Below are positions 1 to 64,000 of a stretch of 64,000 nt of DNA, in pieces. This DNA is from Lactiplantibacillus daoliensis (lineage in GTDB: Bacteria > Bacillota > Bacilli > Lactobacillales > Lactobacillaceae). Below the pieces are notes generated by a model. That model ran no database searches, was not told where the DNA came from, and saw nothing but the letters and a program-made list of their open reading frames with translations. The position numbers were made by a program, and so were the translations under genes. Numbering within the stretch: the first letter of the stretch is position 1; each line of letters opens with the position of its first letter. Location of the stretch: positions 62,001-126,000 of the forward strand of contig NZ_BJDH01000002.1 of assembly GCF_005405005.1 (NCBI RefSeq), written 5' to 3'.

Positions 1-233
1 ACAGTACCCGCATTAAATTCATTGAAGCTAATGTCGCACAGTTAGAAGCTCATCTTGATGAACTCGGCATTCCGCGTGATGCAACCTTAATTGCCATGGG
101 TAAAAAAACTGCCACCGCACTCGACCAATTTGCAACTAGGCCGGTCGCGCAAATACCACACTATTCACGTGCAAATGCACACTGGAACGCAACTGATGCA
201 CATGCACTACTCCTCTCAATCGGTCAGAAATAA
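1..233 (+). CDS. 3' end of an unidentified gene (5' truncated by window)
   Basis: An open frame runs from base 3 to a TAA at 231-233 and encodes the last 76 residues of a protein whose start lies outside the window. The tail contains a stretch IPRDATLIAMGKKTATALD followed by IPHYSRANAHWN. This vaguely resembles the C-terminal end of uracil-DNA-glycosylase-fold proteins (a 'gene-product + IPHYS' ending), but that is an inference from a short fragment. A strong hairpin terminator follows 33 bases after the stop, so this frame is the real end of a transcription unit. The 75-codon frame starting at base 91 is a shadow of it. Confidence 0.55.
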   Translation, partial: STRIKFIEANVAQLEAHLDELGIPRDATLIAMGKKTATALDQFATRPVAQIPHYSRANAHWNATDAHALLLSIGQK

Positions 234-266
234 TTTATTAGCAATCGGTCGTCAAAATTGGCTGAC

Positions 267-300
267 AAAAGGACTCACGATGATGGTCGTGAGTCCTTTT
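267..300. terminator. Bidirectional terminator
   Basis: A perfect 14-bp stem (267-280 with 287-300) with a 6-nt loop, flanked by A-runs and T-runs on both strands. It lies between the plus-strand partial gene and the minus-strand yfhO-type gene and can end both. Confidence 0.9.
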
Positions 301-320
301 CGAATGATACTTTTATAAGA

Positions 321-3300
321 TTAATCTTTTTCCACCTTAAACCGTTTAAACCCAAGCCACCCAGCAATTACAATCACAATGATCCAGCTCACTACCGCCA
401 ACCATGTGCCTAGTTTTAAGCCTGGTGTCGTATAAGTCAACTTAATGGTGTGCTTGCCAGCTGCTAACGCTGCGCCAACGAACGCGTCATTGACGATTTG
501 CGTTTTTACTGATTTTCCGTCAACTTGTAAGTGCCAACCAGTTGAGTACGGAATACTCGTCGTTAATACACTCGCTTGCGTCGTCTTGGTCGTGCCGGTC
601 ACTTGGTTAGCAGTCACCCGCATATTTTGTAGACCTTGTTTTTGTAGCTTAGTTGTTTGGGCCGTATATGATTTGCCAAATGGGACGGCCACTAATTTTG
701 CGGACTTAAACTTCAAGTCACGAACCTGCGTAAAGTTCAAAACTATCTTTTCACGCGCATGTTTGCTATAACCAAGATTAATTACCGCAGAGGTTCGTGG
801 TTCATAGTCCGACATATTGGTCGTCCCAAGTTGGTTAAAGGTCGCCAAGTTATCCATGGTTTGAGCCGTTAAACTATAACCGCTGGCACTTAAATTGCCC
901 TTTAACCCATCACGCAACCGATTTAACTTATCAATTTTTGTATTCGGTCGTGCTGCGAAAACACTATTCCGATTACCAACCGTCATTGCATATTTGATGG
1001 ACGAATTATTATATGTGATACCATCAAGAACCAGATATAATTCAGTATTACGATATTTCTTCGGATTCGTAATCGTTAAATTATAAGGCAACTGATGACC
1101 TTGCATATCACTCGTCATTTGTTTCAGCCCATTTTTGTTCACTTCGGCATCGTTGTTAAAGATTTCTTGATTTGCCGTAATTAAGTTAAGCAAGTGTTGC
1201 GAAGGTTTGGTCATCCCGGTTGCCGGGGTCAGGCTTTCACGTTGTTCTGGCGTCAAAATGATCGTATCTGCCGGTAATTTGCTCAACAAGTTGTTAGAAC
1301 TTCCGGAAGCATGCTGGTTCCGATAAATAATCACCTTATCGGTCGAATCTAGCATTGTTGTATCATCCAACTGCGCGCTATAAGCCACGTTTTCGCTCTT
1401 AGTGGTCGGAGTAACCGTCTTGACATCTTTAGCTTTGGTCGTCGTCATGGCGCCCTGCAATAAGGCTTGTTCCCGATCCGTCACGGCAAGCTTAGCAAAC
1501 GTTTTGGGCGAAAATTGTTGGGTTTGTGTATATACCAAAGGCAATGCCCGCTTAGACTCAAGCAACACGGTACCAGTGTGATTACTCAACCCATAAATAA
1601 ATTTATCCGCGTAAATCTTCGGTTCACCTTGTTTGGTCTTGACCACTTGATAGCCACTTGGCAAAGCTTGACCCTTCAATTGGTCCTCCCGCGCAAATAA
1701 ATAGCGAACCCCTAAGAAATTACTTAAAGTCGTTCGTTGATCTAACGTTCCGAGTGGCGAATTCATCGCATATTCTGAATTACCAAGGTCTTGTGACAAC
1801 TTACCCACGTAGCCGCTTTGGACTGAAAAGTAAGAGCCAACCGTGTGTGTGCCTAAGACCATTGGCACATCACTCTCGGCAGAACGCATCGTGTAATAAT
1901 TTGGTCCCAGCGCCGTTCGGTAAAAACCAGTTTTGGACAAGCCGGTTTGAGCACCATCAAGGTAACCTTTTACCCACTTCATCGCAGTACCCTTGCGAAT
2001 CTGCTCGGTACTATTCGAGTTCGTATTAATACTCATCCAACCTAGGCCGTTGTTAGCAAGATTCAGCACAACCATCCCCAACAACAACCAATTAAACTGG
2101 CGTGTGGACAGCTTCAGTGAGTGTCGAGCTAATAACAAACCAACTAGCGCTAGCAAGATTAAATAAGTCGCAATATCATGTTTTCGAATATTTAAATATA
2201 GCCCGTTGATGATCCAAATGATGGCCAGCAATCCGCCACTCATCCCAGTTAACCATTTCAAATCGCCAGCGGTTAGGTTCGCCATTTCATCAACAAAAAT
2301 CATCGTTGCTAAGGCAAATACAAGCGTTGCCATCATCAACCAGCGATTTGACGGTGTCGATAAGACGTTAAAGAACGCGGCAAAGCCCGGAACCAAGATA
2401 CCAATCATCATGGCAACGATTACCCAGTTTAAAGTCCAGTAACGCTTGAAGTGTTTTAAGGTATACAACGCCCCTAAAAAGCTAATGCTACTTAATCCAA
2501 GTGTGACCCAGTATTGAACACTCCCACCATTCGTTAAAAGTCGATTGGGTAAATTAATGTAGTAATTAATGGGGTACGTGAATAGCCCATTGGCAAAGTC
2601 AAAGCTTGTCCGAGTGGCATGCAGCATCGCTAAAATTGTCGGTACCAAGATGGCACCAGCCATCGCAACACCCAGCACGACAGCAACTAACAATCGCCAA
2701 AATAGTGCCATAAAATGTCGTGACAAGCGTTGTTCACGTTTCAGTTGCCAGAAACGGACAAACGCGTAAATCAAGCTACCGAGTGCTAACAGATAAGCAA
2801 AATAGAAATTGCTGGTAATCACCATGGCGGTAATTAAGGTTAACGGTAACCAGTGCTTTCCCTGCAAGACTCGTTCAATTGCCCAGCAGAGTATCGGGAA
2901 CCAAATCATCGGTAAAATGAAGAACGGATGGTGCATGCCAACATAAAAGGTATAGGCCGTAAAGGTATAAGTCAACGTCCCAATCAAGCGGCTCAGTCGA
3001 CTAAAATGAAATTGCTTGCTAAAACCAAGAAAGGCTAGTCCAGCACAATATAACCGCAAAATAATCAAGGCTTGGTAGGTAAATTCCAAATGTGCCCGTG
3101 AAGTCAGCGCCACCAAATAATTAAATGGATCACCAACCACATAGTAGGCAAACGTCGTTAACTGATCAGCGCCTAACCCCATATTCCAAGACCAGCTGAA
3201 TAGCTTTAACGGATTGCTTTGTAAGATTCGTTGAAATTCCAACAGGATTGGAAAGTGCTGCGCAATCCCATCAACTTCCCAAATTAACGTTCGCCCGGCC

Positions 3301-3389
3301 AAGAATAGACTACTAAACGTCAAGCCACAAATGATGACAAACATGACGCTATAAGTCACCCATAGTGGGATTTTTCTAAATTTAATCAA
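321..3389 (-). CDS. yfhO: YfhO-family multi-spanning membrane protein
   Basis: This 1022-residue protein begins with a membrane segment (residues about 11-31) and has roughly a dozen hydrophobic spans in its first 470 residues. A long soluble, Thr/Lys-rich extracytoplasmic part follows (about 480-985), and one last span sits at about 993-1013. The order polytopic N-terminus, large outside domain, single C-terminal helix is that of the YfhO family (PF09586). A Bacillus member is involved in lipoteichoic-acid glycosylation; whether that role applies here is inference. The start is TTG (3387-3389), chosen because an AAGGGG site lies 8 bases upstream. The gene stands alone. The bidirectional hairpin at 267-300 ends it. 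Confidence 0.85.
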   Translation of the reverse strand: MIKFRKIPLWVTYSVMFVIICGLTFSSLFLAGRTLIWEVDGIAQHFPILLEFQRILQSNPLKLFSWSWNMGLGADQLTTFAYYVVGDPFNYLVALTSRAHLEFTYQALIILRLYCAGLAFLGFSKQFHFSRLSRLIGTLTYTFTAYTFYVGMHHPFFILPMIWFPILCWAIERVLQGKHWLPLTLITAMVITSNFYFAYLLALGSLIYAFVRFWQLKREQRLSRHFMALFWRLLVAVVLGVAMAGAILVPTILAMLHATRTSFDFANGLFTYPINYYINLPNRLLTNGGSVQYWVTLGLSSISFLGALYTLKHFKRYWTLNWVIVAMMIGILVPGFAAFFNVLSTPSNRWLMMATLVFALATMIFVDEMANLTAGDLKWLTGMSGGLLAIIWIINGLYLNIRKHDIATYLILLALVGLLLARHSLKLSTRQFNWLLLGMVVLNLANNGLGWMSINTNSNSTEQIRKGTAMKWVKGYLDGAQTGLSKTGFYRTALGPNYYTMRSAESDVPMVLGTHTVGSYFSVQSGYVGKLSQDLGNSEYAMNSPLGTLDQRTTLSNFLGVRYLFAREDQLKGQALPSGYQVVKTKQGEPKIYADKFIYGLSNHTGTVLLESKRALPLVYTQTQQFSPKTFAKLAVTDREQALLQGAMTTTKAKDVKTVTPTTKSENVAYSAQLDDTTMLDSTDKVIIYRNQHASGSSNNLLSKLPADTIILTPEQRESLTPATGMTKPSQHLLNLITANQEIFNNDAEVNKNGLKQMTSDMQGHQLPYNLTITNPKKYRNTELYLVLDGITYNNSSIKYAMTVGNRNSVFAARPNTKIDKLNRLRDGLKGNLSASGYSLTAQTMDNLATFNQLGTTNMSDYEPRTSAVINLGYSKHAREKIVLNFTQVRDLKFKSAKLVAVPFGKSYTAQTTKLQKQGLQNMRVTANQVTGTTKTTQASVLTTSIPYSTGWHLQVDGKSVKTQIVNDAFVGAALAAGKHTIKLTYTTPGLKLGTWLAVVSWIIVIVIAGWLGFKRFKVEKD

Positions 3390-3441
3390 ACTCTGGTCCC
3401 CTTCATTAAACCGCGATGCCTCGCGATCCCCATCTAATTTC

Positions 3442-3466
3442 GGTAAAATAATGGTTTAATTTTACC
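3442..3466. repeat. 8-bp inverted repeat upstream of the yfhO-type gene
   Basis: GGTAAAAT (3442-3449) and ATTTTACC (3459-3466) form a perfect palindrome with a 9-nt spacer, about 55 bases before the start codon on the minus strand. The arms contain TAAAAT, so a promoter or operator is possible. No matching -35 box was recognised. Confidence 0.4.
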
Positions 3467-3545
3467 ATGAAACGACGCAACAGCGTATCAGTTACCAATA
3501 AACTTAAAACTTTCGAAGAAAAAAGGCCCTCGCAATTCGGACAGA

Positions 3546-3574
3546 CACAAAAGACCGTGACATTAATCACGGTC
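3546..3574 (-). terminator. mutL terminator
   Basis: Read on the minus strand, an 8-bp stem (GACCGTGA paired with TCACGGTC, 3553-3574) with a 6-nt loop is followed by TTTTGTG, a few bases after the mutL stop. Confidence 0.85.
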
Positions 3575-3580
3575 CTAGGT

Positions 3581-5584
3581 CTAACGCGTCGCTTGCGACG
3601 TATGACTATCTTGAATTCGTTTGAACATTTTTTCCATATCAGTATTCGTAAAGTGAACCGTCACTGGCCGGCCATGTGGGCAATTAAATGGATTCTCACA
3701 AGTCGGCAATTTTTTCAATAATGCCCGCGCCTGTTGATCATCTAAATGATGATTAGCCTTGATTGCACGTTTACACGACATCATAATGGCAGACTTCTCA
3801 CGAAACTGTGCGACTGTCAGTTTGCCATCTTGCAGTACCCAATCAACCATTTCACGAATCGTGTCCTCTTCCTGTCCGGCCTTAAACCAAGTCGGATGGG
3901 AATGGACGATAAAACTATTGCCGCCAAAAGCTTCCAACTTGATTCCAAGCTCAGCCAGCATCGGCAATTGTTCTTTAATTTTCAATACATCACTCGTGGG
4001 ATAGTCCAAAATGATTGGGACTAACAAGTTCTGTTGATCCGGGCTGACCTCGCCAATTGCTTGACGATAGTATTCATAATTGATCCGTTCTTGAGCAGCA
4101 TGCTGATCAAGAATATACATGCCATCATCCGACTCGGCAAGTAGATAAGTGCCGTGCATTTGACCAAGGTAGCGTAATTCTGGAAAGCGCTCGGTTGAAG
4201 CTGGTGTACTGGTCTCCTTGGTTTCAGGTTCAATGGCCATCATTTTTGCTGGCTTGGCGACCCCAAATGGTAACCCCACGGTTTCATCACGATACCGCTC
4301 ATCAAAAGCAGTCACAGCGGTATTGTCGAGTTCACGCTTGTCACTGATCATAATTGGCGTTGTTTCAGCCGACTCAGTCTCTGCGGCTGCAGAGGTATCC
4401 GCAGCTGAAGTTGCTGCTTGTGACGTTGCGGCAGCCATTTCAGTTGCGGCGGGTGCCGTTGATGGACTAACTTCTACCTTAGCGGGACGCGGCTTTACCT
4501 GATACTGTGATGAAGCGGCATTTAAATCAATGGCTAATTGGTCTGTATTTAGCCGTTCACGCCGGTGGCTTCCTAAATTCGTTAATGCCGACGGAATCAA
4601 ATTGACGTTCGCTAAACGGTCTGTAATCGTTGTACTAATCAGCTTCGCTAAGGCTGGCTCTTGACTCAATCGAACCTCTTGCTTAGTCGGATGCACGTTC
4701 ACATCGACCAGCAAGGGGTCCATTTCAAGTGCGACCACCGCAATCGGATAACGGCCAACCATTAATTTCGACCCATAGCCTTGGATGATAGCCTTAGTCA
4801 GTTGTTGATTCTTGATAGCACGACCATTAATTAAGACTGTGATATACTGCCGACTTGCTCGCGTCAATTCTGGTAAAGCGATATAACCAGACAAGGTATA
4901 GTCAGGCGTTGAACCAGCAATTGCCACCATTTTACGAGCGTTTTGTACCCCATAAATGCCAGCAATCACCTGTTGCAAATCACCACGACCGGCTGTTTTA
5001 AGTAACTCTTTCCCATTGTGCACCAGTCGAAAAGCAATCGCCGGGTAACTCAAGGCTAGGCGATTTACAATATCGACAATATTAGCTAGTTCGGTTTGCG
5101 GTGACTTCAAATACTTTAAGCGAGCTGGTGTATTGAAAAACAGCTCGGTAACGGTGATATCTGTTCCTTGACGCAAAGGCGCCGGGGCTTGTTTCAGCAA
5201 TTTACCGCCACGATAATGAATGTTTGTCCCAGTAGTACCAGTACTCGTATTCATAACCACATCCGCAACTGACGCAATACTTGGTAACGCCTCACCCCGA
5301 AAGCCCAGTGAATGAACTCGAAATAAGTCTTCACGAGACGTGATTTTGCTCGTCGCATGCCGTTTAAACGCCGTCAAAACGTCATCATCCGCAATGCCGT
5401 CCCCATCATCAATCACGCGAATTGATTGCACGCCCGATTCCAAAACTAACACATCAATTTGCGTTGCATGGGCATCCACCGCATTTTCAACCAATTCTTT
5501 AACTACCGAGGCCGGACGTTCCACAACTTCCCCAGCGGCGATTTGATCCGCTAAAACGGATGCTAATTCATGGATTTTTGCCAT
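3581..5584 (-). CDS. mutL: DNA mismatch repair protein MutL
   Basis: MutL is the ATP-dependent connector of mismatch repair; it links mismatch-bound MutS to strand cleavage. The N-terminal GHKL ATPase is clear: [23 protein letters not shown] and [14 protein letters not shown] variable Ala/Thr/Glu-rich linker follows (about 335-420). The C-terminal domain carries [12 protein letters not shown], which fits the DQHA(X)2E(X)4E endonuclease motif, plus SCKRAIKAN and NCPHGRP metal-site motifs. It is therefore the nicking type found in organisms without MutH. The chosen ATG at 5584 gives MAKIHELAS and 667 residues, with AAGGAG (5594-5599) 9 bases upstream. Earlier in-frame ATGs at 5590 and 5602 sit too close to, or before, that site. 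mutS ends 26 bases upstream, so the two are co-transcribed. Confidence 0.97.
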
Positions 5585-5610
5585 TGCCATCGGCTCCTTC
5601 ATCTAAAAAA

Positions 5611-8262
5611 TTACTGACCTAGTTTTTGTTGCCATTTATACAGCTGATTCATCACATCCATCGGTGTCATCGCCATCAGGTTTAAAGTCTTCAACTGTTG
5701 TAAGACTTTCTCACCTTTGGCATCGGTGACCGTTGGTTCACTAAATAGGGATAATTGTTCCTCTGGAGCTGGAATAGCAGCCACGGTTGGCGCTTTTGCA
5801 ACAACAGGTGGTTGCTTTACAGTCGGTGTTGGTTGAACTGGACTAGTCGTTGTCACACCCTCACCAGTCACGGACACAGTGCTAGTTTGACTTTCAAGAC
5901 TCGTCAAGATCGTATTGGCACGCGTTAACAGATCGGCTGGCATCCCAGCGAGTTTAGCCACGTGAACCCCATAGGATTTGTCTGCAGCACCGTCCTCGAC
6001 TTTGTGTAAGAAAACTAATTCACCGTTTTGTTCGGTCGCCCCAACATGCACGTTGCGTAATCCTTTGAGTTCTTGATCCAATGCTGTCAATTCATGATAA
6101 TGAGTCGAGAAAAGCGTTTTTGCATGGATATTGTTATGCACAAATTCAATGATTGCTTGGGCCAGAGCCATCCCATCATAGGTAGCAGTTCCTCGGCCAA
6201 TTTCATCAAATAGAATCAAACTATTCGCAGTAGCATGTTGCAACGCATTATTGGCTTCTTGCATTTCCACCATAAACGTACTCTGACCAGAAATTAGGTC
6301 ATCCGTGGCGCCAATTCGTGTAAAAATTTGATCAAAAATTGGCAATTTGGCTTGCTTGGCTGGCACAAAACAACCAATCTGTGCCATGATCACCGTCAGT
6401 GCCAATTGCCGCATATAGGTACTTTTACCTGACATATTAGGCCCGGTAATCAGTAACACCGTCTCATCAGGGGTCATGTTGACATCGTTTGGCACGTAAC
6501 TTTGATTACCCATTACTTTTTCAACGACGGGATGACGACCTTCAACAATGTCCAAATTGTGCGACTTAGTCAGTGTCGGCCGAACAAACCGGTAATCTTC
6601 ACTGACGACAGCAAAACTTTGCAATACATCAATAGCGGCTACAGCTTTAGCCAACGTTTGTAGCCGTTTAATGGCCCCTTTAACTGTTTCTCGCACCTTA
6701 GTGAAGAGTTCATACTCTAACTGGGTAGAATGGCTCTCAGCCTCTAAAATCAAGCTCTCATGTTCTTTGAGCTCTGGTGTGCTAAAACGTTCAGCGTTGG
6801 TTAACGTCTGTTTCCGTTCATAACGATCAGCAGGCAGTTGCGCCAAGTTAGACTTGGTCACTTCAATATAATAGCCAAAAACACGATTAAACCCGATTTT
6901 AAGGTTCTTAATCCCAGTAACTTCACGTTCTTTAGCCTCTAATGCCGCAATCCATTTTTTACCATTATTCATGGCATCGCGGTATTTATCCAACTGTTCG
7001 TCGTAACCATCCTTGATGACCCCACCATCTGTCACAGATAGTGGTGCTTCCTCAACAATCGCCCGATCAATTAAGTCAGCCACATCTTCCACTGGATCTA
7101 AGTGGCTCACTTCTGCCGTAAACACTTTTTCATCTAATTCAGACAAAATATAGCTGATTTTAGGCACTTGGCGCAAAGACGTCTTTAACTGAATCAAGTC
7201 TCGTCCATTCACGCTCCCAAATGCCACGCGGCCGGCTAACCGTTCCAAGTCATAGACCTTGACCAATTCTTCTTGTAAATTACTGCGTTCAAAATAGTGA
7301 TCTAACAACGCAGCCACTTTATTTTGACGGGTTTCAATATCTGCCTTAACAATTAATGGCCGATCTAACCATTGTTTCAGCAAGCGACCACCCATCGCGG
7401 TCTTAGTTTCATCCAATAACCACAAAAGAGTGCCTTGTTTTTTGCCTGTTCGAATCGAACGCATTAGTTCCAAATTATATTTAGAGTTATGATCCAACTT
7501 TAAAAAATAGGAAGGTTCATAAGCCACGGCTTTTTGTAAATGCGCCAGACTGCGTTTTTGAGTCACATTAATATACATCAATAAGTGCTCAACGACCTTG
7601 GTCTCGAGTTCAACCGTCAAGTCTTGAGTGAGGTAGCTCAATTCTGCTTGTGGCTCAACTTGGTTCTGTTCCGAAACCAAGATCCCCAAGTTTTTAATTT
7701 TGGCTCTGAGATCATCATCAATTGACTCATCAACCACGATCTCCTTCGTCTGTAAACTCGTGATTTCATTGATCAACGTATCAATGGTGGTCAGTAAACT
7801 GGTCTTTAATTCTCCAGTGGATAAATCCGCGTAGGCAAACCCAAATTGACCATCGGCTTGAATTAAAGCAGTCAGGTAATTATTGGATTTAGCTTGTTCA
7901 GCGCCGCGTTCTAAAGTCGTCCCCGGCGTCACCAACTGAATGACTTCGCGTTTGACCATGCCTTTAGCCAGCTTAGGATCTTCCATTTGCTCGCAAATGG
8001 CAACTTTGTAGCCTTTATCAACTAAAATATCAATATAATTTTGGACAGCGCGATGTGGAACCCCACACATTGGAATTGGATTGGCCGCGGAATGGTTCCG
8101 GGTGGTTAAGGTCAATTCCAATAATTGGGCACCCTTGATAGCGTCGTCATAAAACATTTCATAAAAGTCACCCAGCCGATAAAATAAAAATGCGTCTGGA
8201 TATTGATTTTTCACCGAGAAATATTGACGCATCATCGGCGTATCACTCGTTTTTTGTGGCAA
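5611..8262 (-). CDS. mutS: DNA mismatch repair protein MutS
   Basis: MutS recognises base mismatches and small loops. The Phe-X-Glu wedge that contacts the mismatch is visible as F33-Y34-E35 in GDFYEMF. The C-terminal ABC-type ATPase has Walker [10 protein letters not shown], Walker [11 protein letters not shown] and STHYHELT. Near the C-terminus, QLSLF in a Pro-rich linker matches the beta-clamp binding motif. At 883 residues it has the usual length. The start is TTG (8260-8262) behind AGGAAC; no good ATG lies nearby, and MPQKT..TPMM is the expected family N-terminus. ymdB ends 25 bases upstream and mutL begins 26 bases downstream, giving a ymdB-mutS-mutL unit. Confidence 0.97.
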
Positions 8263-8287
8263 CTTAGTTCCTACTTTCTATCTCAAA

Positions 8288-9094
8288 TTAATCATCAAAA
8301 TAAGGGTGGTCCGGGTTAATCAAAATCCGTTCGATCTTCTTAGCATGTCCCGTCTTACCATCAACATCAATCACACAACCAGATAAGACCGCTGGACTGT
8401 CTTCTTGCACATTAAAACGGGTCGGCATTTGTTCCAAAAACCGACCAATCACATTTTCACGAGTCATCCCTAGAATCCCATTATAAGGGCCTGTAAAGCC
8501 AACGTCACTTAAAAAGGCCGTACCGGCAGGTAGAACGCGGTTATCGCTCGTTTGCACGTGCGTGTGCGTCCCAATCACCGCACTAACTTGACCATCCAAG
8601 TACCAGGCCATTGCTTCTTTTTCACTCGTCGTTTCCGCATGTAAGTCGATAAAGATATTAGGTGTTTGTTCACGCAACTCATCGACCAGTGGCTTGACGG
8701 TTAAAAAGGGATTCGCCAAATTCTGGCCCATAAAAACATTGCCCTGCACATTAATCACTGCTAATTTTTCGGTATTAACATTCACAATCGTGTAGCCAGA
8801 TCCCGGTGTCGTCTCCGTTGGAAAATTCAGTGGTCGTACCAACTTTTTGGCATCACCAATAAAATCAAAAATTTCATTATTATCCCAAGTATGGTTTCCC
8901 ATGGTAATCACGTCGGCACCAGCCGTCAAAAAATGCTTATAGACATCCTGGTTGATCCCGCGACCCTTAGTGGCGTTCTCACCATTAACAATGGTTACTT
9001 GCGGTTTGTAACGCCGCTTTAATTTTGGCAAATACGTGGCAATCGCTGCTTGACCCACTTCACCCATGACATCGCCGACAAATAAAATTCGCAT
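8288..9094 (-). CDS. ymdB: YmdB-type cyclic-nucleotide phosphodiesterase
   Basis: A 268-residue calcineurin-like metallophosphoesterase of the YmdB family. Metal-binding motifs appear in order: GDVMGEVG at the N-terminus, NGENATKGRG, GNHTWDN, DLHAETTSEK and GTHTHVQTSD. In Bacillus the enzyme hydrolyses 2',3'-cyclic nucleotides and influences RNase Y-dependent mRNA levels. It is commonly encoded beside rny; here rny lies just upstream with only the XRE regulator gene between. The start is ATG behind GGGAG. It is the first gene of the ymdB-mutS-mutL unit. Confidence 0.93.
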   Translation of the reverse strand: MRILFVGDVMGEVGQAAIATYLPKLKRRYKPQVTIVNGENATKGRGINQDVYKHFLTAGADVITMGNHTWDNNEIFDFIGDAKKLVRPLNFPTETTPGSGYTIVNVNTEKLAVINVQGNVFMGQNLANPFLTVKPLVDELREQTPNIFIDLHAETTSEKEAMAWYLDGQVSAVIGTHTHVQTSDNRVLPAGTAFLSDVGFTGPYNGILGMTRENVIGRFLEQMPTRFNVQEDSPAVLSGCVIDVDGKTGHAKKIERILINPDHPYFDD

Positions 9095-9127
9095 ATGTTG
9101 CTCCCTTGTTTTAACGTTATAACCATT

Positions 9128-9136
9128 ATTCTAGCA
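9128..9136 (-). promoter_or_regulatory. Extended -10 promoter candidate for ymdB
   Basis: On the minus strand TGC-TAGAAT (extended -10) lies about 33 bases before the ymdB start. No convincing -35 box was found, which is tolerated by extended -10 promoters. Confidence 0.5.
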
Positions 9137-9163
9137 TTAATTAGCATAAAAAGTGGTGCTCAA

Positions 9164-9208
9164 TCCACAATAAAAATGAGCTTAAGCCAACTTTCAGCCC
9201 AAACTCAT
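9164..9208 (-). terminator. Terminator after the XRE membrane regulator
   Basis: On the minus strand TGAGTTTGGGC pairs through G-U wobbles with GCTTAAGCTCA and is followed by TTTTTA. It separates the regulator gene from ymdB. Confidence 0.7.
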
Positions 9209-9218
9209 TGTTAAATTC

Positions 9219-9830
9219 TCATTGGGCTATTTTTTCAACCCGTGCAATTAGCCACAAGCAACTCCCAGCAAGCCCAATTCCGCACATGACGCCAGTGATC
9301 AGGGGCCGAAAATTAATTATCTCGCCGATTAAGCCCAAAATTCCAATTAGGGCAAAGAGCCAAATTGCATACTGATTAAACCACGGATGTCGTTCACGAA
9401 ACAATGGCCGTTCATTTAAACCCAGGTGACGATCAAACTTATTTAAGCCGTCCAGTCCGAAAATTCCAAACAGGAACACAAAACTGACGACTGGATTCAT
9501 GAGCTTCAATTGTGGTTTAAACAGATTAACTAGTGTCAAAATGATAAACGCCACCATCATGACGACTAACATCATTCGAACTGGCCGAATTTGTTTGCGA
9601 ACATCTTGACGCCGCAAATACTCGGTCATACCGACGTCTTCACGCAACAATACATCCAACGACAAGTCGTAAAAATCGCTCAAGCGTAACAAACTATCAA
9701 TATCTGGATAACTATTTTCGTTTTCCCAACTAGAAATCGTTTGACGAGAAACGTGCAATTGTTCTGCCACGGCTTTTTGAGTCAATTGCTTATTTAGCCG
9801 TGCCTGTTTTAAACGTTCACCAAAGCGCAT
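9219..9830 (-). CDS. XRE-family regulator with C-terminal membrane domain
   Basis: A 203-residue protein whose first 65 residues are a canonical helix-turn-helix (RLKQARLNKQLTQKAVAEQL, then HVSRQTISSWENENSYPD). The rest holds about four hydrophobic spans (roughly residues 84-105, 113-132, 153-172 and 176-195). Such HTH-plus-membrane proteins are common in lactobacilli and may sense envelope or ligand signals, but the target is unknown. ATG 9830 was chosen over ATG 9836 because the AGGGAG site (9840-9845) is 9 bases from the former and only 3 from the latter. It is transcribed alone, between rny and ymdB, each separated by a hairpin. Confidence 0.85.
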   Translation of the reverse strand: MRFGERLKQARLNKQLTQKAVAEQLHVSRQTISSWENENSYPDIDSLLRLSDFYDLSLDVLLREDVGMTEYLRRQDVRKQIRPVRMMLVVMMVAFIILTLVNLFKPQLKLMNPVVSFVFLFGIFGLDGLNKFDRHLGLNERPLFRERHPWFNQYAIWLFALIGILGLIGEIINFRPLITGVMCGIGLAGSCLWLIARVEKIAQ

Positions 9831-9970
9831 GATCATCAGCTCCCTTATTAATTGCTTTAATCATAAATCGGCGACTCACAAAAACCTAGCTTAGAATCTT
9901 GGCACCTTGATTTGACGGTAATTATGACATGAACCAATTAGAAATTGGCTGAACTAATTTCACTGTAACT

Positions 9971-10007
9971 AAAAAAATAAGCCCAAGACCGAAGTCCCAG
10001 ACTCATT
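9971..10007 (-). terminator. rny terminator
   Basis: On the minus strand a 14-bp stem (9976-9989 with 9994-10007, several G-U pairs) is capped by a UUCG tetraloop and followed by a run of seven Ts. It starts 7 bases after the rny stop. Confidence 0.9.
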
Positions 10008-10013
10008 TTCTAT

Positions 10014-11573
10014 TTATTTAGCGTAGTCAACTGCTCGAATTTCCCGAATAACTGTCACCTTAATGTGACCAGGATACTCAAGTTCATTTTCAATTTGCTT
10101 TTTGATATCGTGCGCCAAAACAGTTGCTTGTAAATCAGAAATTTCTTTTGGCTTTACGATAACCCGAATCTCACGACCAGCTTGAATCGCATAGCTCTTC
10201 TTGACGCCATCCTCATCATTCGCAATCGCTTCAAGTTTTTCAAGTCGATGAATGTAATTCTCCAACGACTCGCTCCGAGCGCCTGGCCGAGCAGCAGAAA
10301 TTGCATCCGCCGTCGCAACCAACACAGCAATAATCGATTTCGCTTCAACATCACCATGATGAGAAGCAATTGTATTAATTACCACTGGATTTTCTTTGTA
10401 CTTAGTTGTCAATTCCACGCCAATTTCAACGTGGGAGCCTTCGATCTCGTGATCGACGGCTTTACCAATATCGTGTAATAACCCTGCGCGTTTCGCTACA
10501 GTAACATCTTCACCAAGTTCAGCGGCCAAGACACCCGCTAACTTCGCAACTTCAATCGAATGATTTAACACATTTTGTCCGTAACTGGTCCGATAATTCA
10601 ATCGACCGACCAACTTGATCAAATCAGGATGCATCCCATGCAATCCTAAATCAAAGACCGTTTGTTCACCGGTTTCACGAATCTTCTCGTCCATTTCTTT
10701 ACGAGCTTTTTCAACCATTTCTTCGATCCGAGCCGGATGAATCCGACCGTCTTGAATCAATTTTTCGAGCGCAATCTTAGCAATTTCGCGACGAATTGGA
10801 TCAAAACCACTCAAAACGACCGCTTCCGGCGTGTCATCGATAATTAAATCGACACCCGTCAACGTTTCCAGTGTCCGAATATTACGACCTTCACGACCGA
10901 TAATCCGACCCTTCATGTCATCATTTGGTAATGAAACGACTGAAACAGTCGTCTCAGAGACCATATCGGCGGCACTCTGTTGAATGGCTTGAACGATTAA
11001 GTTTTTAGCTTCTTTTTCAGATTGGGCCTTAACTTCGTCCGTACTTTCTTTGATCATCACTGCGCGCTCATGCGTTAATTGATCTCGCGTTTGCGTTAAA
11101 ATCTGTTCCCGCGCTTGGTCTTGTGACAAGGCGGCAACCTTTTCTAATTCTGCTTGACGTTGCGTGATTAGTGAAGCTGCACTTTGTTGCTGTTGCTCAA
11201 CCCGTTTTTGCTCTGTGGCAATTTTTTCTTCCTTTTTGCCTAAAGCATCTTCGCGTTTTTCAAAAGTATTTTCTTTGTGATCCAAAGTCTCTTCGCGTTG
11301 TAGCAGACGGTCTTCTTGCTTTTGCACTTCATTCCGTCGTTGCTTCAATTCACCTTCAACTTCAGTTCGATAGCGGTGACTCTCCTCTTTTGCTTCAAGG
11401 ACTTTTTCTTTCTTATGAGTCGCTGCTGCTTTCTTAGCCTCAGAAATAATACCTTCAGCGGTGTTCTTGGCCACGTCCAAATCCTTTTCATGGACATTCT
11501 TACGAACGTAATAACCAATCCCATAGCCGACAACAATTGCGATGACTGCGAGGATTAACCCGAAAACATTCAT
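10014..11573 (-). CDS. rny: Ribonuclease Y
   Basis: RNase Y is a membrane-anchored endoribonuclease that starts decay of many mRNAs. All expected parts are present in 519 residues: an N-terminal membrane anchor (about 4-22), a long charged coiled coil rich in Lys, Glu and Gln (about 30-195), a KH RNA-binding domain with [15 protein letters not shown] (about 220-260), and an HD metal-dependent domain with [17 protein letters not shown] (about 365-380). The start is ATG with GGAGG 7 bases upstream. A strong promoter precedes it and a UUCG-loop terminator follows, so it is monocistronic. Confidence 0.97.
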
Positions 11574-11662
11574 GTTTCCACCTCCGCATCACCAAAATCC
11601 AGTTAACATAAAATCAACTACAAATTTTCAGATGTTATATTTTGATTACTTACACACTTGTT

Positions 11663-11691
11663 ATTCTAATGTTTGAAACAAGTAGTGTCAA
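11663..11691 (-). promoter_or_regulatory. rny promoter
   Basis: On the minus strand TTGACA (11686-11691) and TAGAAT (11663-11668) are separated by exactly 17 bases, about 90 bases before the rny start. Confidence 0.85.
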
Positions 11692-11756
11692 CTTAAAGTC
11701 TTATGTGAGGGCGGTCTGAACCGGTTTCAACTAGGTTGAAATGGCTCTTTTTGGGA

Positions 11757-11784
11757 CAGAAAACGCCCAAAGCAACCGCTTTGG
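11757..11784 (-). terminator. recA terminator
   Basis: On the minus strand CCAAAGC-GGTT-GCTTTGG followed by GCGTTTTCTG, directly after the recA stop. Confidence 0.8.
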
Positions 11785-11799
11785 ACGTCAAATGTTCAC

Positions 11800-12900
11800 T
11801 TATTTAGTTTCTTTTTCGGCTTTAGGTGTCTCTTTCAAGTCAAGGGTACTTGGATCGGTTACTTTATCCTTAGCTTTCGGATCGGTCATTTCAGCTTCTT
11901 CATCGGTCGCAGCATCCATCCCATAGGCATTTCGAACTTTGGTCCGGATCTCATCCATGACATCTGGATGTTCAGCCAAGTATTTCTTGGCGTTCTCACG
12001 CCCTTGGCCGATTCGGTCTTCACCATAAGAATACCAAGAACCACTCTTCTTAACGATATCCTTATCGGCAGCCATATCAACGATTTCACCAGTTTGAGAA
12101 ATCCCATGACCGTACATGATATCAACTTCTGCACGCTTGAATGGCGGCGCAACCTTATTCTTGACCACTTTGATTCGAACACGGTTCCCGATAATATCGG
12201 TGCCATCTTTAATTTGTTCTGCCCGACGAACTTCCAAACGAATCGTTGCATAGAACTTCAACGCACGACCACCGGGAGTAACTTCAGGATTACCGAACAT
12301 AACGCCAACTTTTTCACGAATTTGGTTAATAAATAAAGCAATCGTTTTGGTTTTATTTAAGGTTCCAGAAAGTTTCCGAAGTGCTTGAGACATTAAACGA
12401 GCTTGTAACCCAACGTGGGCATCACCCATTTCACCTTCAATTTCGGCACGTGGCACTAAAGCCGCAACCGAATCGATGACTAAAATATCCACCGCACCAC
12501 TAGAGACCAAGGCGTCGGCGATTTCCAACCCTTGTTCACCAGTATCAGGTTGTGAGAGCAATAAGTCGTCAATATTAACACCTAAGTGTTCAGCGTAAAC
12601 GGGATCTAGCGCATTTTCTGCATCAATATAAGCTGCGGTTCCGCCTTGCTTTTGTACTTCAGCAACAGCGTGTAACGCAACAGTTGTCTTACCTGAACTT
12701 TCAGGCCCATAGATTTCAACGATACGGCCACGCGGATAACCGCCAACCCCTAACGCATCATCTAAGGCTAATGACCCACTTGAAATGGTTGAGATTTCGG
12801 TGTTAGCCGCATCCCCCATTCGCATAATAGAGCCTTTACCAAAGTTCTTTTCAATCTTTTTTAAGGCAGCATCTAGTGCTGCTTGCCGTGCATCAGCCAA
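11800..12900 (-). CDS. recA: Recombinase RecA
   Basis: RecA catalyses homologous strand exchange and activates LexA self-cleavage. Visible features are Walker [10 protein letters not shown], the NALDP and VDSVAALVP segments, the loop L1/L2 region around GALRKLSG and [15 protein letters not shown], and a charged Asp/Glu/Lys-rich C-terminal tail. At 366 residues it is slightly longer than typical because of that tail. The start is TTG (12898-12900) behind a strong AGGAGG 7 bases away. It has its own promoter and SOS box, although cinA lies immediately upstream in the same direction. Confidence 0.98.
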
Positions 12901-12938
12901 ATTATTTCCTCCTTTGGTTCTCGCTCTTAACTCTTAAT

Positions 12939-12967
12939 ATCATAGCTGTTCAATTGCAGAAATGCAA
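12939..12967 (-). promoter_or_regulatory. recA promoter
   Basis: On the minus strand TTGCAT (12962-12967) and TATGAT (12939-12944) with a 17-base spacer, about 38 bases before the start codon. Confidence 0.8.
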
Positions 12968-12975
12968 GCAAAAAG

Positions 12976-12989
12976 CGAACAAAAGTTCG
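12976..12989. promoter_or_regulatory. DinR/LexA (SOS) box of recA
   Basis: CGAAC-4-GTTCG is a perfect palindrome matching the core of the Gram-positive DinR/LexA operator. It lies 8 bases upstream of the recA -35 box and 2 bases after the cinA stop. Confidence 0.85.
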
Positions 12990-12991
12990 GT

Positions 12992-14254
12992 TTATTTTTC
13001 AGTCGGTTGTTCTGCAGCTAATGCCCGCCGTAAGAGGTCTAATCCGGCCATTACACTCCGCTCACGAACTTTCTGCCGATCACCAGCAAAGTGATACAGT
13101 CGGCCAATTGTCGGCTGTTTACGATAAGCTAGTCCAATCCAAACAGTCCCCGCAGGCTGTCCTTCCAAGTCGTCTGGACCAGCCACACCGGTAAAGCTTA
13201 AGGCAATCGCGGTTTGCAACTGAGCACGGGCCCCATCGGCCATCGCGATTGCCGTTGCCTCCGACACAACACCAGCCTGATCAATCGTGGTTTGCGGAAC
13301 GTTGACCAATTGGTGTTTGGCCGCATTCGCATACGTCACAAAGCCGCCTGGGAATATTGCTGAGACTCCCGGTACACTGCCGATAGTACTCTGAAACTCA
13401 CCAGCAGTCAGACTTTCAGCCGCGGTAATACTCAAGTTGCGCGCAATCAGCGACTCAACCACAACTTTTGCTAATGAGTTATCATCGCCATAACCGTAAA
13501 AGTACGTTCCAACCTTAGTCATAATCTGTTCGTCAACAACATCCAATGCAACTTGAGCTGCTTGCTTCGAATCAGCTTGAGCACTCAACCGCAACGTCAC
13601 TTCATTGGTCTTAGCATATGGTGCAATTGTCACCGCTTGTTGATCATTGATCAGTGTTTGCAACTCAGTCACCAACTTAGATTCACCAATGCCGAAAAAC
13701 CGCAACACGCGTGAATAAATCTGTGCCTGTTTGCCGTATACTGCCTGTAGCTTAGGCTTAGCCTCCGAATCAAACATCTTAGTCATTTCACGTGGTGGCC
13801 CAGGTAACAACAAAAAATCAGCTGAATCTGGGGACTGATAAAACGCCCCTACGGCCATACCATTATGATTGGTCAACGGTGTTGCCCCGTTTGGATACAG
13901 TGCTTGAATCCGATTATTAGCCGTCATCGATTTGCCGGTCGTTTTAAAATAATTATTGATGACTGTCATCGCTGCCGCATCTTCCACCAGCGGAACGTTT
14001 AAGTATTTAGCCAACGTTTGTTTCGTTAAATCGTCTTTCGTTGGCCCGAGTCCACCTGATAAAATAACTAAATCATTGCGTTGTGCGGCAATTTCAATCA
14101 CTCGGGCTAACCGGGCTGGATTGTCCCCAACTACTGTTTGATAATAGCTGTCAATCCCAAGTTCAGCTAATCCTTGTGCAATGTGCGTACTATTGGTATT
14201 CGTAATCTGACCGAGCAAAATTTCGGTTCCTACCGCAATTATTTCTGCCTGCAT
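12992..14254 (-). CDS. cinA: CinA-like protein (competence/damage-inducible)
   Basis: A 420-residue two-domain protein. The N-terminal MoCF/MoaB-like domain starts EIIAVGTEILLGQI and carries LSGGLGPTKDDLTK. The C-terminal CinA domain (about 255-410) has SLTAGEFQSTIGSVPGVS and SFTGVAGPDD. The C-terminal domain is a nicotinamide-nucleotide amidase in several bacteria, and in streptococci cinA is a late-competence gene next to recA; that same gene order is seen here. ATG at 14254 is preceded by AGGAGGG. recA has its own promoter downstream, so coupling of the two is optional. Confidence 0.93.
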   Translation of the reverse strand: MQAEIIAVGTEILLGQITNTNSTHIAQGLAELGIDSYYQTVVGDNPARLARVIEIAAQRNDLVILSGGLGPTKDDLTKQTLAKYLNVPLVEDAAAMTVINNYFKTTGKSMTANNRIQALYPNGATPLTNHNGMAVGAFYQSPDSADFLLLPGPPREMTKMFDSEAKPKLQAVYGKQAQIYSRVLRFFGIGESKLVTELQTLINDQQAVTIAPYAKTNEVTLRLSAQADSKQAAQVALDVVDEQIMTKVGTYFYGYGDDNSLAKVVVESLIARNLSITAAESLTAGEFQSTIGSVPGVSAIFPGGFVTYANAAKHQLVNVPQTTIDQAGVVSEATAIAMADGARAQLQTAIALSFTGVAGPDDLEGQPAGTVWIGLAYRKQPTIGRLYHFAGDRQKVRERSVMAGLDLLRRALAAEQPTEK

Positions 14255-14289
14255 TAAATTAATGACCCTCCTCGTAACTGTTGTTTCAC

Positions 14290-14317
14290 GTTACATTAAG
14301 TATATACGTAATGTAAC
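14290..14317. promoter_or_regulatory. Inverted repeat over the cinA promoter region
   Basis: A perfect 9-bp palindrome (GTTACATTA, 10-nt gap, TAATGTAAC) lies 36-63 bases upstream of cinA. On the minus strand its centre contains TACGTATA and TATACT, the latter a possible -10. TACGTATA differs at one base from the streptococcal ComX box TACGAATA. Repressor operator or competence promoter are both possible; neither is proven. Confidence 0.45.
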
Positions 14318-14339
14318 CCTCACTACCACTAAAAGAATC

Positions 14340-14378
14340 GAAAAAAGTTCACTAACCAGTCGTCCTAGTTAGTGAACT
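14340..14378 (-). terminator. pgsA terminator
   Basis: On the minus strand an 11-bp perfect stem (14346-14356 with 14368-14378) followed by six Ts; it ends the rodZ-pgsA unit. Confidence 0.9.
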
Positions 14379-14385
14379 CAAAGAA

Positions 14386-14970
14386 TTACTTAAAGCCATC
14401 TGCAAAGACATCCCGATTTTGAACGAAATAGTCAATTCCTGAATAGATGACAAAGAATAAACAAATATATAACATAATCAAGGCAAATGGGAAGTTGATG
14501 GCGTCAAAGAAGACGTTATTCAACAATAAGAAGATAATGGCAATCATTTGTGTGGTTGTCTTAATCTTACCTGGCATGGCTGCAGCCATGACTTTACCGT
14601 TGTTTTCAACGATCAAAAGTCGCAGTCCAGTAACAGCTAATTCCCGACACATGATAATGGCAACGACCCAGTCAGGCGCCATGTTCAAGCGAACTAAGAT
14701 AATGAATGCCGTCATGACCAACATCTTATCGGCCAAGGGATCCGCAAACTTACCAAAATTGGTCACCAAATGTTGGCACCGTGCAATCTTACCATCCGCT
14801 AGGTCCGTTAAAGAAGCCACCGCAAAAATAATTGTTGCGACAACTTGTGTCACTGGGATAGTCGTGCCAGCCCAAACAACTTGGCCCCAGCTCAATGGCA
14901 AGACCATAATCAAAATGAACACTGGAATCAAGATAATTCGAAATACAGTTAATTTATTAGGTAAATTCAT
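14386..14970 (-). CDS. pgsA: CDP-diacylglycerol-glycerol-3-phosphate phosphatidyltransferase
   Basis: PgsA makes phosphatidylglycerol phosphate from CDP-diacylglycerol, the committed step to phosphatidylglycerol and cardiolipin. The CDP-alcohol phosphotransferase signature is complete: DLADGKIAR, then eight residues, G, three residues, D, three residues, D (in NFGKFADPLADK). The 194 residues include about five membrane spans, as usual. The start is ATG behind GGAGG. It lies 22 bases downstream of rodZ, a common Firmicute arrangement. Confidence 0.95.
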   Translation of the reverse strand: MNLPNKLTVFRIILIPVFILIMVLPLSWGQVVWAGTTIPVTQVVATIIFAVASLTDLADGKIARCQHLVTNFGKFADPLADKMLVMTAFIILVRLNMAPDWVVAIIMCRELAVTGLRLLIVENNGKVMAAAMPGKIKTTTQMIAIIFLLLNNVFFDAINFPFALIMLYICLFFVIYSGIDYFVQNRDVFADGFK

Positions 14971-14992
14971 GACTAAACTTCCTCCGTAACGT

Positions 14993-15889
14993 TTATTTAA
15001 TGGTTAAAGTGATTGTCCGTACTTGTGACGAACTATTCTTTGGATTAAAATCAAAGTTTTTGCCATTAATGGTTACTGAAGTCGAAGTTGCATTTCCAAA
15101 TTGGAACTTAACCGTCTTCGCACCGCTTGGTAACGTGACATCATGAGTGCCGTTAGCCGTTAACGTGCCCTGCCAAGTTTGTGTTCCATCAGTCGTCACA
15201 GACATCCAAGCCGCTTTTTCAGCTTTGAAGGTCACTTTGTTTTTCGTTGCACCGTTGGTCAAAGTATAGGCAGTATCACTATCACCATCTGCTTTGATGG
15301 CTTGTTGGTCATCCTTAGCTTTCTTTTCAGAACTAGCCTTGGCGGCACTACTACTGCTAGCAGCGGCTTTAGAACTGGCAACTTTACTGCTACTGTTGGC
15401 CTTGGAACTGGAAACTTCCGTGGTCGAAGAACTAGTATCGGTTGCGGAGCCAGCGCCTGCATGCGTTTTAACTGCCATGAACCAGATAAACAGCAAAATC
15501 ACCACAACAATGCCAGTAACGATAATTGTTGGCAAATAATTACGGACCCGACCAGCGGGACTTGTTGGACGTTCACGCGAACTTGCCCGTGTCGGTTGCA
15601 CTTCATCAACATTCTTAACAATCGTTTCGGTTTCAGTTTGAGGTAACTCATCACGATGAGCTTCTAGTAAGGCATTGCCATCTATATCAACCGTATCCGC
15701 GTATTGACGAATAAACGCGCGCACATAAAAATCGCCCGGCAACTGATCAAAATCGTCATCTTCAATGGCAATTAAATAACGCTTCTGGATTTTTGTGATT
15801 TGTTGTAAATCATCAATCGTCAAACCTTTAGTTGTCCGCGCGGCTTTTAGTTGCGCACCAATTGTACTCTTCTCTTCATTTTCACTCAT
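14993..15889 (-). CDS. rodZ: RodZ-like cell-shape protein
   Basis: RodZ is a bitopic membrane protein that binds MreB and helps maintain rod shape. The 298-residue protein has an N-terminal helix-turn-helix domain (about 10-75, with TKGLTIDDLQQITKIQKRYL), a basic stretch, one membrane span (about 120-140), a long Ser/Ala/Lys linker (about 148-200), and a C-terminal beta-rich domain of the DUF4115 type (about 210-298). The linker is low-complexity and probably extracytoplasmic. It has its own promoter and is followed by pgsA. The two mre clusters elsewhere in the window supply its likely partner. Confidence 0.9.
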   Translation of the reverse strand: MSENEEKSTIGAQLKAARTTKGLTIDDLQQITKIQKRYLIAIEDDDFDQLPGDFYVRAFIRQYADTVDIDGNALLEAHRDELPQTETETIVKNVDEVQPTRASSRERPTSPAGRVRNYLPTIIVTGIVVVILLFIWFMAVKTHAGAGSATDTSSSTTEVSSSKANSSSKVASSKAAASSSSAAKASSEKKAKDDQQAIKADGDSDTAYTLTNGATKNKVTFKAEKAAWMSVTTDGTQTWQGTLTANGTHDVTLPSGAKTVKFQFGNATSTSVTINGKNFDFNPKNSSSQVRTITLTIK

Positions 15890-15938
15890 TTGACTTTTTT
15901 CTCCACCCTAAGTCTATTTTCAAAATCTTTCGTTTCAT

Positions 15939-15966
15939 AGTATAGCACAGCCCACTCAATTGTCAG
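15939..15966 (-). promoter_or_regulatory. rodZ-pgsA promoter
   Basis: On the minus strand CTGACA (15961-15966), 16 bases, then TATACT (15939-15944) preceded by TGC (extended -10), about 50 bases before the rodZ start. Confidence 0.7.
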
Positions 15967-15994
15967 TACCGCTGACCATAACTTTCAGATTTCT

Positions 15995-17296
15995 TTAATT
16001 CTTGCCACTTGGTCGAATTTGATATTCACTGATTGCTTGCGATGTTAGGAGTTGTTTAGCGATTGTTGCCAAATCTTCCAAACTCAAACTGTCGATTACC
16101 CCAGGTTCATCAAAAATCGTCGCCTGACCAAATAACTTCTGATCATAGCGGTTCGCAATGGCTTCCAGAGAGTTCGCCATAAAGACGATCCGCCCAATCA
16201 TTTCCTTCTTAATCGTTGCTAACAGTTCTGTTTGATCAAGCACCGCTGTTTGCCAATTTTCTAAAACATCGATAATTGCCGCATCAAATGCAGCTGGGTC
16301 ATCAGTCTCACCACTAAAGGTCAAGAAATCAAACCCATTTTGTAGTTCGAAATCATACCCAAAAGTGTCATCGATAATGCCTTGGTCGTATAACCGCAAA
16401 TAATTCTTCGAGGTATCACCAAATAACATTTCTAATAGAACATTCACACCTGCTCGATATTTCAACGCCGGCAAACCGGGTTCAATTGGGTTCAACCCCT
16501 TAACGCCTACGACTGATTTTGCCCGATTAACTGGCATCTCAATTGAACGATACGGGATGATGTCATGACCATCAGTCGCTGTGGCAGGGATTTTGGTTTC
16601 AATCGGTTGAAACGCATCAAATTGTTTAGCCGCCTGATTAGCAGTCACCCAACTCAAAACTTCATCTGGGTCCAATTTACCAACCACAAACAAGGTCATA
16701 TTTTCAGGATGATAGAAAGTCCGATAGGCGGAATACAAGTCATCCGCCGTAATCTTAGCAATCGAGTCGGTGGTTCCGGCAATATCAGATTGCAGTGGAT
16801 GATTCGGATATAAGTTGCCAATCATCCCAAAGTACAAGCGCCAACTTGGATCATCGTCATACATTTCAATTTCTTGACCAATGATGCCTTTTTCCTTTTC
16901 AACCGTTTTTTCAGTGAAATAAGGTGCTTGCACAAAATCGAGTAACGTTTCCAAGTTTTCTTTTAAATTCCGCGTGGCGGAAAACAAATAACTTGTGCGT
17001 GTGAAGCTGGTAAACGCATTCGCACTTGCGCCATACTTACCAAATGTTTGAAACGCATCATGATCAGCCTTTTCAAACATTTTATGTTCCAAAAAGTGCG
17101 CAATGCCATCCGGAAAACGACGCATTTCAGTCTCACCAGCTGGCACGAACGTATTATTAATTGAGCCATAGTTCGTTGTAAACACAGCATACGTTTTATG
17201 GTAACCAGCCTTGGGCAACATTGTCACTGTCAGACCATTGGCCAGCTTAGTTTGATAACTTGTTTCATTAAATTGTTCATAATTAGTTACTTTCAT
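15995..17296 (-). CDS. M16 zinc peptidase, YmfH-type (catalytic partner)
   Basis: A 433-residue M16-family metallopeptidase. The inverted zinc motif HFLEH (in GIAHFLEHKMFEK) and the downstream acidic residue segment KGIIGQEIEMYDD are intact, so this should be the active subunit. The neighbouring yfmF-type gene lacks HXXEH, which is the classic arrangement of an active/inactive M16 pair. The preferred start is ATG 17296 (GGGGG 5 bases upstream); an in-frame GTG at 17308 is the alternative. It overlaps the preceding gene by about 14-26 bases, implying translational coupling. Substrate is unknown. Confidence 0.88.
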   Translation of the reverse strand: MKVTNYEQFNETSYQTKLANGLTVTMLPKAGYHKTYAVFTTNYGSINNTFVPAGETEMRRFPDGIAHFLEHKMFEKADHDAFQTFGKYGASANAFTSFTRTSYLFSATRNLKENLETLLDFVQAPYFTEKTVEKEKGIIGQEIEMYDDDPSWRLYFGMIGNLYPNHPLQSDIAGTTDSIAKITADDLYSAYRTFYHPENMTLFVVGKLDPDEVLSWVTANQAAKQFDAFQPIETKIPATATDGHDIIPYRSIEMPVNRAKSVVGVKGLNPIEPGLPALKYRAGVNVLLEMLFGDTSKNYLRLYDQGIIDDTFGYDFELQNGFDFLTFSGETDDPAAFDAAIIDVLENWQTAVLDQTELLATIKKEMIGRIVFMANSLEAIANRYDQKLFGQATIFDEPGVIDSLSLEDLATIAKQLLTSQAISEYQIRPSGKN

Positions 17297-18554
17297 GCTG
17301 ACCCCCACTTAAGAAGAACCCGTTATTTAACGTCACGAGCTGGGCGACCGCCATAATCTGATCCCGCGTCACGGCCTGAATCTGTTTGAGCCAGTCGGCA
17401 TCGCTGACACTTTGTTGCGTCAGGTCATCAATTAAGGCCTGAATGGCAAAGGTCCGTTGACTATCTAAACTTGACTCGAAGTCGTTGATCAAGCCCAATT
17501 TCAACTGATCAACTAATTCATCGGTAAAGTTACCTTGTTGAATAGCGGTCAATTGGGCGGCAATGATTTTCAACACCTGATCGTGGTTTTGACCATCGAT
17601 TCCAGCAGAAACTTTTAAGACCCCGCGGAAGGTGTCTAGCGAGCTGCTGGCATAGTAAGCCAAACTGGCTTTTTCCCGCACATTCATAAATAGTTTTGAT
17701 AGCGGTGACCCACCGAATAACTCGTTGAAGACAAGCGCCGCGTAATAATGCTTATCGCGATAAAAAACTGGAAAATCGTAACCTAAATTCAATTTAGCTT
17801 GGCTAAGTGCTTGAATTTCTGACGTTTCAGTATAAGTATTTTCATTTTGATGCCGGTAAAAGGCAGCTGGGCGGGCAACCAATCGATTTCTGAAATCAAC
17901 GGCCTGCCAACGATCAATCACAGTCGGTTCATCAAAGTCACCCATCATAATAATATCAATCTGATCCTCGGCCAATAACTTTTGGTAATAGTCATACAAG
18001 TCACTCGCTGTGATTGCGGCAATGTCACCGGCAACTCCATAGCTGGGAATTTGTTGCGCAACATCTGCAGCAAACAAGGCTTCATTTAATTTCTGAGCCG
18101 CATAATATTGCTTATCATCCGCAACAGAATCAATTGACGCTTTTAAATTCGTTGCTTGGCGTTTAAAGGTTGGCTCGTCAAAATGGCCGTCCTGTGCGAG
18201 CGGCTTGAAAATAATCTTAATTAAGAAATCAATGGCTTGGATCGTCAACGGTTCGGCCGTGGCAAGGTAGCGCTCGTTAGGTACCGTAATTGACAATTGT
18301 AAATTATGCGTCGGTCCCTTGCGACTGACACCCGCACCAAACGCCGCACCATACATCCCAGCTAAGGCATGCGCTAATGCCCGCTGGTCCGGATAGTCGG
18401 CGGAACTCGTTTCTAATAAGTTGGCCAACAAGGCCCGTTTTGTAATATCGGCCCGCTTGATTGGCGCCCGAAAATTAATAATAATTTGATTGGTTTTAAA
18501 TTGATGACTCAGGACCGTCGTCAATTGAACCCCTTTTGCTAACTGAGTTTGCAA
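17283..18554 (-). CDS. M16 peptidase-like protein, YmfF-type (non-catalytic partner)
   Basis: A 423-residue M16-fold protein without an HXXEH motif, expected to act as the inactive half of a heterodimer with the adjacent YmfH-type enzyme. The TTG start at 18552-18554 is set by a very strong AAGGAGG (18562-18568) 7 bases upstream. The open frame continues upstream to 18665 but that extension contains the ribosome binding site and the promoter, so it is not translated. It is first in the ymfF-ymfH pair, upstream of rodZ-pgsA. Confidence 0.85.
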   Translation of the reverse strand: MQTQLAKGVQLTTVLSHQFKTNQIIINFRAPIKRADITKRALLANLLETSSADYPDQRALAHALAGMYGAAFGAGVSRKGPTHNLQLSITVPNERYLATAEPLTIQAIDFLIKIIFKPLAQDGHFDEPTFKRQATNLKASIDSVADDKQYYAAQKLNEALFAADVAQQIPSYGVAGDIAAITASDLYDYYQKLLAEDQIDIIMMGDFDEPTVIDRWQAVDFRNRLVARPAAFYRHQNENTYTETSEIQALSQAKLNLGYDFPVFYRDKHYYAALVFNELFGGSPLSKLFMNVREKASLAYYASSSLDTFRGVLKVSAGIDGQNHDQVLKIIAAQLTAIQQGNFTDELVDQLKLGLINDFESSLDSQRTFAIQALIDDLTQQSVSDADWLKQIQAVTRDQIMAVAQLVTLNNGFFLSGGQHESN

Positions 18555-18584
18555 ATTTCGTCCTCCTTGCATATGTATTAAATA

Positions 18585-18613
18585 ATAAGCGAAAGGCTGC
18601 ACTGACGCAACTT
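18585..18613 (-). promoter_or_regulatory. Promoter of the M16 peptidase pair
   Basis: On the minus strand TTGCGT, 17 bases, then TATTAT, roughly 35 bases before the TTG start. A second candidate further upstream (TTGACT-17-TAACCT) is weaker in its -10 box. Confidence 0.6.
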
Positions 18614-18694
18614 TCAATATCGGTTGGTGAAAATCAAGGTTAAATGTTAACGCTCCGCGAGTCAAAATGAGAGTCAGATGAGGTCATATTAACA

Positions 18695-18723
18695 TTGCAA
18701 ACAAGCGGTTTGTCTGCTATTCT
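18695..18723 (+). promoter_or_regulatory. Aspartokinase promoter
   Basis: TTGCAA (18695-18700), 17 bases, TATTCT (18718-18723). Only 34 bases separate the -10 from the start codon, so there is no room for a lysine riboswitch. Confidence 0.7.
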
Positions 18724-18757
18724 TTGAAGTATTGATAAAATTGAGGAGCGATTTAAT

Positions 18758-20110
18758 GTGAAAGTAATTAAATTTGGTGGCAGCTCGCTTGCCAGCAGTA
18801 CCCAGCTACAAAAAGTACTGTCGATCGTCAAAGCAGACGACCAACGGAAATATGTGATTGTTTCTGCGCCAGGTAAACGGTTCGACGGCGATACCAAAGT
18901 CACCGATCTACTCATCCAGTATGCTCGCCAAACGATTCATCATCAAGACACCACGGCAGTTATGCAAACCATCATTGATCGCTACGCCGAAATTGGCCAC
19001 GGCTTCGATGTTGCCGACGCCCAATTAGCACCTATTTTTGACACAATTAAAAACTTACCTAAACAAACATACGCCGATAATACGTATTTGATGGCAACGT
19101 TTAAGGCCCACGGCGAAAGATTGAACGCGCAGTTAGTTGCCGCCGTCTTTGCAAAATCCGGCTTAAACGCGCGCTATTTGGATCCGAAAGAAGCCGGCAT
19201 GGTTGTCACCGATGTTCCGGACGACGCGCAAATCATTGACAGTAGCTACGCCAGCCTCGCTAAATGGGCAAATAGTGAACAAATCCTAGTGATCCCAGGC
19301 TTCTTTGCCTACAACCGTAACGGCCAGATCTGTACGTTTTCACGTGGTGGTTCCGATATTACCGGTGCCATCATTGCGCGTGGTGTAAACGCCGATCGCT
19401 ATGAAAACTTTACAGATGTTGACGCCATCTATGCCGTGAATCCCTCATTAGTCGCTCAACCGGCCGCCATTCAAGAAATGACCTTCCGTGAAATGCGTGA
19501 ACTTTCTTACGCTGGTTTCTCAGTTTTTCATGATGAAGCGCTGATTCCTGCCATTCAAGGTAACATTACGGTAAATGTTAAAAACACGAACCATCCAGAG
19601 GCACCTGGGACGTTGATCAAATCCACTAAGGATAATAGTACCGACTACCCGGTCACTGGGATTGCCAGCTCTTCTAGCTTCTGTTCCTTATATATCCGTA
19701 AATACTTGTTAAATAAAGAAGTTGGCTTTGGCCGCAAGATTTTAACCATTTTAGAAGATCATCATGTGAGTTATGAACACATGCCTTCTGGGATCGATGA
19801 CTTAACGATTATTTTCGATGAGCACCAATTGACACCCGAACTAGAAGCAACCCTCAAGACTGAGATTGCGGCGGCTGTTCAGCCTGACGAGATTTACTTC
19901 ACCCATGACTATTCGATTTTGATGATTGTCGGTGAAAGCATGCGTAATCGTGTCGGTATCATGTCACGAGCTTCAACCGCATTAGCTGACCATGGAATTA
20001 AATTAATTATGGTCAACCAAGGCGCCTCCGAAATTTCAATCATGTTCGGAGTCCACGACCGTGACGCCGATCAAGCTGTCATTGCGCTATATAACGAATT
20101 TTTTAAATAG
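18758..20110 (+). CDS. Aspartate kinase
   Basis: Aspartokinase phosphorylates aspartate as the first step towards lysine/diaminopimelate, threonine and methionine. The N-terminal amino-acid-kinase domain starts VKFGGSSLAS and carries FSRGGSDITGAIIARG and FTDVDAIYAVNP. The C-terminal third (about 300-450) contains two ACT-like segments, including SMRNRVGIMSRASTALADHGI and MVNQGASEISIMFGV. At 450 residues it is a stand-alone (monofunctional) enzyme. The start is GTG behind GAGGAG (9-base spacing). It stands alone on the plus strand, divergent from the M16 pair and convergent with the amino-acid ABC transporter. Confidence 0.93.
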   Translation: MKVIKFGGSSLASSTQLQKVLSIVKADDQRKYVIVSAPGKRFDGDTKVTDLLIQYARQTIHHQDTTAVMQTIIDRYAEIGHGFDVADAQLAPIFDTIKNLPKQTYADNTYLMATFKAHGERLNAQLVAAVFAKSGLNARYLDPKEAGMVVTDVPDDAQIIDSSYASLAKWANSEQILVIPGFFAYNRNGQICTFSRGGSDITGAIIARGVNADRYENFTDVDAIYAVNPSLVAQPAAIQEMTFREMRELSYAGFSVFHDEALIPAIQGNITVNVKNTNHPEAPGTLIKSTKDNSTDYPVTGIASSSSFCSLYIRKYLLNKEVGFGRKILTILEDHHVSYEHMPSGIDDLTIIFDEHQLTPELEATLKTEIAAAVQPDEIYFTHDYSILMIVGESMRNRVGIMSRASTALADHGIKLIMVNQGASEISIMFGVHDRDADQAVIALYNEFFK

Positions 20111-20119
20111 ACTTCAATC

Positions 20120-20163
20120 AAAAAAAGTGCGACTCAGGCTAATTCCTGAATCGCACTTTTTTT
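20120..20163. terminator. Bidirectional terminator between aspartokinase and ABC transporter
   Basis: A 13-bp outer stem (A-run plus GTGCGA against TCGCAC plus T-run) and a 5-bp inner stem (TCAGG/CCTGA). It serves both convergent genes. Confidence 0.92.
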
Positions 20164-20998
20164 AATTTTCAACCTGTTGATCACCGAACCATTTTTTGTT
20201 GATTTTTGCTAAGGTTCCATTGGCTTTTAACGTCTTCAACCCAGCGTTAATCTTAGCCTTCATGGTCTTATCACCCTTACGCATCCCGACGGCAAAGTCC
20301 TCAGAGTCGAATGTGCCTTGTGTTTCATGGTAATCCGCAGAGTTCGCTTCATGTTTGATGTAATAGTTTGCGTAAACACTATCGATTAATAGACCTTGAA
20401 TCCGACCAGCGTTCAAATCCAGAAAAGCATTGGTAAAAGTATCGTATTGAACAGGGGTTTTCTTGGCAATTTTATCTTTCAACAATTTAGGATTATTTTC
20501 CAACGATTCATAACCAGACGACCCGGATTGAGCCCCCAGCGTTTTACCAGTCATATCGTTGAATGAGTTAATATTATTTTTCTTTAAGGAAACGAGTACT
20601 TGCTTATTTTTCAAATAAGTATCGCTGAACGCGACAACTTTTTCACGTTGTGGATTTTTCGTGTACCCATTCCAAATCAAATCAATTGTCCCATTGCGCA
20701 ATTCAGTTGCATTCATCGACCAATCGATTGTCTGGAAACTGACTTTGATCCCATACAGTTTGAAAACTGCCCGGGCCAAGTCAATATCATAACCAACAAG
20801 CTTCCCCGACTTTTCGCGAAACCCCATTGGCACGAAACTATCATCCAAACCAACCACGACAGAGCCACGCCGTTTAATTTTGGACCAAGTATCTTGGGTG
20901 TCGGCCCGCGTCGTGACATTTTCACACCCTGACAACGTGCTAGCTAACCCGAAGAGGACCACAAAGAGTAAGCTCAATGAAATTAATCTTTTTTTCAT
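20162..20998 (-). CDS. Amino-acid ABC transporter substrate-binding lipoprotein
   Basis: A 278-residue periplasmic-binding-protein type 3 (SBP_bac_3) protein anchored as a lipoprotein: a Lys-Lys-Arg start, hydrophobic core, and lipobox LSGC with Cys at about 25. Family landmarks are VVVGLDDSFVPMGFREKSGKLVGYDIDLARAV and the typical WNGYTKNPQRE segment. It is the last gene of a permease-ATPase-binding-protein operon. The tandem T-box upstream has a specifier reading CAC, so the predicted ligand is histidine; that is inference from the leader, not from the protein. RBS is GGAGGGG. Confidence 0.9.
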   Translation of the reverse strand: MKKRLISLSLLFVVLFGLASTLSGCENVTTRADTQDTWSKIKRRGSVVVGLDDSFVPMGFREKSGKLVGYDIDLARAVFKLYGIKVSFQTIDWSMNATELRNGTIDLIWNGYTKNPQREKVVAFSDTYLKNKQVLVSLKKNNINSFNDMTGKTLGAQSGSSGYESLENNPKLLKDKIAKKTPVQYDTFTNAFLDLNAGRIQGLLIDSVYANYYIKHEANSADYHETQGTFDSEDFAVGMRKGDKTMKAKINAGLKTLKANGTLAKINKKWFGDQQVEN

Positions 20999-21009
20999 GC
21001 AATCCCCTC

Positions 21010-21651
21010 CTACTTCGATTGATTAGGTTCAACGTGTAACATCTCATCCGCAATATTTTCAGCAAAAGTTAAATCATGGCTAACGACGATTTGGGTCATC
21101 CCATCAGCTTTCAGGCTTAAAATCAACTTTTCAACTTCTTGGCGTAAATTTGGGTCCAACGCAGACGTTGGTTCATCATAGCACAGCACGTTCGGTTTCA
21201 TTGCTAAGGCTCGCGCAATCGCAACCCGTTGTTGTTGGCCACCTGAGAGTTGATAGGGATACTGATCACCGTGGTCACCCAGGTTTAAGCGAGCCAATAA
21301 TTTGTTGGCTTCAGCTTTTGCAGCCGCTTCACTTTGTTTGAGGACCATCGTTGGCGCTAACGTGATATTTTGCAACACTGTTAAATGTGGAAAGAGCTCG
21401 AAGTTTTGGAAAACAACGCCAATCACACTGTCATTTGACCGGTTAGTATAAGGATCAAACGGCTGACCGTCCACTAAGAAATCGCCGCTATCAACTTGTT
21501 CCAAGCCTGTAATACAGCGTAGTAATGTGGTCTTACCAGCACCAGAGGGACCAACAATACTCAAGATTTCACCATCTTTAACCGTTAAACTTAACTTGTT
21601 AATGATGGTGCGATCGCCGAAACTCTTCGTAATATTTTTAATTTCTAACAT
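21010..21651 (-). CDS. Amino-acid ABC transporter ATP-binding protein
   Basis: A 213-residue ABC ATPase of the polar amino-acid uptake family. It has Walker A GPSGAGKTT, the Q-loop around FQNFELFPHLTV, signature LSGGQQQRVAIARAL, Walker B VLCYDEPTSALDP and the switch His in VVSHDL. It lacks any extra regulatory domain. It sits 12 bases after the permease gene and 11 before the binding-protein gene, in one operon read from the tandem T-box leader. Confidence 0.95.
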   Translation of the reverse strand: MLEIKNITKSFGDRTIINKLSLTVKDGEILSIVGPSGAGKTTLLRCITGLEQVDSGDFLVDGQPFDPYTNRSNDSVIGVVFQNFELFPHLTVLQNITLAPTMVLKQSEAAAKAEANKLLARLNLGDHGDQYPYQLSGGQQQRVAIARALAMKPNVLCYDEPTSALDPNLRQEVEKLILSLKADGMTQIVVSHDLTFAENIADEMLHVEPNQSK

Positions 21652-21663
21652 ATTGACCCCTCC

Positions 21664-22305
21664 TTATTTCCAATAACTGTAACGTTTTTCGATTCGTCGT
21701 AAGACAAAGGTCGTTACCGCGGTGAGCAATAAGTAGAGCACGGCGACTAAGACCAATGGTACCAGCGTGACATCACGAGCGGTCGCAACGTTCCCAGCCC
21801 GCAGGAGATCACCAATCCCGATAACGTAGACTAATGAGGAATCCTTGATCAAGTTGATGACTTCATTCCCAACTGAAGGAATAACAATTTTGACCACTTG
21901 TGGGATCACAATCTTACGAATGGTTTGACCATAACTTAACCGTAGGACCCGCGCGCTTTCATACTGACCGTTATCAATCGATTGTAACCCGCCCCGAAAG
22001 ATTTCTGCGAAGTAAGCCGCATAGTTTAAAATAAACGCGAATAACGCCGCTTCATACCGTGGAAAGACGATTCCAATCAGAGGTAAGCCATAGAAAACGA
22101 AGATCAATTGCAACAACAACGGTGTCCCACGCATGAGCCAAACATAAAAGTTGATAAGCCATTGTAACGGTTTAATTTTTGAAATTAAGCCTAGACTTAA
22201 AATCAGTCCTAATGGTAATGATCCAATCAACGTCCAAAGAAAAATTTGTAGCGTCATGCCGGCGCCGGATAATAATGATGGCAAGATTTCTGAAATATAA
22301 TGCAT
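21664..22305 (-). CDS. Amino-acid ABC transporter permease
   Basis: A 213-residue HisM/GlnP-type permease with about five membrane spans. The conserved EAA loop is visible near residues 130-150 (YESARVLRLSYGQTIRKIVIPQ). A single permease gene implies a homodimeric channel. It is the first gene behind the tandem T-box and has a GGAGGG ribosome site. Predicted, from the leader specifier, to take up histidine. Confidence 0.93.
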   Translation of the reverse strand: MHYISEILPSLLSGAGMTLQIFLWTLIGSLPLGLILSLGLISKIKPLQWLINFYVWLMRGTPLLLQLIFVFYGLPLIGIVFPRYEAALFAFILNYAAYFAEIFRGGLQSIDNGQYESARVLRLSYGQTIRKIVIPQVVKIVIPSVGNEVINLIKDSSLVYVIGIGDLLRAGNVATARDVTLVPLVLVAVLYLLLTAVTTFVLRRIEKRYSYWK

Positions 22306-22337
22306 AAGCTTTCCCTCCTAATTTTTATCACAGTAAC

Positions 22338-22712
22338 AAAAAAGTCCTCTCGAGAAAAATTCTCAAGAGGACGTCTATGCGCGGTGCCACCTCACTTCGC
22401 AGCAACTTCACAGTTACTGTCTCAGGGAGTTTAGTGATAAAAATACAAAAAAATCGTCCTTAGGTCTGAAACCTAAGAGGACGATTTTATCGCGGTGCCA
22501 CCTCATCTTTTTCAATTGCTCACACAACTGAACTCAGCGAGTTTATCACTAAACTCCGCCGCTAACGAGGCCAACCGAAACAGCTTACTTAATTCAGCCA
22601 TTCAACTCACAGATGTGGTTCGTCCACCAACTATGATCGACTTTCCAGCCCCGCCGATTCTCTGCTCAATAGTTGAAGTACTACTCTTCTGTTCTCTGTT
22701 TTTTAATGTTGT
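22338..22712 (-). promoter_or_regulatory. Tandem T-box leader, predicted histidine-specific
   Basis: On the minus strand a full Stem I (AGTA loop-E segment, specifier loop, AACTAT/ATAGTT helix) is followed by two T-box/antiterminator modules. T-box motifs (GAGGTGGCACCGCG) lie at 22491-22504 and 22380-22393; terminators at 22451-22487 and 22344-22372, each ending in Ts. The specifier loop reads GAA-C-CAC-A (CAC at 22615-22617), in the same register as the valS (GUA) and metN (AUG) leaders in this window. Hence tRNA-His. Only one Stem I serves both modules. Confidence 0.85.
22426..22557. repeat. 16-nt perfect inverted repeat linking the two T-box modules
   Basis: The 16 bases at 22426-22441 are the exact reverse complement of 22542-22557. 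In the RNA the first arm is part of the Stem III hairpin of module 1; the second lies just upstream of module 2. Pairing them would enclose the first T-box and its terminator. Confidence 0.85.
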
Positions 22713-22716
22713 TCTC

Positions 22717-22745
22717 ATAATAACCAAAAGCTGGTCACACGTCAA
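22717..22745 (-). promoter_or_regulatory. Promoter of the tandem T-box operon
   Basis: On the minus strand TTGACG (22740-22745), 17 bases, TATTAT (22717-22722). It starts 9 bases after the minD coding region ends, so the transporter is uncoupled from minD. Confidence 0.85.
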
Positions 22746-22753
22746 GCCCTATT

Positions 22754-23560
22754 TTACTTATTTCGATGAAAAATACTGGTAAACCGCGACCAAACGCCTG
22801 GTTTTTGTTGCTCAATATTCATCAGTGGCACGGTTTCACCTTCAATTCGACGGGCAATATTTCGATAGCCTTGTGCCGCCGCATTTTTCGGATCGAGTAC
22901 GATGGGTTCCCCATTATTAGACGTCCGAATAACCGCATCATCATCAAAAACGATTCCTAATAGATCAATCGACAAGTGATGGGTAATTTCATCAATATCC
23001 ATCGTTTCCCCATCTTGCATCATCCGGCGACGAATCCGATTAATGACTAGTTTAGGCGCTTCAGCTAATGGGTATTGTTCCAATAAACCAACGACCCGAT
23101 CAGCATCCCGAATTGCCGAAATTTCTGGCGTCGAGACAATAATAGCAGCGTCAGCACCGGCAATCGCGTTCATGAATCCCCGTTCAATCCCGGCTGGACA
23201 ATCCAACAGGATATAGTCAAAATCAGGTTTTAATTCATCCACGACTGCCTTAACTTGGTCTGGATTCAAGGAATCCTTATCCGCGTTTTGAGCCGCAGGA
23301 AGTAGGAATAAGAGATCATCAAACCGCTTATCCTTCACTAAGGCTTGACGAATTTGGGCCCGGTTTTCGACAACATCCACGATGTCATACAAAATCCGGT
23401 TATCCAAACCGAGGATCACATCTAAATTCCGTAATCCAATATCCAAATCAACCAGGCAAACTTTCTTGCCCATCAAAGCTAAAGCCGTACCAAGATTGGC
23501 AGTCGTCGTTGTTTTACCAACGCCGCCTTTACCAGAAGTGACCACAATTGCTTTTCCCAT
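22754..23560 (-). CDS. minD: Septum-site-determining ATPase MinD
   Basis: MinD is the membrane-cycling ATPase that recruits MinC to block polar division. The deviant Walker A KGGVGKTTTT (about 11-20), VDLDIGLRNLD and LDCPAGIERG are intact. The C-terminus (GVWSRFTSIFHRN) looks like the amphipathic membrane-targeting helix. The ATG overlaps the minC stop (TAATG), with a GGAGG inside the end of minC, so the two are translationally coupled. It is the last gene of mreB-mreC-mreD-minC-minD. Confidence 0.97.
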   Translation of the reverse strand: MGKAIVVTSGKGGVGKTTTTANLGTALALMGKKVCLVDLDIGLRNLDVILGLDNRILYDIVDVVENRAQIRQALVKDKRFDDLLFLLPAAQNADKDSLNPDQVKAVVDELKPDFDYILLDCPAGIERGFMNAIAGADAAIIVSTPEISAIRDADRVVGLLEQYPLAEAPKLVINRIRRRMMQDGETMDIDEITHHLSIDLLGIVFDDDAVIRTSNNGEPIVLDPKNAAAQGYRNIARRIEGETVPLMNIEQQKPGVWSRFTSIFHRNK

Positions 23561-24228
23561 TAAAGACGTCCTCCATTCCGCGTAAATAATTTTGGCCGGA
23601 CCCGTTTCAATTGGTTCAGCGGGACATAGTCGAGGGCTTGAATATCATTAATGTAAACGACATTCGTCCCGGCCACGATTTTTTCTTTATCAACTAATTC
23701 GATTAATTCACCGACTCGTACACGGGGTACGGTCGCTAGATCACAAACGATTGCAGCATCATTATGATCAGGATAACCGGCCTCTAACACACCAGCAATG
23801 TCTCCCATCACAAAAATACTACCGGTCGCTCGTAACACACCGCCTTCATGGATTTTTCCAAAAAACAACACATCACCAGTGACTTCTAACACCTGACCAT
23901 TACGTACAATTTGATTCACCAAATGAACAGTATTGCGTTCAACCATTGCTAACGCATCTGAAGCCATGATCACATCAGCAGTTAATTTATGAATACTGAA
24001 TAATGAATAGCGATTGACTAACTGCGTGACTTTTTGGGTCTGTTCAGCGGTCAATAAACGGCCCTCGGTACTCATATCAAAAGAGATTTGTTTATCAGTC
24101 GTGTTGTCGACTTGTAGCCGGTCTAACAAAGCTTTCAAATCGACCATAATGGCATCAAAACTGGCGGCTTGTCGAAAAATCAAGTCATAACCATCATTAC
24201 TGGCTTTTAAAATCACACTCTGTTGCAT
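23560..24228 (-). CDS. minC: Septum-site-determining protein MinC
   Basis: MinC inhibits FtsZ ring assembly away from mid-cell. The 222-residue protein has a variable N-terminal domain (about 1-105) and the conserved C-terminal beta-helix domain: GQVLEVTGDVLFFGKIHEGG, GSIFVMGDIAGVLEAGYP and NVVYINDIQAL. No MinE or DivIVA gene is seen here. RBS AAAGG; it lies 21 bases after mreD. Confidence 0.93.
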   Translation of the reverse strand: MQQSVILKASNDGYDLIFRQAASFDAIMVDLKALLDRLQVDNTTDKQISFDMSTEGRLLTAEQTQKVTQLVNRYSLFSIHKLTADVIMASDALAMVERNTVHLVNQIVRNGQVLEVTGDVLFFGKIHEGGVLRATGSIFVMGDIAGVLEAGYPDHNDAAIVCDLATVPRVRVGELIELVDKEKIVAGTNVVYINDIQALDYVPLNQLKRVRPKLFTRNGGRL

Positions 24229-24249
24229 GCTCGAATTCCTTTCTACCGA

Positions 24250-24765
24250 CTAATCAACTCTTAGATATAACTGCCGTACCGGATAATACAAAATCACGAA
24301 AATAGCCAGATTTACGGCAATCGTCGGTCCTAATGTATAAACCGCAAAATCGGCCAAGTTACTCGTCACAATCTTGCTGATCATATACCAAATGTACACA
24401 AACGCTTCAACGATCGTTAAGTTAATAATGTAGACCATTAGTAACGTCAAAAAGTTCAAATCTAACCAAGGTTTGATTTGACGACACAAATAGACCACGA
24501 GTGGTAGTGCAATCAAGTAAACACCAAAAACCCCAGTGTAAAACCAATCGAAAACCAGCCCAGCAAACGCTGACCAAGCCACGACTGGCAAGTCATCACG
24601 TTCATCTAAAAAGACTGCAAAGATAAGCCATAGCAGAACTAGATGTAAGACACTTGAGTAGGGATATTTGAACAAACTCCCTGCAAACACATTCGACAAG
24701 GACCCATCCAAAAACAGGGCTAAAAACAAACCAATTGGGAAGATAATTCTTAATCGTGATTTCAA
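24250..24765 (-). CDS. mreD: Rod-shape-determining protein MreD
   Basis: A 171-residue protein with about five membrane spans and little else, fitting MreD, a membrane partner of MreC and RodA in side-wall synthesis. The start is TTG at 24763-24765, fixed by AGGGGAGG 7 bases upstream; the longer frame to 24792 would include the ribosome site and overlap mreC. Identification rests on size, topology and position between mreC and minC. Confidence 0.9.
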   Translation of the reverse strand: MKSRLRIIFPIGLFLALFLDGSLSNVFAGSLFKYPYSSVLHLVLLWLIFAVFLDERDDLPVVAWSAFAGLVFDWFYTGVFGVYLIALPLVVYLCRQIKPWLDLNFLTLLMVYIINLTIVEAFVYIWYMISKIVTSNLADFAVYTLGPTIAVNLAIFVILYYPVRQLYLRVD

Positions 24766-24778
24766 AGTTGCACCTCCC

Positions 24779-25624
24779 CTATTGTTCAGCAACCGTAACG
24801 ACTGTTAAGTCAGTCAGGTCGGCAGCAGGTTTGATTTCAACTTCTGAAGCCAGCCCGTAATCGTCTTGTTTGACTTTGGCGACGGTCCCGACATAGAGTC
24901 CCTTAGGTGTTAAGCCACCTAAACCACTCGTGATAACCTTATCACCCTTTTTAATTTTAACGGATGAGGTCACGGAACCCATTTCAATGAGATTATCACT
25001 CTTATCAAAACCTGTGACAATCCCATTAACGGTCTTACCAGCAGAATTGGTAATCTGAATGGCAAATTTATCCGCAGATGAACTGGTATTTGAAATCAGT
25101 TCAACCTTTGAATTGGTCTGATTGACTTCGACGACCCGACCGATTAGCCCGGATTGTGACATAACTGGCATATTCTTCTTAACACCGGCCGTTGCACCTT
25201 TAGAAATAACCAATTGGTTCATCCATGAAGATGGTGTCCGAGTCAAAACATTCGCGGTCACGGCCGTATAATCAGTCAGGGCCTTATTAAGCTTTAATTC
25301 CTTCCGCAATTGCTTATTTTCCGCAGTCGCAGTCTGTGCATTGACCTTAGCTTGTGCTAATTGGTCAACTTGTTTCTTTAATTTTTGATTTTCTTGATAA
25401 GTGTTCAATAAGTCTGAGACGGAATTCGTAGCACCTTGCAACCCATTGACCGGTAAAGCAACCACGCGATCAACTGCGCCCGCCACATCATTGCCAAACT
25501 GCTGGACTAATGGTGGCGTCGATTTACGATCCCGAATCGCGACAGAAACGCTCATCAAGCCGAAACTGATAATTAAGATAATAATCGCAATGACCAATTT
25601 ACGGTTTGAGAAAAACTTTTGCAT
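24779..25624 (-). CDS. mreC: Rod-shape-determining protein MreC
   Basis: A 281-residue bitopic protein: an N-terminal span (about 10-27), a coiled coil (about 65-105, QENQKLKKQVDQLAQAKVNAQ), then the extracytoplasmic beta-barrel domain with VITSGLGGLTPKGLYVGTV. MreC scaffolds the elongation machinery outside the membrane. It is separated from mreB by a 70-base gap that holds a hairpin, and is followed by mreD after 13 bases. Confidence 0.95.
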   Translation of the reverse strand: MQKFFSNRKLVIAIIILIISFGLMSVSVAIRDRKSTPPLVQQFGNDVAGAVDRVVALPVNGLQGATNSVSDLLNTYQENQKLKKQVDQLAQAKVNAQTATAENKQLRKELKLNKALTDYTAVTANVLTRTPSSWMNQLVISKGATAGVKKNMPVMSQSGLIGRVVEVNQTNSKVELISNTSSSADKFAIQITNSAGKTVNGIVTGFDKSDNLIEMGSVTSSVKIKKGDKVITSGLGGLTPKGLYVGTVAKVKQDDYGLASEVEIKPAADLTDLTVVTVAEQ

Positions 25625-25666
25625 AATGAACCCCCGGTCGAAAATTCAAAGATTTAACAATAAATA

Positions 25667-25688
25667 AGCGGGAAGTCATCTTCCCGCT
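25667..25688 (-). terminator. Hairpin between mreB and mreC
   Basis: A perfect 9-bp stem (AGCGGGAAG / CTTCCCGCT) with a 4-nt loop, followed on the minus strand by ATTTATTG. The tail is only moderately T-rich, so partial termination or an RNA-processing or stability function is more likely than a full stop. Confidence 0.6.
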
Positions 25689-25694
25689 CACCTG

Positions 25695-26699
25695 TTATCG
25701 CTTTTTCATAACATCAATGCTCTTAAGTGATTCACCGGTCCCGACCGCTACACAATCGAGCGGTTCGTTCGCAATGAATACTGGCACTTTGGTTTCGTCG
25801 GCAATCACTTCGGAAAGATTCTTCAATAAGGCGCCACCACCCGTCAAAACGATCCCGTGGTCAATGACGTCAGAAGCAATTTCTGGTGAAGTTTCTTCAA
25901 GCGTTTCCTTGATTGCGGAAATAATTTCAGAAACGATTTCCTGAATAGCTTCGGAAACATCAACCGCTGTAATTTCGACCGTCTTTGGTAAACCAGTTAA
26001 GAGATCCCGACCGCGAATCGTGGTACTTTCAATGTCTTCAGCAGCTTCTAATGAAGCTGAACCGACAGCGATCTTAAGTTGTTCTGCGGTACGTTCACCA
26101 ATTAATAAGTTAAACTTTTGACGGACATGATAGATGATTGAATCATCGATTTTGTCGCCAGCCATCCGAATCGAACGGCTTGAGACGATCCCTCCTAAGG
26201 AAATCGTTGCCACATCGGTAGTCCCACCACCAATATCAACAACCATGCTACCGGTTGGATCCATGACTGGCAAGCCAGCCCCAATCGCAGCGGCAAATGG
26301 TTCTTCAATCACATAAGCGTCACGCGCACCGGCAACCCGAGTGGCATCAATCACAGCACGCTTTTCAACTTCCGTGACACCAGATGGTACACAAACCATG
26401 ACATAAGGTTTCCCGTTTGAACGGCCTAAAGTCTTTTGAATAAAATACTTCATCATCGCAACGGTGGTATCGTAATCCGCAATGACCCCGTCTTTCATTG
26501 GTCGAATCGCTACAATACTTGCAGGAGTCCGTCCAATCATTTCACGAGCGTCTGAGCCAACAGACACGATTTCACCAGTCTTCGTGTTCTTCGCAACTAC
26601 GGATGGTTCCCGCAGTACGATGCCCTTGCCGTCAACGTACACAATCGTATTGGCAGTACCGAGATCGATCCCGATATTTTTAGTCCCAAATCCGAACAC
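25695..26699 (-). CDS. mreB: Rod-shape-determining protein MreB
   Basis: MreB is the actin homologue that guides side-wall synthesis. Actin-fold motifs include [10 protein letters not shown] (phosphate 1), [12 protein letters not shown] (phosphate 2) and [11 protein letters not shown] (adenosine). The start was moved to GTG 26699, which gives [10 protein letters not shown] and 334 residues, the family norm; the AAGGG site is 9 bases from it but abuts the upstream ATG at 26708. It heads mreBCD-minCD. A second, diverged paralogue (mbl-type) lies at the window end. Confidence 0.97.
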
Positions 26700-26754
26700 T
26701 ACATTCATCCCTTCATCAATTACATTTTAATTTTTATAAGTCACAATAGTAAGT

Positions 26755-26763
26755 ATTATAGCA
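26755..26763 (-). promoter_or_regulatory. mreB operon promoter (extended -10)
   Basis: On the minus strand TGC-TATAAT at 26755-26763, about 56 bases before the GTG start. The -35 region is AT-rich without a clear box. A 7-bp inverted repeat (CAGTATT/AATACTG) lies just upstream at about 26773-26789. Confidence 0.6.
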
Positions 26764-26916
26764 TAATAGCCCAGTATTAAAAATACTGCCTAAATCCTAG
26801 CATACCGTAAACACTCAAAAAATACAGTGTCACGATTGAACTTAGATAAAATTTAACAAAAAAGCGAGATTAAAGCGAGCAAAACACTCACCCTAACCCC
26901 GTTATTTTAACATATT

Positions 26917-27558
26917 TTATTTAGAATCCGTATTACAGTTTAACAATCCCTGCTCAGCGAAACTAAAGTAGTCTGACTCACCGATGACAAAGCTATCCAA
27001 GAGTGGCAACCCAAGTAAAGTGCCACCAGCGACTAGTCGTTCTGTAAATTCAATATCTTTGCGAGACGGCTCACAGTCACCACTCGGATGATTGTGGGCA
27101 ATCACCACTCTCGCAGTGTTGGTCAGCAGCGCTGCCTGAAAAATCTCACGCGGATGAACCGGACAAGCATTCAACGTGCCTTGAAACACCACTTGCCGTT
27201 TCAAGATCTGATTCTTAGTATCTAAACAAAGTAGCAGCAATTGCTCTTGCGGTAACCCAGCAAAGTCATGGCACAACTCCTCACCGATTTGTTGACTGCC
27301 ATAAACTTGGCCTAAAACCACTCGCGGTTGTTGCTGTAACAGTCGCCCACACCGCAAGGCCGTTAACAAACTGTTCCAAAGTGGATTAGCATCAGGCTGT
27401 TGTGACCACGCCATCACTTGCGTTGCTGGATAACTGTCCTCAAAAGCTAGGGTCGCGGCGTTGGCCGCCGTTGGATCTAAGAACCCACCAAAATACGTCT
27501 GAATTAACTCGTGAATCTGTGTCCCATGGTCATCGGTACGACCAGTCAATAAACTCAT
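26917..27558 (-). CDS. radC: RadC-family JAMM protein
   Basis: A 213-residue protein with the RadC JAB/MPN metal motif: E in the upstream strand, then AHNHPSGDCEPS (His-x-His-Pro-Ser-Gly) and a downstream Asp. The function of RadC is unsettled despite the name; it is not a proven repair enzyme. The start at ATG 27558 is fixed by AGGAGG 7 bases upstream; the frame continuing to 27630 would run into folC. It follows folC on the same strand with a 40-base gap. Confidence 0.9.
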   Translation of the reverse strand: MSLLTGRTDDHGTQIHELIQTYFGGFLDPTAANAATLAFEDSYPATQVMAWSQQPDANPLWNSLLTALRCGRLLQQQPRVVLGQVYGSQQIGEELCHDFAGLPQEQLLLLCLDTKNQILKRQVVFQGTLNACPVHPREIFQAALLTNTARVVIAHNHPSGDCEPSRKDIEFTERLVAGGTLLGLPLLDSFVIGESDYFSFAEQGLLNCNTDSK

Positions 27559-27598
27559 ACGAAAGCCTCCTATTCTACTAGGCAGTTCCGTAATTTGA

Positions 27599-28918
27599 TT
27601 AACCTTGCGTTTTAAAATATGCGCGCACATCTGAAATAAAGTAGAGCGACCCGGTCAACAACAACACATCATCGCTGGACATTTCACTGGTTGCGGCCAC
27701 AAGTGCGGCTTGCCAATCCGCAAAAATCGGCGCCTCGTGATGAGCTGGCAGTTCAGCCGCTAATTCGCTTGGTGAAGTTGCTTGGCGTTTCGGATTGGGC
27801 CCGGCAAACTGTGTCAGCAACAAACGCACATTCGGCAACTTTGCCAGAGTTTGAATCATCTGAGCATGTTGCTTGTCCGCTAACACCGCAAAAATAACGT
27901 AGACCATTTGCTGACCAAAACGTTCCTTAAGTGTTGCTGCTAATTCGGTCACAGCTGGTTCATTGTGAGCGCCGTCAATCAAAATTAGTGGTTCCTGATT
28001 CAAACGTTCTAGGCGACCTGGCCAAGTCGTGTTAGCTAGTGCTTGCCGCACGTCACGCGCATTGACTGGTAATTGTGCTTGGCGATGATAGGTCAAATAA
28101 GTGGCCAATGCAACCGCAGCATTGTCTACCTGATAATCGCCAAGTAACGGTGTCGTTAAACCTTTGAAATGATCGTCAGTGTCATCAAAATCAAAACGTT
28201 CTTCCCAACCTTGTGGCGGCAATAACGTGGTTCTAAAATCTACGCCTAACGTTTGTAACGGTGCCTGCTGTTTGGTCGCTGTCGCTACCATCACTGCCTG
28301 GGCTTCTGCAGGTAATTTGCCAACGACTACTGGCACGTTGGATTTGATGATCCCCGCCTTTTGTGTTGCAATCTCAGTCAGCGTATTGCCCAAAATTTGC
28401 ATGTGATCGTAGCCAATCGTCGTAATCGCGCTAACTTTCGGTGTAAAGACGTTGGTCGAATCATACAAGCCACCTAAGCCGACTTCAATAATGGCAATGT
28501 CGATGGGTTGGGTGGCAAAGTAAACAAACATCATCGCAGTAATAATTTCAAATTCGGTCGGCCCACCCGTTGGTAACGCTTCATCTAATTGCGCCACAAC
28601 TGGCTGAACTTTTTGAACCAATGCGACCAAGTCATCATCACTGATTGGCTCGCCGTCAACACTGATACGTTCGTTGAATCGCGTAATGAACGGTGACGTG
28701 AACGTCCCTACCGTGAGGCCATCCGCCATAAATAACTCGCGTAAATTAGCCACCGTTGACCCCTTACCGTTCGTGCCTGCCACATGAATCCCATTTATTT
28801 TTTGTTGCGGATTGTCGAGTTCTTGTAAGAACCGTCGCATCCGCTCCAAAGTTGGTAGCTTTTTAAACTTCGTGCGGCCATGAATAAATGCCAGCGCCTG
28901 TTCATAGTTTTCAATCAA
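27599..28918 (-). CDS. folC: Folylpolyglutamate synthase / Mur-ligase family
   Basis: FolC adds glutamate to folates (and in many bacteria also to dihydropteroate). The 439-residue protein starts MIENYEQALAFIHGRTKF and has the P-loop GTNGKGSTVANLRE, the omega-loop region TSPFITRFNERI and IIEVGLGGLYDSTN, and IDGAHNE in the C-terminal ligase domain. The start is TTG (28916-28918) behind GAGGAG. It precedes radC. Confidence 0.93.
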   Translation of the reverse strand: MIENYEQALAFIHGRTKFKKLPTLERMRRFLQELDNPQQKINGIHVAGTNGKGSTVANLRELFMADGLTVGTFTSPFITRFNERISVDGEPISDDDLVALVQKVQPVVAQLDEALPTGGPTEFEIITAMMFVYFATQPIDIAIIEVGLGGLYDSTNVFTPKVSAITTIGYDHMQILGNTLTEIATQKAGIIKSNVPVVVGKLPAEAQAVMVATATKQQAPLQTLGVDFRTTLLPPQGWEERFDFDDTDDHFKGLTTPLLGDYQVDNAAVALATYLTYHRQAQLPVNARDVRQALANTTWPGRLERLNQEPLILIDGAHNEPAVTELAATLKERFGQQMVYVIFAVLADKQHAQMIQTLAKLPNVRLLLTQFAGPNPKRQATSPSELAAELPAHHEAPIFADWQAALVAATSEMSSDDVLLLTGSLYFISDVRAYFKTQG

Positions 28919-29102
28919 ACGAATCGCTCCTCTTTCAACCTATTAGTCATTTGGTACTACATCCAACTTCAAATATTGTGTGCTTAATTACCACGCTGGA
29001 TAGTCTATAATTAACTCACAAGCTGGACTTTATCTATGATAAACGCACCACAATTTAAGCCCCCAGCCGTCAAAGCCCGTCAACCAAGACAATCGTAGCC
29101 TA

Positions 29103-29254
29103 GCCGAGAGGTCGGTTTCTAAAATGCTCAGCCGTGAAATTGGTCTTAGTCTGAGTGCCCTTCTCAGGCTTAGACCAAGGTCAGTTTTGAAGACCGCCCT
29201 TTGGCTTCAAAATGGCCCATGGCGTTCCAGCATTTTAGGAATCGACTGGGAGGC
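29103..29254 (-). repeat. Structured intergenic repeat, copy 1
   Basis: An 18-bp outer helix with two G-T pairs (29111-29128 with 29229-29246) encloses two long hairpins: 16 bp with one mismatch (29140-29155 / 29163-29178) and 13-14 bp (29179-29192 / 29205-29217). Read on the minus strand the second hairpin has a 12-nt loop CCAAAGGGCGGT. Blocks of its sequence recur in the copy at 39.1 kb and, more weakly, at 49.9 kb. Confidence 0.85.
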
Positions 29255-29319
29255 GGAAAAGACCATTTTAAGCTTAAACTTCAATGACATATTTTACCCT
29301 TTTTCAACTAGAACGACAA

Positions 29320-29357
29320 AAAAGTCTACCAAACCTTTGTAGGTTCGATAGACTTTC
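29320..29357 (-). terminator. valS terminator
   Basis: On the minus strand AAAGTCTA...TAGACTTT with an inner AACCTA/TAGGTT helix, followed by TTTTTTGTC, just after the valS stop. Confidence 0.88.
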
Positions 29358-29365
29358 TGTTTTGT

Positions 29366-32035
29366 CTAAGCTTGGGCTTTAATATCAACTAATCGTTGCT
29401 TAGTGGCAACGAGTTTGCTTTCATTGTCAGCCAATTTTTCTTTTTCGCTAGCAACAACATCTTCCGGTGCGTTGGCAACGAAACGTTCGTTACCGAGCTT
29501 CTTAGTGGCCCGCGTAACTTCACTTTCAAACTTAGCCTGTTCTTTTTCAAGTTTCTTGACTTCTTCGTTTAAATCAACCAATTCAGCCAATGGAATATAT
29601 AGTTCTGCATCACTGATCACTTGTGTCATGGCTAATTTAGGTGCTTCGACATCGGCACCAATTGACAATGTCTTCGGATGAGCGAAACGGTCAATATAGT
29701 CTTCATTGGTCTTGAAGACGTTTTGCAACCGTGTACTATCTGTCTTGATCAACAGATCAACGGCTGAAGACATCTTGGCGTTAGCCTCGGCCCGAATACT
29801 CCGAACCGCTGTAATCAATTCGATCAATGACGCCATATCGCTTTCAGCAGCGGCATCATCAAATTCGGCATGTTCAACTGGGTAATCGGCAACCACTAAG
29901 GACTTGCCAACATGTGGCATCGACAACCAAATCTTTTCGGTTACGAATGGCATGATTGGGTGGAGTAAGCGTAACATTTGATCCAAAACATAGGCCAAAA
30001 CGTTTTGCGTGTTGGCTTTAGCTTGGGCGTCATCACCCGTCAAAACAGCTTTACTCATTTCAATATACCAGTCACAGAAATCGTTCCAAATAAAGTTGTA
30101 TAAGGCCCGACCAGCTTCACCAAAATCAAATTTTTCGAAGCAATCCGTCACTTGTTTAACGGTCGCATTCAAACGACTCAAAATCCATTTATCCGCTAAA
30201 GTCCATTCAGACTTAGCTGGTAAGGTTGGCTTATCCATGTCGCCTAAATTCATGATGACATAACGACTGGCATTCCAAATCTTGTTAATAAAGTTCCAAG
30301 CTGAGTCCATTTTCGTATAACTGAAACGAACATCTTGACCAGCTGTCGACCCATTTGATAAGAACCAACGTAAGGCATCGGCCCCATACTTCTTGATAAC
30401 ATCCATCGGGTCAATCCCATTACCTAAAGATTTACTCATCTTGCGGCCTTGTTCGTCACGGATCAATCCATGCAACAAGACGTTCTTAAATGGTCGCCGA
30501 CCGGTAAATTCAAGGCTTTGGAACATCATCCGTGAAACCCAGAAGAAGATAATGTCATAACCAGTCACTAACGTATTGGTTGGGAAATACCGCTTGAAGT
30601 CTTCGGCATTTTCATCTGGCCAACCCATCGTTGAAAATGGCCATAAAGCACTCGAGAACCACGTATCCAAAACATCTGGATCTTGTTCCCAATTCTCAAT
30701 GTCCTTTGGTGGTTCTACATCAACGTAAGTCTCACCAGTCTGCTTGTTGTACCATGCTGGGATTTGATGTCCCCACCAGAGTTGTCGTGAAATGACCCAA
30801 TCATGGACGTTTTCCATCCATTGATTAAAGGTGTCTTCGAAACGATCTGGCACAAAGTTAACCTTGTCGTCGCCTTTTTGGTTCTTCAAGGCCTGTTCAG
30901 CTAATGGCTTCATCTTAACGAACCATTGCGTTGACAGACGAGCTTCAACTTGAACACCCGTCCGTTCAGAATGCCCAACGCTATGGACAATTGGGTCAAT
31001 CTTGATCATCAAGTCTTGGTCTTGTAAATCTTTAACCATGGCTTTACGAGCTGCAAAACGATCCAAACCTTCATATTTACCAGCATTGGCATTCATTGAA
31101 GCATCTTCATTCATCGTGTTGATACGTTTCAAATCATGACGATTACCGACTTTAAAGTCATTAGGGTCATGGGCTGGCGTGATTTTTACCATCCCAGTCC
31201 CAAACTCAGGATCAACGTATGCATCCGCAATAATTGGAATTTTACGTTCGGCCAATGGCAAGATAACTTCCTTACCGACCAACTCCTTATAACGGTCATC
31301 ACTGGGGTTAACAGCAACCGCCGTGTCACCCATCATCGTTTCAGGACGAGTCGTGGCAATTTCAATGTAATGTTTGCCATTAAACGTATAGTCTTTATCA
31401 GCGAATGGGTACTTGACGTGGTAAAACGCCCCTTGGTCATCCTTATGAATCACTTCAATATCTGACAACGCCGTCCGAGCTTGCGGATCCCAGTTGATGA
31501 TATATTCACCACGATAAATTAAGCCTTTTTTGTAGAGGGTCACAAAGACTTTCTTAACTGCGTCAGACAACCCTTTGTCCATCGTGAAGCGTTCACGTGA
31601 ATAGTCGAGTGACAGGCCCATTTTGCCCCATTGTTGCTTGATGATTGAAGCGTATTCGTCTTTCCAATCCCAAACTTGTTGGACAAACTTTTCCCGACCT
31701 AAGTCGTAACGGCTGACACCTTGTTCCCGTAACTTAGCTTCAACCTTAGCTTGGGTTGCAATCCCAGCATGATCCATCCCTGGTAACCAGAGCGTATCAA
31801 AACCTTGCATCCGTTTTTGACGAATGATGATATCTTGTAACGTCGTATCCCAAGCATGGCCTAAATGCAACTTACCTGTCACATTTGGTGGGGGTAAAAC
31901 GATTGAATAAGGTTGTGCTTTCTTGTCACCTGATGGCTTAAATAAGCCTTCATCCAACCAAGTTTGATACCGACCTTTTTCAACAGCGGTGGGGTCATAC
32001 TTAGTTGGCATATCAGTAGTTAAATCTTCTGACAT
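29366..32035 (-). CDS. valS: Valyl-tRNA synthetase
   Basis: ValRS charges tRNA-Val. The class I signatures are [14 protein letters not shown] (HIGH box) and [10 protein letters not shown] (KMSKS box), with the editing (CP1) insertion between them ([17 protein letters not shown]). The C-terminal coiled coil (about 820-885) is the ValRS tRNA-binding arm. ATG 32035 (889 residues) was chosen because an AAAGGATGG site lies 6-7 bases upstream; the longer frame to 32062 contains that site. It is controlled by a Val T-box. Confidence 0.97.
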
Positions 32036-32062
32036 ATGGGTCCATCCTTTCATTTTTGGCAC

Positions 32063-32448
32063 GAAAAAAGCCTATTCTCCTAAATTAACATTAGGACGAA
32101 TAGACTTCGCGGTACCACCTAAATTTAAAGAGCGTTATCAGCGACGAACAGCTACCGAGCATTGCCTAGCTACTGATATGATGCGCTTTTGGCATTCTAT
32201 CAGTAGCGTAGCAAGCACAGGTCGCTGTCGCTGATAGCGCGTTTCGGCAATTTAGCTTCGCCACGCTACTCTTCACACTTAAACATTATTGTTAACGAAC
32301 GGCGTATCCGTCCGGTCGACCCTACTCAAGTTTCAGGTCAACAGCTCGCAAGCTACCTTCACTTAAAAACACATCAAAAACTTACAGCACCGTTTTCTTT
32401 CTGAGGACGTATCTTTAAGTTACTCTCTTGCTCATTGCTTGAATGTTC
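32063..32448 (-). promoter_or_regulatory. valS T-box leader (Val, GUA specifier)
   Basis: On the minus strand: Stem I with AGTA loop E and specifier loop GAA-G-GUA-G (GUA at 32354-32356), T-box AGGTGGTACCGCG at 32108-32120, and a competing terminator at 32069-32105 with a T-run. Uncharged tRNA-Val should favour read-through into valS. Between Stem I and the T-box lies a large nested palindrome (separate entry), which makes the leader longer than usual. Confidence 0.93.
32132..32240. repeat. Nested palindromic element inside the valS leader
   Basis: A 14-bp outer helix with one wobble (32132-32145 / 32227-32240) encloses a perfect 10-bp helix (32169-32178 / 32198-32207), whose apex on the minus strand is AUG-CCAAAAGCG-CAU. 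The loop start CCAAAA resembles the 12-nt loops of the intergenic repeats in this window. Confidence 0.75.
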
Positions 32449-32450
32449 CT

Positions 32451-32479
32451 ATTGTAATCAATTTATAATCGGGCGTCAA
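32451..32479 (-). promoter_or_regulatory. valS leader promoter
   Basis: On the minus strand TTGACG (32474-32479), 17 bases, TACAAT (32451-32456); it abuts the end of tpx. Confidence 0.85.
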
Positions 32480-32482
32480 TGC

Positions 32483-32977
32483 TTATTCAAATTGCTTGAG
32501 GGCATCTAAAGCCGCAACATAATTTGGTTCGTGCGTCATTTCAGGGACAATTTCGTGATAAACGACTTTACCTTCAGCATCAACGACGTAAATCGCGCGT
32601 GCTAACGTCCCGTTATTTGGCAAGTATAAATTGGTGGCATAACCAAAGGAAAGCTCTTCATCTGAAACGACCGTCAAATTTTTGACGCCTTCCTTAGCAC
32701 ACCAGCCAGCTTGATCCGCAATTGAATTGTTCGAAACGGCCAAAAATTGGATATGTGGATACTGGTCGGCCTGTTGATTAAACTTCTTCGTCTGAATGGA
32801 GCAGACCCGAGTATCGATATCGGGCATGACACTAATCAACGCGGGCTTGCCTAAAAGATCTTTGGTCTTGAGTTTCTCATTATGCGTTGTGAACACTTTA
32901 AACTTAGGTAATTCAGCACCATCTTTTAAAGGTTCTCCAACTAAGTCTAACGGCTGATCATGAAATAATACTTGCAC
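32483..32977 (-). CDS. tpx: Thiol peroxidase
   Basis: Tpx reduces peroxides with a thioredoxin-linked Cys pair. The 164-residue peroxiredoxin has the peroxidatic Cys in SVMPDIDTRVCSIQTKKF and a resolving Cys in DQAGWCAKEG, as in atypical 2-Cys Tpx. GTG 32977 (MQVLFHDQP) was preferred because GAAGGGG is 8 bases upstream; an in-frame GTG at 32986 overlaps that site. It stands alone. Confidence 0.93.
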   Translation of the reverse strand: MQVLFHDQPLDLVGEPLKDGAELPKFKVFTTHNEKLKTKDLLGKPALISVMPDIDTRVCSIQTKKFNQQADQYPHIQFLAVSNNSIADQAGWCAKEGVKNLTVVSDEELSFGYATNLYLPNNGTLARAIYVVDAEGKVVYHEIVPEMTHEPNYVAALDALKQFE

Positions 32978-33014
32978 AGCAAACACCCCTTCAATAACTT
33001 GATTAAGCTAACGA

Positions 33015-33031
33015 CTACTAGTTTGACTAGT
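33015..33031. promoter_or_regulatory. Palindrome upstream of tpx
   Basis: TACTAGT-TTG-ACTAGTA is a perfect 7-bp inverted repeat about 40-55 bases before tpx. On the minus strand it overlaps CATACT, a possible -10, so it may be an operator. No factor is assigned. Confidence 0.4.
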
Positions 33032-33182
33032 ATGCTTCAAATGTACCGCAAACTGGAGTCGGTCGCAAACAATAACTTTAAAATTCCCCGAATTATTGCT
33101 AGCGGTTCCCATCAAAGTCATTTTGGCATTAGCTTGGTCCATATAAATATCTTTATTATTATCGAAAATTAATTCAGTTGCT

Positions 33183-33223
33183 AAAAAAACTCGTTTCGGC
33201 TTTTTAGGCTGAAACGAGTTTTA
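33183..33223. terminator. thiI terminator
   Basis: AAACTCGTTTC / GAAACGAGTTT stem (10-12 bp) with a short extra helix near the loop and a T-run on the minus strand, about 30 bases after the thiI stop. Confidence 0.85.
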
Positions 33224-33252
33224 AGCTAAGCTATTTTGATCGGCAAGACAAT

Positions 33253-34470
33253 TTACAGTAGTTCTGCAAACACATCTTCCTGGGTATTCATATAGTTCTC
33301 GCCCGGTTTGATTTCCGTAATCTTGATGCCAGCCATCGCACGCTGCATTAAACCTTCAACGTCGATGCGTTCTTCATAAGCACGCGAACGATCAAGTTTT
33401 GGATGCGTCTTTGGTGCTGGTGGCGCAAAGATCGTACAGCAATCCTCAAATGGCATGATTGACAAGTTATACGTATCGATCTCTTCCGCAATCTTAATGA
33501 TTTCGGTCTTATCCATTGAAATAACTGGGCGCAATACAGGCAATGCCGTGACATCGTTGATAGCAATCATACTATCCATCGTTTGTGAAGCGACTTGGCC
33601 TAATGATTCACCATTGAAAATAGCTTTCCCATGCCGTTCGCGGGTAACGGCATCCATCAAACGCATCATCAAACGGCGTTGAACAGTCATCAGATAACCT
33701 TCGGGCACCTTTTCTTTGATTTCTTCTTGGATTTCCGTGAATGGAATCTGGATGAATTTCACACTACCAGAATAACTTGCTAAGGTAGAGGCTAATTGCT
33801 TAGCCTTGGCGAGCGCTTGTTCACTCGTGTATGGCGGACTGAAGAAATGTACCATTTCCATATTTACGCCACGCTTCATGCCCAAGTAACCGGCAACCGG
33901 CGAATCAATCCCACCAGAAAGCATCAACATCCCTTTACCGGCAGTGCCAACGGGCAACCCACCGGCACCTTGAATGGTTTCGGATGATAAGAAGATCCCG
34001 TTAGGACGAACCTCTACACGGATTACAATGTCTGGTTGCTTCATTTTTACTTGAATACCGTCGACGTGATCTAAGATTTGACCACCTAACATATCATTGA
34101 TGTCATTCGTATCATATTCAAAGTTATGATCAGAACGGCGCGTGTATACCTTAAACGTCATTCCAGGTTTGAACTGGGCGCGTACCATTTCAATTGCGGT
34201 TTCATAAACCGCATCCATGTCTTGGGGCACCCGGATACTTGGTGAGAAGTTTTGAATCCCAAAAACTAATTTCAAGCGGCCAATGACCTTGGTAGCATCC
34301 TCACCATTTAAGGCAATGTGCATTCGGTCACGGTCAGCGTGAACCTTCAGTTCTGGGAAATCGTGCAGTGCTTTGCGGACGTTGCGGCCTAAACTGTCGA
34401 TAAAGTTACGTTTGTTCTTCCCTTTAGTCGAGAGTTCGCCGTAACGCACCATAATTTCAGTGTATTGCAT
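33253..34470 (-). CDS. thiI: tRNA 4-thiouridine synthetase ThiI
   Basis: ThiI adenylates U8 of tRNA and inserts sulfur (and feeds thiazole synthesis in some bacteria). The 405-residue protein has the NFLD/THUMP region (about 1-165) and a PP-loop ATPase with [14 protein letters not shown] (about 180-195). As in most Firmicutes it lacks the C-terminal rhodanese domain, so the sulfur must come directly from the desulfurase encoded next door. It lies 18 bases after nifS, in one operon. Confidence 0.96.
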
Positions 34471-34488
34471 GGCATTAGTTCCTTTCAG

Positions 34489-35643
34489 TTAAGCGTCTGC
34501 ATTAATTTTAGAGAATCGCTTATATAATTTATCAAAGACACGGTTAAATTCATCCGCTTCAGCTAGCGTGTTGTTTTCATCCAGACTAATCCGAATGGCA
34601 CTCGTCGCGATAGCTTCAGGCGTATTCATCGCCATCAGCGTGCTGGAAGCCAAGTGTTTCTTCGACGAGCAAGCACTCGTCGTTGAAATATAAATCCCTT
34701 GATCTTCAAAAGCATGCACAATGGTCTCACCACGCACCCCATTAATCGTGAAACATAGAATATGTGGTGCAAAGCCGTCCGTTGGTTGGCTAAAAATCGT
34801 GACCTTGTTGAATTCCTTGATGTGGTCATACACCCGTTGCTTAATGGCCCGTTCGCGAGCAACTTTTTCGGTTTCATCCGTTAATAAGAGTCGTAACGCT
34901 TTCGCCATACCGGCAATGGCAGGCACATTTTCGGTTCCAGAACGCCAATTGTTTTCTTGGCCACCACCGGTCATCAGCGGCGCCAACTTACGGCCAGAAC
35001 GCGCATAAATAAACCCAACGCCGCGGGGCGCATGAAATTTATGACCAGAAAATGTCACAAAATCAACCCGATCGTTCATGATCATCTCTTGGATGCCTTT
35101 ACCAATCCCTTGAACCGCATCAATATGAAAATGAATCTTTGGATATTGTTTTAAGACGTCCGCCACTTCGGTTAAAGGTTGAATCGTCCCGATTTCATTA
35201 TTCACGGCCATGACAGAAACCAAGATCGTATCTGGTCGAATGGCGGCTTTCAAGTCATCGATTGAGATTCGACCTTCCTTATCAACGGGTAAATAAGTCA
35301 CGTCAAAGCCGAGTTCTTCTAATTGCACCATTGAATTATGAATGGCTGGATGTTCTACAGCAGTCGTAATCAGATGTTTACCAAACGTGCGCTTCGCCGT
35401 GGCTGTCCCTTTGACCACCCAATTGTCGCCTTCCGTACCACCCGAGGTAAAGAAGATTTCGTAAGGCTTGGCACCCAGTAAGTCTGCAATTTGCTGACGT
35501 GACTGTTCCAATAAATGAAAAGCTGTTTCGCCAAAATTGTGCAAACTAGATGGATTACCCCAAACCTTTTGTGAGACGGTCGTATAGGTCTCTAATACTG
35601 ATGGTGCAACTTTTGTGGTTGCACTATTGTCGAAATAAATCAT
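34489..35643 (-). CDS. Cysteine desulfurase (NifS/IscS-like)
   Basis: A PLP enzyme that removes sulfur from cysteine. The 384-residue protein has TSGGTEGDNWVV, HAVEHPAIH, the PLP lysine in FSGHKFHAPRGVGF, and the catalytic cysteine in STTSACSSKKH. The long mobile loop resembles group I (IscS-type) enzymes. Its position directly upstream of thiI indicates that it supplies the persulfide for tRNA thiolation (the NifZ role in Bacillus). Confidence 0.94.
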   Translation of the reverse strand: MIYFDNSATTKVAPSVLETYTTVSQKVWGNPSSLHNFGETAFHLLEQSRQQIADLLGAKPYEIFFTSGGTEGDNWVVKGTATAKRTFGKHLITTAVEHPAIHNSMVQLEELGFDVTYLPVDKEGRISIDDLKAAIRPDTILVSVMAVNNEIGTIQPLTEVADVLKQYPKIHFHIDAVQGIGKGIQEMIMNDRVDFVTFSGHKFHAPRGVGFIYARSGRKLAPLMTGGGQENNWRSGTENVPAIAGMAKALRLLLTDETEKVARERAIKQRVYDHIKEFNKVTIFSQPTDGFAPHILCFTINGVRGETIVHAFEDQGIYISTTSACSSKKHLASSTLMAMNTPEAIATSAIRISLDENNTLAEADEFNRVFDKLYKRFSKINADA

Positions 35644-35706
35644 TCTAAAGCCTTCACTTTCCCTAAAAGCCGTGCCTACACGGTCTTTCGATAAGAATTC
35701 TTTGCA

Positions 35707-35734
35707 ATTATACCAAATAACGACACTGAAACAA
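35707..35734 (-). promoter_or_regulatory. nifS-thiI promoter
   Basis: On the minus strand TTGTTT (35729-35734), 16 bases, TATAAT (35707-35712). A small hairpin (CCGTG/CACGG, 35670-35683) lies in the leader. Confidence 0.75.
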
Positions 35735-35755
35735 GCATTTTTGTTTTGACGCCAA

Positions 35756-35783
35756 GCAAAAAGCCACCTTTAACAGTGGCTTT
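35756..35783 (-). terminator. ezrA terminator
   Basis: On the minus strand AAAGCCAC-8-GTGGCTTT followed by TTG, 10 bases after the ezrA stop. Confidence 0.85.
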
Positions 35784-35792
35784 AATGACGGC

Positions 35793-37505
35793 TTATGACG
35801 GTTTATCAGCTTGCTTCTGGGTATAATAACTATCTTCGATCCGCTTATAAGCGCCTGCGTCAATTTTATCAATCGCCGTTGCAATCACTTCTAAGCTGCG
35901 TGCGTAGTCATGTTCTTCATTGAATAACCGTTGCGCTTCCACACTTGCTGCTTGGACCTCTTCATGATTCGTTTTGTACCGATTGGCATATTGTAACAAC
36001 TGTTCAGACAATACGGCTGAGTCAATTAAATCGGTCGTCTTCTCTTTCAAAGTTGCCATATCCGCCTGAATCACAATTAATTGTTTCGTAATATCATCCA
36101 TATTAATAACCAACTTATTAATATCATGATCTAAGCGCTCAATTTCCTTGGTCACAACCATGAAATAGTCGAGATAATCTTTCGGTAATCCAGGTAAGTT
36201 CAAGTTCTCCACTTGCCGCTTAACCGCATGAATTTCAAAGTCAAAGCGTTGCAACGTGTCATGAGCCTTAGCTTCTTCAGCCGCTAATCCGGCAACGCTG
36301 TCGTTAATGGCAACCTGTTCGGACTCAATGCCGGTCAATTGCTTATCTTGTTCCGCATAGTGATTGGAAATTTGGCTAAATACCGCCTGATTCGTAGTCA
36401 AAGCCGTTGTGTCAGCCTGATAAACATCTTGAATATTTTTTAGTTGTTCCCCTAACTCACGGGTCCGTTCAACTTCGTGATCATTTAACGTATAACTCTG
36501 TGCCAACCGATCTAATTCCACTTGTAACCGTTGATTTTGATTCGTGGCATGGGTCAAAAATTGACTGATTTCGTCTTGTTTTTGATCCACAACTGCTTTA
36601 GCGTCAATTTCAACCTGCATCACGTCGTATAAATGGTCAATTCGTTTTTCAATTGCGTGATTACCTGCCTCAGCGTCTGAGACCTTTAATTCGCCTAACA
36701 ACTTAATGTTATCATCAATCGCCTGCGTCAAAGCGTGAATTTCTGGTTCAATCTTCGCCACTTCAAAATGGAAATGCTGGTCAATCAATTGATGGTAACC
36801 TGTTTCAAGTTCATTTAACTGATCTGGGAAGCCACTGACAAGATCCTTGTAAATCGGTGGCACCCGATCAATATCCATTTCTAGAGAACTGGTGTCATGA
36901 CGCAACTTATCCAATACTTGTTCCGCTGCATCATGATCCCCAGCCTTGGCGAGTTGAGAAAACTTGTCAAAATCATTTTCCAAGTTTGCCAATTGATCTT
37001 CCAGTTGGTCAATACTCGGTCCAAATGAAAAGTTTTGCGACAGCAACGTTTTACGCAAGTCCTGATATTTCTTTTCCAAACTAGCAACAGCTTGACGATG
37101 AGCTTGGTCAGCCGCGTCTAACGCCTTTAACCCTTCGTTGATCGTCCCAATCTTGGTTTCAATCACCGTTAAAGACTGTTCAACTTTTTTAATGTTCTGA
37201 TTAGCGTCCAAAAATTTAATACTGTGGGCGGCGGCAGTAATTTCGGTCAAGCGTTCATCAATGGCTGGCAAACGATCATCCCGTAAGACCTGTCCATCAT
37301 TTTGCAGTGTTTCTAGTTTTGCCAGTGATCCGCCGGTCAAACCGAGACTTTCAATTTTTTCAAAGTCGGTCGCTTGAACTTGCTCGACTAACGCTTGTTT
37401 CTGTGCCGTTAACTGTCGAACTTGTTTATCTATGTACAGTTGAAAGCCCTTGATCGCAGCGTAAATCACAAGCGCGACAACCACAATACCGATTGCTACT
37501 TGCAT
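35793..37505 (-). CDS. ezrA: Septation ring formation regulator EzrA
   Basis: EzrA is a membrane-anchored spectrin-like protein that modulates FtsZ rings. The 570-residue protein has one N-terminal span (about 4-20) with a short outside tail, then almost entirely helical coiled-coil sequence rich in Gln, Asp, Leu and Ala. Length and topology match EzrA. ATG at 37505 has AAGGGG 7 bases upstream. It is monocistronic and divergent from the msr gene. Confidence 0.93.
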   Translation of the reverse strand: MQVAIGIVVVALVIYAAIKGFQLYIDKQVRQLTAQKQALVEQVQATDFEKIESLGLTGGSLAKLETLQNDGQVLRDDRLPAIDERLTEITAAAHSIKFLDANQNIKKVEQSLTVIETKIGTINEGLKALDAADQAHRQAVASLEKKYQDLRKTLLSQNFSFGPSIDQLEDQLANLENDFDKFSQLAKAGDHDAAEQVLDKLRHDTSSLEMDIDRVPPIYKDLVSGFPDQLNELETGYHQLIDQHFHFEVAKIEPEIHALTQAIDDNIKLLGELKVSDAEAGNHAIEKRIDHLYDVMQVEIDAKAVVDQKQDEISQFLTHATNQNQRLQVELDRLAQSYTLNDHEVERTRELGEQLKNIQDVYQADTTALTTNQAVFSQISNHYAEQDKQLTGIESEQVAINDSVAGLAAEEAKAHDTLQRFDFEIHAVKRQVENLNLPGLPKDYLDYFMVVTKEIERLDHDINKLVINMDDITKQLIVIQADMATLKEKTTDLIDSAVLSEQLLQYANRYKTNHEEVQAASVEAQRLFNEEHDYARSLEVIATAIDKIDAGAYKRIEDSYYTQKQADKPS

Positions 37506-37578
37506 ATGAATACCCCTTACTTAAATTAAATTAATGGTAACTGGTTTAGTTGCGGATACACCCTGTCGAACCGCAGCC

Positions 37579-37607
37579 TTGCTTTTTGCTTAATTTCCAA
37601 TTAAAAT
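37579..37607 (+). promoter_or_regulatory. Promoter of the fRMsr gene
   Basis: TTGCTT (37579-37584), 17 bases, TAAAAT (37602-37607). Confidence 0.7.
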
Positions 37608-37616
37608 CTAACCTAA

Positions 37617-37625
37617 ATTATAGCA
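37617..37625 (-). promoter_or_regulatory. ezrA promoter (extended -10)
   Basis: On the minus strand TGC-TATAAT, about 110 bases before ezrA; it faces the divergent msr promoter. Confidence 0.6.
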
Positions 37626-37677
37626 TACCCGCAATTATCAATCAGTATGAAATTGCCAACTTATAGGAGGATTTTTC

Positions 37678-38139
37678 ATGTCAGAGACCCAAACATCACT
37701 CATGAACCAGCAATTAGACGCCTTGCTTTACAACGAAACCAACTTGGTTGCGAATTTAGCCAATGCCAGTGCCTTAATTAACAGTACATACACCGACCTG
37801 AACTGGGCTGGCTTTTATCTCTATAGTTCCGAAACTAACTCGCTTGACCTTGGCCCATTCCAAGGCAAAGTTGCTTGCATGCACATTAAAGTTGGTGCTG
37901 GCGTGGTCGGCACTGCTTTTGCAGATCAACAAATCCATCGCGTTGCCAACGTCCATGAATTTCCTGGTCACATCGCCTGCGACAGCGCCAGCAATGCTGA
38001 AATTGTCGTTCCCCTAACCAAGGATGGCCGCAAAATTGGTGTCATGGATATTGACTCCCCTTCTTTAGATCGTTTCACGGCCGAAAACGAGTTGGAATTA
38101 GCCGAATTCGCGAAGATCCTCGTGCAACACATTGACTAA
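37678..38139 (+). CDS. Free-methionine-(R)-sulfoxide reductase (GAF domain)
   Basis: A 153-residue stand-alone GAF domain of the fRMsr (MsrC/YebR) type, which reduces free methionine-R-sulfoxide. The conserved cysteines are present: GKVACMHIKVGAGVVG and GHIACDSASNAEIVVPL. ATG is preceded by AGGAGG. Its stop codon overlaps the -35 box of the rpsD promoter, so the two are adjacent but separately initiated. Confidence 0.9.
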   Translation: MSETQTSLMNQQLDALLYNETNLVANLANASALINSTYTDLNWAGFYLYSSETNSLDLGPFQGKVACMHIKVGAGVVGTAFADQQIHRVANVHEFPGHIACDSASNAEIVVPLTKDGRKIGVMDIDSPSLDRFTAENELELAEFAKILVQHID

Positions 38140-38160
38140 AGTAAGTCAACATGCTATGCT
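38132..38160 (+). promoter_or_regulatory. rpsD promoter
   Basis: TTGACT (38132-38137), 17 bases, TATGCT (38155-38160) with an upstream TG (extended -10). The -35 overlaps the stop codon of the preceding gene. Confidence 0.8.
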
Positions 38161-38166
38161 ACTCTT

Positions 38167-38339
38167 TGTGTAAAATAATGCAGCAGTGAGTGGGTAAGCT
38201 CGTCAACAGATTGGTGCCATATTTTTGGTCAGTTAGTAACCTGCGGCTGCAATGGCGAAAACTGCAGTTCAATCTGAACGAATATCGAACTCACATCGGA
38301 TTATTTTACTCCAACTAAAATTATTGGAGGAAACAATAT
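38167..38339 (+). promoter_or_regulatory. rpsD 5' leader, probable S4 autoregulatory RNA
   Basis: About 170 untranslated bases lie between the rpsD promoter and start. Firmicute rpsD mRNAs carry a leader bound by S4 protein; length and position fit. I did not derive its structure in full. A GGAGG sits 8 bases before the ATG. Confidence 0.6.
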
Positions 38340-38948
38340 ATGTCTCGTTATACAGGTCCAAGTTGGAAGATCTCCCGTCGTTTGGGAATGTCTCTTTCAG
38401 GTACTGGTAAAGAATTAGCTCGTCGTCCTTATGCTCCTGGTGATCATGGTCAAGGTCGTCACTCAAAGCTTTCTGAATACGGTACTCAATTACGTGAAAA
38501 GCAAAAGTTACGGATGATGTACGGTTTAACTGAACGTCAATTCGCTAACTTATTTATCAAAGCTGGTAAAATCCGCGAAGGTAAGCATGGTGTTAACTTC
38601 ATGATCTTACTCGAACGTCGTTTAGACAACATGGTTTACCGTTTAGGTTTGGCTACGACTCGTCGTCAAGCTCGTCAATTAGTTAACCATGGTCACATCA
38701 CTGTTGATGGCAAACGTGTCGATATTCCTTCATACGAAGTTCAAGTTGGCCAAGTTGTCTCAGTTCGTGAAAAGTCTAAGAAATTAGTCGTAATCACTGG
38801 CGCTGTTGAAGCCGTTGTGTCACGTCCTAACTTCGTTCAATTCGATGCTGATAAGCTTGAAGGTTCATTAACTCGCTTACCACAACGTGAAGAACTTGAA
38901 GCAGACATCGACGAATCACTTATCGTTGAATACTACAACAAACTTTAA
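38340..38948 (+). CDS. rpsD: 30S ribosomal protein S4
   Basis: S4 nucleates assembly of the 30S subunit body and binds 16S rRNA. The 202-residue protein has the Firmicute N-terminus [16 protein letters not shown], the [13 protein letters not shown] segment and an S4 RNA-binding domain ([25 protein letters not shown]). Codon use is markedly biased to a few codons (CGT, GGT, GAA), as expected of a highly expressed gene. A terminator follows directly. Confidence 0.99.
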
Positions 38949-38960
38949 TTTCCAGTTATC

Positions 38961-38992
38961 AAAAACACGTCGCATTTGCGGCGTGTTTTTTT
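38961..38992 (+). terminator. rpsD terminator
   Basis: An 11-bp stem with one wobble (38963-38973 / 38978-38988), 4-nt loop, then a T-run. Confidence 0.93.
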
Positions 38993-39035
38993 GTCTTTCG
39001 AAACTTGCTGGATTGTGCTTCAGTTGCCGCCTGCC

Positions 39036-39177
39036 GGGCAAGAAAATTTAGAGCTGGAACATGGTAGCGCGTTTTCGAGCCAAAATGTGGTCTCGAAAGC
39101 CACGCTTGGCCCAAACCGCCGGTAACCCACTGCCAGCTAAGGCCAGCTTCACCACTGAGCCCTAAATTTTCCCGCCC
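39036..39177 (+). repeat. Structured intergenic repeat, copy 2
   Basis: A 20-bp outer helix with three A-C mismatches (39036-39055 / 39158-39177) encloses a 9-bp hairpin (39071-39079 / 39092-39100) with the 12-nt loop CCAAAATGTGGT and a second, less perfect hairpin (about 39105-39147). Shared blocks with copy 1 (minus strand) include GCTGGAAC, GCCAAA, CTTGG, CTAAG-CCA and CTGAGC, in the same order. Confidence 0.85.
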
Positions 39178-39218
39178 TCTCGTCTCGCTCTGTATCAACC
39201 CAAGCAATTTAACATATC

Positions 39219-39827
39219 TTATTTCAAGGCTGCCATGATTGGCTCGTAAATTGGCAATAGTATTTTCATTGTTGTTTGAATATAAGTTAATTGGGCCACA
39301 TCATCTGCTAGTAACGGTGAATCCAATTTAATTGCGCGACCCACGACCAATTCACTGTGCTTGTATTGGCCAAACTTTTTAATTGCCGCCATCACATTCG
39401 CCGGTGTTGCCAGTTGCGTCTCGGCCGTACTGTGGTCATTGCTGATGACATAGTCGGCCGGCAACTGACCAAACAACTTCTGTAGGTTGGCTGGTGAAAC
39501 AGCGGCTTGAACTTTGGCCTTTCTCTCATCTAAAATATCAAAGTAACAAAACAACCGATCCGGCCACAAGCCTAATTCAAAATGTGGTAACCCTTTATAA
39601 CTTCGCTTATCTTCACTAAACGCGACCCAAGTATCGACTGGCGGATTCTTGAAACGGCGTAAATGCTTGGCAATATGTGGATAAAATGTTTGGCCGTCTG
39701 CTTGGAGTGTCGCTAATAACTCGGGCGTAATGGCCTCGAACTTTGGATCAATCACCGTTTTGATTTGCGCCATGCGTCCTGCCAAGGTGGGATCATTGAA
39801 TAAGTTAAAGTCTGATTTTGTAAACAC
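39219..39827 (-). CDS. UPF0637/DUF1054 protein (YktB-like)
   Basis: A 202-residue protein of the UPF0637 family of Firmicutes, of unknown function. Recognised by TKSDFNLFNDPTLAGRM at the N-terminus, PHIAKHLRRFKNPPVDTWVAFS and HFELGLWPDRLFCYFD. GTG at 39827 was preferred because an AGGGA site precedes it; the upstream in-frame ATG (39854) has no ribosome site. It is convergent with rpsD. Confidence 0.82.
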   Translation of the reverse strand: MFTKSDFNLFNDPTLAGRMAQIKTVIDPKFEAITPELLATLQADGQTFYPHIAKHLRRFKNPPVDTWVAFSEDKRSYKGLPHFELGLWPDRLFCYFDILDERKAKVQAAVSPANLQKLFGQLPADYVISNDHSTAETQLATPANVMAAIKKFGQYKHSELVVGRAIKLDSPLLADDVAQLTYIQTTMKILLPIYEPIMAALK

Positions 39828-39908
39828 AGCTTTCCCTGCTTTCGTTTTTCGCATTTAAGTCTGTAACATGCTACAATTATATGATAATCAGAGAAAGGAT
39901 GTTTGACA

Positions 39909-40367
39909 ATGGCTGACAAAGAAATGCAACCCGTTGATCGGATTCAAAGCGCGATGCATGGGACTCCGCAACTTCATCCAGATGAACAGAATAAATATCT
40001 TGGCACATTTCGCGAACGTGTTGAAGTTGCGGTCACTGTCTACCAAATCAAGCGCCATCACTATGTGGACCAACTCAACCTGGCCTTTTCCGAACACCCG
40101 GATTACCGCTTATATATTAATGGCAATCTTGATCAAGACATACTCGGTCCCTACCTGCAGGCTGCTGCCAAAGCCAATATTCAATTCACCATTAAAACCG
40201 ATGATATCTATCGGACTGGTGATGACAATTACGCACTGGTTTTTACAGCAGCCGCCGCCATCAATCGCGATGTGATTGATATCGATCAACGATACCCGCT
40301 AGAATCTAAAACACAAGCCACACCAAAAACAACTGGCTTGTTCGGCAAATTAAAAAAATTATTCTAA
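39909..40367 (+). CDS. YueI-family protein (DUF1694)
   Basis: A 152-residue protein matching the YueI family: YLGTFRERVEVAVTVYQIK near residue 35, followed by a short alpha/beta domain with an AAAKANIQFTIKTDD segment, and a Lys-rich C-terminal tail (FGKLKKLF). Function is unknown. ATG 39909 was taken over TTG 39903 because AAAGGA is 9 bases from the ATG. It stands between two minus-strand genes. Confidence 0.8.
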   Translation: MADKEMQPVDRIQSAMHGTPQLHPDEQNKYLGTFRERVEVAVTVYQIKRHHYVDQLNLAFSEHPDYRLYINGNLDQDILGPYLQAAAKANIQFTIKTDDIYRTGDDNYALVFTAAAAINRDVIDIDQRYPLESKTQATPKTTGLFGKLKKLF

Positions 40368-40371
40368 ATTA

Positions 40372-40411
40372 AATGCGCTAGCCGACCAATCGAGTCCGCT
40401 AACGCATTTTT
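40372..40411. terminator. Bidirectional terminator between yueI-type gene and gshF
   Basis: AAATGCG-TAGC paired with GCTA-CGCATTT, with A/T runs on both sides; it serves both convergent genes. Confidence 0.82.
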
Positions 40412-40413
40412 AG

Positions 40414-42666
40414 TTAAATTTCTGGAAATAATGTTTCTAATAATTGAGCCGCCACTGGCTGTGCCTGCCCAAAGGTTGGAAAAACATGTGGATATAAGAA
40501 TGGTGCCGCATGAATACCTAGATACACCGCCATTTCTGGATGTTCTGGGGTGAATTCCGCATATAAATTAGGAATCATCACATCAAAACCCGCGACCTTT
40601 AACTTTAAATCAGCTGCCAACTGCTCGACAGCATCAATGTATGAATGATGCATATCGTCAGTGGCATCCAAAACGTCGGCCCCATTGCCAAAGGTAGCAT
40701 CTTCACGCAAGAGAATCTGGGTTCCACGACTGACAACCGAATCTAATGCTAGGTGATACGATTTGAGCCGATAACGTTCAACCGTGCCCAACTTCAATTC
40801 AGATTGCGGATAGTCGAAGGCCGTTCCGCGTAACGGACGCGCATTCTTACGATCCAGCAAAGCTTGAACCGTCGTACGCCCATCACCAACAATATTAGCG
40901 GGCAAGCGTTCGATAACTGCTTTGACACGGCCATCAATCACTAAGAACCGATAGCTGGATGCCACAATCAATTCCTCGGCCATTACTGAGTTCGTCTGCT
41001 CGAACAACTGCCGGACCACTTGTTCGAATAATGCTCGCTCCGGCATAATCCGAAAAGCAACCACTGCCCTAGTGGTCTCGGTGCCTTTCAACACGATTCC
41101 CCCACCGGCTGCATAACGATCGTAATCATCAATCAATTGATTGGCCGACCGATAAGTTTGCGACGCTGGGACTTGAACCCCATGTTCAGCCATAATTTGC
41201 TTGGCTGCCGCTTTATGCGCGAGCACCGTCGTCAATGCCTGAGGATTTAAATCCGTCCCACTGCCATTAACGACTAACTGGGCAGTGCCGTTGTGCGTCA
41301 ATCGCATAATTGAGGCTTGGGCATCAACCACATCCACTTTAATTCCCCGCGCTAATGCTTCCTGCGCAAGTAGCTGGCTTGACAAGCTCACTGACGTAAA
41401 ACCTGGTAACTGAGCTGGTTGGGCTTGAGCGGTTGTTTGAGCGGCCTTGGCTTGCGCGATTGCCCAGGCTAACGTATCCGCTTGCATCGCTACTTTGGCA
41501 CTCGGTGTTTGTTTCGGATCAGTCACCCGCGTCTTCAAATGCGCTAACAAGACCTGATCACTCGCTGGCAACCCGTTGGCTTTAACAAAATCACCTAACG
41601 CCGTCAAGACTTGTTCTGCTGGCGTGGCTTGGACACTCGCCGTCGTCGGATTTTCCGTCGTTACTTGAGCGGTCAACTGCTCAGCTTGGGCATTCACCTG
41701 ACTGACCATGGCGGTCGGCAAAGCTGGCATCATCACAAAATAACTAGCAAGTAGCCGAATAAATTCAACCGCGTTTTTATCAACGCCAGTCGCGCTAGTC
41801 GGATCCAAATCTAAGCCACAATACTCTAAATAATAAACCCCTTGGCGGCCAAGTGTTGTCAGCTCACCAGTACTTCTGAAACGAACAGGACCAGCAAAAT
41901 CACTGACCGTTTCGAGCTTTTTCGCCCGAACATCCGCTTGTAACTTGGCCACATAGCGGTCAATGGACGTGTAGTCCCCTTCAACACTATTTTTGCGTCC
42001 CGCTGGGCTATGAACGCTCGTGCGTTGCCGCTTTGACGTCTTATCAGCAACCGCTAATGTTGGGGTCGCACCAAACAAGTATTGAATTAACCAATTCATC
42101 CGGACGAAGCCTTGGGCGACTTTCAAATAAATAGCATTGCGAAAATCGACATAGCTTGAATACTGTTGATGAAAAGTTTCGGCATATAAGCGGGTGAATA
42201 ATTGTTCATTAAAACTTAGATTAACATGCACACCCGTCGTCATTAATTTTTCGATTGGGACCCGTTTCAACTGTTGTTGACGTCGTTTGAACCCAACTTC
42301 GTCATCTTCCGCTAACGGAATTTCAGCTAAATCGGTTGGCAATACTGGCGCACTCGATAACGGCCATAAATACTCATCCGCAGGCAAGGCGCGGCGAGCA
42401 GTTGTATTTAATCCTTCTAAATATGACATCAGTGCCGACAAGTCGGCCATCGCTGGGGTCGTTAATTTTAATTGGGTCTGGGCAAACGTACTGTGAATCT
42501 GGTGATTCTGTTGTCGCGTACCAAAGACTCGTGGATACGGCTGTTTAGAAAGGCCACCCTGTGCATTCACTCGTTGCATCGTTACTTCTAGTCCGAGATT
42601 TGACTGACCGACTAGCGGTACTAATTGGTACTGCATAATTGCTTTTCCAACTGCATCGACTTCCAT
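40414..42666 (-). CDS. gshF: Bifunctional glutamate-cysteine ligase / glutathione synthetase
   Basis: GshF makes glutathione from Glu, Cys and Gly in one protein. The N-terminal half is a gamma-glutamylcysteine-ligase domain (LGLEVTMQRVN, TTGVHVNLSFNE, and RFRSTGELTT). The C-terminal part (about 480-750) is an ATP-grasp domain (AAGGGIVLKGTETTRAVVAFRI, ELIVASSYRFLVIDGRVKAVIER, FDVMIPNL). An Ala/Gln-rich stretch (about 340-420) joins them. At 750 residues it has the usual length. ATG 42666 (MEVDAVGK) has AAGGATGG about 8 bases upstream; the ATG at 42678 overlaps that site. It stands alone. Confidence 0.95.
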   Translation of the reverse strand: MEVDAVGKAIMQYQLVPLVGQSNLGLEVTMQRVNAQGGLSKQPYPRVFGTRQQNHQIHSTFAQTQLKLTTPAMADLSALMSYLEGLNTTARRALPADEYLWPLSSAPVLPTDLAEIPLAEDDEVGFKRRQQQLKRVPIEKLMTTGVHVNLSFNEQLFTRLYAETFHQQYSSYVDFRNAIYLKVAQGFVRMNWLIQYLFGATPTLAVADKTSKRQRTSVHSPAGRKNSVEGDYTSIDRYVAKLQADVRAKKLETVSDFAGPVRFRSTGELTTLGRQGVYYLEYCGLDLDPTSATGVDKNAVEFIRLLASYFVMMPALPTAMVSQVNAQAEQLTAQVTTENPTTASVQATPAEQVLTALGDFVKANGLPASDQVLLAHLKTRVTDPKQTPSAKVAMQADTLAWAIAQAKAAQTTAQAQPAQLPGFTSVSLSSQLLAQEALARGIKVDVVDAQASIMRLTHNGTAQLVVNGSGTDLNPQALTTVLAHKAAAKQIMAEHGVQVPASQTYRSANQLIDDYDRYAAGGGIVLKGTETTRAVVAFRIMPERALFEQVVRQLFEQTNSVMAEELIVASSYRFLVIDGRVKAVIERLPANIVGDGRTTVQALLDRKNARPLRGTAFDYPQSELKLGTVERYRLKSYHLALDSVVSRGTQILLREDATFGNGADVLDATDDMHHSYIDAVEQLAADLKLKVAGFDVMIPNLYAEFTPEHPEMAVYLGIHAAPFLYPHVFPTFGQAQPVAAQLLETLFPEI

Positions 42667-42764
42667 ATTTTTATCCATCCTTATTATCTTGATAATTTCG
42701 TTGTATCATACGGCGCGTCATCGGTCAACATTGAAGCCAATCAATCGGCGCTGACGTCGGTGAA

Positions 42765-42773
42765 TGCTATAAT
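42765..42773 (+). promoter_or_regulatory. rarA promoter (extended -10)
   Basis: TG-C-TATAAT 34 bases before the start codon; no clear -35. Confidence 0.65.
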
Positions 42774-42806
42774 AATTAAGACTAGTTTTTTTGTAAGGAG
42801 GTTACT

Positions 42807-44087
42807 ATGCAACAACCATTAGCCTATCGTATGCGTCCTAAAACAATTGAAGAAGTTGTTGGACAACAGCACTTAGTTGGCCCCGGTAAAATCATTGCCA
42901 GAATGGTGAAGGCCAAGCGCTTATCTTCAATGATTTTATATGGCCCACCGGGTACTGGTAAAACCAGTATTGCCAGCGCCATTGCGGGTTCGACTAAATA
43001 TGCGTTTCGCATGTTAAACGCCGCAACCGATAGCAAAAAACAACTGCAAATCGTAGCTGAAGAAGCTAAAATGAGCGGTACCGTTATCCTGTTATTGGAT
43101 GAAATCCATCGTTTAGATAAGACGAAACAAGACTTTCTGTTACCCCATTTGGAAAGTGGCCGCATTATTTTAATCGGAGCAACAACTGAAAATCCCTACA
43201 TCAGCATTAATCCTGCGATCCGTAGTCGGACGCAGATTTTTGAAGTCCACCCCCTTGGTCCTGACGACATTGAAGTCGCTATCAATCGCGCGTTAACGGA
43301 CGATGAACACGGTCTCGGTCAATATCAGGTTGAACTAGAACCGGCTGCCATGCACCATTTATGCACAGCAACCAATGGTGACTTACGAAGTGCCTTGAAT
43401 GGATTGGAGCTAGCGGTGCTCTCTACAACCGACGACGCCAAAACTGGCATCACCATTACGCAATCAATTATCGAGGAATGCCTGCAGAAAAAGGCGCTCT
43501 CCGCCGACAAAGACGGTGATGCGCATTACGACGTCATTTCCGCGTTTCAAAAATCCATTCGTGGCTCTGATGCCAACGCTGCCCTTCATTACATGGCGCG
43601 TTTGGTCGAAGCCGGTGACCTCAAAAGTATCATGCGCCGGCTGATGGTCATTGCTTATGAAGACGTTGGTTTGGCCAATCCAGCCGCCTGTGAACACACC
43701 GTTGCGGCGTGTCAGGCTGCCGATCAATTAGGGTTACCAGAAGCCCGAATACCACTAGCTAATGCAGTCATCGAACTCGCGTTATCGCCAAAATCAAATT
43801 CAGCCATGGCTGCGATTGATGGCGCTTTGGATAAAGTTCGTAGCGGACATTTTGGGGATATTCCCGCTGATCTAAAGGACGCTCACTATTCAGGCGCCGC
43901 AAAACTGGGGCACGGTGTCGGCTATGTCTACCCACATGACCATCCTGGTGATTGGGTCGCTCAACAATATCTGCCAGACTCAATTAAAAGCGCCAAGTAT
44001 TACCAGCCTAAGGCCAATGGTCGCTATGAAACTGCGCTTGGTGAGCAATATAAAAAATTATTAAAGGCAAACCAAAGTAACCGTTAA
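42807..44087 (+). CDS. rarA: Replication-associated recombination protein RarA
   Basis: RarA (MgsA) is an AAA+ ATPase of the clamp-loader type acting at stalled forks. The 426 residues include YGPPGTGKTSIASAIAG (Walker A), ILLLDEIHRLDK (Walker B), and GATTENPYISINPAIRSRTQIF (sensor 1 and arginine region). The C-terminal tetramerisation part contains AFQKSIRGSDANAALHYMARL and PKSNSAMAAIDGAL. RBS AAGGAGG. Monocistronic; no terminator was recognised before the next promoter. Confidence 0.95.
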   Translation: MQQPLAYRMRPKTIEEVVGQQHLVGPGKIIARMVKAKRLSSMILYGPPGTGKTSIASAIAGSTKYAFRMLNAATDSKKQLQIVAEEAKMSGTVILLLDEIHRLDKTKQDFLLPHLESGRIILIGATTENPYISINPAIRSRTQIFEVHPLGPDDIEVAINRALTDDEHGLGQYQVELEPAAMHHLCTATNGDLRSALNGLELAVLSTTDDAKTGITITQSIIEECLQKKALSADKDGDAHYDVISAFQKSIRGSDANAALHYMARLVEAGDLKSIMRRLMVIAYEDVGLANPAACEHTVAACQAADQLGLPEARIPLANAVIELALSPKSNSAMAAIDGALDKVRSGHFGDIPADLKDAHYSGAAKLGHGVGYVYPHDHPGDWVAQQYLPDSIKSAKYYQPKANGRYETALGEQYKKLLKANQSNR

Positions 44088-44110
44088 CATCCTTACCATC
44101 AGTACAATCG

Positions 44111-44139
44111 TTGCAACTTTTATTTTAATATGCTAGACT
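44111..44139 (+). promoter_or_regulatory. Promoter of the Lacto-usp RNA
   Basis: TTGCAA (44111-44116), 17 bases, TAGACT (44134-44139) preceded by TG (extended -10). The start would be near 44147. Confidence 0.8.
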
Positions 44140-44146
44140 AATAGTC

Positions 44147-44337
44147 GAAATTACTAAGGTGTGCGCATTGCTCTAAACAAAGTGTTGCCGAACAATTAAT
44201 ACTACTTTGGGACTGTCTTTAGGTAGCCATCATAACATGCCTTATCATTTGGTAGTTAGGAGGCTATACAGCCGGTCCCACCTGCCTTGAAGCGGGTCAA
44301 TACTGAAGGGCGACTAACGGCACTACTAGTTTTTTTC
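44147..44337 (+). ncRNA. Lacto-usp RNA, possible 6S RNA
   Basis: About 190 bases lie between a good promoter and a T-run at 44330-44337. The ends can pair (ACTA...GTGC with GCAC...TAGT), leaving a large interior as in 6S RNA. Established knowledge: the Lacto-usp motif occurs only in lactic acid bacteria, upstream of operons with a small hypothetical gene and a usp gene, and has been suggested to be their 6S RNA. Exactly that gene order follows here. I assigned it by context and size, not by a covariance model. Confidence 0.6.
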
Positions 44338-44353
44338 GGAAGGTTACTTCCGT

Positions 44354-44380
44354 GGGTCAGGACTTGTCCTGGCCCTTTTT
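44354..44380 (+). terminator. Terminator after the Lacto-usp RNA
   Basis: A 10-bp stem (GGGTCAGGAC / GTCCTGGCCC, one wobble) with a 2-nt loop and five Ts. Confidence 0.85.
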
Positions 44381-44390
44381 GTTTGACTGC

Positions 44391-44501
44391 AATTGAGGAC
44401 ATTTTGAGACCGACACAGCCAGTGGAAGCCTCAGTCTGCGCGAACACGTTACGACTATTCAAAAAAAGCGACAGCCGTTGTTGCAAATGTCCGAACCAAT
44501 T
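44391..44501. repeat. Long-range inverted repeat in the usp leader
   Basis: GGACATTT (44397-44404) and AAATGTCC (44485-44492) pair perfectly; AATTG (44391-44395) and CAATT (44497-44501) extend the helix across a small internal loop. The enclosed 80 bases have only weak local pairing. Position is between the RNA terminator and the small membrane gene. Confidence 0.5.
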
Positions 44502-44547
44502 CGATCTAAAAATTTAGATACAACAAACTTCACTAGGAGGTTCCAAC

Positions 44548-44823
44548 TTGATCACCCTACTTTTAATCGTCTATACCTTAATCGCCGCGTGGCTTGGTTA
44601 TTACTTAGTTACCCATCAAAATAAACAATTTCTCACTTTCGATCCCACCGAGTCGACAACCGTCCAACATGTTGCCCGCTATGGTGGTCGTTTAATGCTA
44701 CTGGTTGCAATCGGAAGCGCCATCACTATTTTCTATCAAAGTACCGTCGTGATCGCGTTGGTGCTTGCTAGCGGTTGCTTAATTATGATGGCAATTGGCT
44801 TACTTCTCATCAGTTTCATGTAA
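44548..44823 (+). CDS. Small membrane protein upstream of usp
   Basis: A 91-residue protein with three hydrophobic spans (about 3-22, 45-63 and 68-90) and a short polar loop (THQNKQFLTFDPTESTT). The family is unknown to me; it corresponds to the small hypothetical gene that habitually sits between the Lacto-usp RNA and usp in lactic acid bacteria. The TTG start has a strong AGGAGG 7 bases upstream, so it is a real gene. It precedes usp by 65 bases. Confidence 0.8.
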   Translation: MITLLLIVYTLIAAWLGYYLVTHQNKQFLTFDPTESTTVQHVARYGGRLMLLVAIGSAITIFYQSTVVIALVLASGCLIMMAIGLLLISFM

Positions 44824-44894
44824 ATTGAGAGAAAACGCTTTTTATTTTTTACGAAAACCTTTACAATATAGGTATAAAGTATTGAGGGGTGAGA

Positions 44895-45380
44895 ATGATG
44901 TTACAACAATACCAACACATCTTAGTTCCCGTAGATGGTTCTTACGAAGCGGAATTAGCATTTAAAAAGGCGGTCGCCGTTGCCAAACGAAACGGCCCCA
45001 AAGCGTCAGTTCATATGGTGCATGTCGTAGATACCCGTGCATTCCAGAACATCTCTAGTTTTGATACAACGATGGTTGAACAAGTCACCGATACTGCCCA
45101 AAAGACATTAGATAAATACGTCGAAGAAGCAAAGTCAGAAGGCTTAGACAACGTCGATTATTCTATCGAGTATGGTGCGCCAAAGACCATTATCGCACGC
45201 GATGTTCCTAAGGATTTAGGCATTGATTTGATTATGATCGGTGCGACTGGGTTGAATGCGGTTGAACGGCTCTTGATTGGTTCAGTCACAGAATATGTCA
45301 CTCGGATGGCAGTTTGTGATGTTCTCGTCGTTCGGACTGATTTGGAAAACAAACCAGCACCAAAACCTAAGAAGAAGTAA
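44895..45380 (+). CDS. Universal stress protein (UspA family)
   Basis: A 161-residue Usp domain. It begins HILVPVDGSYEAE and ends with the ATP-binding signature G-2x-G-9x-G-S (GATGLNAVERLLIGS) followed by VTRMAVCDVLVVR, so nucleotide binding is expected. A Lys-rich tail follows. ATG 44895 was taken; GTG 44889 lies inside the GAGGGG ribosome site and ATG 44898 is a close alternative. It is in the Lacto-usp operon. Confidence 0.92.
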   Translation: MMLQQYQHILVPVDGSYEAELAFKKAVAVAKRNGPKASVHMVHVVDTRAFQNISSFDTTMVEQVTDTAQKTLDKYVEEAKSEGLDNVDYSIEYGAPKTIIARDVPKDLGIDLIMIGATGLNAVERLLIGSVTEYVTRMAVCDVLVVRTDLENKPAPKPKKK

Positions 45381-45394
45381 TTAAATAGATTATA

Positions 45395-45453
45395 AAAGGA
45401 CATCATGACGATTTTCATTTTTGAAAATTTTGTCATGATGTCTTTTATTTTTG
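45395..45453. terminator. Bidirectional terminator after usp
   Basis: A 14-15 bp stem (AAAGGACATCATGAC / GTCATGATGTCTTTT) enclosing an AT-rich loop with its own small helix. It divides usp from the convergent lipoprotein gene. Confidence 0.88.
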
Positions 45454-45477
45454 CATTTTAAATCAATTTAACTGCTA

Positions 45478-46251
45478 CTAAGGCTTTTGTACGGTCCCAT
45501 CTGGATAGACTATCCAGTAATAGCCATCCGGATTCATAAACACCCAATTCCCATTATCTAGCTCTCTTATCGCTAAGGTGTTATAAGTATAACCACCGAA
45601 ATTATTAACCCAATTCACACTCTCACCCAAAATATTTTTTGCCTCTTGTTCAGTTAGCTCGTCGCTCTCATCATCAGTAGTCGTATCATCACTGCTGGTT
45701 GTATCGTCACTACTAGAGCTCTGATCATAATAACCCGTTACATTCTTGTTTTCCTTGGCCAATTTTGAATCACTCAAATTTTTGGAACTTGCTTTATCAT
45801 GTTTGAAGTTCGCATAGGCAAGCTTGTTTTTCTTATTCAAGTATTCAATGATACCGTCACCAAGCGTCCCTTGTGCTGGGATTTTCTCAAACAGCTGATT
45901 AACCGTTTTAGTTTGTTTAGGCTGAACAGTCAGAATTCCCTTCTTTTTAGAAAATGTTTTATCAACAGGTAATAAATAAATAAATTTGGACTTATCAAAT
46001 TTAATACCCTTTTGACTATTATTTGTCACTTTCATTGAGACAACATAAACAGGGTCTGCCTTCGAGTCCTGAGTCTCGTCCTGCTCAAGACTAAACGTAA
46101 AGTTAACCTTCTTTTTATCCGATTTACTTAAATCTTGGTAGTACACAGTCTTCGTTACAGCATTGTTCTTTGCTAAATGACCTTGAGTTAAACTACAACC
46201 CGACAGTAATAGTGCAATTCCAATTACCATGAAGCCCAAAACTTTTTTCAT
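45478..46251 (-). CDS. Lipoprotein of unknown function
   Basis: A 257-residue lipoprotein: MKKVLGFMVIGIALLLSGC with the lipobox Cys at 19. The middle (about 30-150) looks like the Ig-like DUF4352/DUF5067 fold (VSMKVTNNSQKGIKFDKSKF, LTVQPKQTKTVNQLFEKIP). An acidic Ser/Asp/Thr linker follows (about 175-195), and a short C-terminal domain with repeated aromatic-Gly turns (NPDGYYWIVYPDGT). It is the last gene of the zinc-ribbon operon and more AT-rich than the core genes around it. No function can be given. Confidence 0.75.
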   Translation of the reverse strand: MKKVLGFMVIGIALLLSGCSLTQGHLAKNNAVTKTVYYQDLSKSDKKKVNFTFSLEQDETQDSKADPVYVVSMKVTNNSQKGIKFDKSKFIYLLPVDKTFSKKKGILTVQPKQTKTVNQLFEKIPAQGTLGDGIIEYLNKKNKLAYANFKHDKASSKNLSDSKLAKENKNVTGYYDQSSSSDDTTSSDDTTTDDESDELTEQEAKNILGESVNWVNNFGGYTYNTLAIRELDNGNWVFMNPDGYYWIVYPDGTVQKP

Positions 46252-46266
46252 CTTTATTATTCCCCA

Positions 46267-46932
46267 CTACTTAAAATCATTTTGATAGGCATCATTCAAA
46301 TTAGAAATATGATCACTATAATAATCAATGGACATCTTATCTGACCAGGCGTATGGATTGTTCCCAATAATTGATGTGTGGACCTTCTTGCTAATATATG
46401 AATACCATTTAACATTATTGATATCAATGGCCATCGGTGCCTTCCTATTGCCATTTCCAACAGCAATCAAGTAACAATAATGAATTTTGCCATTTTCACC
46501 TTTTTTTACCGGGAAAACATACTTTCCTGTTCGCTTATTTTTATTCAAAAAGACCACATAGTCCTGCGCCAAAAATTCGTCACGATGATAGGTCCCATAA
46601 TAAAAGACTGCTGAATTTAGAGTTGGAGAAGCATATTTTAAAATGGACGTCTCATTGGTCTGACCCTCAGGCAGGTAAGTCTTGTATTGATAAAATCCCC
46701 AACTACCCAGAATAATAACTGCGATTGCTACAATCCACAAAACAATATGGTGATTTGGTGTCTCAACTACCTGACTGGTTGAAACTTGTTCAACTTTTTC
46801 AGGTGTATTAACTTTCTCTATAGGTGCAACAGATTCGCTGGACACACCGATTACTGGCTGCTCAGCACCACAAAACGGACAAAAATTAGTCGACTCCTTA
46901 ATTTGCTTCCCACAATTAACGCAAAATTTCAT
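46267..46932 (-). CDS. Zinc-ribbon membrane protein, single span
   Basis: A 221-residue protein. Residues 1-28 form a zinc ribbon, with CVNC and CPFC knuckles (MKFCVNCGKQIKESTNFCPFCG). One membrane span lies at about 68-86. The C-terminal outside domain (about 100-221) begins with SPTLNSAVFYYGTYHRDEF, and its family is not recognised. Topology is cytoplasmic zinc ribbon, span, outside domain. It sits between the PrsW-like gene (38 bases upstream) and the lipoprotein gene (16 bases downstream). Confidence 0.75.
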   Translation of the reverse strand: MKFCVNCGKQIKESTNFCPFCGAEQPVIGVSSESVAPIEKVNTPEKVEQVSTSQVVETPNHHIVLWIVAIAVIILGSWGFYQYKTYLPEGQTNETSILKYASPTLNSAVFYYGTYHRDEFLAQDYVVFLNKNKRTGKYVFPVKKGENGKIHYCYLIAVGNGNRKAPMAIDINNVKWYSYISKKVHTSIIGNNPYAWSDKMSIDYYSDHISNLNDAYQNDFK

Positions 46933-46969
46933 TTTTTCTCCTCCAAAATTCCATCATAATTACCTTAAC

Positions 46970-48079
46970 CTAATTATGACTAGGCTGATCGACGCTGACC
47001 TGTTTTAACGTGCGCACCTCACGTAGTCCAGCATTGATTAACACCAACACCACTACCCACGCAATCACGATTAACAGCACCATTTTTTCATAATCAAAGC
47101 CTACCGGCGCATCCCAAAGTGCGTGTAAGGCAATGGCAATCACGAAGAAGCGAATAAAGCGACCATCTTCAAACGTTGCCGAACTTAACCGAGCACTGCC
47201 TTTGGCTAAACCGAGTGCTGCACCAACCATGGCGCACCACATTGTATGTGTGCCTAACGCACCAACACTTCTAATCAACAAGACCGACAAGCCCATATCG
47301 CCCGCATACCCAGCTGTCTCAAACGTAGCAAAGCCAGCACCAATGGCCGCGCCGATTAACAAACCGTTCAACACAAATTTGGTGTCAATCCGATTGATAT
47401 AATACGCAATCATAATTAACTTACCCGTCTCTTCGACAACGGCAATGATCACGGCAGTCAGGATTGTTAATTTAGAAACATCTACAAATTCATATAAAAA
47501 TAGTGAAACCAAAAGCGAGGCCACGCCACCAACCATAAATATTTTTGTAATTTTAAAAACACTAATATTTTTAAAAGTGTTAATTTCAAAAAACATGATT
47601 AACAATGAAAACGGCACTGCCAACGCGCTCACAGCGATTAACCCAACGTACATCTTTTCACCATTCAACAAATAGAAACTACCCACTAAAATTGCCACTG
47701 CGATGACAAATGAAGCCAAGACCCGTGAAAATAGCCATGGCTTAACCGGTGAATCGCTTACTTCAGTCAACGTCGGCGTGGTTTGCGCTGTCCCCGCAAT
47801 AAACAACGACTCCGCTTCTTGTTCCGTATGCGAGTTGAATACTTCGCTAAACATACGCTTCAAATGGATCGGAACGCGTTTCTGTTCACCAGTCCAGCCG
47901 TTCAGAGTTTCCGTGGCAGAATCAATCAAACTCTTTTGCGCCGGTTTGGACGTCTGCACGATTGTTTTTGGTTGTGGTGCTTCAGCGACTCTGACAACCT
48001 TGGCGCCACAATAGTGACAAAACTTCGACTCACTTGGTAACTTTTGACCACAATTTGCACAATAAATAAACTCATTCAT
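46970..48079 (-). CDS. PrsW-like intramembrane protease with N-terminal zinc ribbon
   Basis: A 369-residue protein. The N-terminus is a zinc ribbon (YCANCGQKLP...FCHYCG). The C-terminal half has about eight spans with PrsW-family motifs: VAVVEETGKL-type EE (here AVVEETGKLIMIAYY), GFATFETAGYA, and HALWDAP. These supply the Glu and His residues thought to bind metal in PrsW proteases (PF13367). In Bacillus, PrsW cuts an anti-sigma factor during antimicrobial-peptide stress; no anti-sigma gene is seen here. ATG 48079 was chosen at the zinc ribbon; a longer frame starts at 48097 and overlaps the preceding stop. Confidence 0.85.
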   Translation of the reverse strand: MNEFIYCANCGQKLPSESKFCHYCGAKVVRVAEAPQPKTIVQTSKPAQKSLIDSATETLNGWTGEQKRVPIHLKRMFSEVFNSHTEQEAESLFIAGTAQTTPTLTEVSDSPVKPWLFSRVLASFVIAVAILVGSFYLLNGEKMYVGLIAVSALAVPFSLLIMFFEINTFKNISVFKITKIFMVGGVASLLVSLFLYEFVDVSKLTILTAVIIAVVEETGKLIMIAYYINRIDTKFVLNGLLIGAAIGAGFATFETAGYAGDMGLSVLLIRSVGALGTHTMWCAMVGAALGLAKGSARLSSATFEDGRFIRFFVIAIALHALWDAPVGFDYEKMVLLIVIAWVVVLVLINAGLREVRTLKQVSVDQPSHN

Positions 48080-48096
48080 CTTAAATAGCACTCCCA

Positions 48097-48657
48097 TTAA
48101 CCAAAACGATTTGGCTGTGGATCACTTGGCTTACAGAACAAGACAATTACCAAAATGGCGCCAACTATCGGTATCAGGGCAAGCCAATAGTAGCCAAATG
48201 AATGGTTTGAATCATGTAGCCGACGACTAGCGACGGCTAAACTAGGAACCAAACAAGCCACCACCAAAATAATCATCAAAGCCATCCCAATATATTCACT
48301 TAAAAACAAATAGATTAAATAAAAAGCGCTATAAAAGAGATTGTAAACCAATACACTCCACCAGTATTGTGATCGACTACTGCGGCCATGAAACTGAGCA
48401 TACCGCTTAAAATAATCCCGCATTGCGGCATCAATCCCACCGCTATCCTGTTCCTCATACCTAGTCTCTGTCCGTCTCTCAGTCTGACCCGATTGACTAT
48501 TAGGTACCTGCTGATTAGTCACTGTCGGCTGTGGCGTAACAACCGTTTGTGCCGGAGAACCTGACGTAGCTGTTCCTTCAACCAGATTCAACCCGCAATT
48601 AGGGCAAAAACGTGCCCCCTCCACTAACTTCGTGCCACATTTAGGACAAAATTTCAT
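48097..48657 (-). CDS. DUF805 membrane protein with N-terminal zinc ribbon
   Basis: A 186-residue protein: an N-terminal zinc ribbon (FCPKCGTKLVEGARFCPNCG), a Thr/Gln/Ser-rich linker (about 30-70), then a DUF805 domain with YAQFHGRSSRSQYWWSVL, three to four spans, and the diagnostic RRLHDSNHS motif. Its function is unknown. The ATG start has GGAGGAAT upstream. It is the first gene of the zinc-ribbon operon, reading away from the divergent XRE regulator. Confidence 0.85.
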   Translation of the reverse strand: MKFCPKCGTKLVEGARFCPNCGLNLVEGTATSGSPAQTVVTPQPTVTNQQVPNSQSGQTERRTETRYEEQDSGGIDAAMRDYFKRYAQFHGRSSRSQYWWSVLVYNLFYSAFYLIYLFLSEYIGMALMIILVVACLVPSLAVASRRLHDSNHSFGYYWLALIPIVGAILVIVLFCKPSDPQPNRFG

Positions 48658-48906
48658 GATACTATTCCTCCATTGTATTACTTTTGCGAACAAGCAAATC
48701 CAATTAATTTCCTCAAAAAAAACGACAATTGCTTATTCCAAAAGCAATCACTTTCTTTGATAGCATTGAATTATCAAGTTAAAACCATTCTTTTTGATTG
48801 GCCTGAATATTCGCACAGCTATATTGAATTATAATTTTTGTGTTTTACTTTAGCAAGCGTTTTTATTGGAAATACCGTTATATCAGTGTTAGATGTTTTT
48901 TCCCAT

Positions 48907-48915
48907 TGCTATACT
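48907..48915 (+). promoter_or_regulatory. Promoter of the S24-like regulator
   Basis: TG-C-TATACT (extended -10), 22 bases before the start. The 244-base divergent spacer (48694-48937) presumably also holds the promoter of the zinc-ribbon operon; I could not fix it. Confidence 0.55.
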
Positions 48916-48937
48916 TATGTGATACAGAGGTGTTTTT

Positions 48938-49627
48938 ATGGCGAAATCTACATTTGGCGAACGATTAAAACAAATTCGTACCAATAAAGGCTATTCCGTC
49001 CGTAAGGTGGCACTTTATGGTGGAATTTCCTCATCGTACTATTCCCAAATTGAGAACAACAAACGGAACATTCCAAAACCGGAAACTTTACTTAAACTCG
49101 CTAAGGGGCTACATATCTCGCATGATGAAATCTTTGAATTGGCAAAATTTTATACCGAGACACTTCGAAGCGCGGACAAATCGTTTAGTTTCAACCAAGA
49201 AACTGAAATTAACAATTCTGGTGCCATTATCCAAAATTTGATTAACTCCAATACCAAAGTTATTCTGCCAGATGATCGTCGCGTCTATACGAACCTTTCA
49301 GCTGAATCTCCAACAACCCCAGGTGACTATGTTTGGGTGAAAGTCTCAGATGACACCTTGACCAATGAAGGAATCATGACTAATGACTTAGCAATTGTAT
49401 TGATCAAGTCTGTAGACGAGCCCTTTTCCGTTGAGTACGGTAGTAAACTGATTGCACTAAATCTCAATTCAAAAACCGTTATCCGGAGAGTCGTTCAAGA
49501 CTACGCTAACAACTTTCTAGTTTTCAATTCAAGAGAACGTACTGAACCAATAATGATTCCTAAAAATAAATTTTCTGAATTTTTAGTCGGCCTAGTCGTC
49601 GGCATCCATCGCGAGATTTCCAATTAA
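48938..49627 (+). CDS. XRE regulator with degenerate S24/LexA-like domain
   Basis: A 229-residue regulator. Residues 1-70 are an HTH (RLKQIRTNKGYSVRKVALYG, SSSYYSQIENNKRNIPKPE). The C-terminal part (about 110-229) has the layout of the S24/CI peptidase-like domain, ending LVVGIHREI. The usual catalytic Ser and Lys are not in place: the SM-type segment reads SDDTLTNEG, and the Lys strand reads TVIRRVV. Self-cleavage is therefore unlikely. It is divergent from the zinc-ribbon operon, which it may control. No integrase or phage genes are nearby. Confidence 0.8.
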   Translation: MAKSTFGERLKQIRTNKGYSVRKVALYGGISSSYYSQIENNKRNIPKPETLLKLAKGLHISHDEIFELAKFYTETLRSADKSFSFNQETEINNSGAIIQNLINSNTKVILPDDRRVYTNLSAESPTTPGDYVWVKVSDDTLTNEGIMTNDLAIVLIKSVDEPFSVEYGSKLIALNLNSKTVIRRVVQDYANNFLVFNSRERTEPIMIPKNKFSEFLVGLVVGIHREISN

Positions 49628-49674
49628 AAAGACATTGCCTTGTGACTTGTAAAATCACAAAACAATGTCTTTTC
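49628..49674 (+). terminator. Terminator of the S24-like regulator
   Basis: An 11-bp outer stem (AAAAGACATTG / CAATGTCTTTT) plus a 6-bp inner stem (TTGTGA/TCACAA), then T-rich sequence. Confidence 0.9.
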
Positions 49675-49820
49675 TATTACTTAAAGGTTGAAAAACTCAA
49701 AAGCATCACAAATGTTGCAGTACCAGTAACCATCACGTCTAAAGTAGACTCACCTAAATTTAGCGCTCCGTCAGTCGATAACGAATTTATCAAAAAAAAG
49801 AACTACTGACTTAGCTAGAG

Positions 49821-49991
49821 GTTGTTGATGATAACATCGGACGTGCAGGTGGCGTTTGGCCGGCGTTTTTTAGCCGGCCTTACACCACGGACGGTCCGGG
49901 AGATTTGCGGTTTTGGCAAAGTTTCCGGACGAGGTTCAAGACGTTTCTATGGCTTGAACCGGTCCCTCGTTCGCATGCTATCAGCAACAAC
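49821..49991 (-). repeat. Structured intergenic repeat, copy 3
   Basis: A 13-bp outer helix with one mismatch (49821-49833 / 49979-49991) encloses three hairpins: GGCCGGC/GCCGGCC (49858-49864 / 49873-49879), GTCCGG...TTTGC/GCAAA...CCGGAC (49894-49930) and a perfect 8-bp GGTTCAAG/CTTGAACC (49933-49940 / 49953-49960). On the minus strand the last has a 12-nt loop CCATAGAAACGT, like the other copies. The rest of the spacer (49675-49820) shows nothing else I recognise. Confidence 0.75.
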
Positions 49992-50048
49992 CGGAAGCGG
50001 GAATAATCGACTAGTTTTCATTACCTAATTGTTTCGAAATCAATACAC

Positions 50049-50621
50049 CTAACTCATACTGTGCGGTCGTCGCGACAACCAATACGCATATACCACCGAA
50101 ACAACACCAGCGATCAAAGCTGGAATCACAATTAGTGCCATACCAATTGTAGGCTTCCAAGCACTGATACCAATGCCTACCAGACCACCGACGTATAGTA
50201 GCCAGCCGCCTAACTGATTCGTTTTACGCCAAACAACTTCAGAAGCATAAGTCCAGCTGACTCGAATGCCAAGCACCCCATTGCGTGGCGCATCAACACA
50301 TAAGATTCCAAAGAAACTAAGCATAAAACCAATTCCAATTTCATTGGCCTGCGCCGATACAAACCAACTTGGCACAACTATTAACGCGGCCCCGTAACCA
50401 AGCCAGCCTAACATCCAATGCCAAATAACTCTGCTTGGTTGCCAGTGGAAATTTTTAACCAACAAAAACGGCGTAAACCATGAAAGTAGATAGGCAATTG
50501 TAATCACGATCAACAACTGCTGTCCCAGCCGGAATGGTGCCTGAAAATGTCCCCAGAACCACATTAAGATTAAGGCATCTAACGCCCCCAGCAAAACGGC
50601 CGGTCCCCATTTTTTTACCAT
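50049..50621 (-). CDS. SdpI-like membrane protein
   Basis: A 190-residue protein with about six membrane spans. Its central loop, GVLGIRVSWTYASEVVWRKT followed by NQLGGWLLYVGG, matches the signature of the SdpI family, whose Bacillus founder gives immunity to the toxin SdpC and controls the SdpR repressor. No SdpC- or SdpR-like gene is present here. ATG 50621 has GGGGG upstream; the frame to 50645 enters the preceding terminator. It lies 66 bases after the RRNPP-like regulator, behind that terminator. Confidence 0.82.
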   Translation of the reverse strand: MVKKWGPAVLLGALDALILMWFWGHFQAPFRLGQQLLIVITIAYLLSWFTPFLLVKNFHWQPSRVIWHWMLGWLGYGAALIVVPSWFVSAQANEIGIGFMLSFFGILCVDAPRNGVLGIRVSWTYASEVVWRKTNQLGGWLLYVGGLVGIGISAWKPTIGMALIVIPALIAGVVSVVYAYWLSRRPHSMS

Positions 50622-50640
50622 TTTAAATCCCCCTGACAAG

Positions 50641-50679
50641 CACAAAACACCCAGCCGATAGGATATCGGACCGAGTGTT
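50641..50679 (-). terminator. Terminator between RRNPP-like regulator and SdpI-like gene
   Basis: On the minus strand AACAC...CCGATA-TCC-TATCGG...GTGTT followed by TTTGTG. It may act as a partial terminator, since no clear promoter for the SdpI-like gene lies downstream. Confidence 0.8.
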
Positions 50680-50687
50680 AATGCTAA

Positions 50688-51584
50688 CTAGGCTTCATTG
50701 GCCACTTGCAACGGTGCAATGTGGTAGGTTGCCATTTCCTTAATGATCTTCTGAGTCAAATTCTCATTGTGCGTCACCAGGCTCAACGCATAGGCCACAT
50801 AATAATGGTCGTGCGCCGAAGCAACGTTGTTCAAGACAACTTCATTAGCGGCTTTTTGCGCATACAACCGGTCAAGCAAGTACAGTGACTGGCTTTCTTG
50901 CGCTTTCTTCAACGCCAAGTCAATCAATTCCAGTGCTTCCTCTGGGAAATTAATTTTCGCATATAACTGCGCTGCTGACGCGTAGATCAAAATTTCGTTT
51001 TGTAAATAATCATCATCGCCAATTGGCATGGCTTGTGCGTCCATGGTATGAAGTGTGGCAACCGCCTGCTTGACGAAAATCTCCGCCTTGTCATAAGATT
51101 GCTTCCGTTCATACGCTAACCCAGTGCCCAATGTTGCCAAAATGGCAAACATGTCATGACTTGACTTCACAAACTGGTTCAACAACATCCCAAAGTTGAA
51201 AATTGCTTCATCTGGATTGTCATTTAAGACTAATTGGATATAACCCTCATAGTAATAATATTGTTTTTTGTCCGTATTGCTACGCAGTTGTTTTGGCCGA
51301 ATCTTTGTAAAGACTTCATTGGCCGTTTCTAACTGATCATGTCGAATCAAAGAATCAATTTTTTTGAACGTCCGGTATAACTGATCATCATTTTCAACAA
51401 TCACATCTGACAAACGAATTCCTAATCGATTACAAATCTTCATCATAATTTTCATACTAGGAATCTTGCTCTTTTTCTCAATTAAACTAATCGTTGCTTG
51501 GGTACAAATACCCTCCGCCAATTCTTTCTGCGACATGCCTTTACGCTTCCGGAATTGCCGAACTTTCTCTCCCAATATTCTCAT
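50688..51584 (-). CDS. HTH-TPR transcriptional regulator (RRNPP/PlcR-Rgg-like)
   Basis: A 298-residue regulator. Residues 1-62 are an XRE HTH (VRQFRKRKGMSQKELAEGI, TQATISLIEKKSKIPSMK). The rest is all-helical, with TPR-like repeats (for example YYYYEGYIQLVLNDNPDEAI, GLAYERKQSYDKAEIFVKQA and AQLYAKINFPEEALELIDLA). This layout is that of RRNPP peptide-sensing regulators. No cognate peptide gene with a ribosome site was found on either side, so peptide control is inference. The SdpI-like gene lies directly downstream. Confidence 0.85.
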   Translation of the reverse strand: MRILGEKVRQFRKRKGMSQKELAEGICTQATISLIEKKSKIPSMKIMMKICNRLGIRLSDVIVENDDQLYRTFKKIDSLIRHDQLETANEVFTKIRPKQLRSNTDKKQYYYYEGYIQLVLNDNPDEAIFNFGMLLNQFVKSSHDMFAILATLGTGLAYERKQSYDKAEIFVKQAVATLHTMDAQAMPIGDDDYLQNEILIYASAAQLYAKINFPEEALELIDLALKKAQESQSLYLLDRLYAQKAANEVVLNNVASAHDHYYVAYALSLVTHNENLTQKIIKEMATYHIAPLQVANEA

Positions 51585-51750
51585 CTTAAACCCCTCTTTA
51601 TGTCTACTGTCTCAACCTAACCCTAATTTGATCACCGTTGGGCCGACCCCACTCGCAAACCCAACGTCGCTAACACCTAATCAATCCTCAGGTTTCGATT
51701 AAATAATTAGTTGTCCACAGTCAAATTGGACAATACCAATTACGCATATT

Positions 51751-51779
51751 ATTATATTCAGATAAGTGATAATACGCAA
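51751..51779 (-). promoter_or_regulatory. Promoter of the RRNPP-like regulator
   Basis: On the minus strand TTGCGT (51774-51779), 17 bases, TATAAT (51751-51756), leaving a leader of about 160 bases. Confidence 0.75.
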
Positions 51780-51780
51780 G

Positions 51781-51801
51781 AAATAAGAGTAATTCTTATT
51801 T
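51781..51801. promoter_or_regulatory. Operator-like palindrome next to the regulator promoter
   Basis: AAATAAGA-5-TCTTATTT is a perfect 8-bp inverted repeat whose edge is one base from the -35 box. It is a natural candidate for autoregulation. Confidence 0.55.
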
Positions 51802-52039
51802 AATATTAAGTTATACCATGCTCAATACACAAGTCCACTTATTAATTAGCCGGGGTTATGATTAGTAATTAGAACTAATTTACACTTTGTTAACTCAGGT
51901 ATCGGACTAATGTAAACGATTCAAAATAGAACGCAACAACATTTATAATTATGGGACTGATATTGTCAACAATCCGCTTTTGACTTCGTTTTAGTCCCCT
52001 CCTTATATCTTAATCTTCTCATTTTTGGGCCATTCGCTA

Positions 52040-53593
52040 TCATAAACTAATTACCCAATTAATAAGCTGGTAAAAATAATAGTGCGGGGCTTGTCCTTGT
52101 AAACGGCGCATCCGTCCCGGCTGATTCGTAATGAGTCCAGTTGGGCGCATGGCAGATAACCGTTGCAGTTGCATCGACCGATCCACGGTCCACAAGTAAA
52201 CCGCCTTGTGTTCACGTTTAGCCGTTGCTAATTGCTCACGAGTCACCGTCAACGCCTGTAACGAATAGAAATTAGCAACATTGGGGGTAAATGCCGTCAG
52301 ATAAAACGGCGTGATATACCCAACACGCAACTTTCGAGTGCGCTGCTTCAAACGGGCGAGAACTTGATAATCCAAAGAATGGACGGCACCACCTCGTTTT
52401 TCAATCGTCGTTGCGTACTCATCCGCGAACGGGGAAATCAATTGTACCGCGTCACCAATCGCTTTAATCTCGACTAGTAGTGGCTGATTTAATTTTTGTG
52501 CCGCGGTCAAATACTGCCTAAACGTACTCAACTCACCATGTTGACCGTGCTCGGTTAGCGGTAGTCCAGCTAACTGCTGTAACCGATAATCCTGAACTGG
52601 GCCTGACTTAGCCGCCAAGTTGCGTAAGGTTGGATCATGCATCACAACCCAGTGCTGATCGGCCGTTGGTTGAATGTCCATCTCAACATATGCCGGTTGA
52701 GTGGCGTGTACCGTCTTTTTAAGCGCGCTCGTGGTGTTCTGAACACCATCATCACCATTGACACCCCGATGCGCAATAATGGCTGGTGCCGTGGTTGGTG
52801 GCGTCTGAAGCCACCACGTCGCACTACCTAAGGTGACGACCATAAGCCCGGCAATCAAATAACGACCAGTACCTGTTCGAGGCTGTTGTGGCAACGTAAA
52901 CCAACGCCCCCACCAACTGGCGAAGACAAGCCACAATCCCCCTTGTAGTCCGGCCAAGCTGACAATTGCGCAGACCCGACCGAGTCCCTCATTTAAGTTT
53001 TCCAGACCACCTGTCAGCAATATCAAACAAGTCGCTAAAACGAGCCAGCTCATTAACCAGCCAACGAAACCAACTAATTTCCGACAGACTGGCCACCAGT
53101 GCTGATGCCAACCTTGAAGCCACCAAGTTCGCCAGCCAGTTGGCGCTTGCAATTGGTCTCGCCAAGCTGGTAACCATTTGAGCGACCACAGCCAGATCAC
53201 TGCCCAAATCGGCGCGACCCATGGTAACCAATCGTAGCGCGTCATCAGTATCACATTTTGCCATTCAGCGGGCAATTCAATGCTGGCCTGCAGCGTGGCT
53301 AAATAACCACCCCAACCAAATGGTAGCCAAATCACCGCTAATAACAATTGCCCCAGCCAAATGAACCAATGCTGACGCCAAGACCAACGTTGATGGCCAC
53401 CGGTATGTTCAGCTAAGGCGGGTAACCAGAGACTCAACCCTAATAGCCCCAGTAAACTAAGCCAACCACCAAATTGAATGCCCAGCCATTTCACCACTAG
53501 TGCACCAATCAAGCCAATAACCCACCAAAGTCCGAGTGGACCACTGAACTGGTTGGCCCCCTTTTTCAAATCTGCCCAAATTTTCGTTACCAT
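52040..53593 (-). CDS. Membrane glycerophosphodiester phosphodiesterase
   Basis: A 517-residue protein. The first ~285 residues hold about seven spans (glycerophosphoryl diester phosphodiesterase membrane domain). The C-terminal ~230 residues are a GDPD TIM-barrel: IIAHRGVNGDDGVQNTTSAL (His-Arg pair), VEMDIQPTADQHWVVMHDPTL (Glu-x-Asp and catalytic His) and LLVEIKA. Such enzymes cleave glycerophosphodiesters and may act on lipoteichoic-acid or phospholipid products at the membrane. ATG 53593 is 9 bases from GGGAG; ATG 53602 abuts it. It is Trp-rich. Confidence 0.9.
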   Translation of the reverse strand: MVTKIWADLKKGANQFSGPLGLWWVIGLIGALVVKWLGIQFGGWLSLLGLLGLSLWLPALAEHTGGHQRWSWRQHWFIWLGQLLLAVIWLPFGWGGYLATLQASIELPAEWQNVILMTRYDWLPWVAPIWAVIWLWSLKWLPAWRDQLQAPTGWRTWWLQGWHQHWWPVCRKLVGFVGWLMSWLVLATCLILLTGGLENLNEGLGRVCAIVSLAGLQGGLWLVFASWWGRWFTLPQQPRTGTGRYLIAGLMVVTLGSATWWLQTPPTTAPAIIAHRGVNGDDGVQNTTSALKKTVHATQPAYVEMDIQPTADQHWVVMHDPTLRNLAAKSGPVQDYRLQQLAGLPLTEHGQHGELSTFRQYLTAAQKLNQPLLVEIKAIGDAVQLISPFADEYATTIEKRGGAVHSLDYQVLARLKQRTRKLRVGYITPFYLTAFTPNVANFYSLQALTVTREQLATAKREHKAVYLWTVDRSMQLQRLSAMRPTGLITNQPGRMRRLQGQAPHYYFYQLINWVISL

Positions 53594-53610
53594 CGTCGCC
53601 ATCTCCCAAT

Positions 53611-53660
53611 ATGAAAAAAAGGTGGTCGTGATGAAATCACTTTCATCTCAACCACCTCAA
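53611..53660 (-). terminator. ddl terminator
   Basis: On the minus strand GGTGGT-GATGAAA / TTTCATC-ACCACC followed by a T-run, between ddl and the GDPD gene. Confidence 0.88.
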
Positions 53661-53672
53661 CGAAACTCGCTA

Positions 53673-54785
53673 TTATTCGGCGTCTAAGGCCACAAAATCA
53701 TAATGAATTTCTGATTGGCGTTTGAATTCATCAAAACCAAGTTGAATCAAACGATCAATTAAATCGGTATAACCAATACCGGAAACTTCCATTAATTTCG
53801 GATATAAACTAATGTTAGTAAATCCAGGCAAGGTGTTAATTTCACCCAAATAAGGTTCGCCATCTTCCGAAACCAAGAAGTCCACGCGAGCCATACCTTT
53901 TAAGCCTAATGCTTTGAAGGCCCCGAGTGACATATCTTGAATCCGTTTCGTTAAATCAGCTGGTAAGTCAACGGGCAATTCGAACGTCACCCCACTCGCA
54001 TCGACAAACTTATTATTGTAATCATAGAAAGTATCACTCTTAGGCACATCAATGGCACCCAGCTTGGATGCCACAGCATCTTCATTGCCTAAGATTGAGC
54101 ATTCCACTTCGCGCGGATGATCAATGGATTCTTCAACTAAGATCTTGTAATCGTATTTGAAGGCATCCGCCAACCCATCCAAGTAATCTTGTTCATTTTC
54201 AGCTTTGTGAATTCCGACTGAAGAGCCCTGATTAGCTGGCTTGATAAATAAATGTGCACCAACATGTTCTTTCAAATATGCATAGGTCATTTGTTCCCGA
54301 TTTTCAGGCGTCACAACCACGTACTTCGTATTTTGAATATGATGATGTGTTAAGATTTGCTTCGTAATATCCTTATCAAAGCTAGCAGCAGAAGCTAAGA
54401 CGCCACTCCCAACGTAAGGTTTCTTCAATAACTTGAACAAGCCTTGTAAGGTCCCATCTTCACCTAGGTTACCATGCACGACTGGATAGAAAATATCAAT
54501 ATCCTTGGCCGCCGCCAAATTCTTGATTGGCGCCAATGGATCACTCATATCCAACTTAGGCAATTCTTCTGCCACGACTTTATCTTCTGGTTCACCAGCA
54601 AAAACCCGACGCGTGGCCGCATCACTTAAGATGATCCCGTTCTTGGTAATCAAGAATAAGTCGATCTGATACTTATTTTTGTCCATTGCATCGTAAATAT
54701 TATGAGCGGAACGCTTCGAAACGTCATGTTCAGAAGAGTTTCCGCCAAACAACATGCCAACATGGATCTTTTTTTGTGTGTCCAT
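53673..54785 (-). CDS. ddl: D-alanine-D-alanine/D-lactate ligase
   Basis: Ddl joins D-Ala to D-Ala or D-Lac for peptidoglycan precursors. The 370-residue ATP-grasp enzyme has GGNSSEHDVS, HGNLGEDGTLQG, IKPANQGSSVGI and ARVDFLVSEDGEPYLGEINTLPGF. In the omega-loop motif FYDYNNKFV the residue that is Tyr in D-Ala-D-Ala ligases is Phe (about residue 260). Established work on Leuconostoc shows this Tyr/Phe switch sets D-Ala-D-Lac preference. The enzyme should therefore make D-Lac-ended precursors, the basis of intrinsic vancomycin resistance. ATG 54785 is preceded by AGGATG. Confidence 0.95.
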   Translation of the reverse strand: MDTQKKIHVGMLFGGNSSEHDVSKRSAHNIYDAMDKNKYQIDLFLITKNGIILSDAATRRVFAGEPEDKVVAEELPKLDMSDPLAPIKNLAAAKDIDIFYPVVHGNLGEDGTLQGLFKLLKKPYVGSGVLASAASFDKDITKQILTHHHIQNTKYVVVTPENREQMTYAYLKEHVGAHLFIKPANQGSSVGIHKAENEQDYLDGLADAFKYDYKILVEESIDHPREVECSILGNEDAVASKLGAIDVPKSDTFYDYNNKFVDASGVTFELPVDLPADLTKRIQDMSLGAFKALGLKGMARVDFLVSEDGEPYLGEINTLPGFTNISLYPKLMEVSGIGYTDLIDRLIQLGFDEFKRQSEIHYDFVALDAE

Positions 54786-54886
54786 TTTTTCGTTCATCCT
54801 ATCAAGATTTATTTCATATTACGGCTTCTCTAATTCTACAATACCTAACTAAAATTGGAAATAGTTTTGCAACTTTGTAACCGTTA

Positions 54887-55915
54887 TTATGCATTAAAGG
54901 GCGCGGTTAACACTAATTTACCTAACATTTGACCGGTTTCTACCGTAGCGTGGGCTTCAGTTAAAGTAGCTGCATTAATGCCGGCAATGACTTTTTTCGT
55001 CGTTGGTTTTAAGATTCCGTCATCGGCTAACTGAGCCATCTTGGCCAAAATCATCCCTTGCGTTGCCATTTCAGGCAATTGGTAATTAGACTTGGTAAAC
55101 ATGAACTCCCAAGCAAAGTTTAAACTCTTGGGTTTCAAAAGTGCCATCCGCAATGGCTTGGCATTCGTCACCACCGCTACAATCGTGCTCAACGGGCGCA
55201 TTAATGGCGCCACAATCGGTAAATAATTGTCAGTGGATTGTAACAAGATGGCACTATCGACCAACTTAATCTGCTGAGCTGCCAATTGGGTCGCTAAATC
55301 TTCGTGATAATCCAAAACAATATCGGCGCCTAAATCTTTGACCCAAGCTTTAGTTTTTGCTTGACCAGCCGTGGTAATGACGGTTAAGCCAGCCCACTTG
55401 GCCAATTGAATAGCCACTGAACCGACCCCACCGGCCCCATTAACGATCAAGACCGAATGACCGACATTGGCATTCTTGGCTGGTTGCCATGCCAACTTTT
55501 CAAATAACGCTTCCCAGGCAGTTAGCCCAGTCAAAGGTAGGCCAGCTGCAGCCGTTTGTTCCCACTTTTTTGGTGCTAACGCCGCTAATCGTTCGTCGAC
55601 CAGCTGATACTGCGCATTGCTGCCTGGCCGGTTATTGGCCCCAGCGTAATAAACGATATCATCCGTCATGAGACTGGTTACGGCCTCACCAACCGCAATG
55701 ACGCACCCAACCGCATCAAAGCCTAGAATACGTGGGACGGTCGTGGTCGCCTGATTAAGTCGTTGCTTCGTGTCAATTGGGTTCACTGAGACTGCCTGAA
55801 TTTCAACTAAAATATCGCGTCCAGTGGGCTGTGCCACAGCTACGGTAACATCTTCAAACGCCTGAGGTTCACTAATCGCATGACCGGCATAGACCCCGAC
55901 TGCTTTTGCTTGCAT
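54887..55915 (-). CDS. Zinc-independent alcohol dehydrogenase / quinone-oxidoreductase-like protein
   Basis: A 342-residue medium-chain dehydrogenase/reductase. N-terminal GroES-like part (ILVEIQAVSVNPIDTKQR), Rossmann motif NGAGGVGSVAIQLAKWAGL (about 153-171), and no structural or catalytic zinc cysteines. It resembles the zinc-binding-alcohol-dehydrogenase-like (ZADH/QOR) enzymes that reduce quinones or enones with NADPH. Substrate unknown. ATG 55915 follows AAAGGAAG. It lies 20 bases after the DUF2785 gene, same strand. Confidence 0.85.
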   Translation of the reverse strand: MQAKAVGVYAGHAISEPQAFEDVTVAVAQPTGRDILVEIQAVSVNPIDTKQRLNQATTTVPRILGFDAVGCVIAVGEAVTSLMTDDIVYYAGANNRPGSNAQYQLVDERLAALAPKKWEQTAAAGLPLTGLTAWEALFEKLAWQPAKNANVGHSVLIVNGAGGVGSVAIQLAKWAGLTVITTAGQAKTKAWVKDLGADIVLDYHEDLATQLAAQQIKLVDSAILLQSTDNYLPIVAPLMRPLSTIVAVVTNAKPLRMALLKPKSLNFAWEFMFTKSNYQLPEMATQGMILAKMAQLADDGILKPTTKKVIAGINAATLTEAHATVETGQMLGKLVLTAPFNA

Positions 55916-55935
55916 CAATGTAACTTCCTTTCAAA

Positions 55936-56910
55936 CTAGCCTAAAAATTCTAATTCATCATCTAAATAATCCACAATTGACGTTGGAAAATCATCATGCA
56001 ACGCCATCGCTTCCAATAACCGGTTACGATTAAATACTCGCGTCCAAGCGGCTTCGGTTGCTGGCGCCGGTTGCATCACTAATTGTTGATGCCACTTCTT
56101 AAAGGCTCGCAACAAGTAGTCTGCATAGAGATCATCTTTATTGGTAATCAGTGCCAAATAAGTAGATAACCGTTCAGCTTCACCAAAGATGAGCGGGGTT
56201 GTCAGCCGTTGATACCGCTCAATCAAACAGGCCAACATCATTAATTTATCGGCTCGCGCCAAGTCACCTTCATCGGCCAACTCATCCAATAAATTTCCAA
56301 TATGCGTGAAAGCATGGGCCCAGCCATGGTCTGCGACAAAGCCACGGGTGTCACGTTCCAAAAGTAAATAAGTGGTAAATTGTTGAACCACGGTCTCTAG
56401 CCGTGCCGGGGTCATAAACGACATCCCAGCATGATCCGCATATAGCAGTACCGACAGAATCAAAATTGAAAATGACCGTTGATAAATGGCCTCATTCTCA
56501 GGTTGATCAATATGCGTAAAAAGTTGGTCATCTTGAACCAACGTATCGAAGATCGTCCCTAATTGGTCGCTCGTTAATAGTTGTTGTTGCAACGCTTCAT
56601 TCAACAAATAGTAACAGCCACGATCACGAACCGCCGCATTAGTTGAGCCTAAATGTGCCAACAACAGGCTTAACTGCTCATCCGTAATCTCAGTGAGATT
56701 GCCAGCGTCCAAGCCAGCATGTAATTGTTTGATTAAGTCTAACGCATCACCATCATCTGGAATGGTAACAGTCGTTGCCGGTGTGACTGAAACTTGTTCA
56801 ATCAAATCACCCAGCCGTTGTGGGAGTGATTGATACAAGTCACCAGCACGTAACTGCTGACGTAACTTCAACACGTCAGCTTTTAAAGTTGCTAATTTCT
56901 GTGCTTCCAT
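55936..56910 (-). CDS. DUF2785 protein
   Basis: A 324-residue, mainly helical protein of the DUF2785 family. Recognised by RGCYYLLNEALQ, ALFADHAG-type YADHAGMSFM, and the conserved RGFVADHGWAHAFTHIGNLLDEL. Function unknown. It is upstream of, and likely co-transcribed with, the oxidoreductase gene. A TGC-TAAAAT extended -10 lies about 35 bases upstream of its start on the minus strand. Confidence 0.8.
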   Translation of the reverse strand: MEAQKLATLKADVLKLRQQLRAGDLYQSLPQRLGDLIEQVSVTPATTVTIPDDGDALDLIKQLHAGLDAGNLTEITDEQLSLLLAHLGSTNAAVRDRGCYYLLNEALQQQLLTSDQLGTIFDTLVQDDQLFTHIDQPENEAIYQRSFSILILSVLLYADHAGMSFMTPARLETVVQQFTTYLLLERDTRGFVADHGWAHAFTHIGNLLDELADEGDLARADKLMMLACLIERYQRLTTPLIFGEAERLSTYLALITNKDDLYADYLLRAFKKWHQQLVMQPAPATEAAWTRVFNRNRLLEAMALHDDFPTSIVDYLDDELEFLG

Positions 56911-57020
56911 AATAACCTCGATTGCTCAGTTTATCTCTTTATTTTAGCATGATTGGCGGGCTTTGCACATTGTTGACACGTTAATTTGAGTCGCCAATGG
57001 CAACCGCAAACAGACCTCAA

Positions 57021-57062
57021 CAAAAAAGCCGCCCAACGAGACCCTCGTTGCAGCGACTTAAC
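57021..57062 (-). terminator. hicD terminator
   Basis: On the minus strand an AACGAG/CTCGTT hairpin extended by GTCGC/GGCGGC-like pairs, followed by TTTTTTG. Confidence 0.8.
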
Positions 57063-57073
57063 TATACAGCATT

Positions 57074-57997
57074 CTATTTGACTGCTTGTGGTAAGACGTC
57101 AACTTTCGAATTGATGAATTTCGCAGATGACGCTAATGAAGCTTTCTCGTCCGGCGTTAAGTCTAAATGAATTAAAGATTCGATGCCGTTTTTACCAATC
57201 ACCGCTGGCATCCCAACGTAGGTCCCAAAATCAGGATCAAAGGCTGAAACTGGACATGCCAATTGTTCATCCGCACTAACTGCTTCTGCTAGCCGCACAC
57301 CACAAGTTGCGATGGCGAAGTTAGTGTAGTGTTTCCCGGCCATAACCGCGAAAGCGCCTTGACGTGCGTCTTCCTCAAGCTGTTTTAAGTCCAAATCATG
57401 GAAATTCGCAATCGGTTGACCATTGACCGCAACCGTTGACCAAGCCACGAATTGTGAGTTCCCGTGTTCACCATAAACATAGCCGGCAACATTTTTACCA
57501 TTCGTATTCAAGGCCTGACCAACATACTTCTGCATCCGTGCCGTGTCTAAGAACGTCCCGGTCCCAAAGACTCGGTTGCGGTCAAAGCCAGTCATGCGTT
57601 GTAAATAATCGGTCATGACATCACAAGGATTCATAATATCAATCAAGATGCCTTTAAAGCCAGAAGCCACAATTTTTGGCGCAATGTCGCGAACAATCGC
57701 TTGATTAGACTCGTATTCACCGAAGCGCCCTTTTGAACTGTTCATATCAATCGCACCGATATTCCCAGAAGCAACAATCAAAACTTCGGCATCCGCTAAA
57801 GCGGCATAATCGTTCAAAATTATTTTAGTTGTTGATCCCAAACGTGGCGAAGCATCATCCAAATCCAACTTTTGCGCTTGTGCCAAGGCTTCGTTATGAT
57901 CAATCAAAACTAATTCATCCACGGTCCCATGTTGTACTAACGTATAAGCCACTGTGGCCCCAACTTGACCTAAACCAATCACACCATATTTACGCAT
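57074..57997 (-). CDS. L-2-hydroxyacid dehydrogenase, HicDH type
   Basis: A 307-residue member of the lactate/malate dehydrogenase family. NAD motif GLGQVGATVAYTL, catalytic LDTARM (Asp, Arg) and GEHGNSQFVAWSTV (His). The last segment and GTGTFLDTARMQ match L-2-hydroxyisocaproate dehydrogenase of lactobacilli better than true L-LDH, and the substrate loop (NIGAIDMNSSKGRFGE) is the HicDH type. It likely reduces branched-chain 2-ketoacids. ATG 57997 has TGGAG upstream; the open frame to 58132 runs through the promoter and the metQ terminator and is not coding. Confidence 0.88.
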   Translation of the reverse strand: MRKYGVIGLGQVGATVAYTLVQHGTVDELVLIDHNEALAQAQKLDLDDASPRLGSTTKIILNDYAALADAEVLIVASGNIGAIDMNSSKGRFGEYESNQAIVRDIAPKIVASGFKGILIDIMNPCDVMTDYLQRMTGFDRNRVFGTGTFLDTARMQKYVGQALNTNGKNVAGYVYGEHGNSQFVAWSTVAVNGQPIANFHDLDLKQLEEDARQGAFAVMAGKHYTNFAIATCGVRLAEAVSADEQLACPVSAFDPDFGTYVGMPAVIGKNGIESLIHLDLTPDEKASLASSAKFINSKVDVLPQAVK

Positions 57998-58035
57998 TAC
58001 ACTAACTCCATTCTGTAAGTTATTTGCTAAGATTA

Positions 58036-58064
58036 GCCTACCTTGCAAGGCCGCTAAAGTCAAG
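58036..58064 (-). promoter_or_regulatory. hicD-type gene promoter
   Basis: On the minus strand TTGACT (58059-58064), 17 bases, TAGGCT (58036-58041). Confidence 0.6.
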
Positions 58065-58094
58065 CGGGGCCTAGTCTCATGCGATTTTAATGTA

Positions 58095-58125
58095 ACTAAA
58101 AAGCCGGTCATTTTCAGACCGACTT
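58095..58125 (-). terminator. metNIQ terminator
   Basis: On the minus strand AAAGTCGGTC-7-GACCGGCTTT followed by TTAG, just after the metQ stop. Confidence 0.85.
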
Positions 58126-58134
58126 TCCGCAACT

Positions 58135-58962
58135 TTAGTTGGTTGATGCAACGGGTAAAATCGCACCCTTGTAATGATTCTTAATCCAAGTTTGAGTACT
58201 CTTCGAACGCAGTGCTTTCATTAATTTCTTAATGGCTGGCTTATTCTTATCACCCTTCCGAACAGCCACAATATTTGCATATGGCGAATCGGATTTTTCA
58301 AGCGCGATCGCATCTTTACGTGGATCCAGACCGGCTTGGACAGCATAATTAGCATTGATAACCACCGCGTCGCCTTCATTATTCTTGTAGAATTGAGGCA
58401 TTAGCTTGGCCTCGTATGAATGTTTGAAGACTAAGTGCTTCTTATTCGTGGCGATATCACTAAACTTCGCTGAGGTGATATCCGTCCCAGGCTTCAAGGT
58501 AATGAGTCCCGCGTCTTTGAATAAGGTCAAGACCCGACCGTAATCAGCAACATTGCTGCTGACAAGGACCGTAGCCCCATCTTTTAAGTCTTTGAGATTT
58601 TTAACTTTCTTTGAGAAAACACCAATTGGTTCCAAATGAACCGCACCAGCTGAAACTAACGTCCCGTTATTTTCTTTATTCCAATTATCCAAGAATGGCA
58701 CGTGTTGGAAATAGTTGGCGTCTAACTCTTTGGAAGCCAACGCTTTATTTGGTAAGACGTAATCTTGGAAAACCTTAACTTTTAAGTTAACGCCTTCCTT
58801 TTTTAATTCTGGTTGGATATGTTTTAAAATCTCAGCATGTGGGACTGCTGACGCCCCGACAGTGATAGTCGTCGTTTTTGATGACGATGATTTGCCACAA
58901 CCGACTAATAAAAAGGCAGTTGCCGCCACAGCTAATAACCCTAAAATCCGCTTTTTTCGCAT
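58135..58962 (-). CDS. metQ: Methionine ABC transporter binding lipoprotein MetQ
   Basis: A 275-residue NlpA-family lipoprotein with signal peptide and lipobox LLVGC (Cys about 22). Family marks are VGASAVPHAEILKHI, VFQDYVLPNKALASKELDANYFQHVPFLD and the C-terminal NPAIKKLMKAL. It captures methionine for MetNI. ATG 58962 is 8 bases from GGAGG; the in-frame TTG at 58968 is too close. It is the last gene of the metNIQ operon under a Met T-box. Confidence 0.95.
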   Translation of the reverse strand: MRKKRILGLLAVAATAFLLVGCGKSSSSKTTTITVGASAVPHAEILKHIQPELKKEGVNLKVKVFQDYVLPNKALASKELDANYFQHVPFLDNWNKENNGTLVSAGAVHLEPIGVFSKKVKNLKDLKDGATVLVSSNVADYGRVLTLFKDAGLITLKPGTDITSAKFSDIATNKKHLVFKHSYEAKLMPQFYKNNEGDAVVINANYAVQAGLDPRKDAIALEKSDSPYANIVAVRKGDKNKPAIKKLMKALRSKSTQTWIKNHYKGAILPVASTN

Positions 58963-59017
58963 ACTCAATTCCTCCTAATCAACTTTGTTGAACCCTTTTT
59001 AAAATTGCTTGAAACCT

Positions 59018-59710
59018 TTAATTAGCGCGTTTATCGATGCGCTTAACTGCAAAATCCCCGATAAATTGGAAAATGAAGACAATGATCACGATAATCACAG
59101 TGGCCACTAAGGTAATCGCATTATTATTCGATTGAAACCCATCTTGGTAAGCTAAGTTACCAAGACCACCGGCACCAATGGCACCCGCCATCGCGGTATA
59201 ACCAATCAACGAAATTGTGGTGACAGTAATTCCGGAAACTAACGCTGGCAAACTTTCTGGCAAGAGCACCTTCCGAATAATCTGCCAACGCGTTGCCCCC
59301 ATGGACTCGGCAGCTTCAACCACGCCATGATCCAGTTCATGAAAAGCTAATTCAACCATCCGGGCGTAGAATGGTGCTGCGGAGATGATCAATGACGGTA
59401 ATGCTGCTCTAGGACCGATAATTGTCCCAACCAATTTTTGCGTAATTGGTAACAACAAGACAATCAGAATAATAAACGGAATGGAACGGAAGACGTTGAC
59501 GAACAACGCAACGATCCAATTGAGCAACTTGGCTAGTGGGTTCTGACTGTTGGTCGTTTCAAATAATAGCAAGCCCAACGCAATCCCTAAAATAGCAACC
59601 ACAATCATGGAAACCAAGGTCAACCAAATTGTTTCCCAGGTCGAACTGATCATGTTACCCCAATCGACATTTGAAAAGTTAAAATATGAGCCTAATCCCT
59701 GACTATTCAC
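59018..59710 (-). CDS. metI: Methionine ABC transporter permease MetI
   Basis: A 230-residue permease with five to six spans and the EAA loop [21 protein letters not shown]. The GTG start (59708-59710) lies 9 bases after GGAGG inside the end of metN; the two overlap by 8 bases, suggesting translational coupling. Confidence 0.95.
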
Positions 59711-60734
59711 GATTTAAGACCTCCGTTTCAACCCGCATTTTTTGTAGATAAGCCAGTGCGCCATCGATTTGATCCTGGTCACCGCTAATTTGAATGTAGA
59801 GCGACCCAATCGCACCTTCCTGCGTTTGATGAATCGCGCCTTCAATAATATTTAAGTCCAGTGTATATTGTTTCAACATCTCCGAAACAATCGGTAACTG
59901 CGCTTGATCACCATGGAAGGTCAACTGAACAATCGTACCCTTGGGATACTTTTCAAGCAATTGACCAACGACCGCTGTGGTTTCGTTCAAGGATGGTGTG
60001 ACTTCTTCATTCACAAAGCGCTTGGTAACCGCCTGTTTTGGTCGTTTAAAGACTTCCAATACCGGCCCTTGTTCAACGATCTTACCGTCTTCCATGACGG
60101 CCACATGATCCGCAATCTTACGAATCACGTGCATTTCGTGGGTGATCAGTACAATCGTCAAATTCAACTTTTTATTGATATCCAACAGTAAGTCAAGCAC
60201 TTCATCCGTGGTTTGTGGATCCAAGGCACTCGTCGCTTCGTCAGAAAGTAAAATTTGCGGCTCATTCGCCAACGCTCGGGCAATCCCGACCCGTTGTTTT
60301 TGCCCACCGGACAATTCTGACGGATAAGCGGTCTCACGACCAGACAACCCAACTAATTCAGCCAAATGCTCAGCTTTTTGCTTGGCGTCTGCCTTGCTGT
60401 TTCCCGCAATTTCCAATGGAAACATGATATTTTCCAAAACGGTTCGCGACCACAATAAGTTAAAGTGTTGAAAAATCATGCCAATTTTATGCCGCTGTTC
60501 CCGTAATTTGGCACCGGTTAACGCTGAAATCTCAACCCCATCGATATTAACCGTCCCACTCGTCGGCGTTTCAAGACCATTCAGCATCCGGATCAAGGTA
60601 CTCTTCCCTGCCCCAGAATAACCAACGATTCCGTAGATGTGGCCGTCTTCGATTTTTAAATTCACATCTTGGACCGCGTGAACGACGCCTTGTTTACTAT
60701 CAAACGTTTTGGTCACGTCTTTAAATTCAATCAA
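59703..60734 (-). CDS. metN: Methionine ABC transporter ATPase MetN
   Basis: A 343-residue ABC ATPase: Walker [10 protein letters not shown], signature [15 protein letters not shown], Walker [14 protein letters not shown], and a C-terminal NIL (ACT-like) domain (about 265-343) that in E. coli MetN binds methionine and inhibits transport. The start is TTG (60732-60734) behind AAGGAGG. First gene after the Met T-box. Confidence 0.96.
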
Positions 60735-60814
60735 GTCAATTCCTCCTTATGCCTGTTAATTGGTGCAGACCAATTTAACAACTTAATCATTTATCAATCT
60801 CAATCATATTGCAA

Positions 60815-61117
60815 ACAAAAAAGCTCCTCATCCCATTAGTTATGATAACCATCATAACCAATAGGACGAGAAGCTTAGTCTCGCGGTACCACCCATCTTT
60901 GCAACCTGCTCACACAAGCTGTCTCAAGAGTTAGTTCTTAACTCGGCACGATAATGGGTGCAATCCAAACCTGGCTAACCGAAGCTCACCAAATTGCATT
61001 GTTTCAAGACCATCTTCCGCTTCACGCCTAATCTCATTGCACCAAACTGAGACTCTCTTAGTAGTCGTCACCGCGTACTCATCTTTTCAAAATGACATTT
61101 TCTAATGAATTATTAAT
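60815..61117 (-). promoter_or_regulatory. metNIQ T-box leader (Met, AUG specifier)
   Basis: On the minus strand: Stem I with specifier loop GAA-G-AUG-G (AUG at 61011-61013), T-box GGGTGGTACCGCG at 60882-60893, and a 20-bp terminator (60821-60875) followed by Ts. Low charged tRNA-Met should favour uptake. Confidence 0.93.
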
Positions 61118-61123
61118 GTCCTG

Positions 61124-61152
61124 AGTATACCGAGGAGTGTTTTGCTTGTCAA
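61124..61152 (-). promoter_or_regulatory. metNIQ promoter
   Basis: On the minus strand TTGACA (61147-61152), 17 bases, TATACT (61124-61129): near-consensus. Confidence 0.9.
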
Positions 61153-61161
61153 CCCCGAAAA

Positions 61162-61470
61162 TTAATCGACGTCAACTAACCAAGCGACCCCATCTTCTAA
61201 ACTATTCAATGCCGAAAAGTCGTCTGCCAAGGCTGGATTAACCGCCGTGACAGTCCCATTAATTGGGCTATTGAATTCGGAAACTGCTTTAGTGGCTTCA
61301 ATGCTCAGAAAAGCTTCTTTTTGGCTGACCTTGTCACCAACAGCAGGTAATTCAGCATACTTCACTTCGCCTAAAGCTTCGTGAGCCGCCTTTGTTAACC
61401 CAATCCGGGTGTGACCGTCAGTATCTTTTGTCCAAAAATAATTTGCATCTTCACTCATATCCAACACCAT
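61162..61470 (-). CDS. GcvH-like lipoyl-domain protein
   Basis: A 102-residue protein of the glycine-cleavage H family. The lipoylation site is intact as SIEATKAVSEFNSPINGTV, with Lys in TKA. It is shorter than classic GcvH (about 125) and no gcvT or gcvP genes are near, so it may act in lipoyl relay or ADP-ribosylation-type regulation rather than glycine cleavage; this is inference. ATG 61470 with AAGGAA close upstream; GTG one codon later is possible. It follows rodA by 20 bases. Confidence 0.85.
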   Translation of the reverse strand: MVLDMSEDANYFWTKDTDGHTRIGLTKAAHEALGEVKYAELPAVGDKVSQKEAFLSIEATKAVSEFNSPINGTVTAVNPALADDFSALNSLEDGVAWLVDVD

Positions 61471-61490
61471 GCTTTCCTTGATTTAAGACC

Positions 61491-62696
61491 TTATTCAAAC
61501 CGATCATTGCGGCTAAACATGTAGGACTTGTAATGGAACCGCATCGACATGATTAACCCAATCCCAGCCATGTTTGCAATCAACGCCGAACCCCCTTGGC
61601 TAATAAAAGGCAAAGGAATCCCAGTCATTGGTAACAGACCAATGCTCATCCCAATATTTTCAAAGACATGGAACAAGACCATCATAATGACACCTGTTGA
61701 AATGTACGCATAAAACTCATTTTTTGTATCAAAGGTTACTCGAATCATTTGATAAATTAATAAGAAATATAATAAAACAACAATGGTACAACCAATGAAA
61801 CCAAAGTTCTCACCAATGACGGAAAAAATCATATCGGATTCACGAACTGGCACCGTCACGTGTGAGACATTAAACCCACGGCCAGTAATTTGACCAGAAC
61901 CAATTGCCTTCATACTCTGCCAGACTTGATAGGCGTTGTTAGACGTATCAGTCGCTGGATTCAACCAAGTATCAATTCGGGCAAATTGGTAAGCTTTAAA
62001 CCCGACTGCTTCCAAAATGTGACGGCCGCTAGTCGTGATAACTAGAAAAAGCACACTCCCAGCAAACGCAAACACAATGGCAAACGCTGGTGCAAGTAAC
62101 CGCCAAGAAATACCAGAAACGAGAATCACACCACCTAAAATAGCGAAAAAGACTAACATTGTCCCAAAGTCATTTTGTAATTTTAATAAAATAATTAATG
62201 GTATGGTATAAGCCACTAACTTACCAATTAACTGCCAATCACCAGGCGTTGTGTGGGCTGGATATTCCGTATTATGCGTCGTCACCACGCGCCCTAACAT
62301 CAGAATAAATGCGGGCTTCATAATTTCAGACGGCTGGAATGTTAACGAGCCAACGGCAAACCAACTCTTCGCCCCAGTACTAGCATACATCGAGCGACTG
62401 TAAAGTACTAAGACCGCCACTAACAGGAATATACCAAACCAGTAGGCAATCGGTGCGACCCGCCAAAGTTGTTCGGAGTCAAATTGCATAATGATGATGG
62501 CTAACGTCGTCCCAATCACAAACCACATGACTTGCGTCACAACTTGCTTGGTCACGTTAACCACACTTGAATCGTGACTGGCAGCGACATAAATTGAGGC
62601 CAGCCCAATCAAGCCTAGCATCATGATTGAGAAAATTATTCCCCAGTCAATCCGTGAATCTTCTGCTTGACCACGAAGTCTAGATTCTTCTGCCAC
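61491..62696 (-). CDS. rodA: SEDS glycosyltransferase RodA
   Basis: RodA polymerises glycan strands for side-wall growth. The 401-residue protein has about ten spans, the SEDS motif PLPFISQGGSALIANMAGIG and KAIGSGQITGRGFNVSHVTVPVRESDMIFSVIGENFGF (loop with the catalytic Asp region). Linkage to the mbl-type gene favours RodA over FtsW. The start is GTG 62696 behind AAGGAG; the frame to 62744 lacks a ribosome site. Cluster order on the minus strand: mbl, yidD, DUF2969 gene, rodA, gcvH-like. Confidence 0.92.
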   Translation of the reverse strand: MAEESRLRGQAEDSRIDWGIIFSIMMLGLIGLASIYVAASHDSSVVNVTKQVVTQVMWFVIGTTLAIIIMQFDSEQLWRVAPIAYWFGIFLLVAVLVLYSRSMYASTGAKSWFAVGSLTFQPSEIMKPAFILMLGRVVTTHNTEYPAHTTPGDWQLIGKLVAYTIPLIILLKLQNDFGTMLVFFAILGGVILVSGISWRLLAPAFAIVFAFAGSVLFLVITTSGRHILEAVGFKAYQFARIDTWLNPATDTSNNAYQVWQSMKAIGSGQITGRGFNVSHVTVPVRESDMIFSVIGENFGFIGCTIVVLLYFLLIYQMIRVTFDTKNEFYAYISTGVIMMVLFHVFENIGMSIGLLPMTGIPLPFISQGGSALIANMAGIGLIMSMRFHYKSYMFSRNDRFE

Positions 62697-62788
62697 AATA
62701 ATAACGCTCCTTATTCTTCTAAGATAAGCTTGATTATACAACAACCTGGTGCCGAATGAACGGAACCAGGTTGAAGGTTAACTAAAAA

Positions 62789-63016
62789 TTAGCCTTTGTG
62801 CAAATGGTACGCTGAAAGCACTTCTTGTAAACTTTCATCGAACGACTTGGTGTGTGCGAAGGGTTGTGAATCACTCGCCAACTCTGCATCAAACCGATCT
62901 CCCATTTGGGTTACTTGGCCAATCACTTTTTTGCCAATCAAAACTTCAGTGATAGTTTGATCATTCACGGTCGTTTCGTTCAGCGTCACTGAAACTGCTT
63001 TATCTTTACTTGACAA
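62789..63016 (-). CDS. DUF2969 small protein
   Basis: A 75-residue protein of the DUF2969 family, found in Lactobacillales and typically beside yidD/rodA. It has ITEVLIGKKVIGQVTQMGDRFDAEL and ends SFDESLQEVLSAYHLHKG. Function unknown. The TTG start (63014-63016) abuts the yidD stop, with AAGGAGG 8 bases upstream. Confidence 0.85.
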   Translation of the reverse strand: MSSKDKAVSVTLNETTVNDQTITEVLIGKKVIGQVTQMGDRFDAELASDSQPFAHTKSFDESLQEVLSAYHLHKG

Positions 63017-63271
63017 TTACTTTTCCTCCTTAAAGGCCGGATTACGACGTAATGAAAATTTCTCTGGCACCGGATCAAAGCCACCTTTGACAAAAGGTTG
63101 GCACCGTAAGACCCGGGCTGCCCCCATCAAGCCGCCACGTGCAGCGCCAAAACGGTCGATGGCTTCGATCGTGTACGCAGAACAAGTGGGCCAATAACGA
63201 CAGTGTGCCGGCGAAAACGCAGAAATCGCTCGTTGATACCAGCGAATACTGCTAATTAAGACGTGTTTCAT
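63017..63271 (-). CDS. yidD: Membrane protein insertion efficiency factor YidD
   Basis: An 84-residue Yid[30 protein letters not shown] with three conserved Cys, and [17 protein letters not shown]. It helps YidC-dependent insertion. ATG 63271 was preferred; TTG 63277 immediately follows the mbl stop and is possible. Neither has a strong ribosome site, suggesting coupling to mbl. Confidence 0.92.
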
Positions 63272-63277
63272 CGCCAA

Positions 63278-64000
63278 TTATTTTTTAGCACTCTTTTGCA
63301 TGTGTTCTAGCAAGATTCCGGCACCTTGCGCCACATTATTCAATGGGTGTTCGGCAACCATCACTGGAACCTTCAAGTTTTCACTGATTAACTGATCTAA
63401 GCCGCGAAGTAACGCGCCCCCACCAGTAAGCATAATCCCACGATCAATAATGTCCGCAGAAATTTCTGGTGGTAAGGTTTCCATCACATGATGCGCCGTT
63501 GAAACGATTTGCATCAAGGTGTCATGAATGGCAACTTCAACTTCATTGGAATCCATGTCAATTGACCGTGGCATCCCAGTCACCGTATCCCGACCCCGAA
63601 CTTGCATAACTTGGTCTTCATCCTCATCCTGCTTGAAGACTTGGGCAATCTGAATTTTGACATTTTCCGCAGTTCGTTCACCAATCAACAAGTGATGTTC
63701 ATCTTTGACGTAGTTGGCAATGTCTTGGTTCATCCGGTCGCCGGCCATCCGTAGTGAGCTGCTGGCAACAATATCCCCTAAGGATAAGACAGCGATGTCA
63801 CTAGTCCCACCACCAATATCGATAACCATGTTGCCACGTGGTTGGAAAATATCCATGCCAGCACCAATGGCCGCAACTTTAGGTTCAACTTCCAAGTAAA
63901 CTTTACTACCACCGGACTTTTCAGCCGCCTGTAAAATCGCCTTACGTTCGATTTCAGTGGTGTTCGTTGGGGTACAGATCATAATACTTGGGCGTGACAT
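63278..64000 (-). CDS. mbl: MreB-like protein Mbl (N-terminus outside window)
   Basis: The C-terminal 240 residues of an actin-like MreB paralogue: MICTPTNTTEIERKA, MVIDIGGGTSDIAVLSLG (phosphate 2) and [15 protein letters not shown] (adenosine motif). About 90 N-terminal residues lie beyond the window edge. It differs clearly from the mreB-operon copy (for example an acidic QDEDEDQ insert). Its association with rodA suggests the lateral-wall role of Mbl. Confidence 0.93.
   Translation of the reverse strand: MSRPSIMICTPTNTTEIERKAILQAAEKSGGSKVYLEVEPKVAAIGAGMDIFQPRGNMVIDIGGGTSDIAVLSLGDIVASSSLRMAGDRMNQDIANYVKDEHHLLIGERTAENVKIQIAQVFKQDEDEDQVMQVRGRDTVTGMPRSIDMDSNEVEVAIHDTLMQIVSTAHHVMETLPPEISADIIDRGIMLTGGGALLRGLDQLISENLKVPVMVAEHPLNNVAQGAGILLEHMQKSAKK

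Follow-up and report, generated by a model that had tools for sequence, protein, structure and literature searches.

Three intergenic spacers of the window (the whole 64,000-nucleotide stretch of a Lactiplantibacillus daoliensis contig, NZ_BJDH01000002.1, that was analysed) hold structured elements, and model matches as well as folding placed all three where a preliminary description, made from the letters alone, had seen them. Copy 1 is an A-type RNA module at 29098..29259 on the plus strand, which is the better supported strand and is called the R strand here (model match 29109-29248, 140.4 bits, E 1.1e-29; G000:C2:91109-91248 +). It follows valS and precedes a folC-like frame, both named by eye. 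A decayed second module, the one that faces a gene start, lies at about 28990..29058 on the minus strand, where the blocks of a partner module are still visible by eye in the alignment and the model search gave no match. Copy 2, a solo A-type module at 39025..39188 on the minus strand (model match 39036-39177, 115 bits; G000:C2:101036-101177 -), and copy 3, a B-type right module at 49811..50002 on the plus strand (model match 49818-49994, 196.8 bits, E 9.5e-47; G000:C2:111818-111994 +), both sit between convergent reading frames, so that the setting of each copy is as first described. A larger element, of which copy 3 forms the right half, carries a terminal repeat on its left at 49681..49694 on the plus strand (consensus CTAAAGGTTGAAAG, the same in an IS4-family IS); its left module is mostly deleted, as judged by eye, and a right terminal repeat was sought and none recognised. 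Copies 1 and 2 themselves have no recognised element ends.

The observation is larger in extent than the preliminary description had it. Copies 1 and 2 form one family, with 17 and 8 BLAST matches in their own genome, themselves included, and copy 3 is part of another family, larger than the first, with at least 40 (40 of 108 candidates were scored). In model searches the same genome had 40 strong matches to the module of copies 1 and 2, and modules like that of copy 3 turned up at 86 places or more. The expectation of further copies in relatives was also borne out in many related genomes. Of 80 genera sampled from the order Lactobacillales, 7 have the module, all seven within one family, the Lactobacillaceae, and a diverged relative is probably present in another family of the order. 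Copies in G020, G249 and G326 are near-identical, and we therefore consider the spread there to be recent.

Fold and covariation

The plan first proposed, a closing helix around two or three hairpins, one with a 12-nt loop, is upheld by covariation. Across 31 copy-1/2-type modules, 95.6% of cells pair, and the covariation score is 0.595, compared with 0.176 ± 0.010 in shuffles (0/500 as high) and no more than 0.114 when the structure is slid. The 40 copy-3-type modules score 0.104 against 0.091 ± 0.003 when shuffled (0/500), a weaker signal, these copies being 93% alike. Both module types thus exceed all 500 shuffles in the covariation check that had been called for, and 50 of 51 pairs covary in a set of 73 sequences. 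For each window copy, the fold on either strand is also more stable than in any of 200 shuffles, with energies of -72.1 kcal/mol on the plus strand (z -9.68) and -51.0 on the minus strand (z -4.43) for copy 1, -72.6 on the minus (z -7.27) and -56.2 on the plus (z -5.33) for copy 2, and -93.9 on the plus (z -6.91) and -86.1 on the minus (z -8.39) for copy 3. Selection on RNA (or cruciform) structure, suggested at the outset, is supported by this very strong covariation together with the copies in many related genomes.

Transposon ends and parent elements

Full-length copies are non-autonomous MITEs with a covarying branched RNA module as cargo. Full-length A elements (copy-1/2 type), found in related genomes, measure 388-406 bp and share their ends with an IS982-family IS; B elements (copy-3 type) have a 543 bp consensus and the ends of an IS4-family IS. 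Both are short, multi-copy, bounded by IS terminal inverted repeats and target-site duplications, and devoid of a transposase gene, the longest ATG/GTG/TTG frame in one full B copy being 72 aa. Duplication of the target is seen in B as a match of 8 bases at 0.586 versus 0.427 ± 0.039 (19/40 elements, with both ends), exact in L307 and L309, and in A, where it spans 8-9 bp, as a match of 9 bases at 0.50 versus 0.345 ± 0.039 (0/500 shuffles; 14/41 loci, with both ends). A full element usually contains a back-to-back pair of modules, the R strand of each pointing outward, and all 16 close pairs read from the A-model list were (-,+), i.e. outward. The R strand is also the strand with its 3' end at each transposon end.

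Autonomous partners with the same ends were found for both types, namely an IS4-family IS of 1567 bp for B (L306; NF049925, 460 bits, cut-off 250) and an IS982-family IS of 958 bp for A (L332; NF033520, 222 and 219 bits, cut-off 130). When the models were run on the IS copies L306, L332, L333 and L334, no module was detected, and an origin of the elements as internal-deletion derivatives of the parent IS was rejected on this ground. In the own genome, 1 of 13 A loci tested has both ends recognisable, so that for copies 1 and 2 we infer the IS982 parent. The refuting outcome named at the outset, a match to an already described repeat or MITE family, applies by half: the elements are MITEs whose ends are of IS4 and IS982 type, but no earlier description of them was found in the open-access literature, subscription papers being mostly outside reach.

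Conservation at shared sites and gene context

At sites common to several species the modules are kept, with compensatory changes, and the spacer between them is randomised. Four ortholog groups were obtained by flank comparison among fetched loci, mostly picked for high model score, and module identity in them is 0.87-0.92 (inter-module spacers 0.09-0.38), a conservation that may be overstated since such picking favours intact modules; one module in an ortholog group has been lost (identity 0.49). Eight tip-disjoint ortholog comparisons, which have no sequence in common although two metS pairs may have tree branches in common, contain 15 double compensatory changes in place, compared with 0.77 under random re-pairing (maximum 5 in 2000). 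The conservation of modules at these sites is about that of adjoining coding sequence, and neighbouring stretches equal it in some cases: module-to-start at metS is 0.92, and the flanks to the left of L036/L259 (0.91) and to the right of L031/L349 (0.83) are similar.

No uniform position relative to genes emerged; 26 of 123 modules have a likely start codon no more than 130 nt away. Modules of the a type face starts in 14 cases and those of the b type in 6, among 43 loci with both (p 0.12, not beyond chance), and a cis-leader role for every module is unsupported by these counts. Twenty B loci comprise 10 convergent, 7 tandem and 3 divergent settings; twenty A loci comprise 1, 15 and 4, respectively. 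A scan of one full B element (L228) revealed no promoter-like site inside, the three in the locus all lying outside 518-1061, and no intrinsic terminator, i.e. a G+C-rich stem followed by a T run. Plasmid and phage collections yielded no B element, no A1 element and no match for the G326 and G342 types. For the G249 type, 7 plasmid records were matched over 24-30% of the query, and the one examined, L358, gave no model match. A related subfamily (L243) matched 26 plasmid records (19 Lactiplantibacillus, 7 Ligilactobacillus), and in the best 15 of the 26 the top places span 38-49% of the query; a model search bears out the module in L356 (L. salivarius) and L357 (L. plantarum). Viral contigs, scanned for one exact pattern, gave no match. 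The same spacers were also seen to be taken up by different families; by a rough estimate chance suffices, and no claim is made.

Interpretation and alternative readings

The occurrence of the same shape on mini-transposons of two unrelated transposon families suggests an RNA that has its own function. The reading that we favour, and would hold evenly poised between right and wrong, is that the module acts as RNA in read-through transcripts, probably via a host protein, and is kept by selection while being spread on two kinds of transposon. The module would become active once transcription of an adjacent gene carries on into the element; such read-through is what we infer from the one full element scanned, which contains no promoter-like site. 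Since the pair is inverted, transcription entering from left or right would yield an RNA with one R-strand module. A conserved host protein may then bind the module, with the AGAC-N8-GGCU hairpin and the internal loop CA/GUUCC as putative contacts (no motif names the partner), and the bound module might protect, process or insulate the transcript, a benefit that would be enough for retention by selection and for spread on two unrelated kinds of transposon. More tentatively, the structured RNA domain may itself be mobile, a passenger retained by selection at its landing sites, which rides on IS4 and IS982 MITEs and on differently flanked elements in further genera and whose age would account for its presence in several genera of Lactobacillaceae and, diverged, in another family of Lactobacillales; it would be a bacterial analogue of an RNA-derived interspersed repeat.

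It is unlikely that the modules are selfish, serving transposition or its control, either as a folded transferred strand or as RNA modulating the transposase. Their place inside MITEs, with both copies oriented to the ends, and the recent spread seen in three genomes would fit such a role, which would, however, require two unrelated transposases to need the same fold; moreover, the IS4 and IS982 elements found are devoid of modules, and at the metS-like site modules are conserved though the terminal repeats are degraded.

A DNA-level explanation, in which cruciforms or palindromes are kept by template-switch correction and have no RNA function, draws on the ability of palindromes to repair themselves and on stems that switch between Watson-Crick pairs with few intermediates. 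We regard it as quite improbable, since correction should erase the unpaired loops and mismatches that are conserved here, and since G.U exceeds A.C on one strand in three module types, which favours RNA over cruciform DNA. On the R strand the G.U : A.C counts are 67:23 (A), 78:24 (B-right) and 61:26 (B-left), and 245:77 in a set of 123 A modules drawn from several species, which overlaps in part with the first; when the B-left fold was optimised for the other strand the asymmetry was gone (41:39). A tRNA wobble control was too small to be of use, with 9 G.U versus 2 A.C in 6 tRNAs, 10 of 16 having been dropped for misfitting stem coordinates. Transition bias in unpaired columns runs in the same direction in A and in the opposite direction in B-right and B-left, so that a simple mutational strand bias accounts for the A result at most. 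In each of the three window copies the R strand has the lower fold energy; the shuffle z of copy 3, stronger on the other strand (-8.39 vs -6.91), counts against it. With the G.U excess and the fold energies together, the strand opposite to the one first proposed has the better support.

Gene conversion among dozens of copies, rather than site-wise selection, is an improbable cause of the likeness of modules, for although each genome holds many similar copies and at L031 the best paralog equals the ortholog (0.873 vs 0.871; 1 of 6 comparisons), the ortholog in the remaining 5 of 6 surpasses in identity every other a-type module of the own genome, and by far their mean (0.79-0.82), and locus-specific lower stems are retained, differing by paired changes.

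MITEs are usually regarded as deletion products of ISs, a view against which one covarying RNA module on two unrelated IS families stands. If the module is a functional RNA, some lactobacilli, kin of food and probiotic species, hold more than 100 copies of an RNA absent from Rfam, and some of these sit in gene leaders, e.g. that of the metS-like gene. Solo and paired modules, two kinds of ends, and species with and without the module offer a system for asking how a transposon gains a useful RNA.

Comparison with known systems

The preliminary description knew of no named family, and in the loci searched no Rfam 15 model reached its gathering score on the modules. A permissive search (Rfam 15, E up to 5) returned T-boxes and others at E 0.18 or worse, with nothing for the modules, and a Leu_leader match (E 0.0011) in L247 lies outside them. 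T-boxes, leaders and riboswitches are alike in being structured RNA near genes, T-boxes occurring in some of the same loci, and differ in that no such model matches the modules. Another structured family, the Efa-1 repeats of Enterococcus faecalis, is also called EFAR. Efa-1 resembles the modules in being structured and intergenic, 163 nt long and from a lactic acid bacterium, with an adjacent stem-loop pair, and is set apart by its description, in which the AGAC-N8-GGCU branched module is not among the traits outlined (PMC2267715). BOX elements of Streptococcus pneumoniae are likewise modular, dispersed and predicted to fold when transcribed, one of them lying between the T-boxes of an operon; as outlined there, they are arrays of boxA-boxB-boxC, as against an inverted pair of one branched module here, and sharing by two IS families is not among the traits in that outline (PMC3049150). 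Closer in their ends are the ISs of the IS982 family (ISLpl4 of L. plantarum; PMC7335449), for which the published passage agrees with the termini of L332 and the A elements; neither 'MITE' nor 'miniature' occurs in the main text of that paper, and the family differs from A elements in that IS copies were found without the module. IS-derived MITEs, as characterized in general terms, have IS terminal repeats, target duplications and a stable transcript fold (PMC10969869), all of which recur in the present elements, the transcript fold as a prediction; what differs is the inside, which here is not a deleted form of the IS found but a separate covarying module common to two IS families.

Structured modules inside mobile elements

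The three repeats of the window are modules of about 160-190 bp, each a covarying branched fold of a kind that full-length copies carry inside a MITE; copies 1 (29098-29259) and 2 (39025-39188) carry the type A module and copy 3 (49811-50002) the type B module. By BLAST, the own genome held 17 matches to copy 1, 8 to copy 2 and at least 40 to copy 3 (40 of 108 candidates scored), each count including the query. The preliminary description had proposed a covariance model search for further copies, and this search found them: the type A model returned 60 own-genome matches, of which 40 scored at least 66 bits and 20 scored 31-45 bits, many of the latter on type B loci, while the type B model matched at least 86 distinct places (123 rows, 37 judged other-strand readings of the same places; a lower bound, as 150 of 1025 candidates were scored). 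The LDH encoded beside a further copy is nearly identical to PDB 1ez4, an L. pentosus enzyme; together with the occurrence of a related subfamily on L. plantarum plasmids, this makes Lactiplantibacillus the probable genus.

Near-identical copies in the further genome G020 delimit type B as CTAAAGGTTGAAAG ... CTTTCAACCTTTAG, with target duplications and a consensus length of 543 bp (seven copies). Both ends were recovered within 6 mismatches in 19 of 40 own-genome type B elements, the flanks of which agreed in an 8-base match at 0.586, vs 0.427 +- 0.039 for shuffled partners, and the end pattern occurred 72 times in the own genome with at most one mismatch, vs once for the reversed control. Type A ends (ACGCTTGGTGCTAGTTG, with 8-9 bp duplications) were both present within 5 mismatches in 14 of 41 loci tested, L027 being the only one from 13 own-genome loci and the remainder coming from related genomes; copies 1 and 2 have no recognisable element ends. 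In G020, one pair of type B ends flanks an IS of 1567 bp whose transposase, 457 aa long, is assigned by NCBIfam to the IS4 family (460 bits, cut-off 250). In G013, type A ends flank 958-bp IS elements whose intact transposases score 222 and 219 bits as IS982 family against a cut-off of 130, the gene being broken in a third copy, L333. The IS copies L306, L332, L333 and L334 gave no module match in model searches. The module is thus no leftover of these IS forms, and MITEs of two unrelated IS families bear similar cargo. In G249 and G326 the module also occurs in repeats with other flanks.

Module architecture and common descent

All modules follow one plan, in which a long closing helix, variable yet complementary in its lower part, leads through an internal loop to the arms, two in type A and three in both B-right and B-left, the halves of a full B element. 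On the R strand (the strand better supported as RNA, opposite to that first read), type A conserves GCUCAG / GUUCCAGC around the internal loop, and all three module types share an AGAC-N8-GGCU hairpin, which reads AGACCGNNNUUUGGCU in type A, AGACCGUACUUUGGCU in B-left and AGACGUUUCUAWGGCU in B-right; the 12-nt-loop hairpins reported earlier are this hairpin on the opposite strand. The A model also matches B-right and B-left on the R strand (E 6e-6 to 9e-4), supporting a shared origin for the three types. Full elements hold two modules back to back with R strands outward, and all 16 close pairs taken from the A-model list are in (-,+) order.

Covariation and strand

Covariation, as anticipated from the three copies, was strong: among 31 type A modules, double changes occurred in 36 of 51 pairs, with a score of 0.595 vs 0.176 +- 0.010. 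Covariation extended to 50 of 51 pairs in a set of 73 sequences spanning several genera, in an alignment that was fitted to the model and hence leans towards structure. A single mutation in a pair appears as G.U when read on one strand and as A.C when read on the opposite one, in equal counts if selection is not strand-specific; on the R strand the ratios were 67:23 (A), 78:24 (B-right) and 61:26 (B-left), in cells not independent of descent, and 245:77 in 123 A modules overlapping the first A set. The strand used for fold optimisation left the type A direction unaffected (70 vs 47 from the other side), but B-left fell to 41:39 with the other-strand fold. Transition bias in unpaired columns ran against this direction in both B module types and along it in A. 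Fold energies favoured the R strand in copy 1 (-72.1 vs -51.0 kcal/mol; shuffle z -9.68 vs -4.43), copy 2 (-72.6 vs -56.2; z -7.27 vs -5.33) and copy 3 (-93.9 vs -86.1), although for copy 3 the shuffle z disagrees with the energy (-6.91 vs -8.39 on the other strand).

Conservation at sites common to several species

Flank comparison identified insertions common to several species: one, present in four of them (L029, L236, L240, L282), precedes a gene judged by eye to be metS-like, and the others are at L036/L259, L031/L349 and L034/L350. Eight sequence-disjoint ortholog comparisons left 358 pairs unchanged; pairing survived changes on both sides in 15 pairs and a change on one side in 17, and it was broken by one change in 15 and by two in 3. 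Random re-pairing gave a mean of 0.77 double compensations (maximum 5 in 2000), vs the 15 observed. Mean identities at the metS locus were 0.90 and 0.92 for the modules, 0.38 for the inter-module spacer, 0.80 for the terminal-repeat flank, 0.92 from module to start codon and 0.91 for coding sequence; at L031/L349, 0.87 for both modules, 0.09 for a spacer of only 8 nt, 0.49 for the left and 0.83 for the right flank; at L034/L350, 0.92 for module a and 0.13 for the spacer, module b being lost (0.49); and at L036/L259, 0.89 for the module, 0.69 for the right and 0.91 for the left flank. Conservation of the modules thus clearly exceeds that of the spacers and of most flanks, though not that of every neighbouring stretch. 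Gene conversion as the whole cause is disfavoured, since orthologs were closer than the best own-genome a-type paralog in 5 of 6 comparisons.

At L059/L234/L321 and L081/L324 the same spacers appear occupied by different types or orientations between species (B, inverted B, A1), that is, by separate insertions at common sites. The type A module of L034 is inverted relative to its flanks in L348 (own genome vs G013), which either another insertion or an inversion between the paired modules would explain.

Distribution among genomes and plasmids

The type A model matched 23 of 60 relatives, and 19 of 21 genomes of the genus with the own genome included; in a sample of the order it matched 23 of 395 genomes at E <= 1e-4, and the genera concerned, 7 of the 80 sampled, belong to a single family; stricter filters were used here and eight candidates scored per genome, so that weak matches may be missed. 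Type B reached 14 of 60 relatives and 2 of 34 genera. G058, from another Lactobacillales family, gave seven model matches (20-35 bits, E 1e-4 to 0.35), six of which (L257, L359-L363) are one dispersed repeat whose copies agree at 86-93% over 205-301 bp. It follows the plan of the module, having a helix CCATG/CATGG, a strand UUUCCA and an AGAC..GGCU-like hairpin (AGATG.. in two copies); this repeat is probably a distant relative of the module. A related subfamily is present on L. plantarum plasmids. A-model modules lie on pSF118-44 of Ligilactobacillus salivarius UCC118 (L356, 3037-3189, 83.8 bits) and on a plasmid of Lactiplantibacillus plantarum AWA2013 (L357, 3037-3188, 89.7 bits), with no annotated feature under either match in an incomplete plasmid gene table.

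Genomic position, proposed function and known systems

Judged by longest open frames, 20 type A loci lay between tandem (15), divergent (4) or convergent (1) frames, and, among 40 type B loci, the 20 classified lay between tandem (7), divergent (3) or convergent (10) frames. Some modules (those of L029, L032, L037 and others) precede a likely start site by 33-128 nt; a general role as cis-leader was not supported, because only 26 of 123 modules lie within 130 nt of a likely start. No promoter-like or terminator-like sites were found inside the one B element scanned, and these two results together favour action by read-through: the module would act in transcripts arriving from either side, with a host RNA-binding protein as its probable partner.

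Titles and abstracts of the open-access literature, a search mostly outside subscription papers, contained no description of these elements, and L. johnsonii is the sole Lactobacillus named in passages of two surveys of stem-loop families. The background papers are PMC2267715 (Efa-1), PMC1590033, PMC3049150 (BOX), PMC7335449 (IS982 family) and PMC10969869 (a review of IS-derived MITEs). The window also holds T-box leaders on the minus strand at 32089-32444 (113.5 bits), just upstream of valS, and at 22474-22705 (110.6 bits). At L245, a sub-gathering T-box match (1206-1392, 81.6 bits, gathering 93) is followed by a module (1501-1644) and a hisS-like frame (by eye), an arrangement somewhat like the pneumococcal BOX element placed between T-boxes (PMC3049150).
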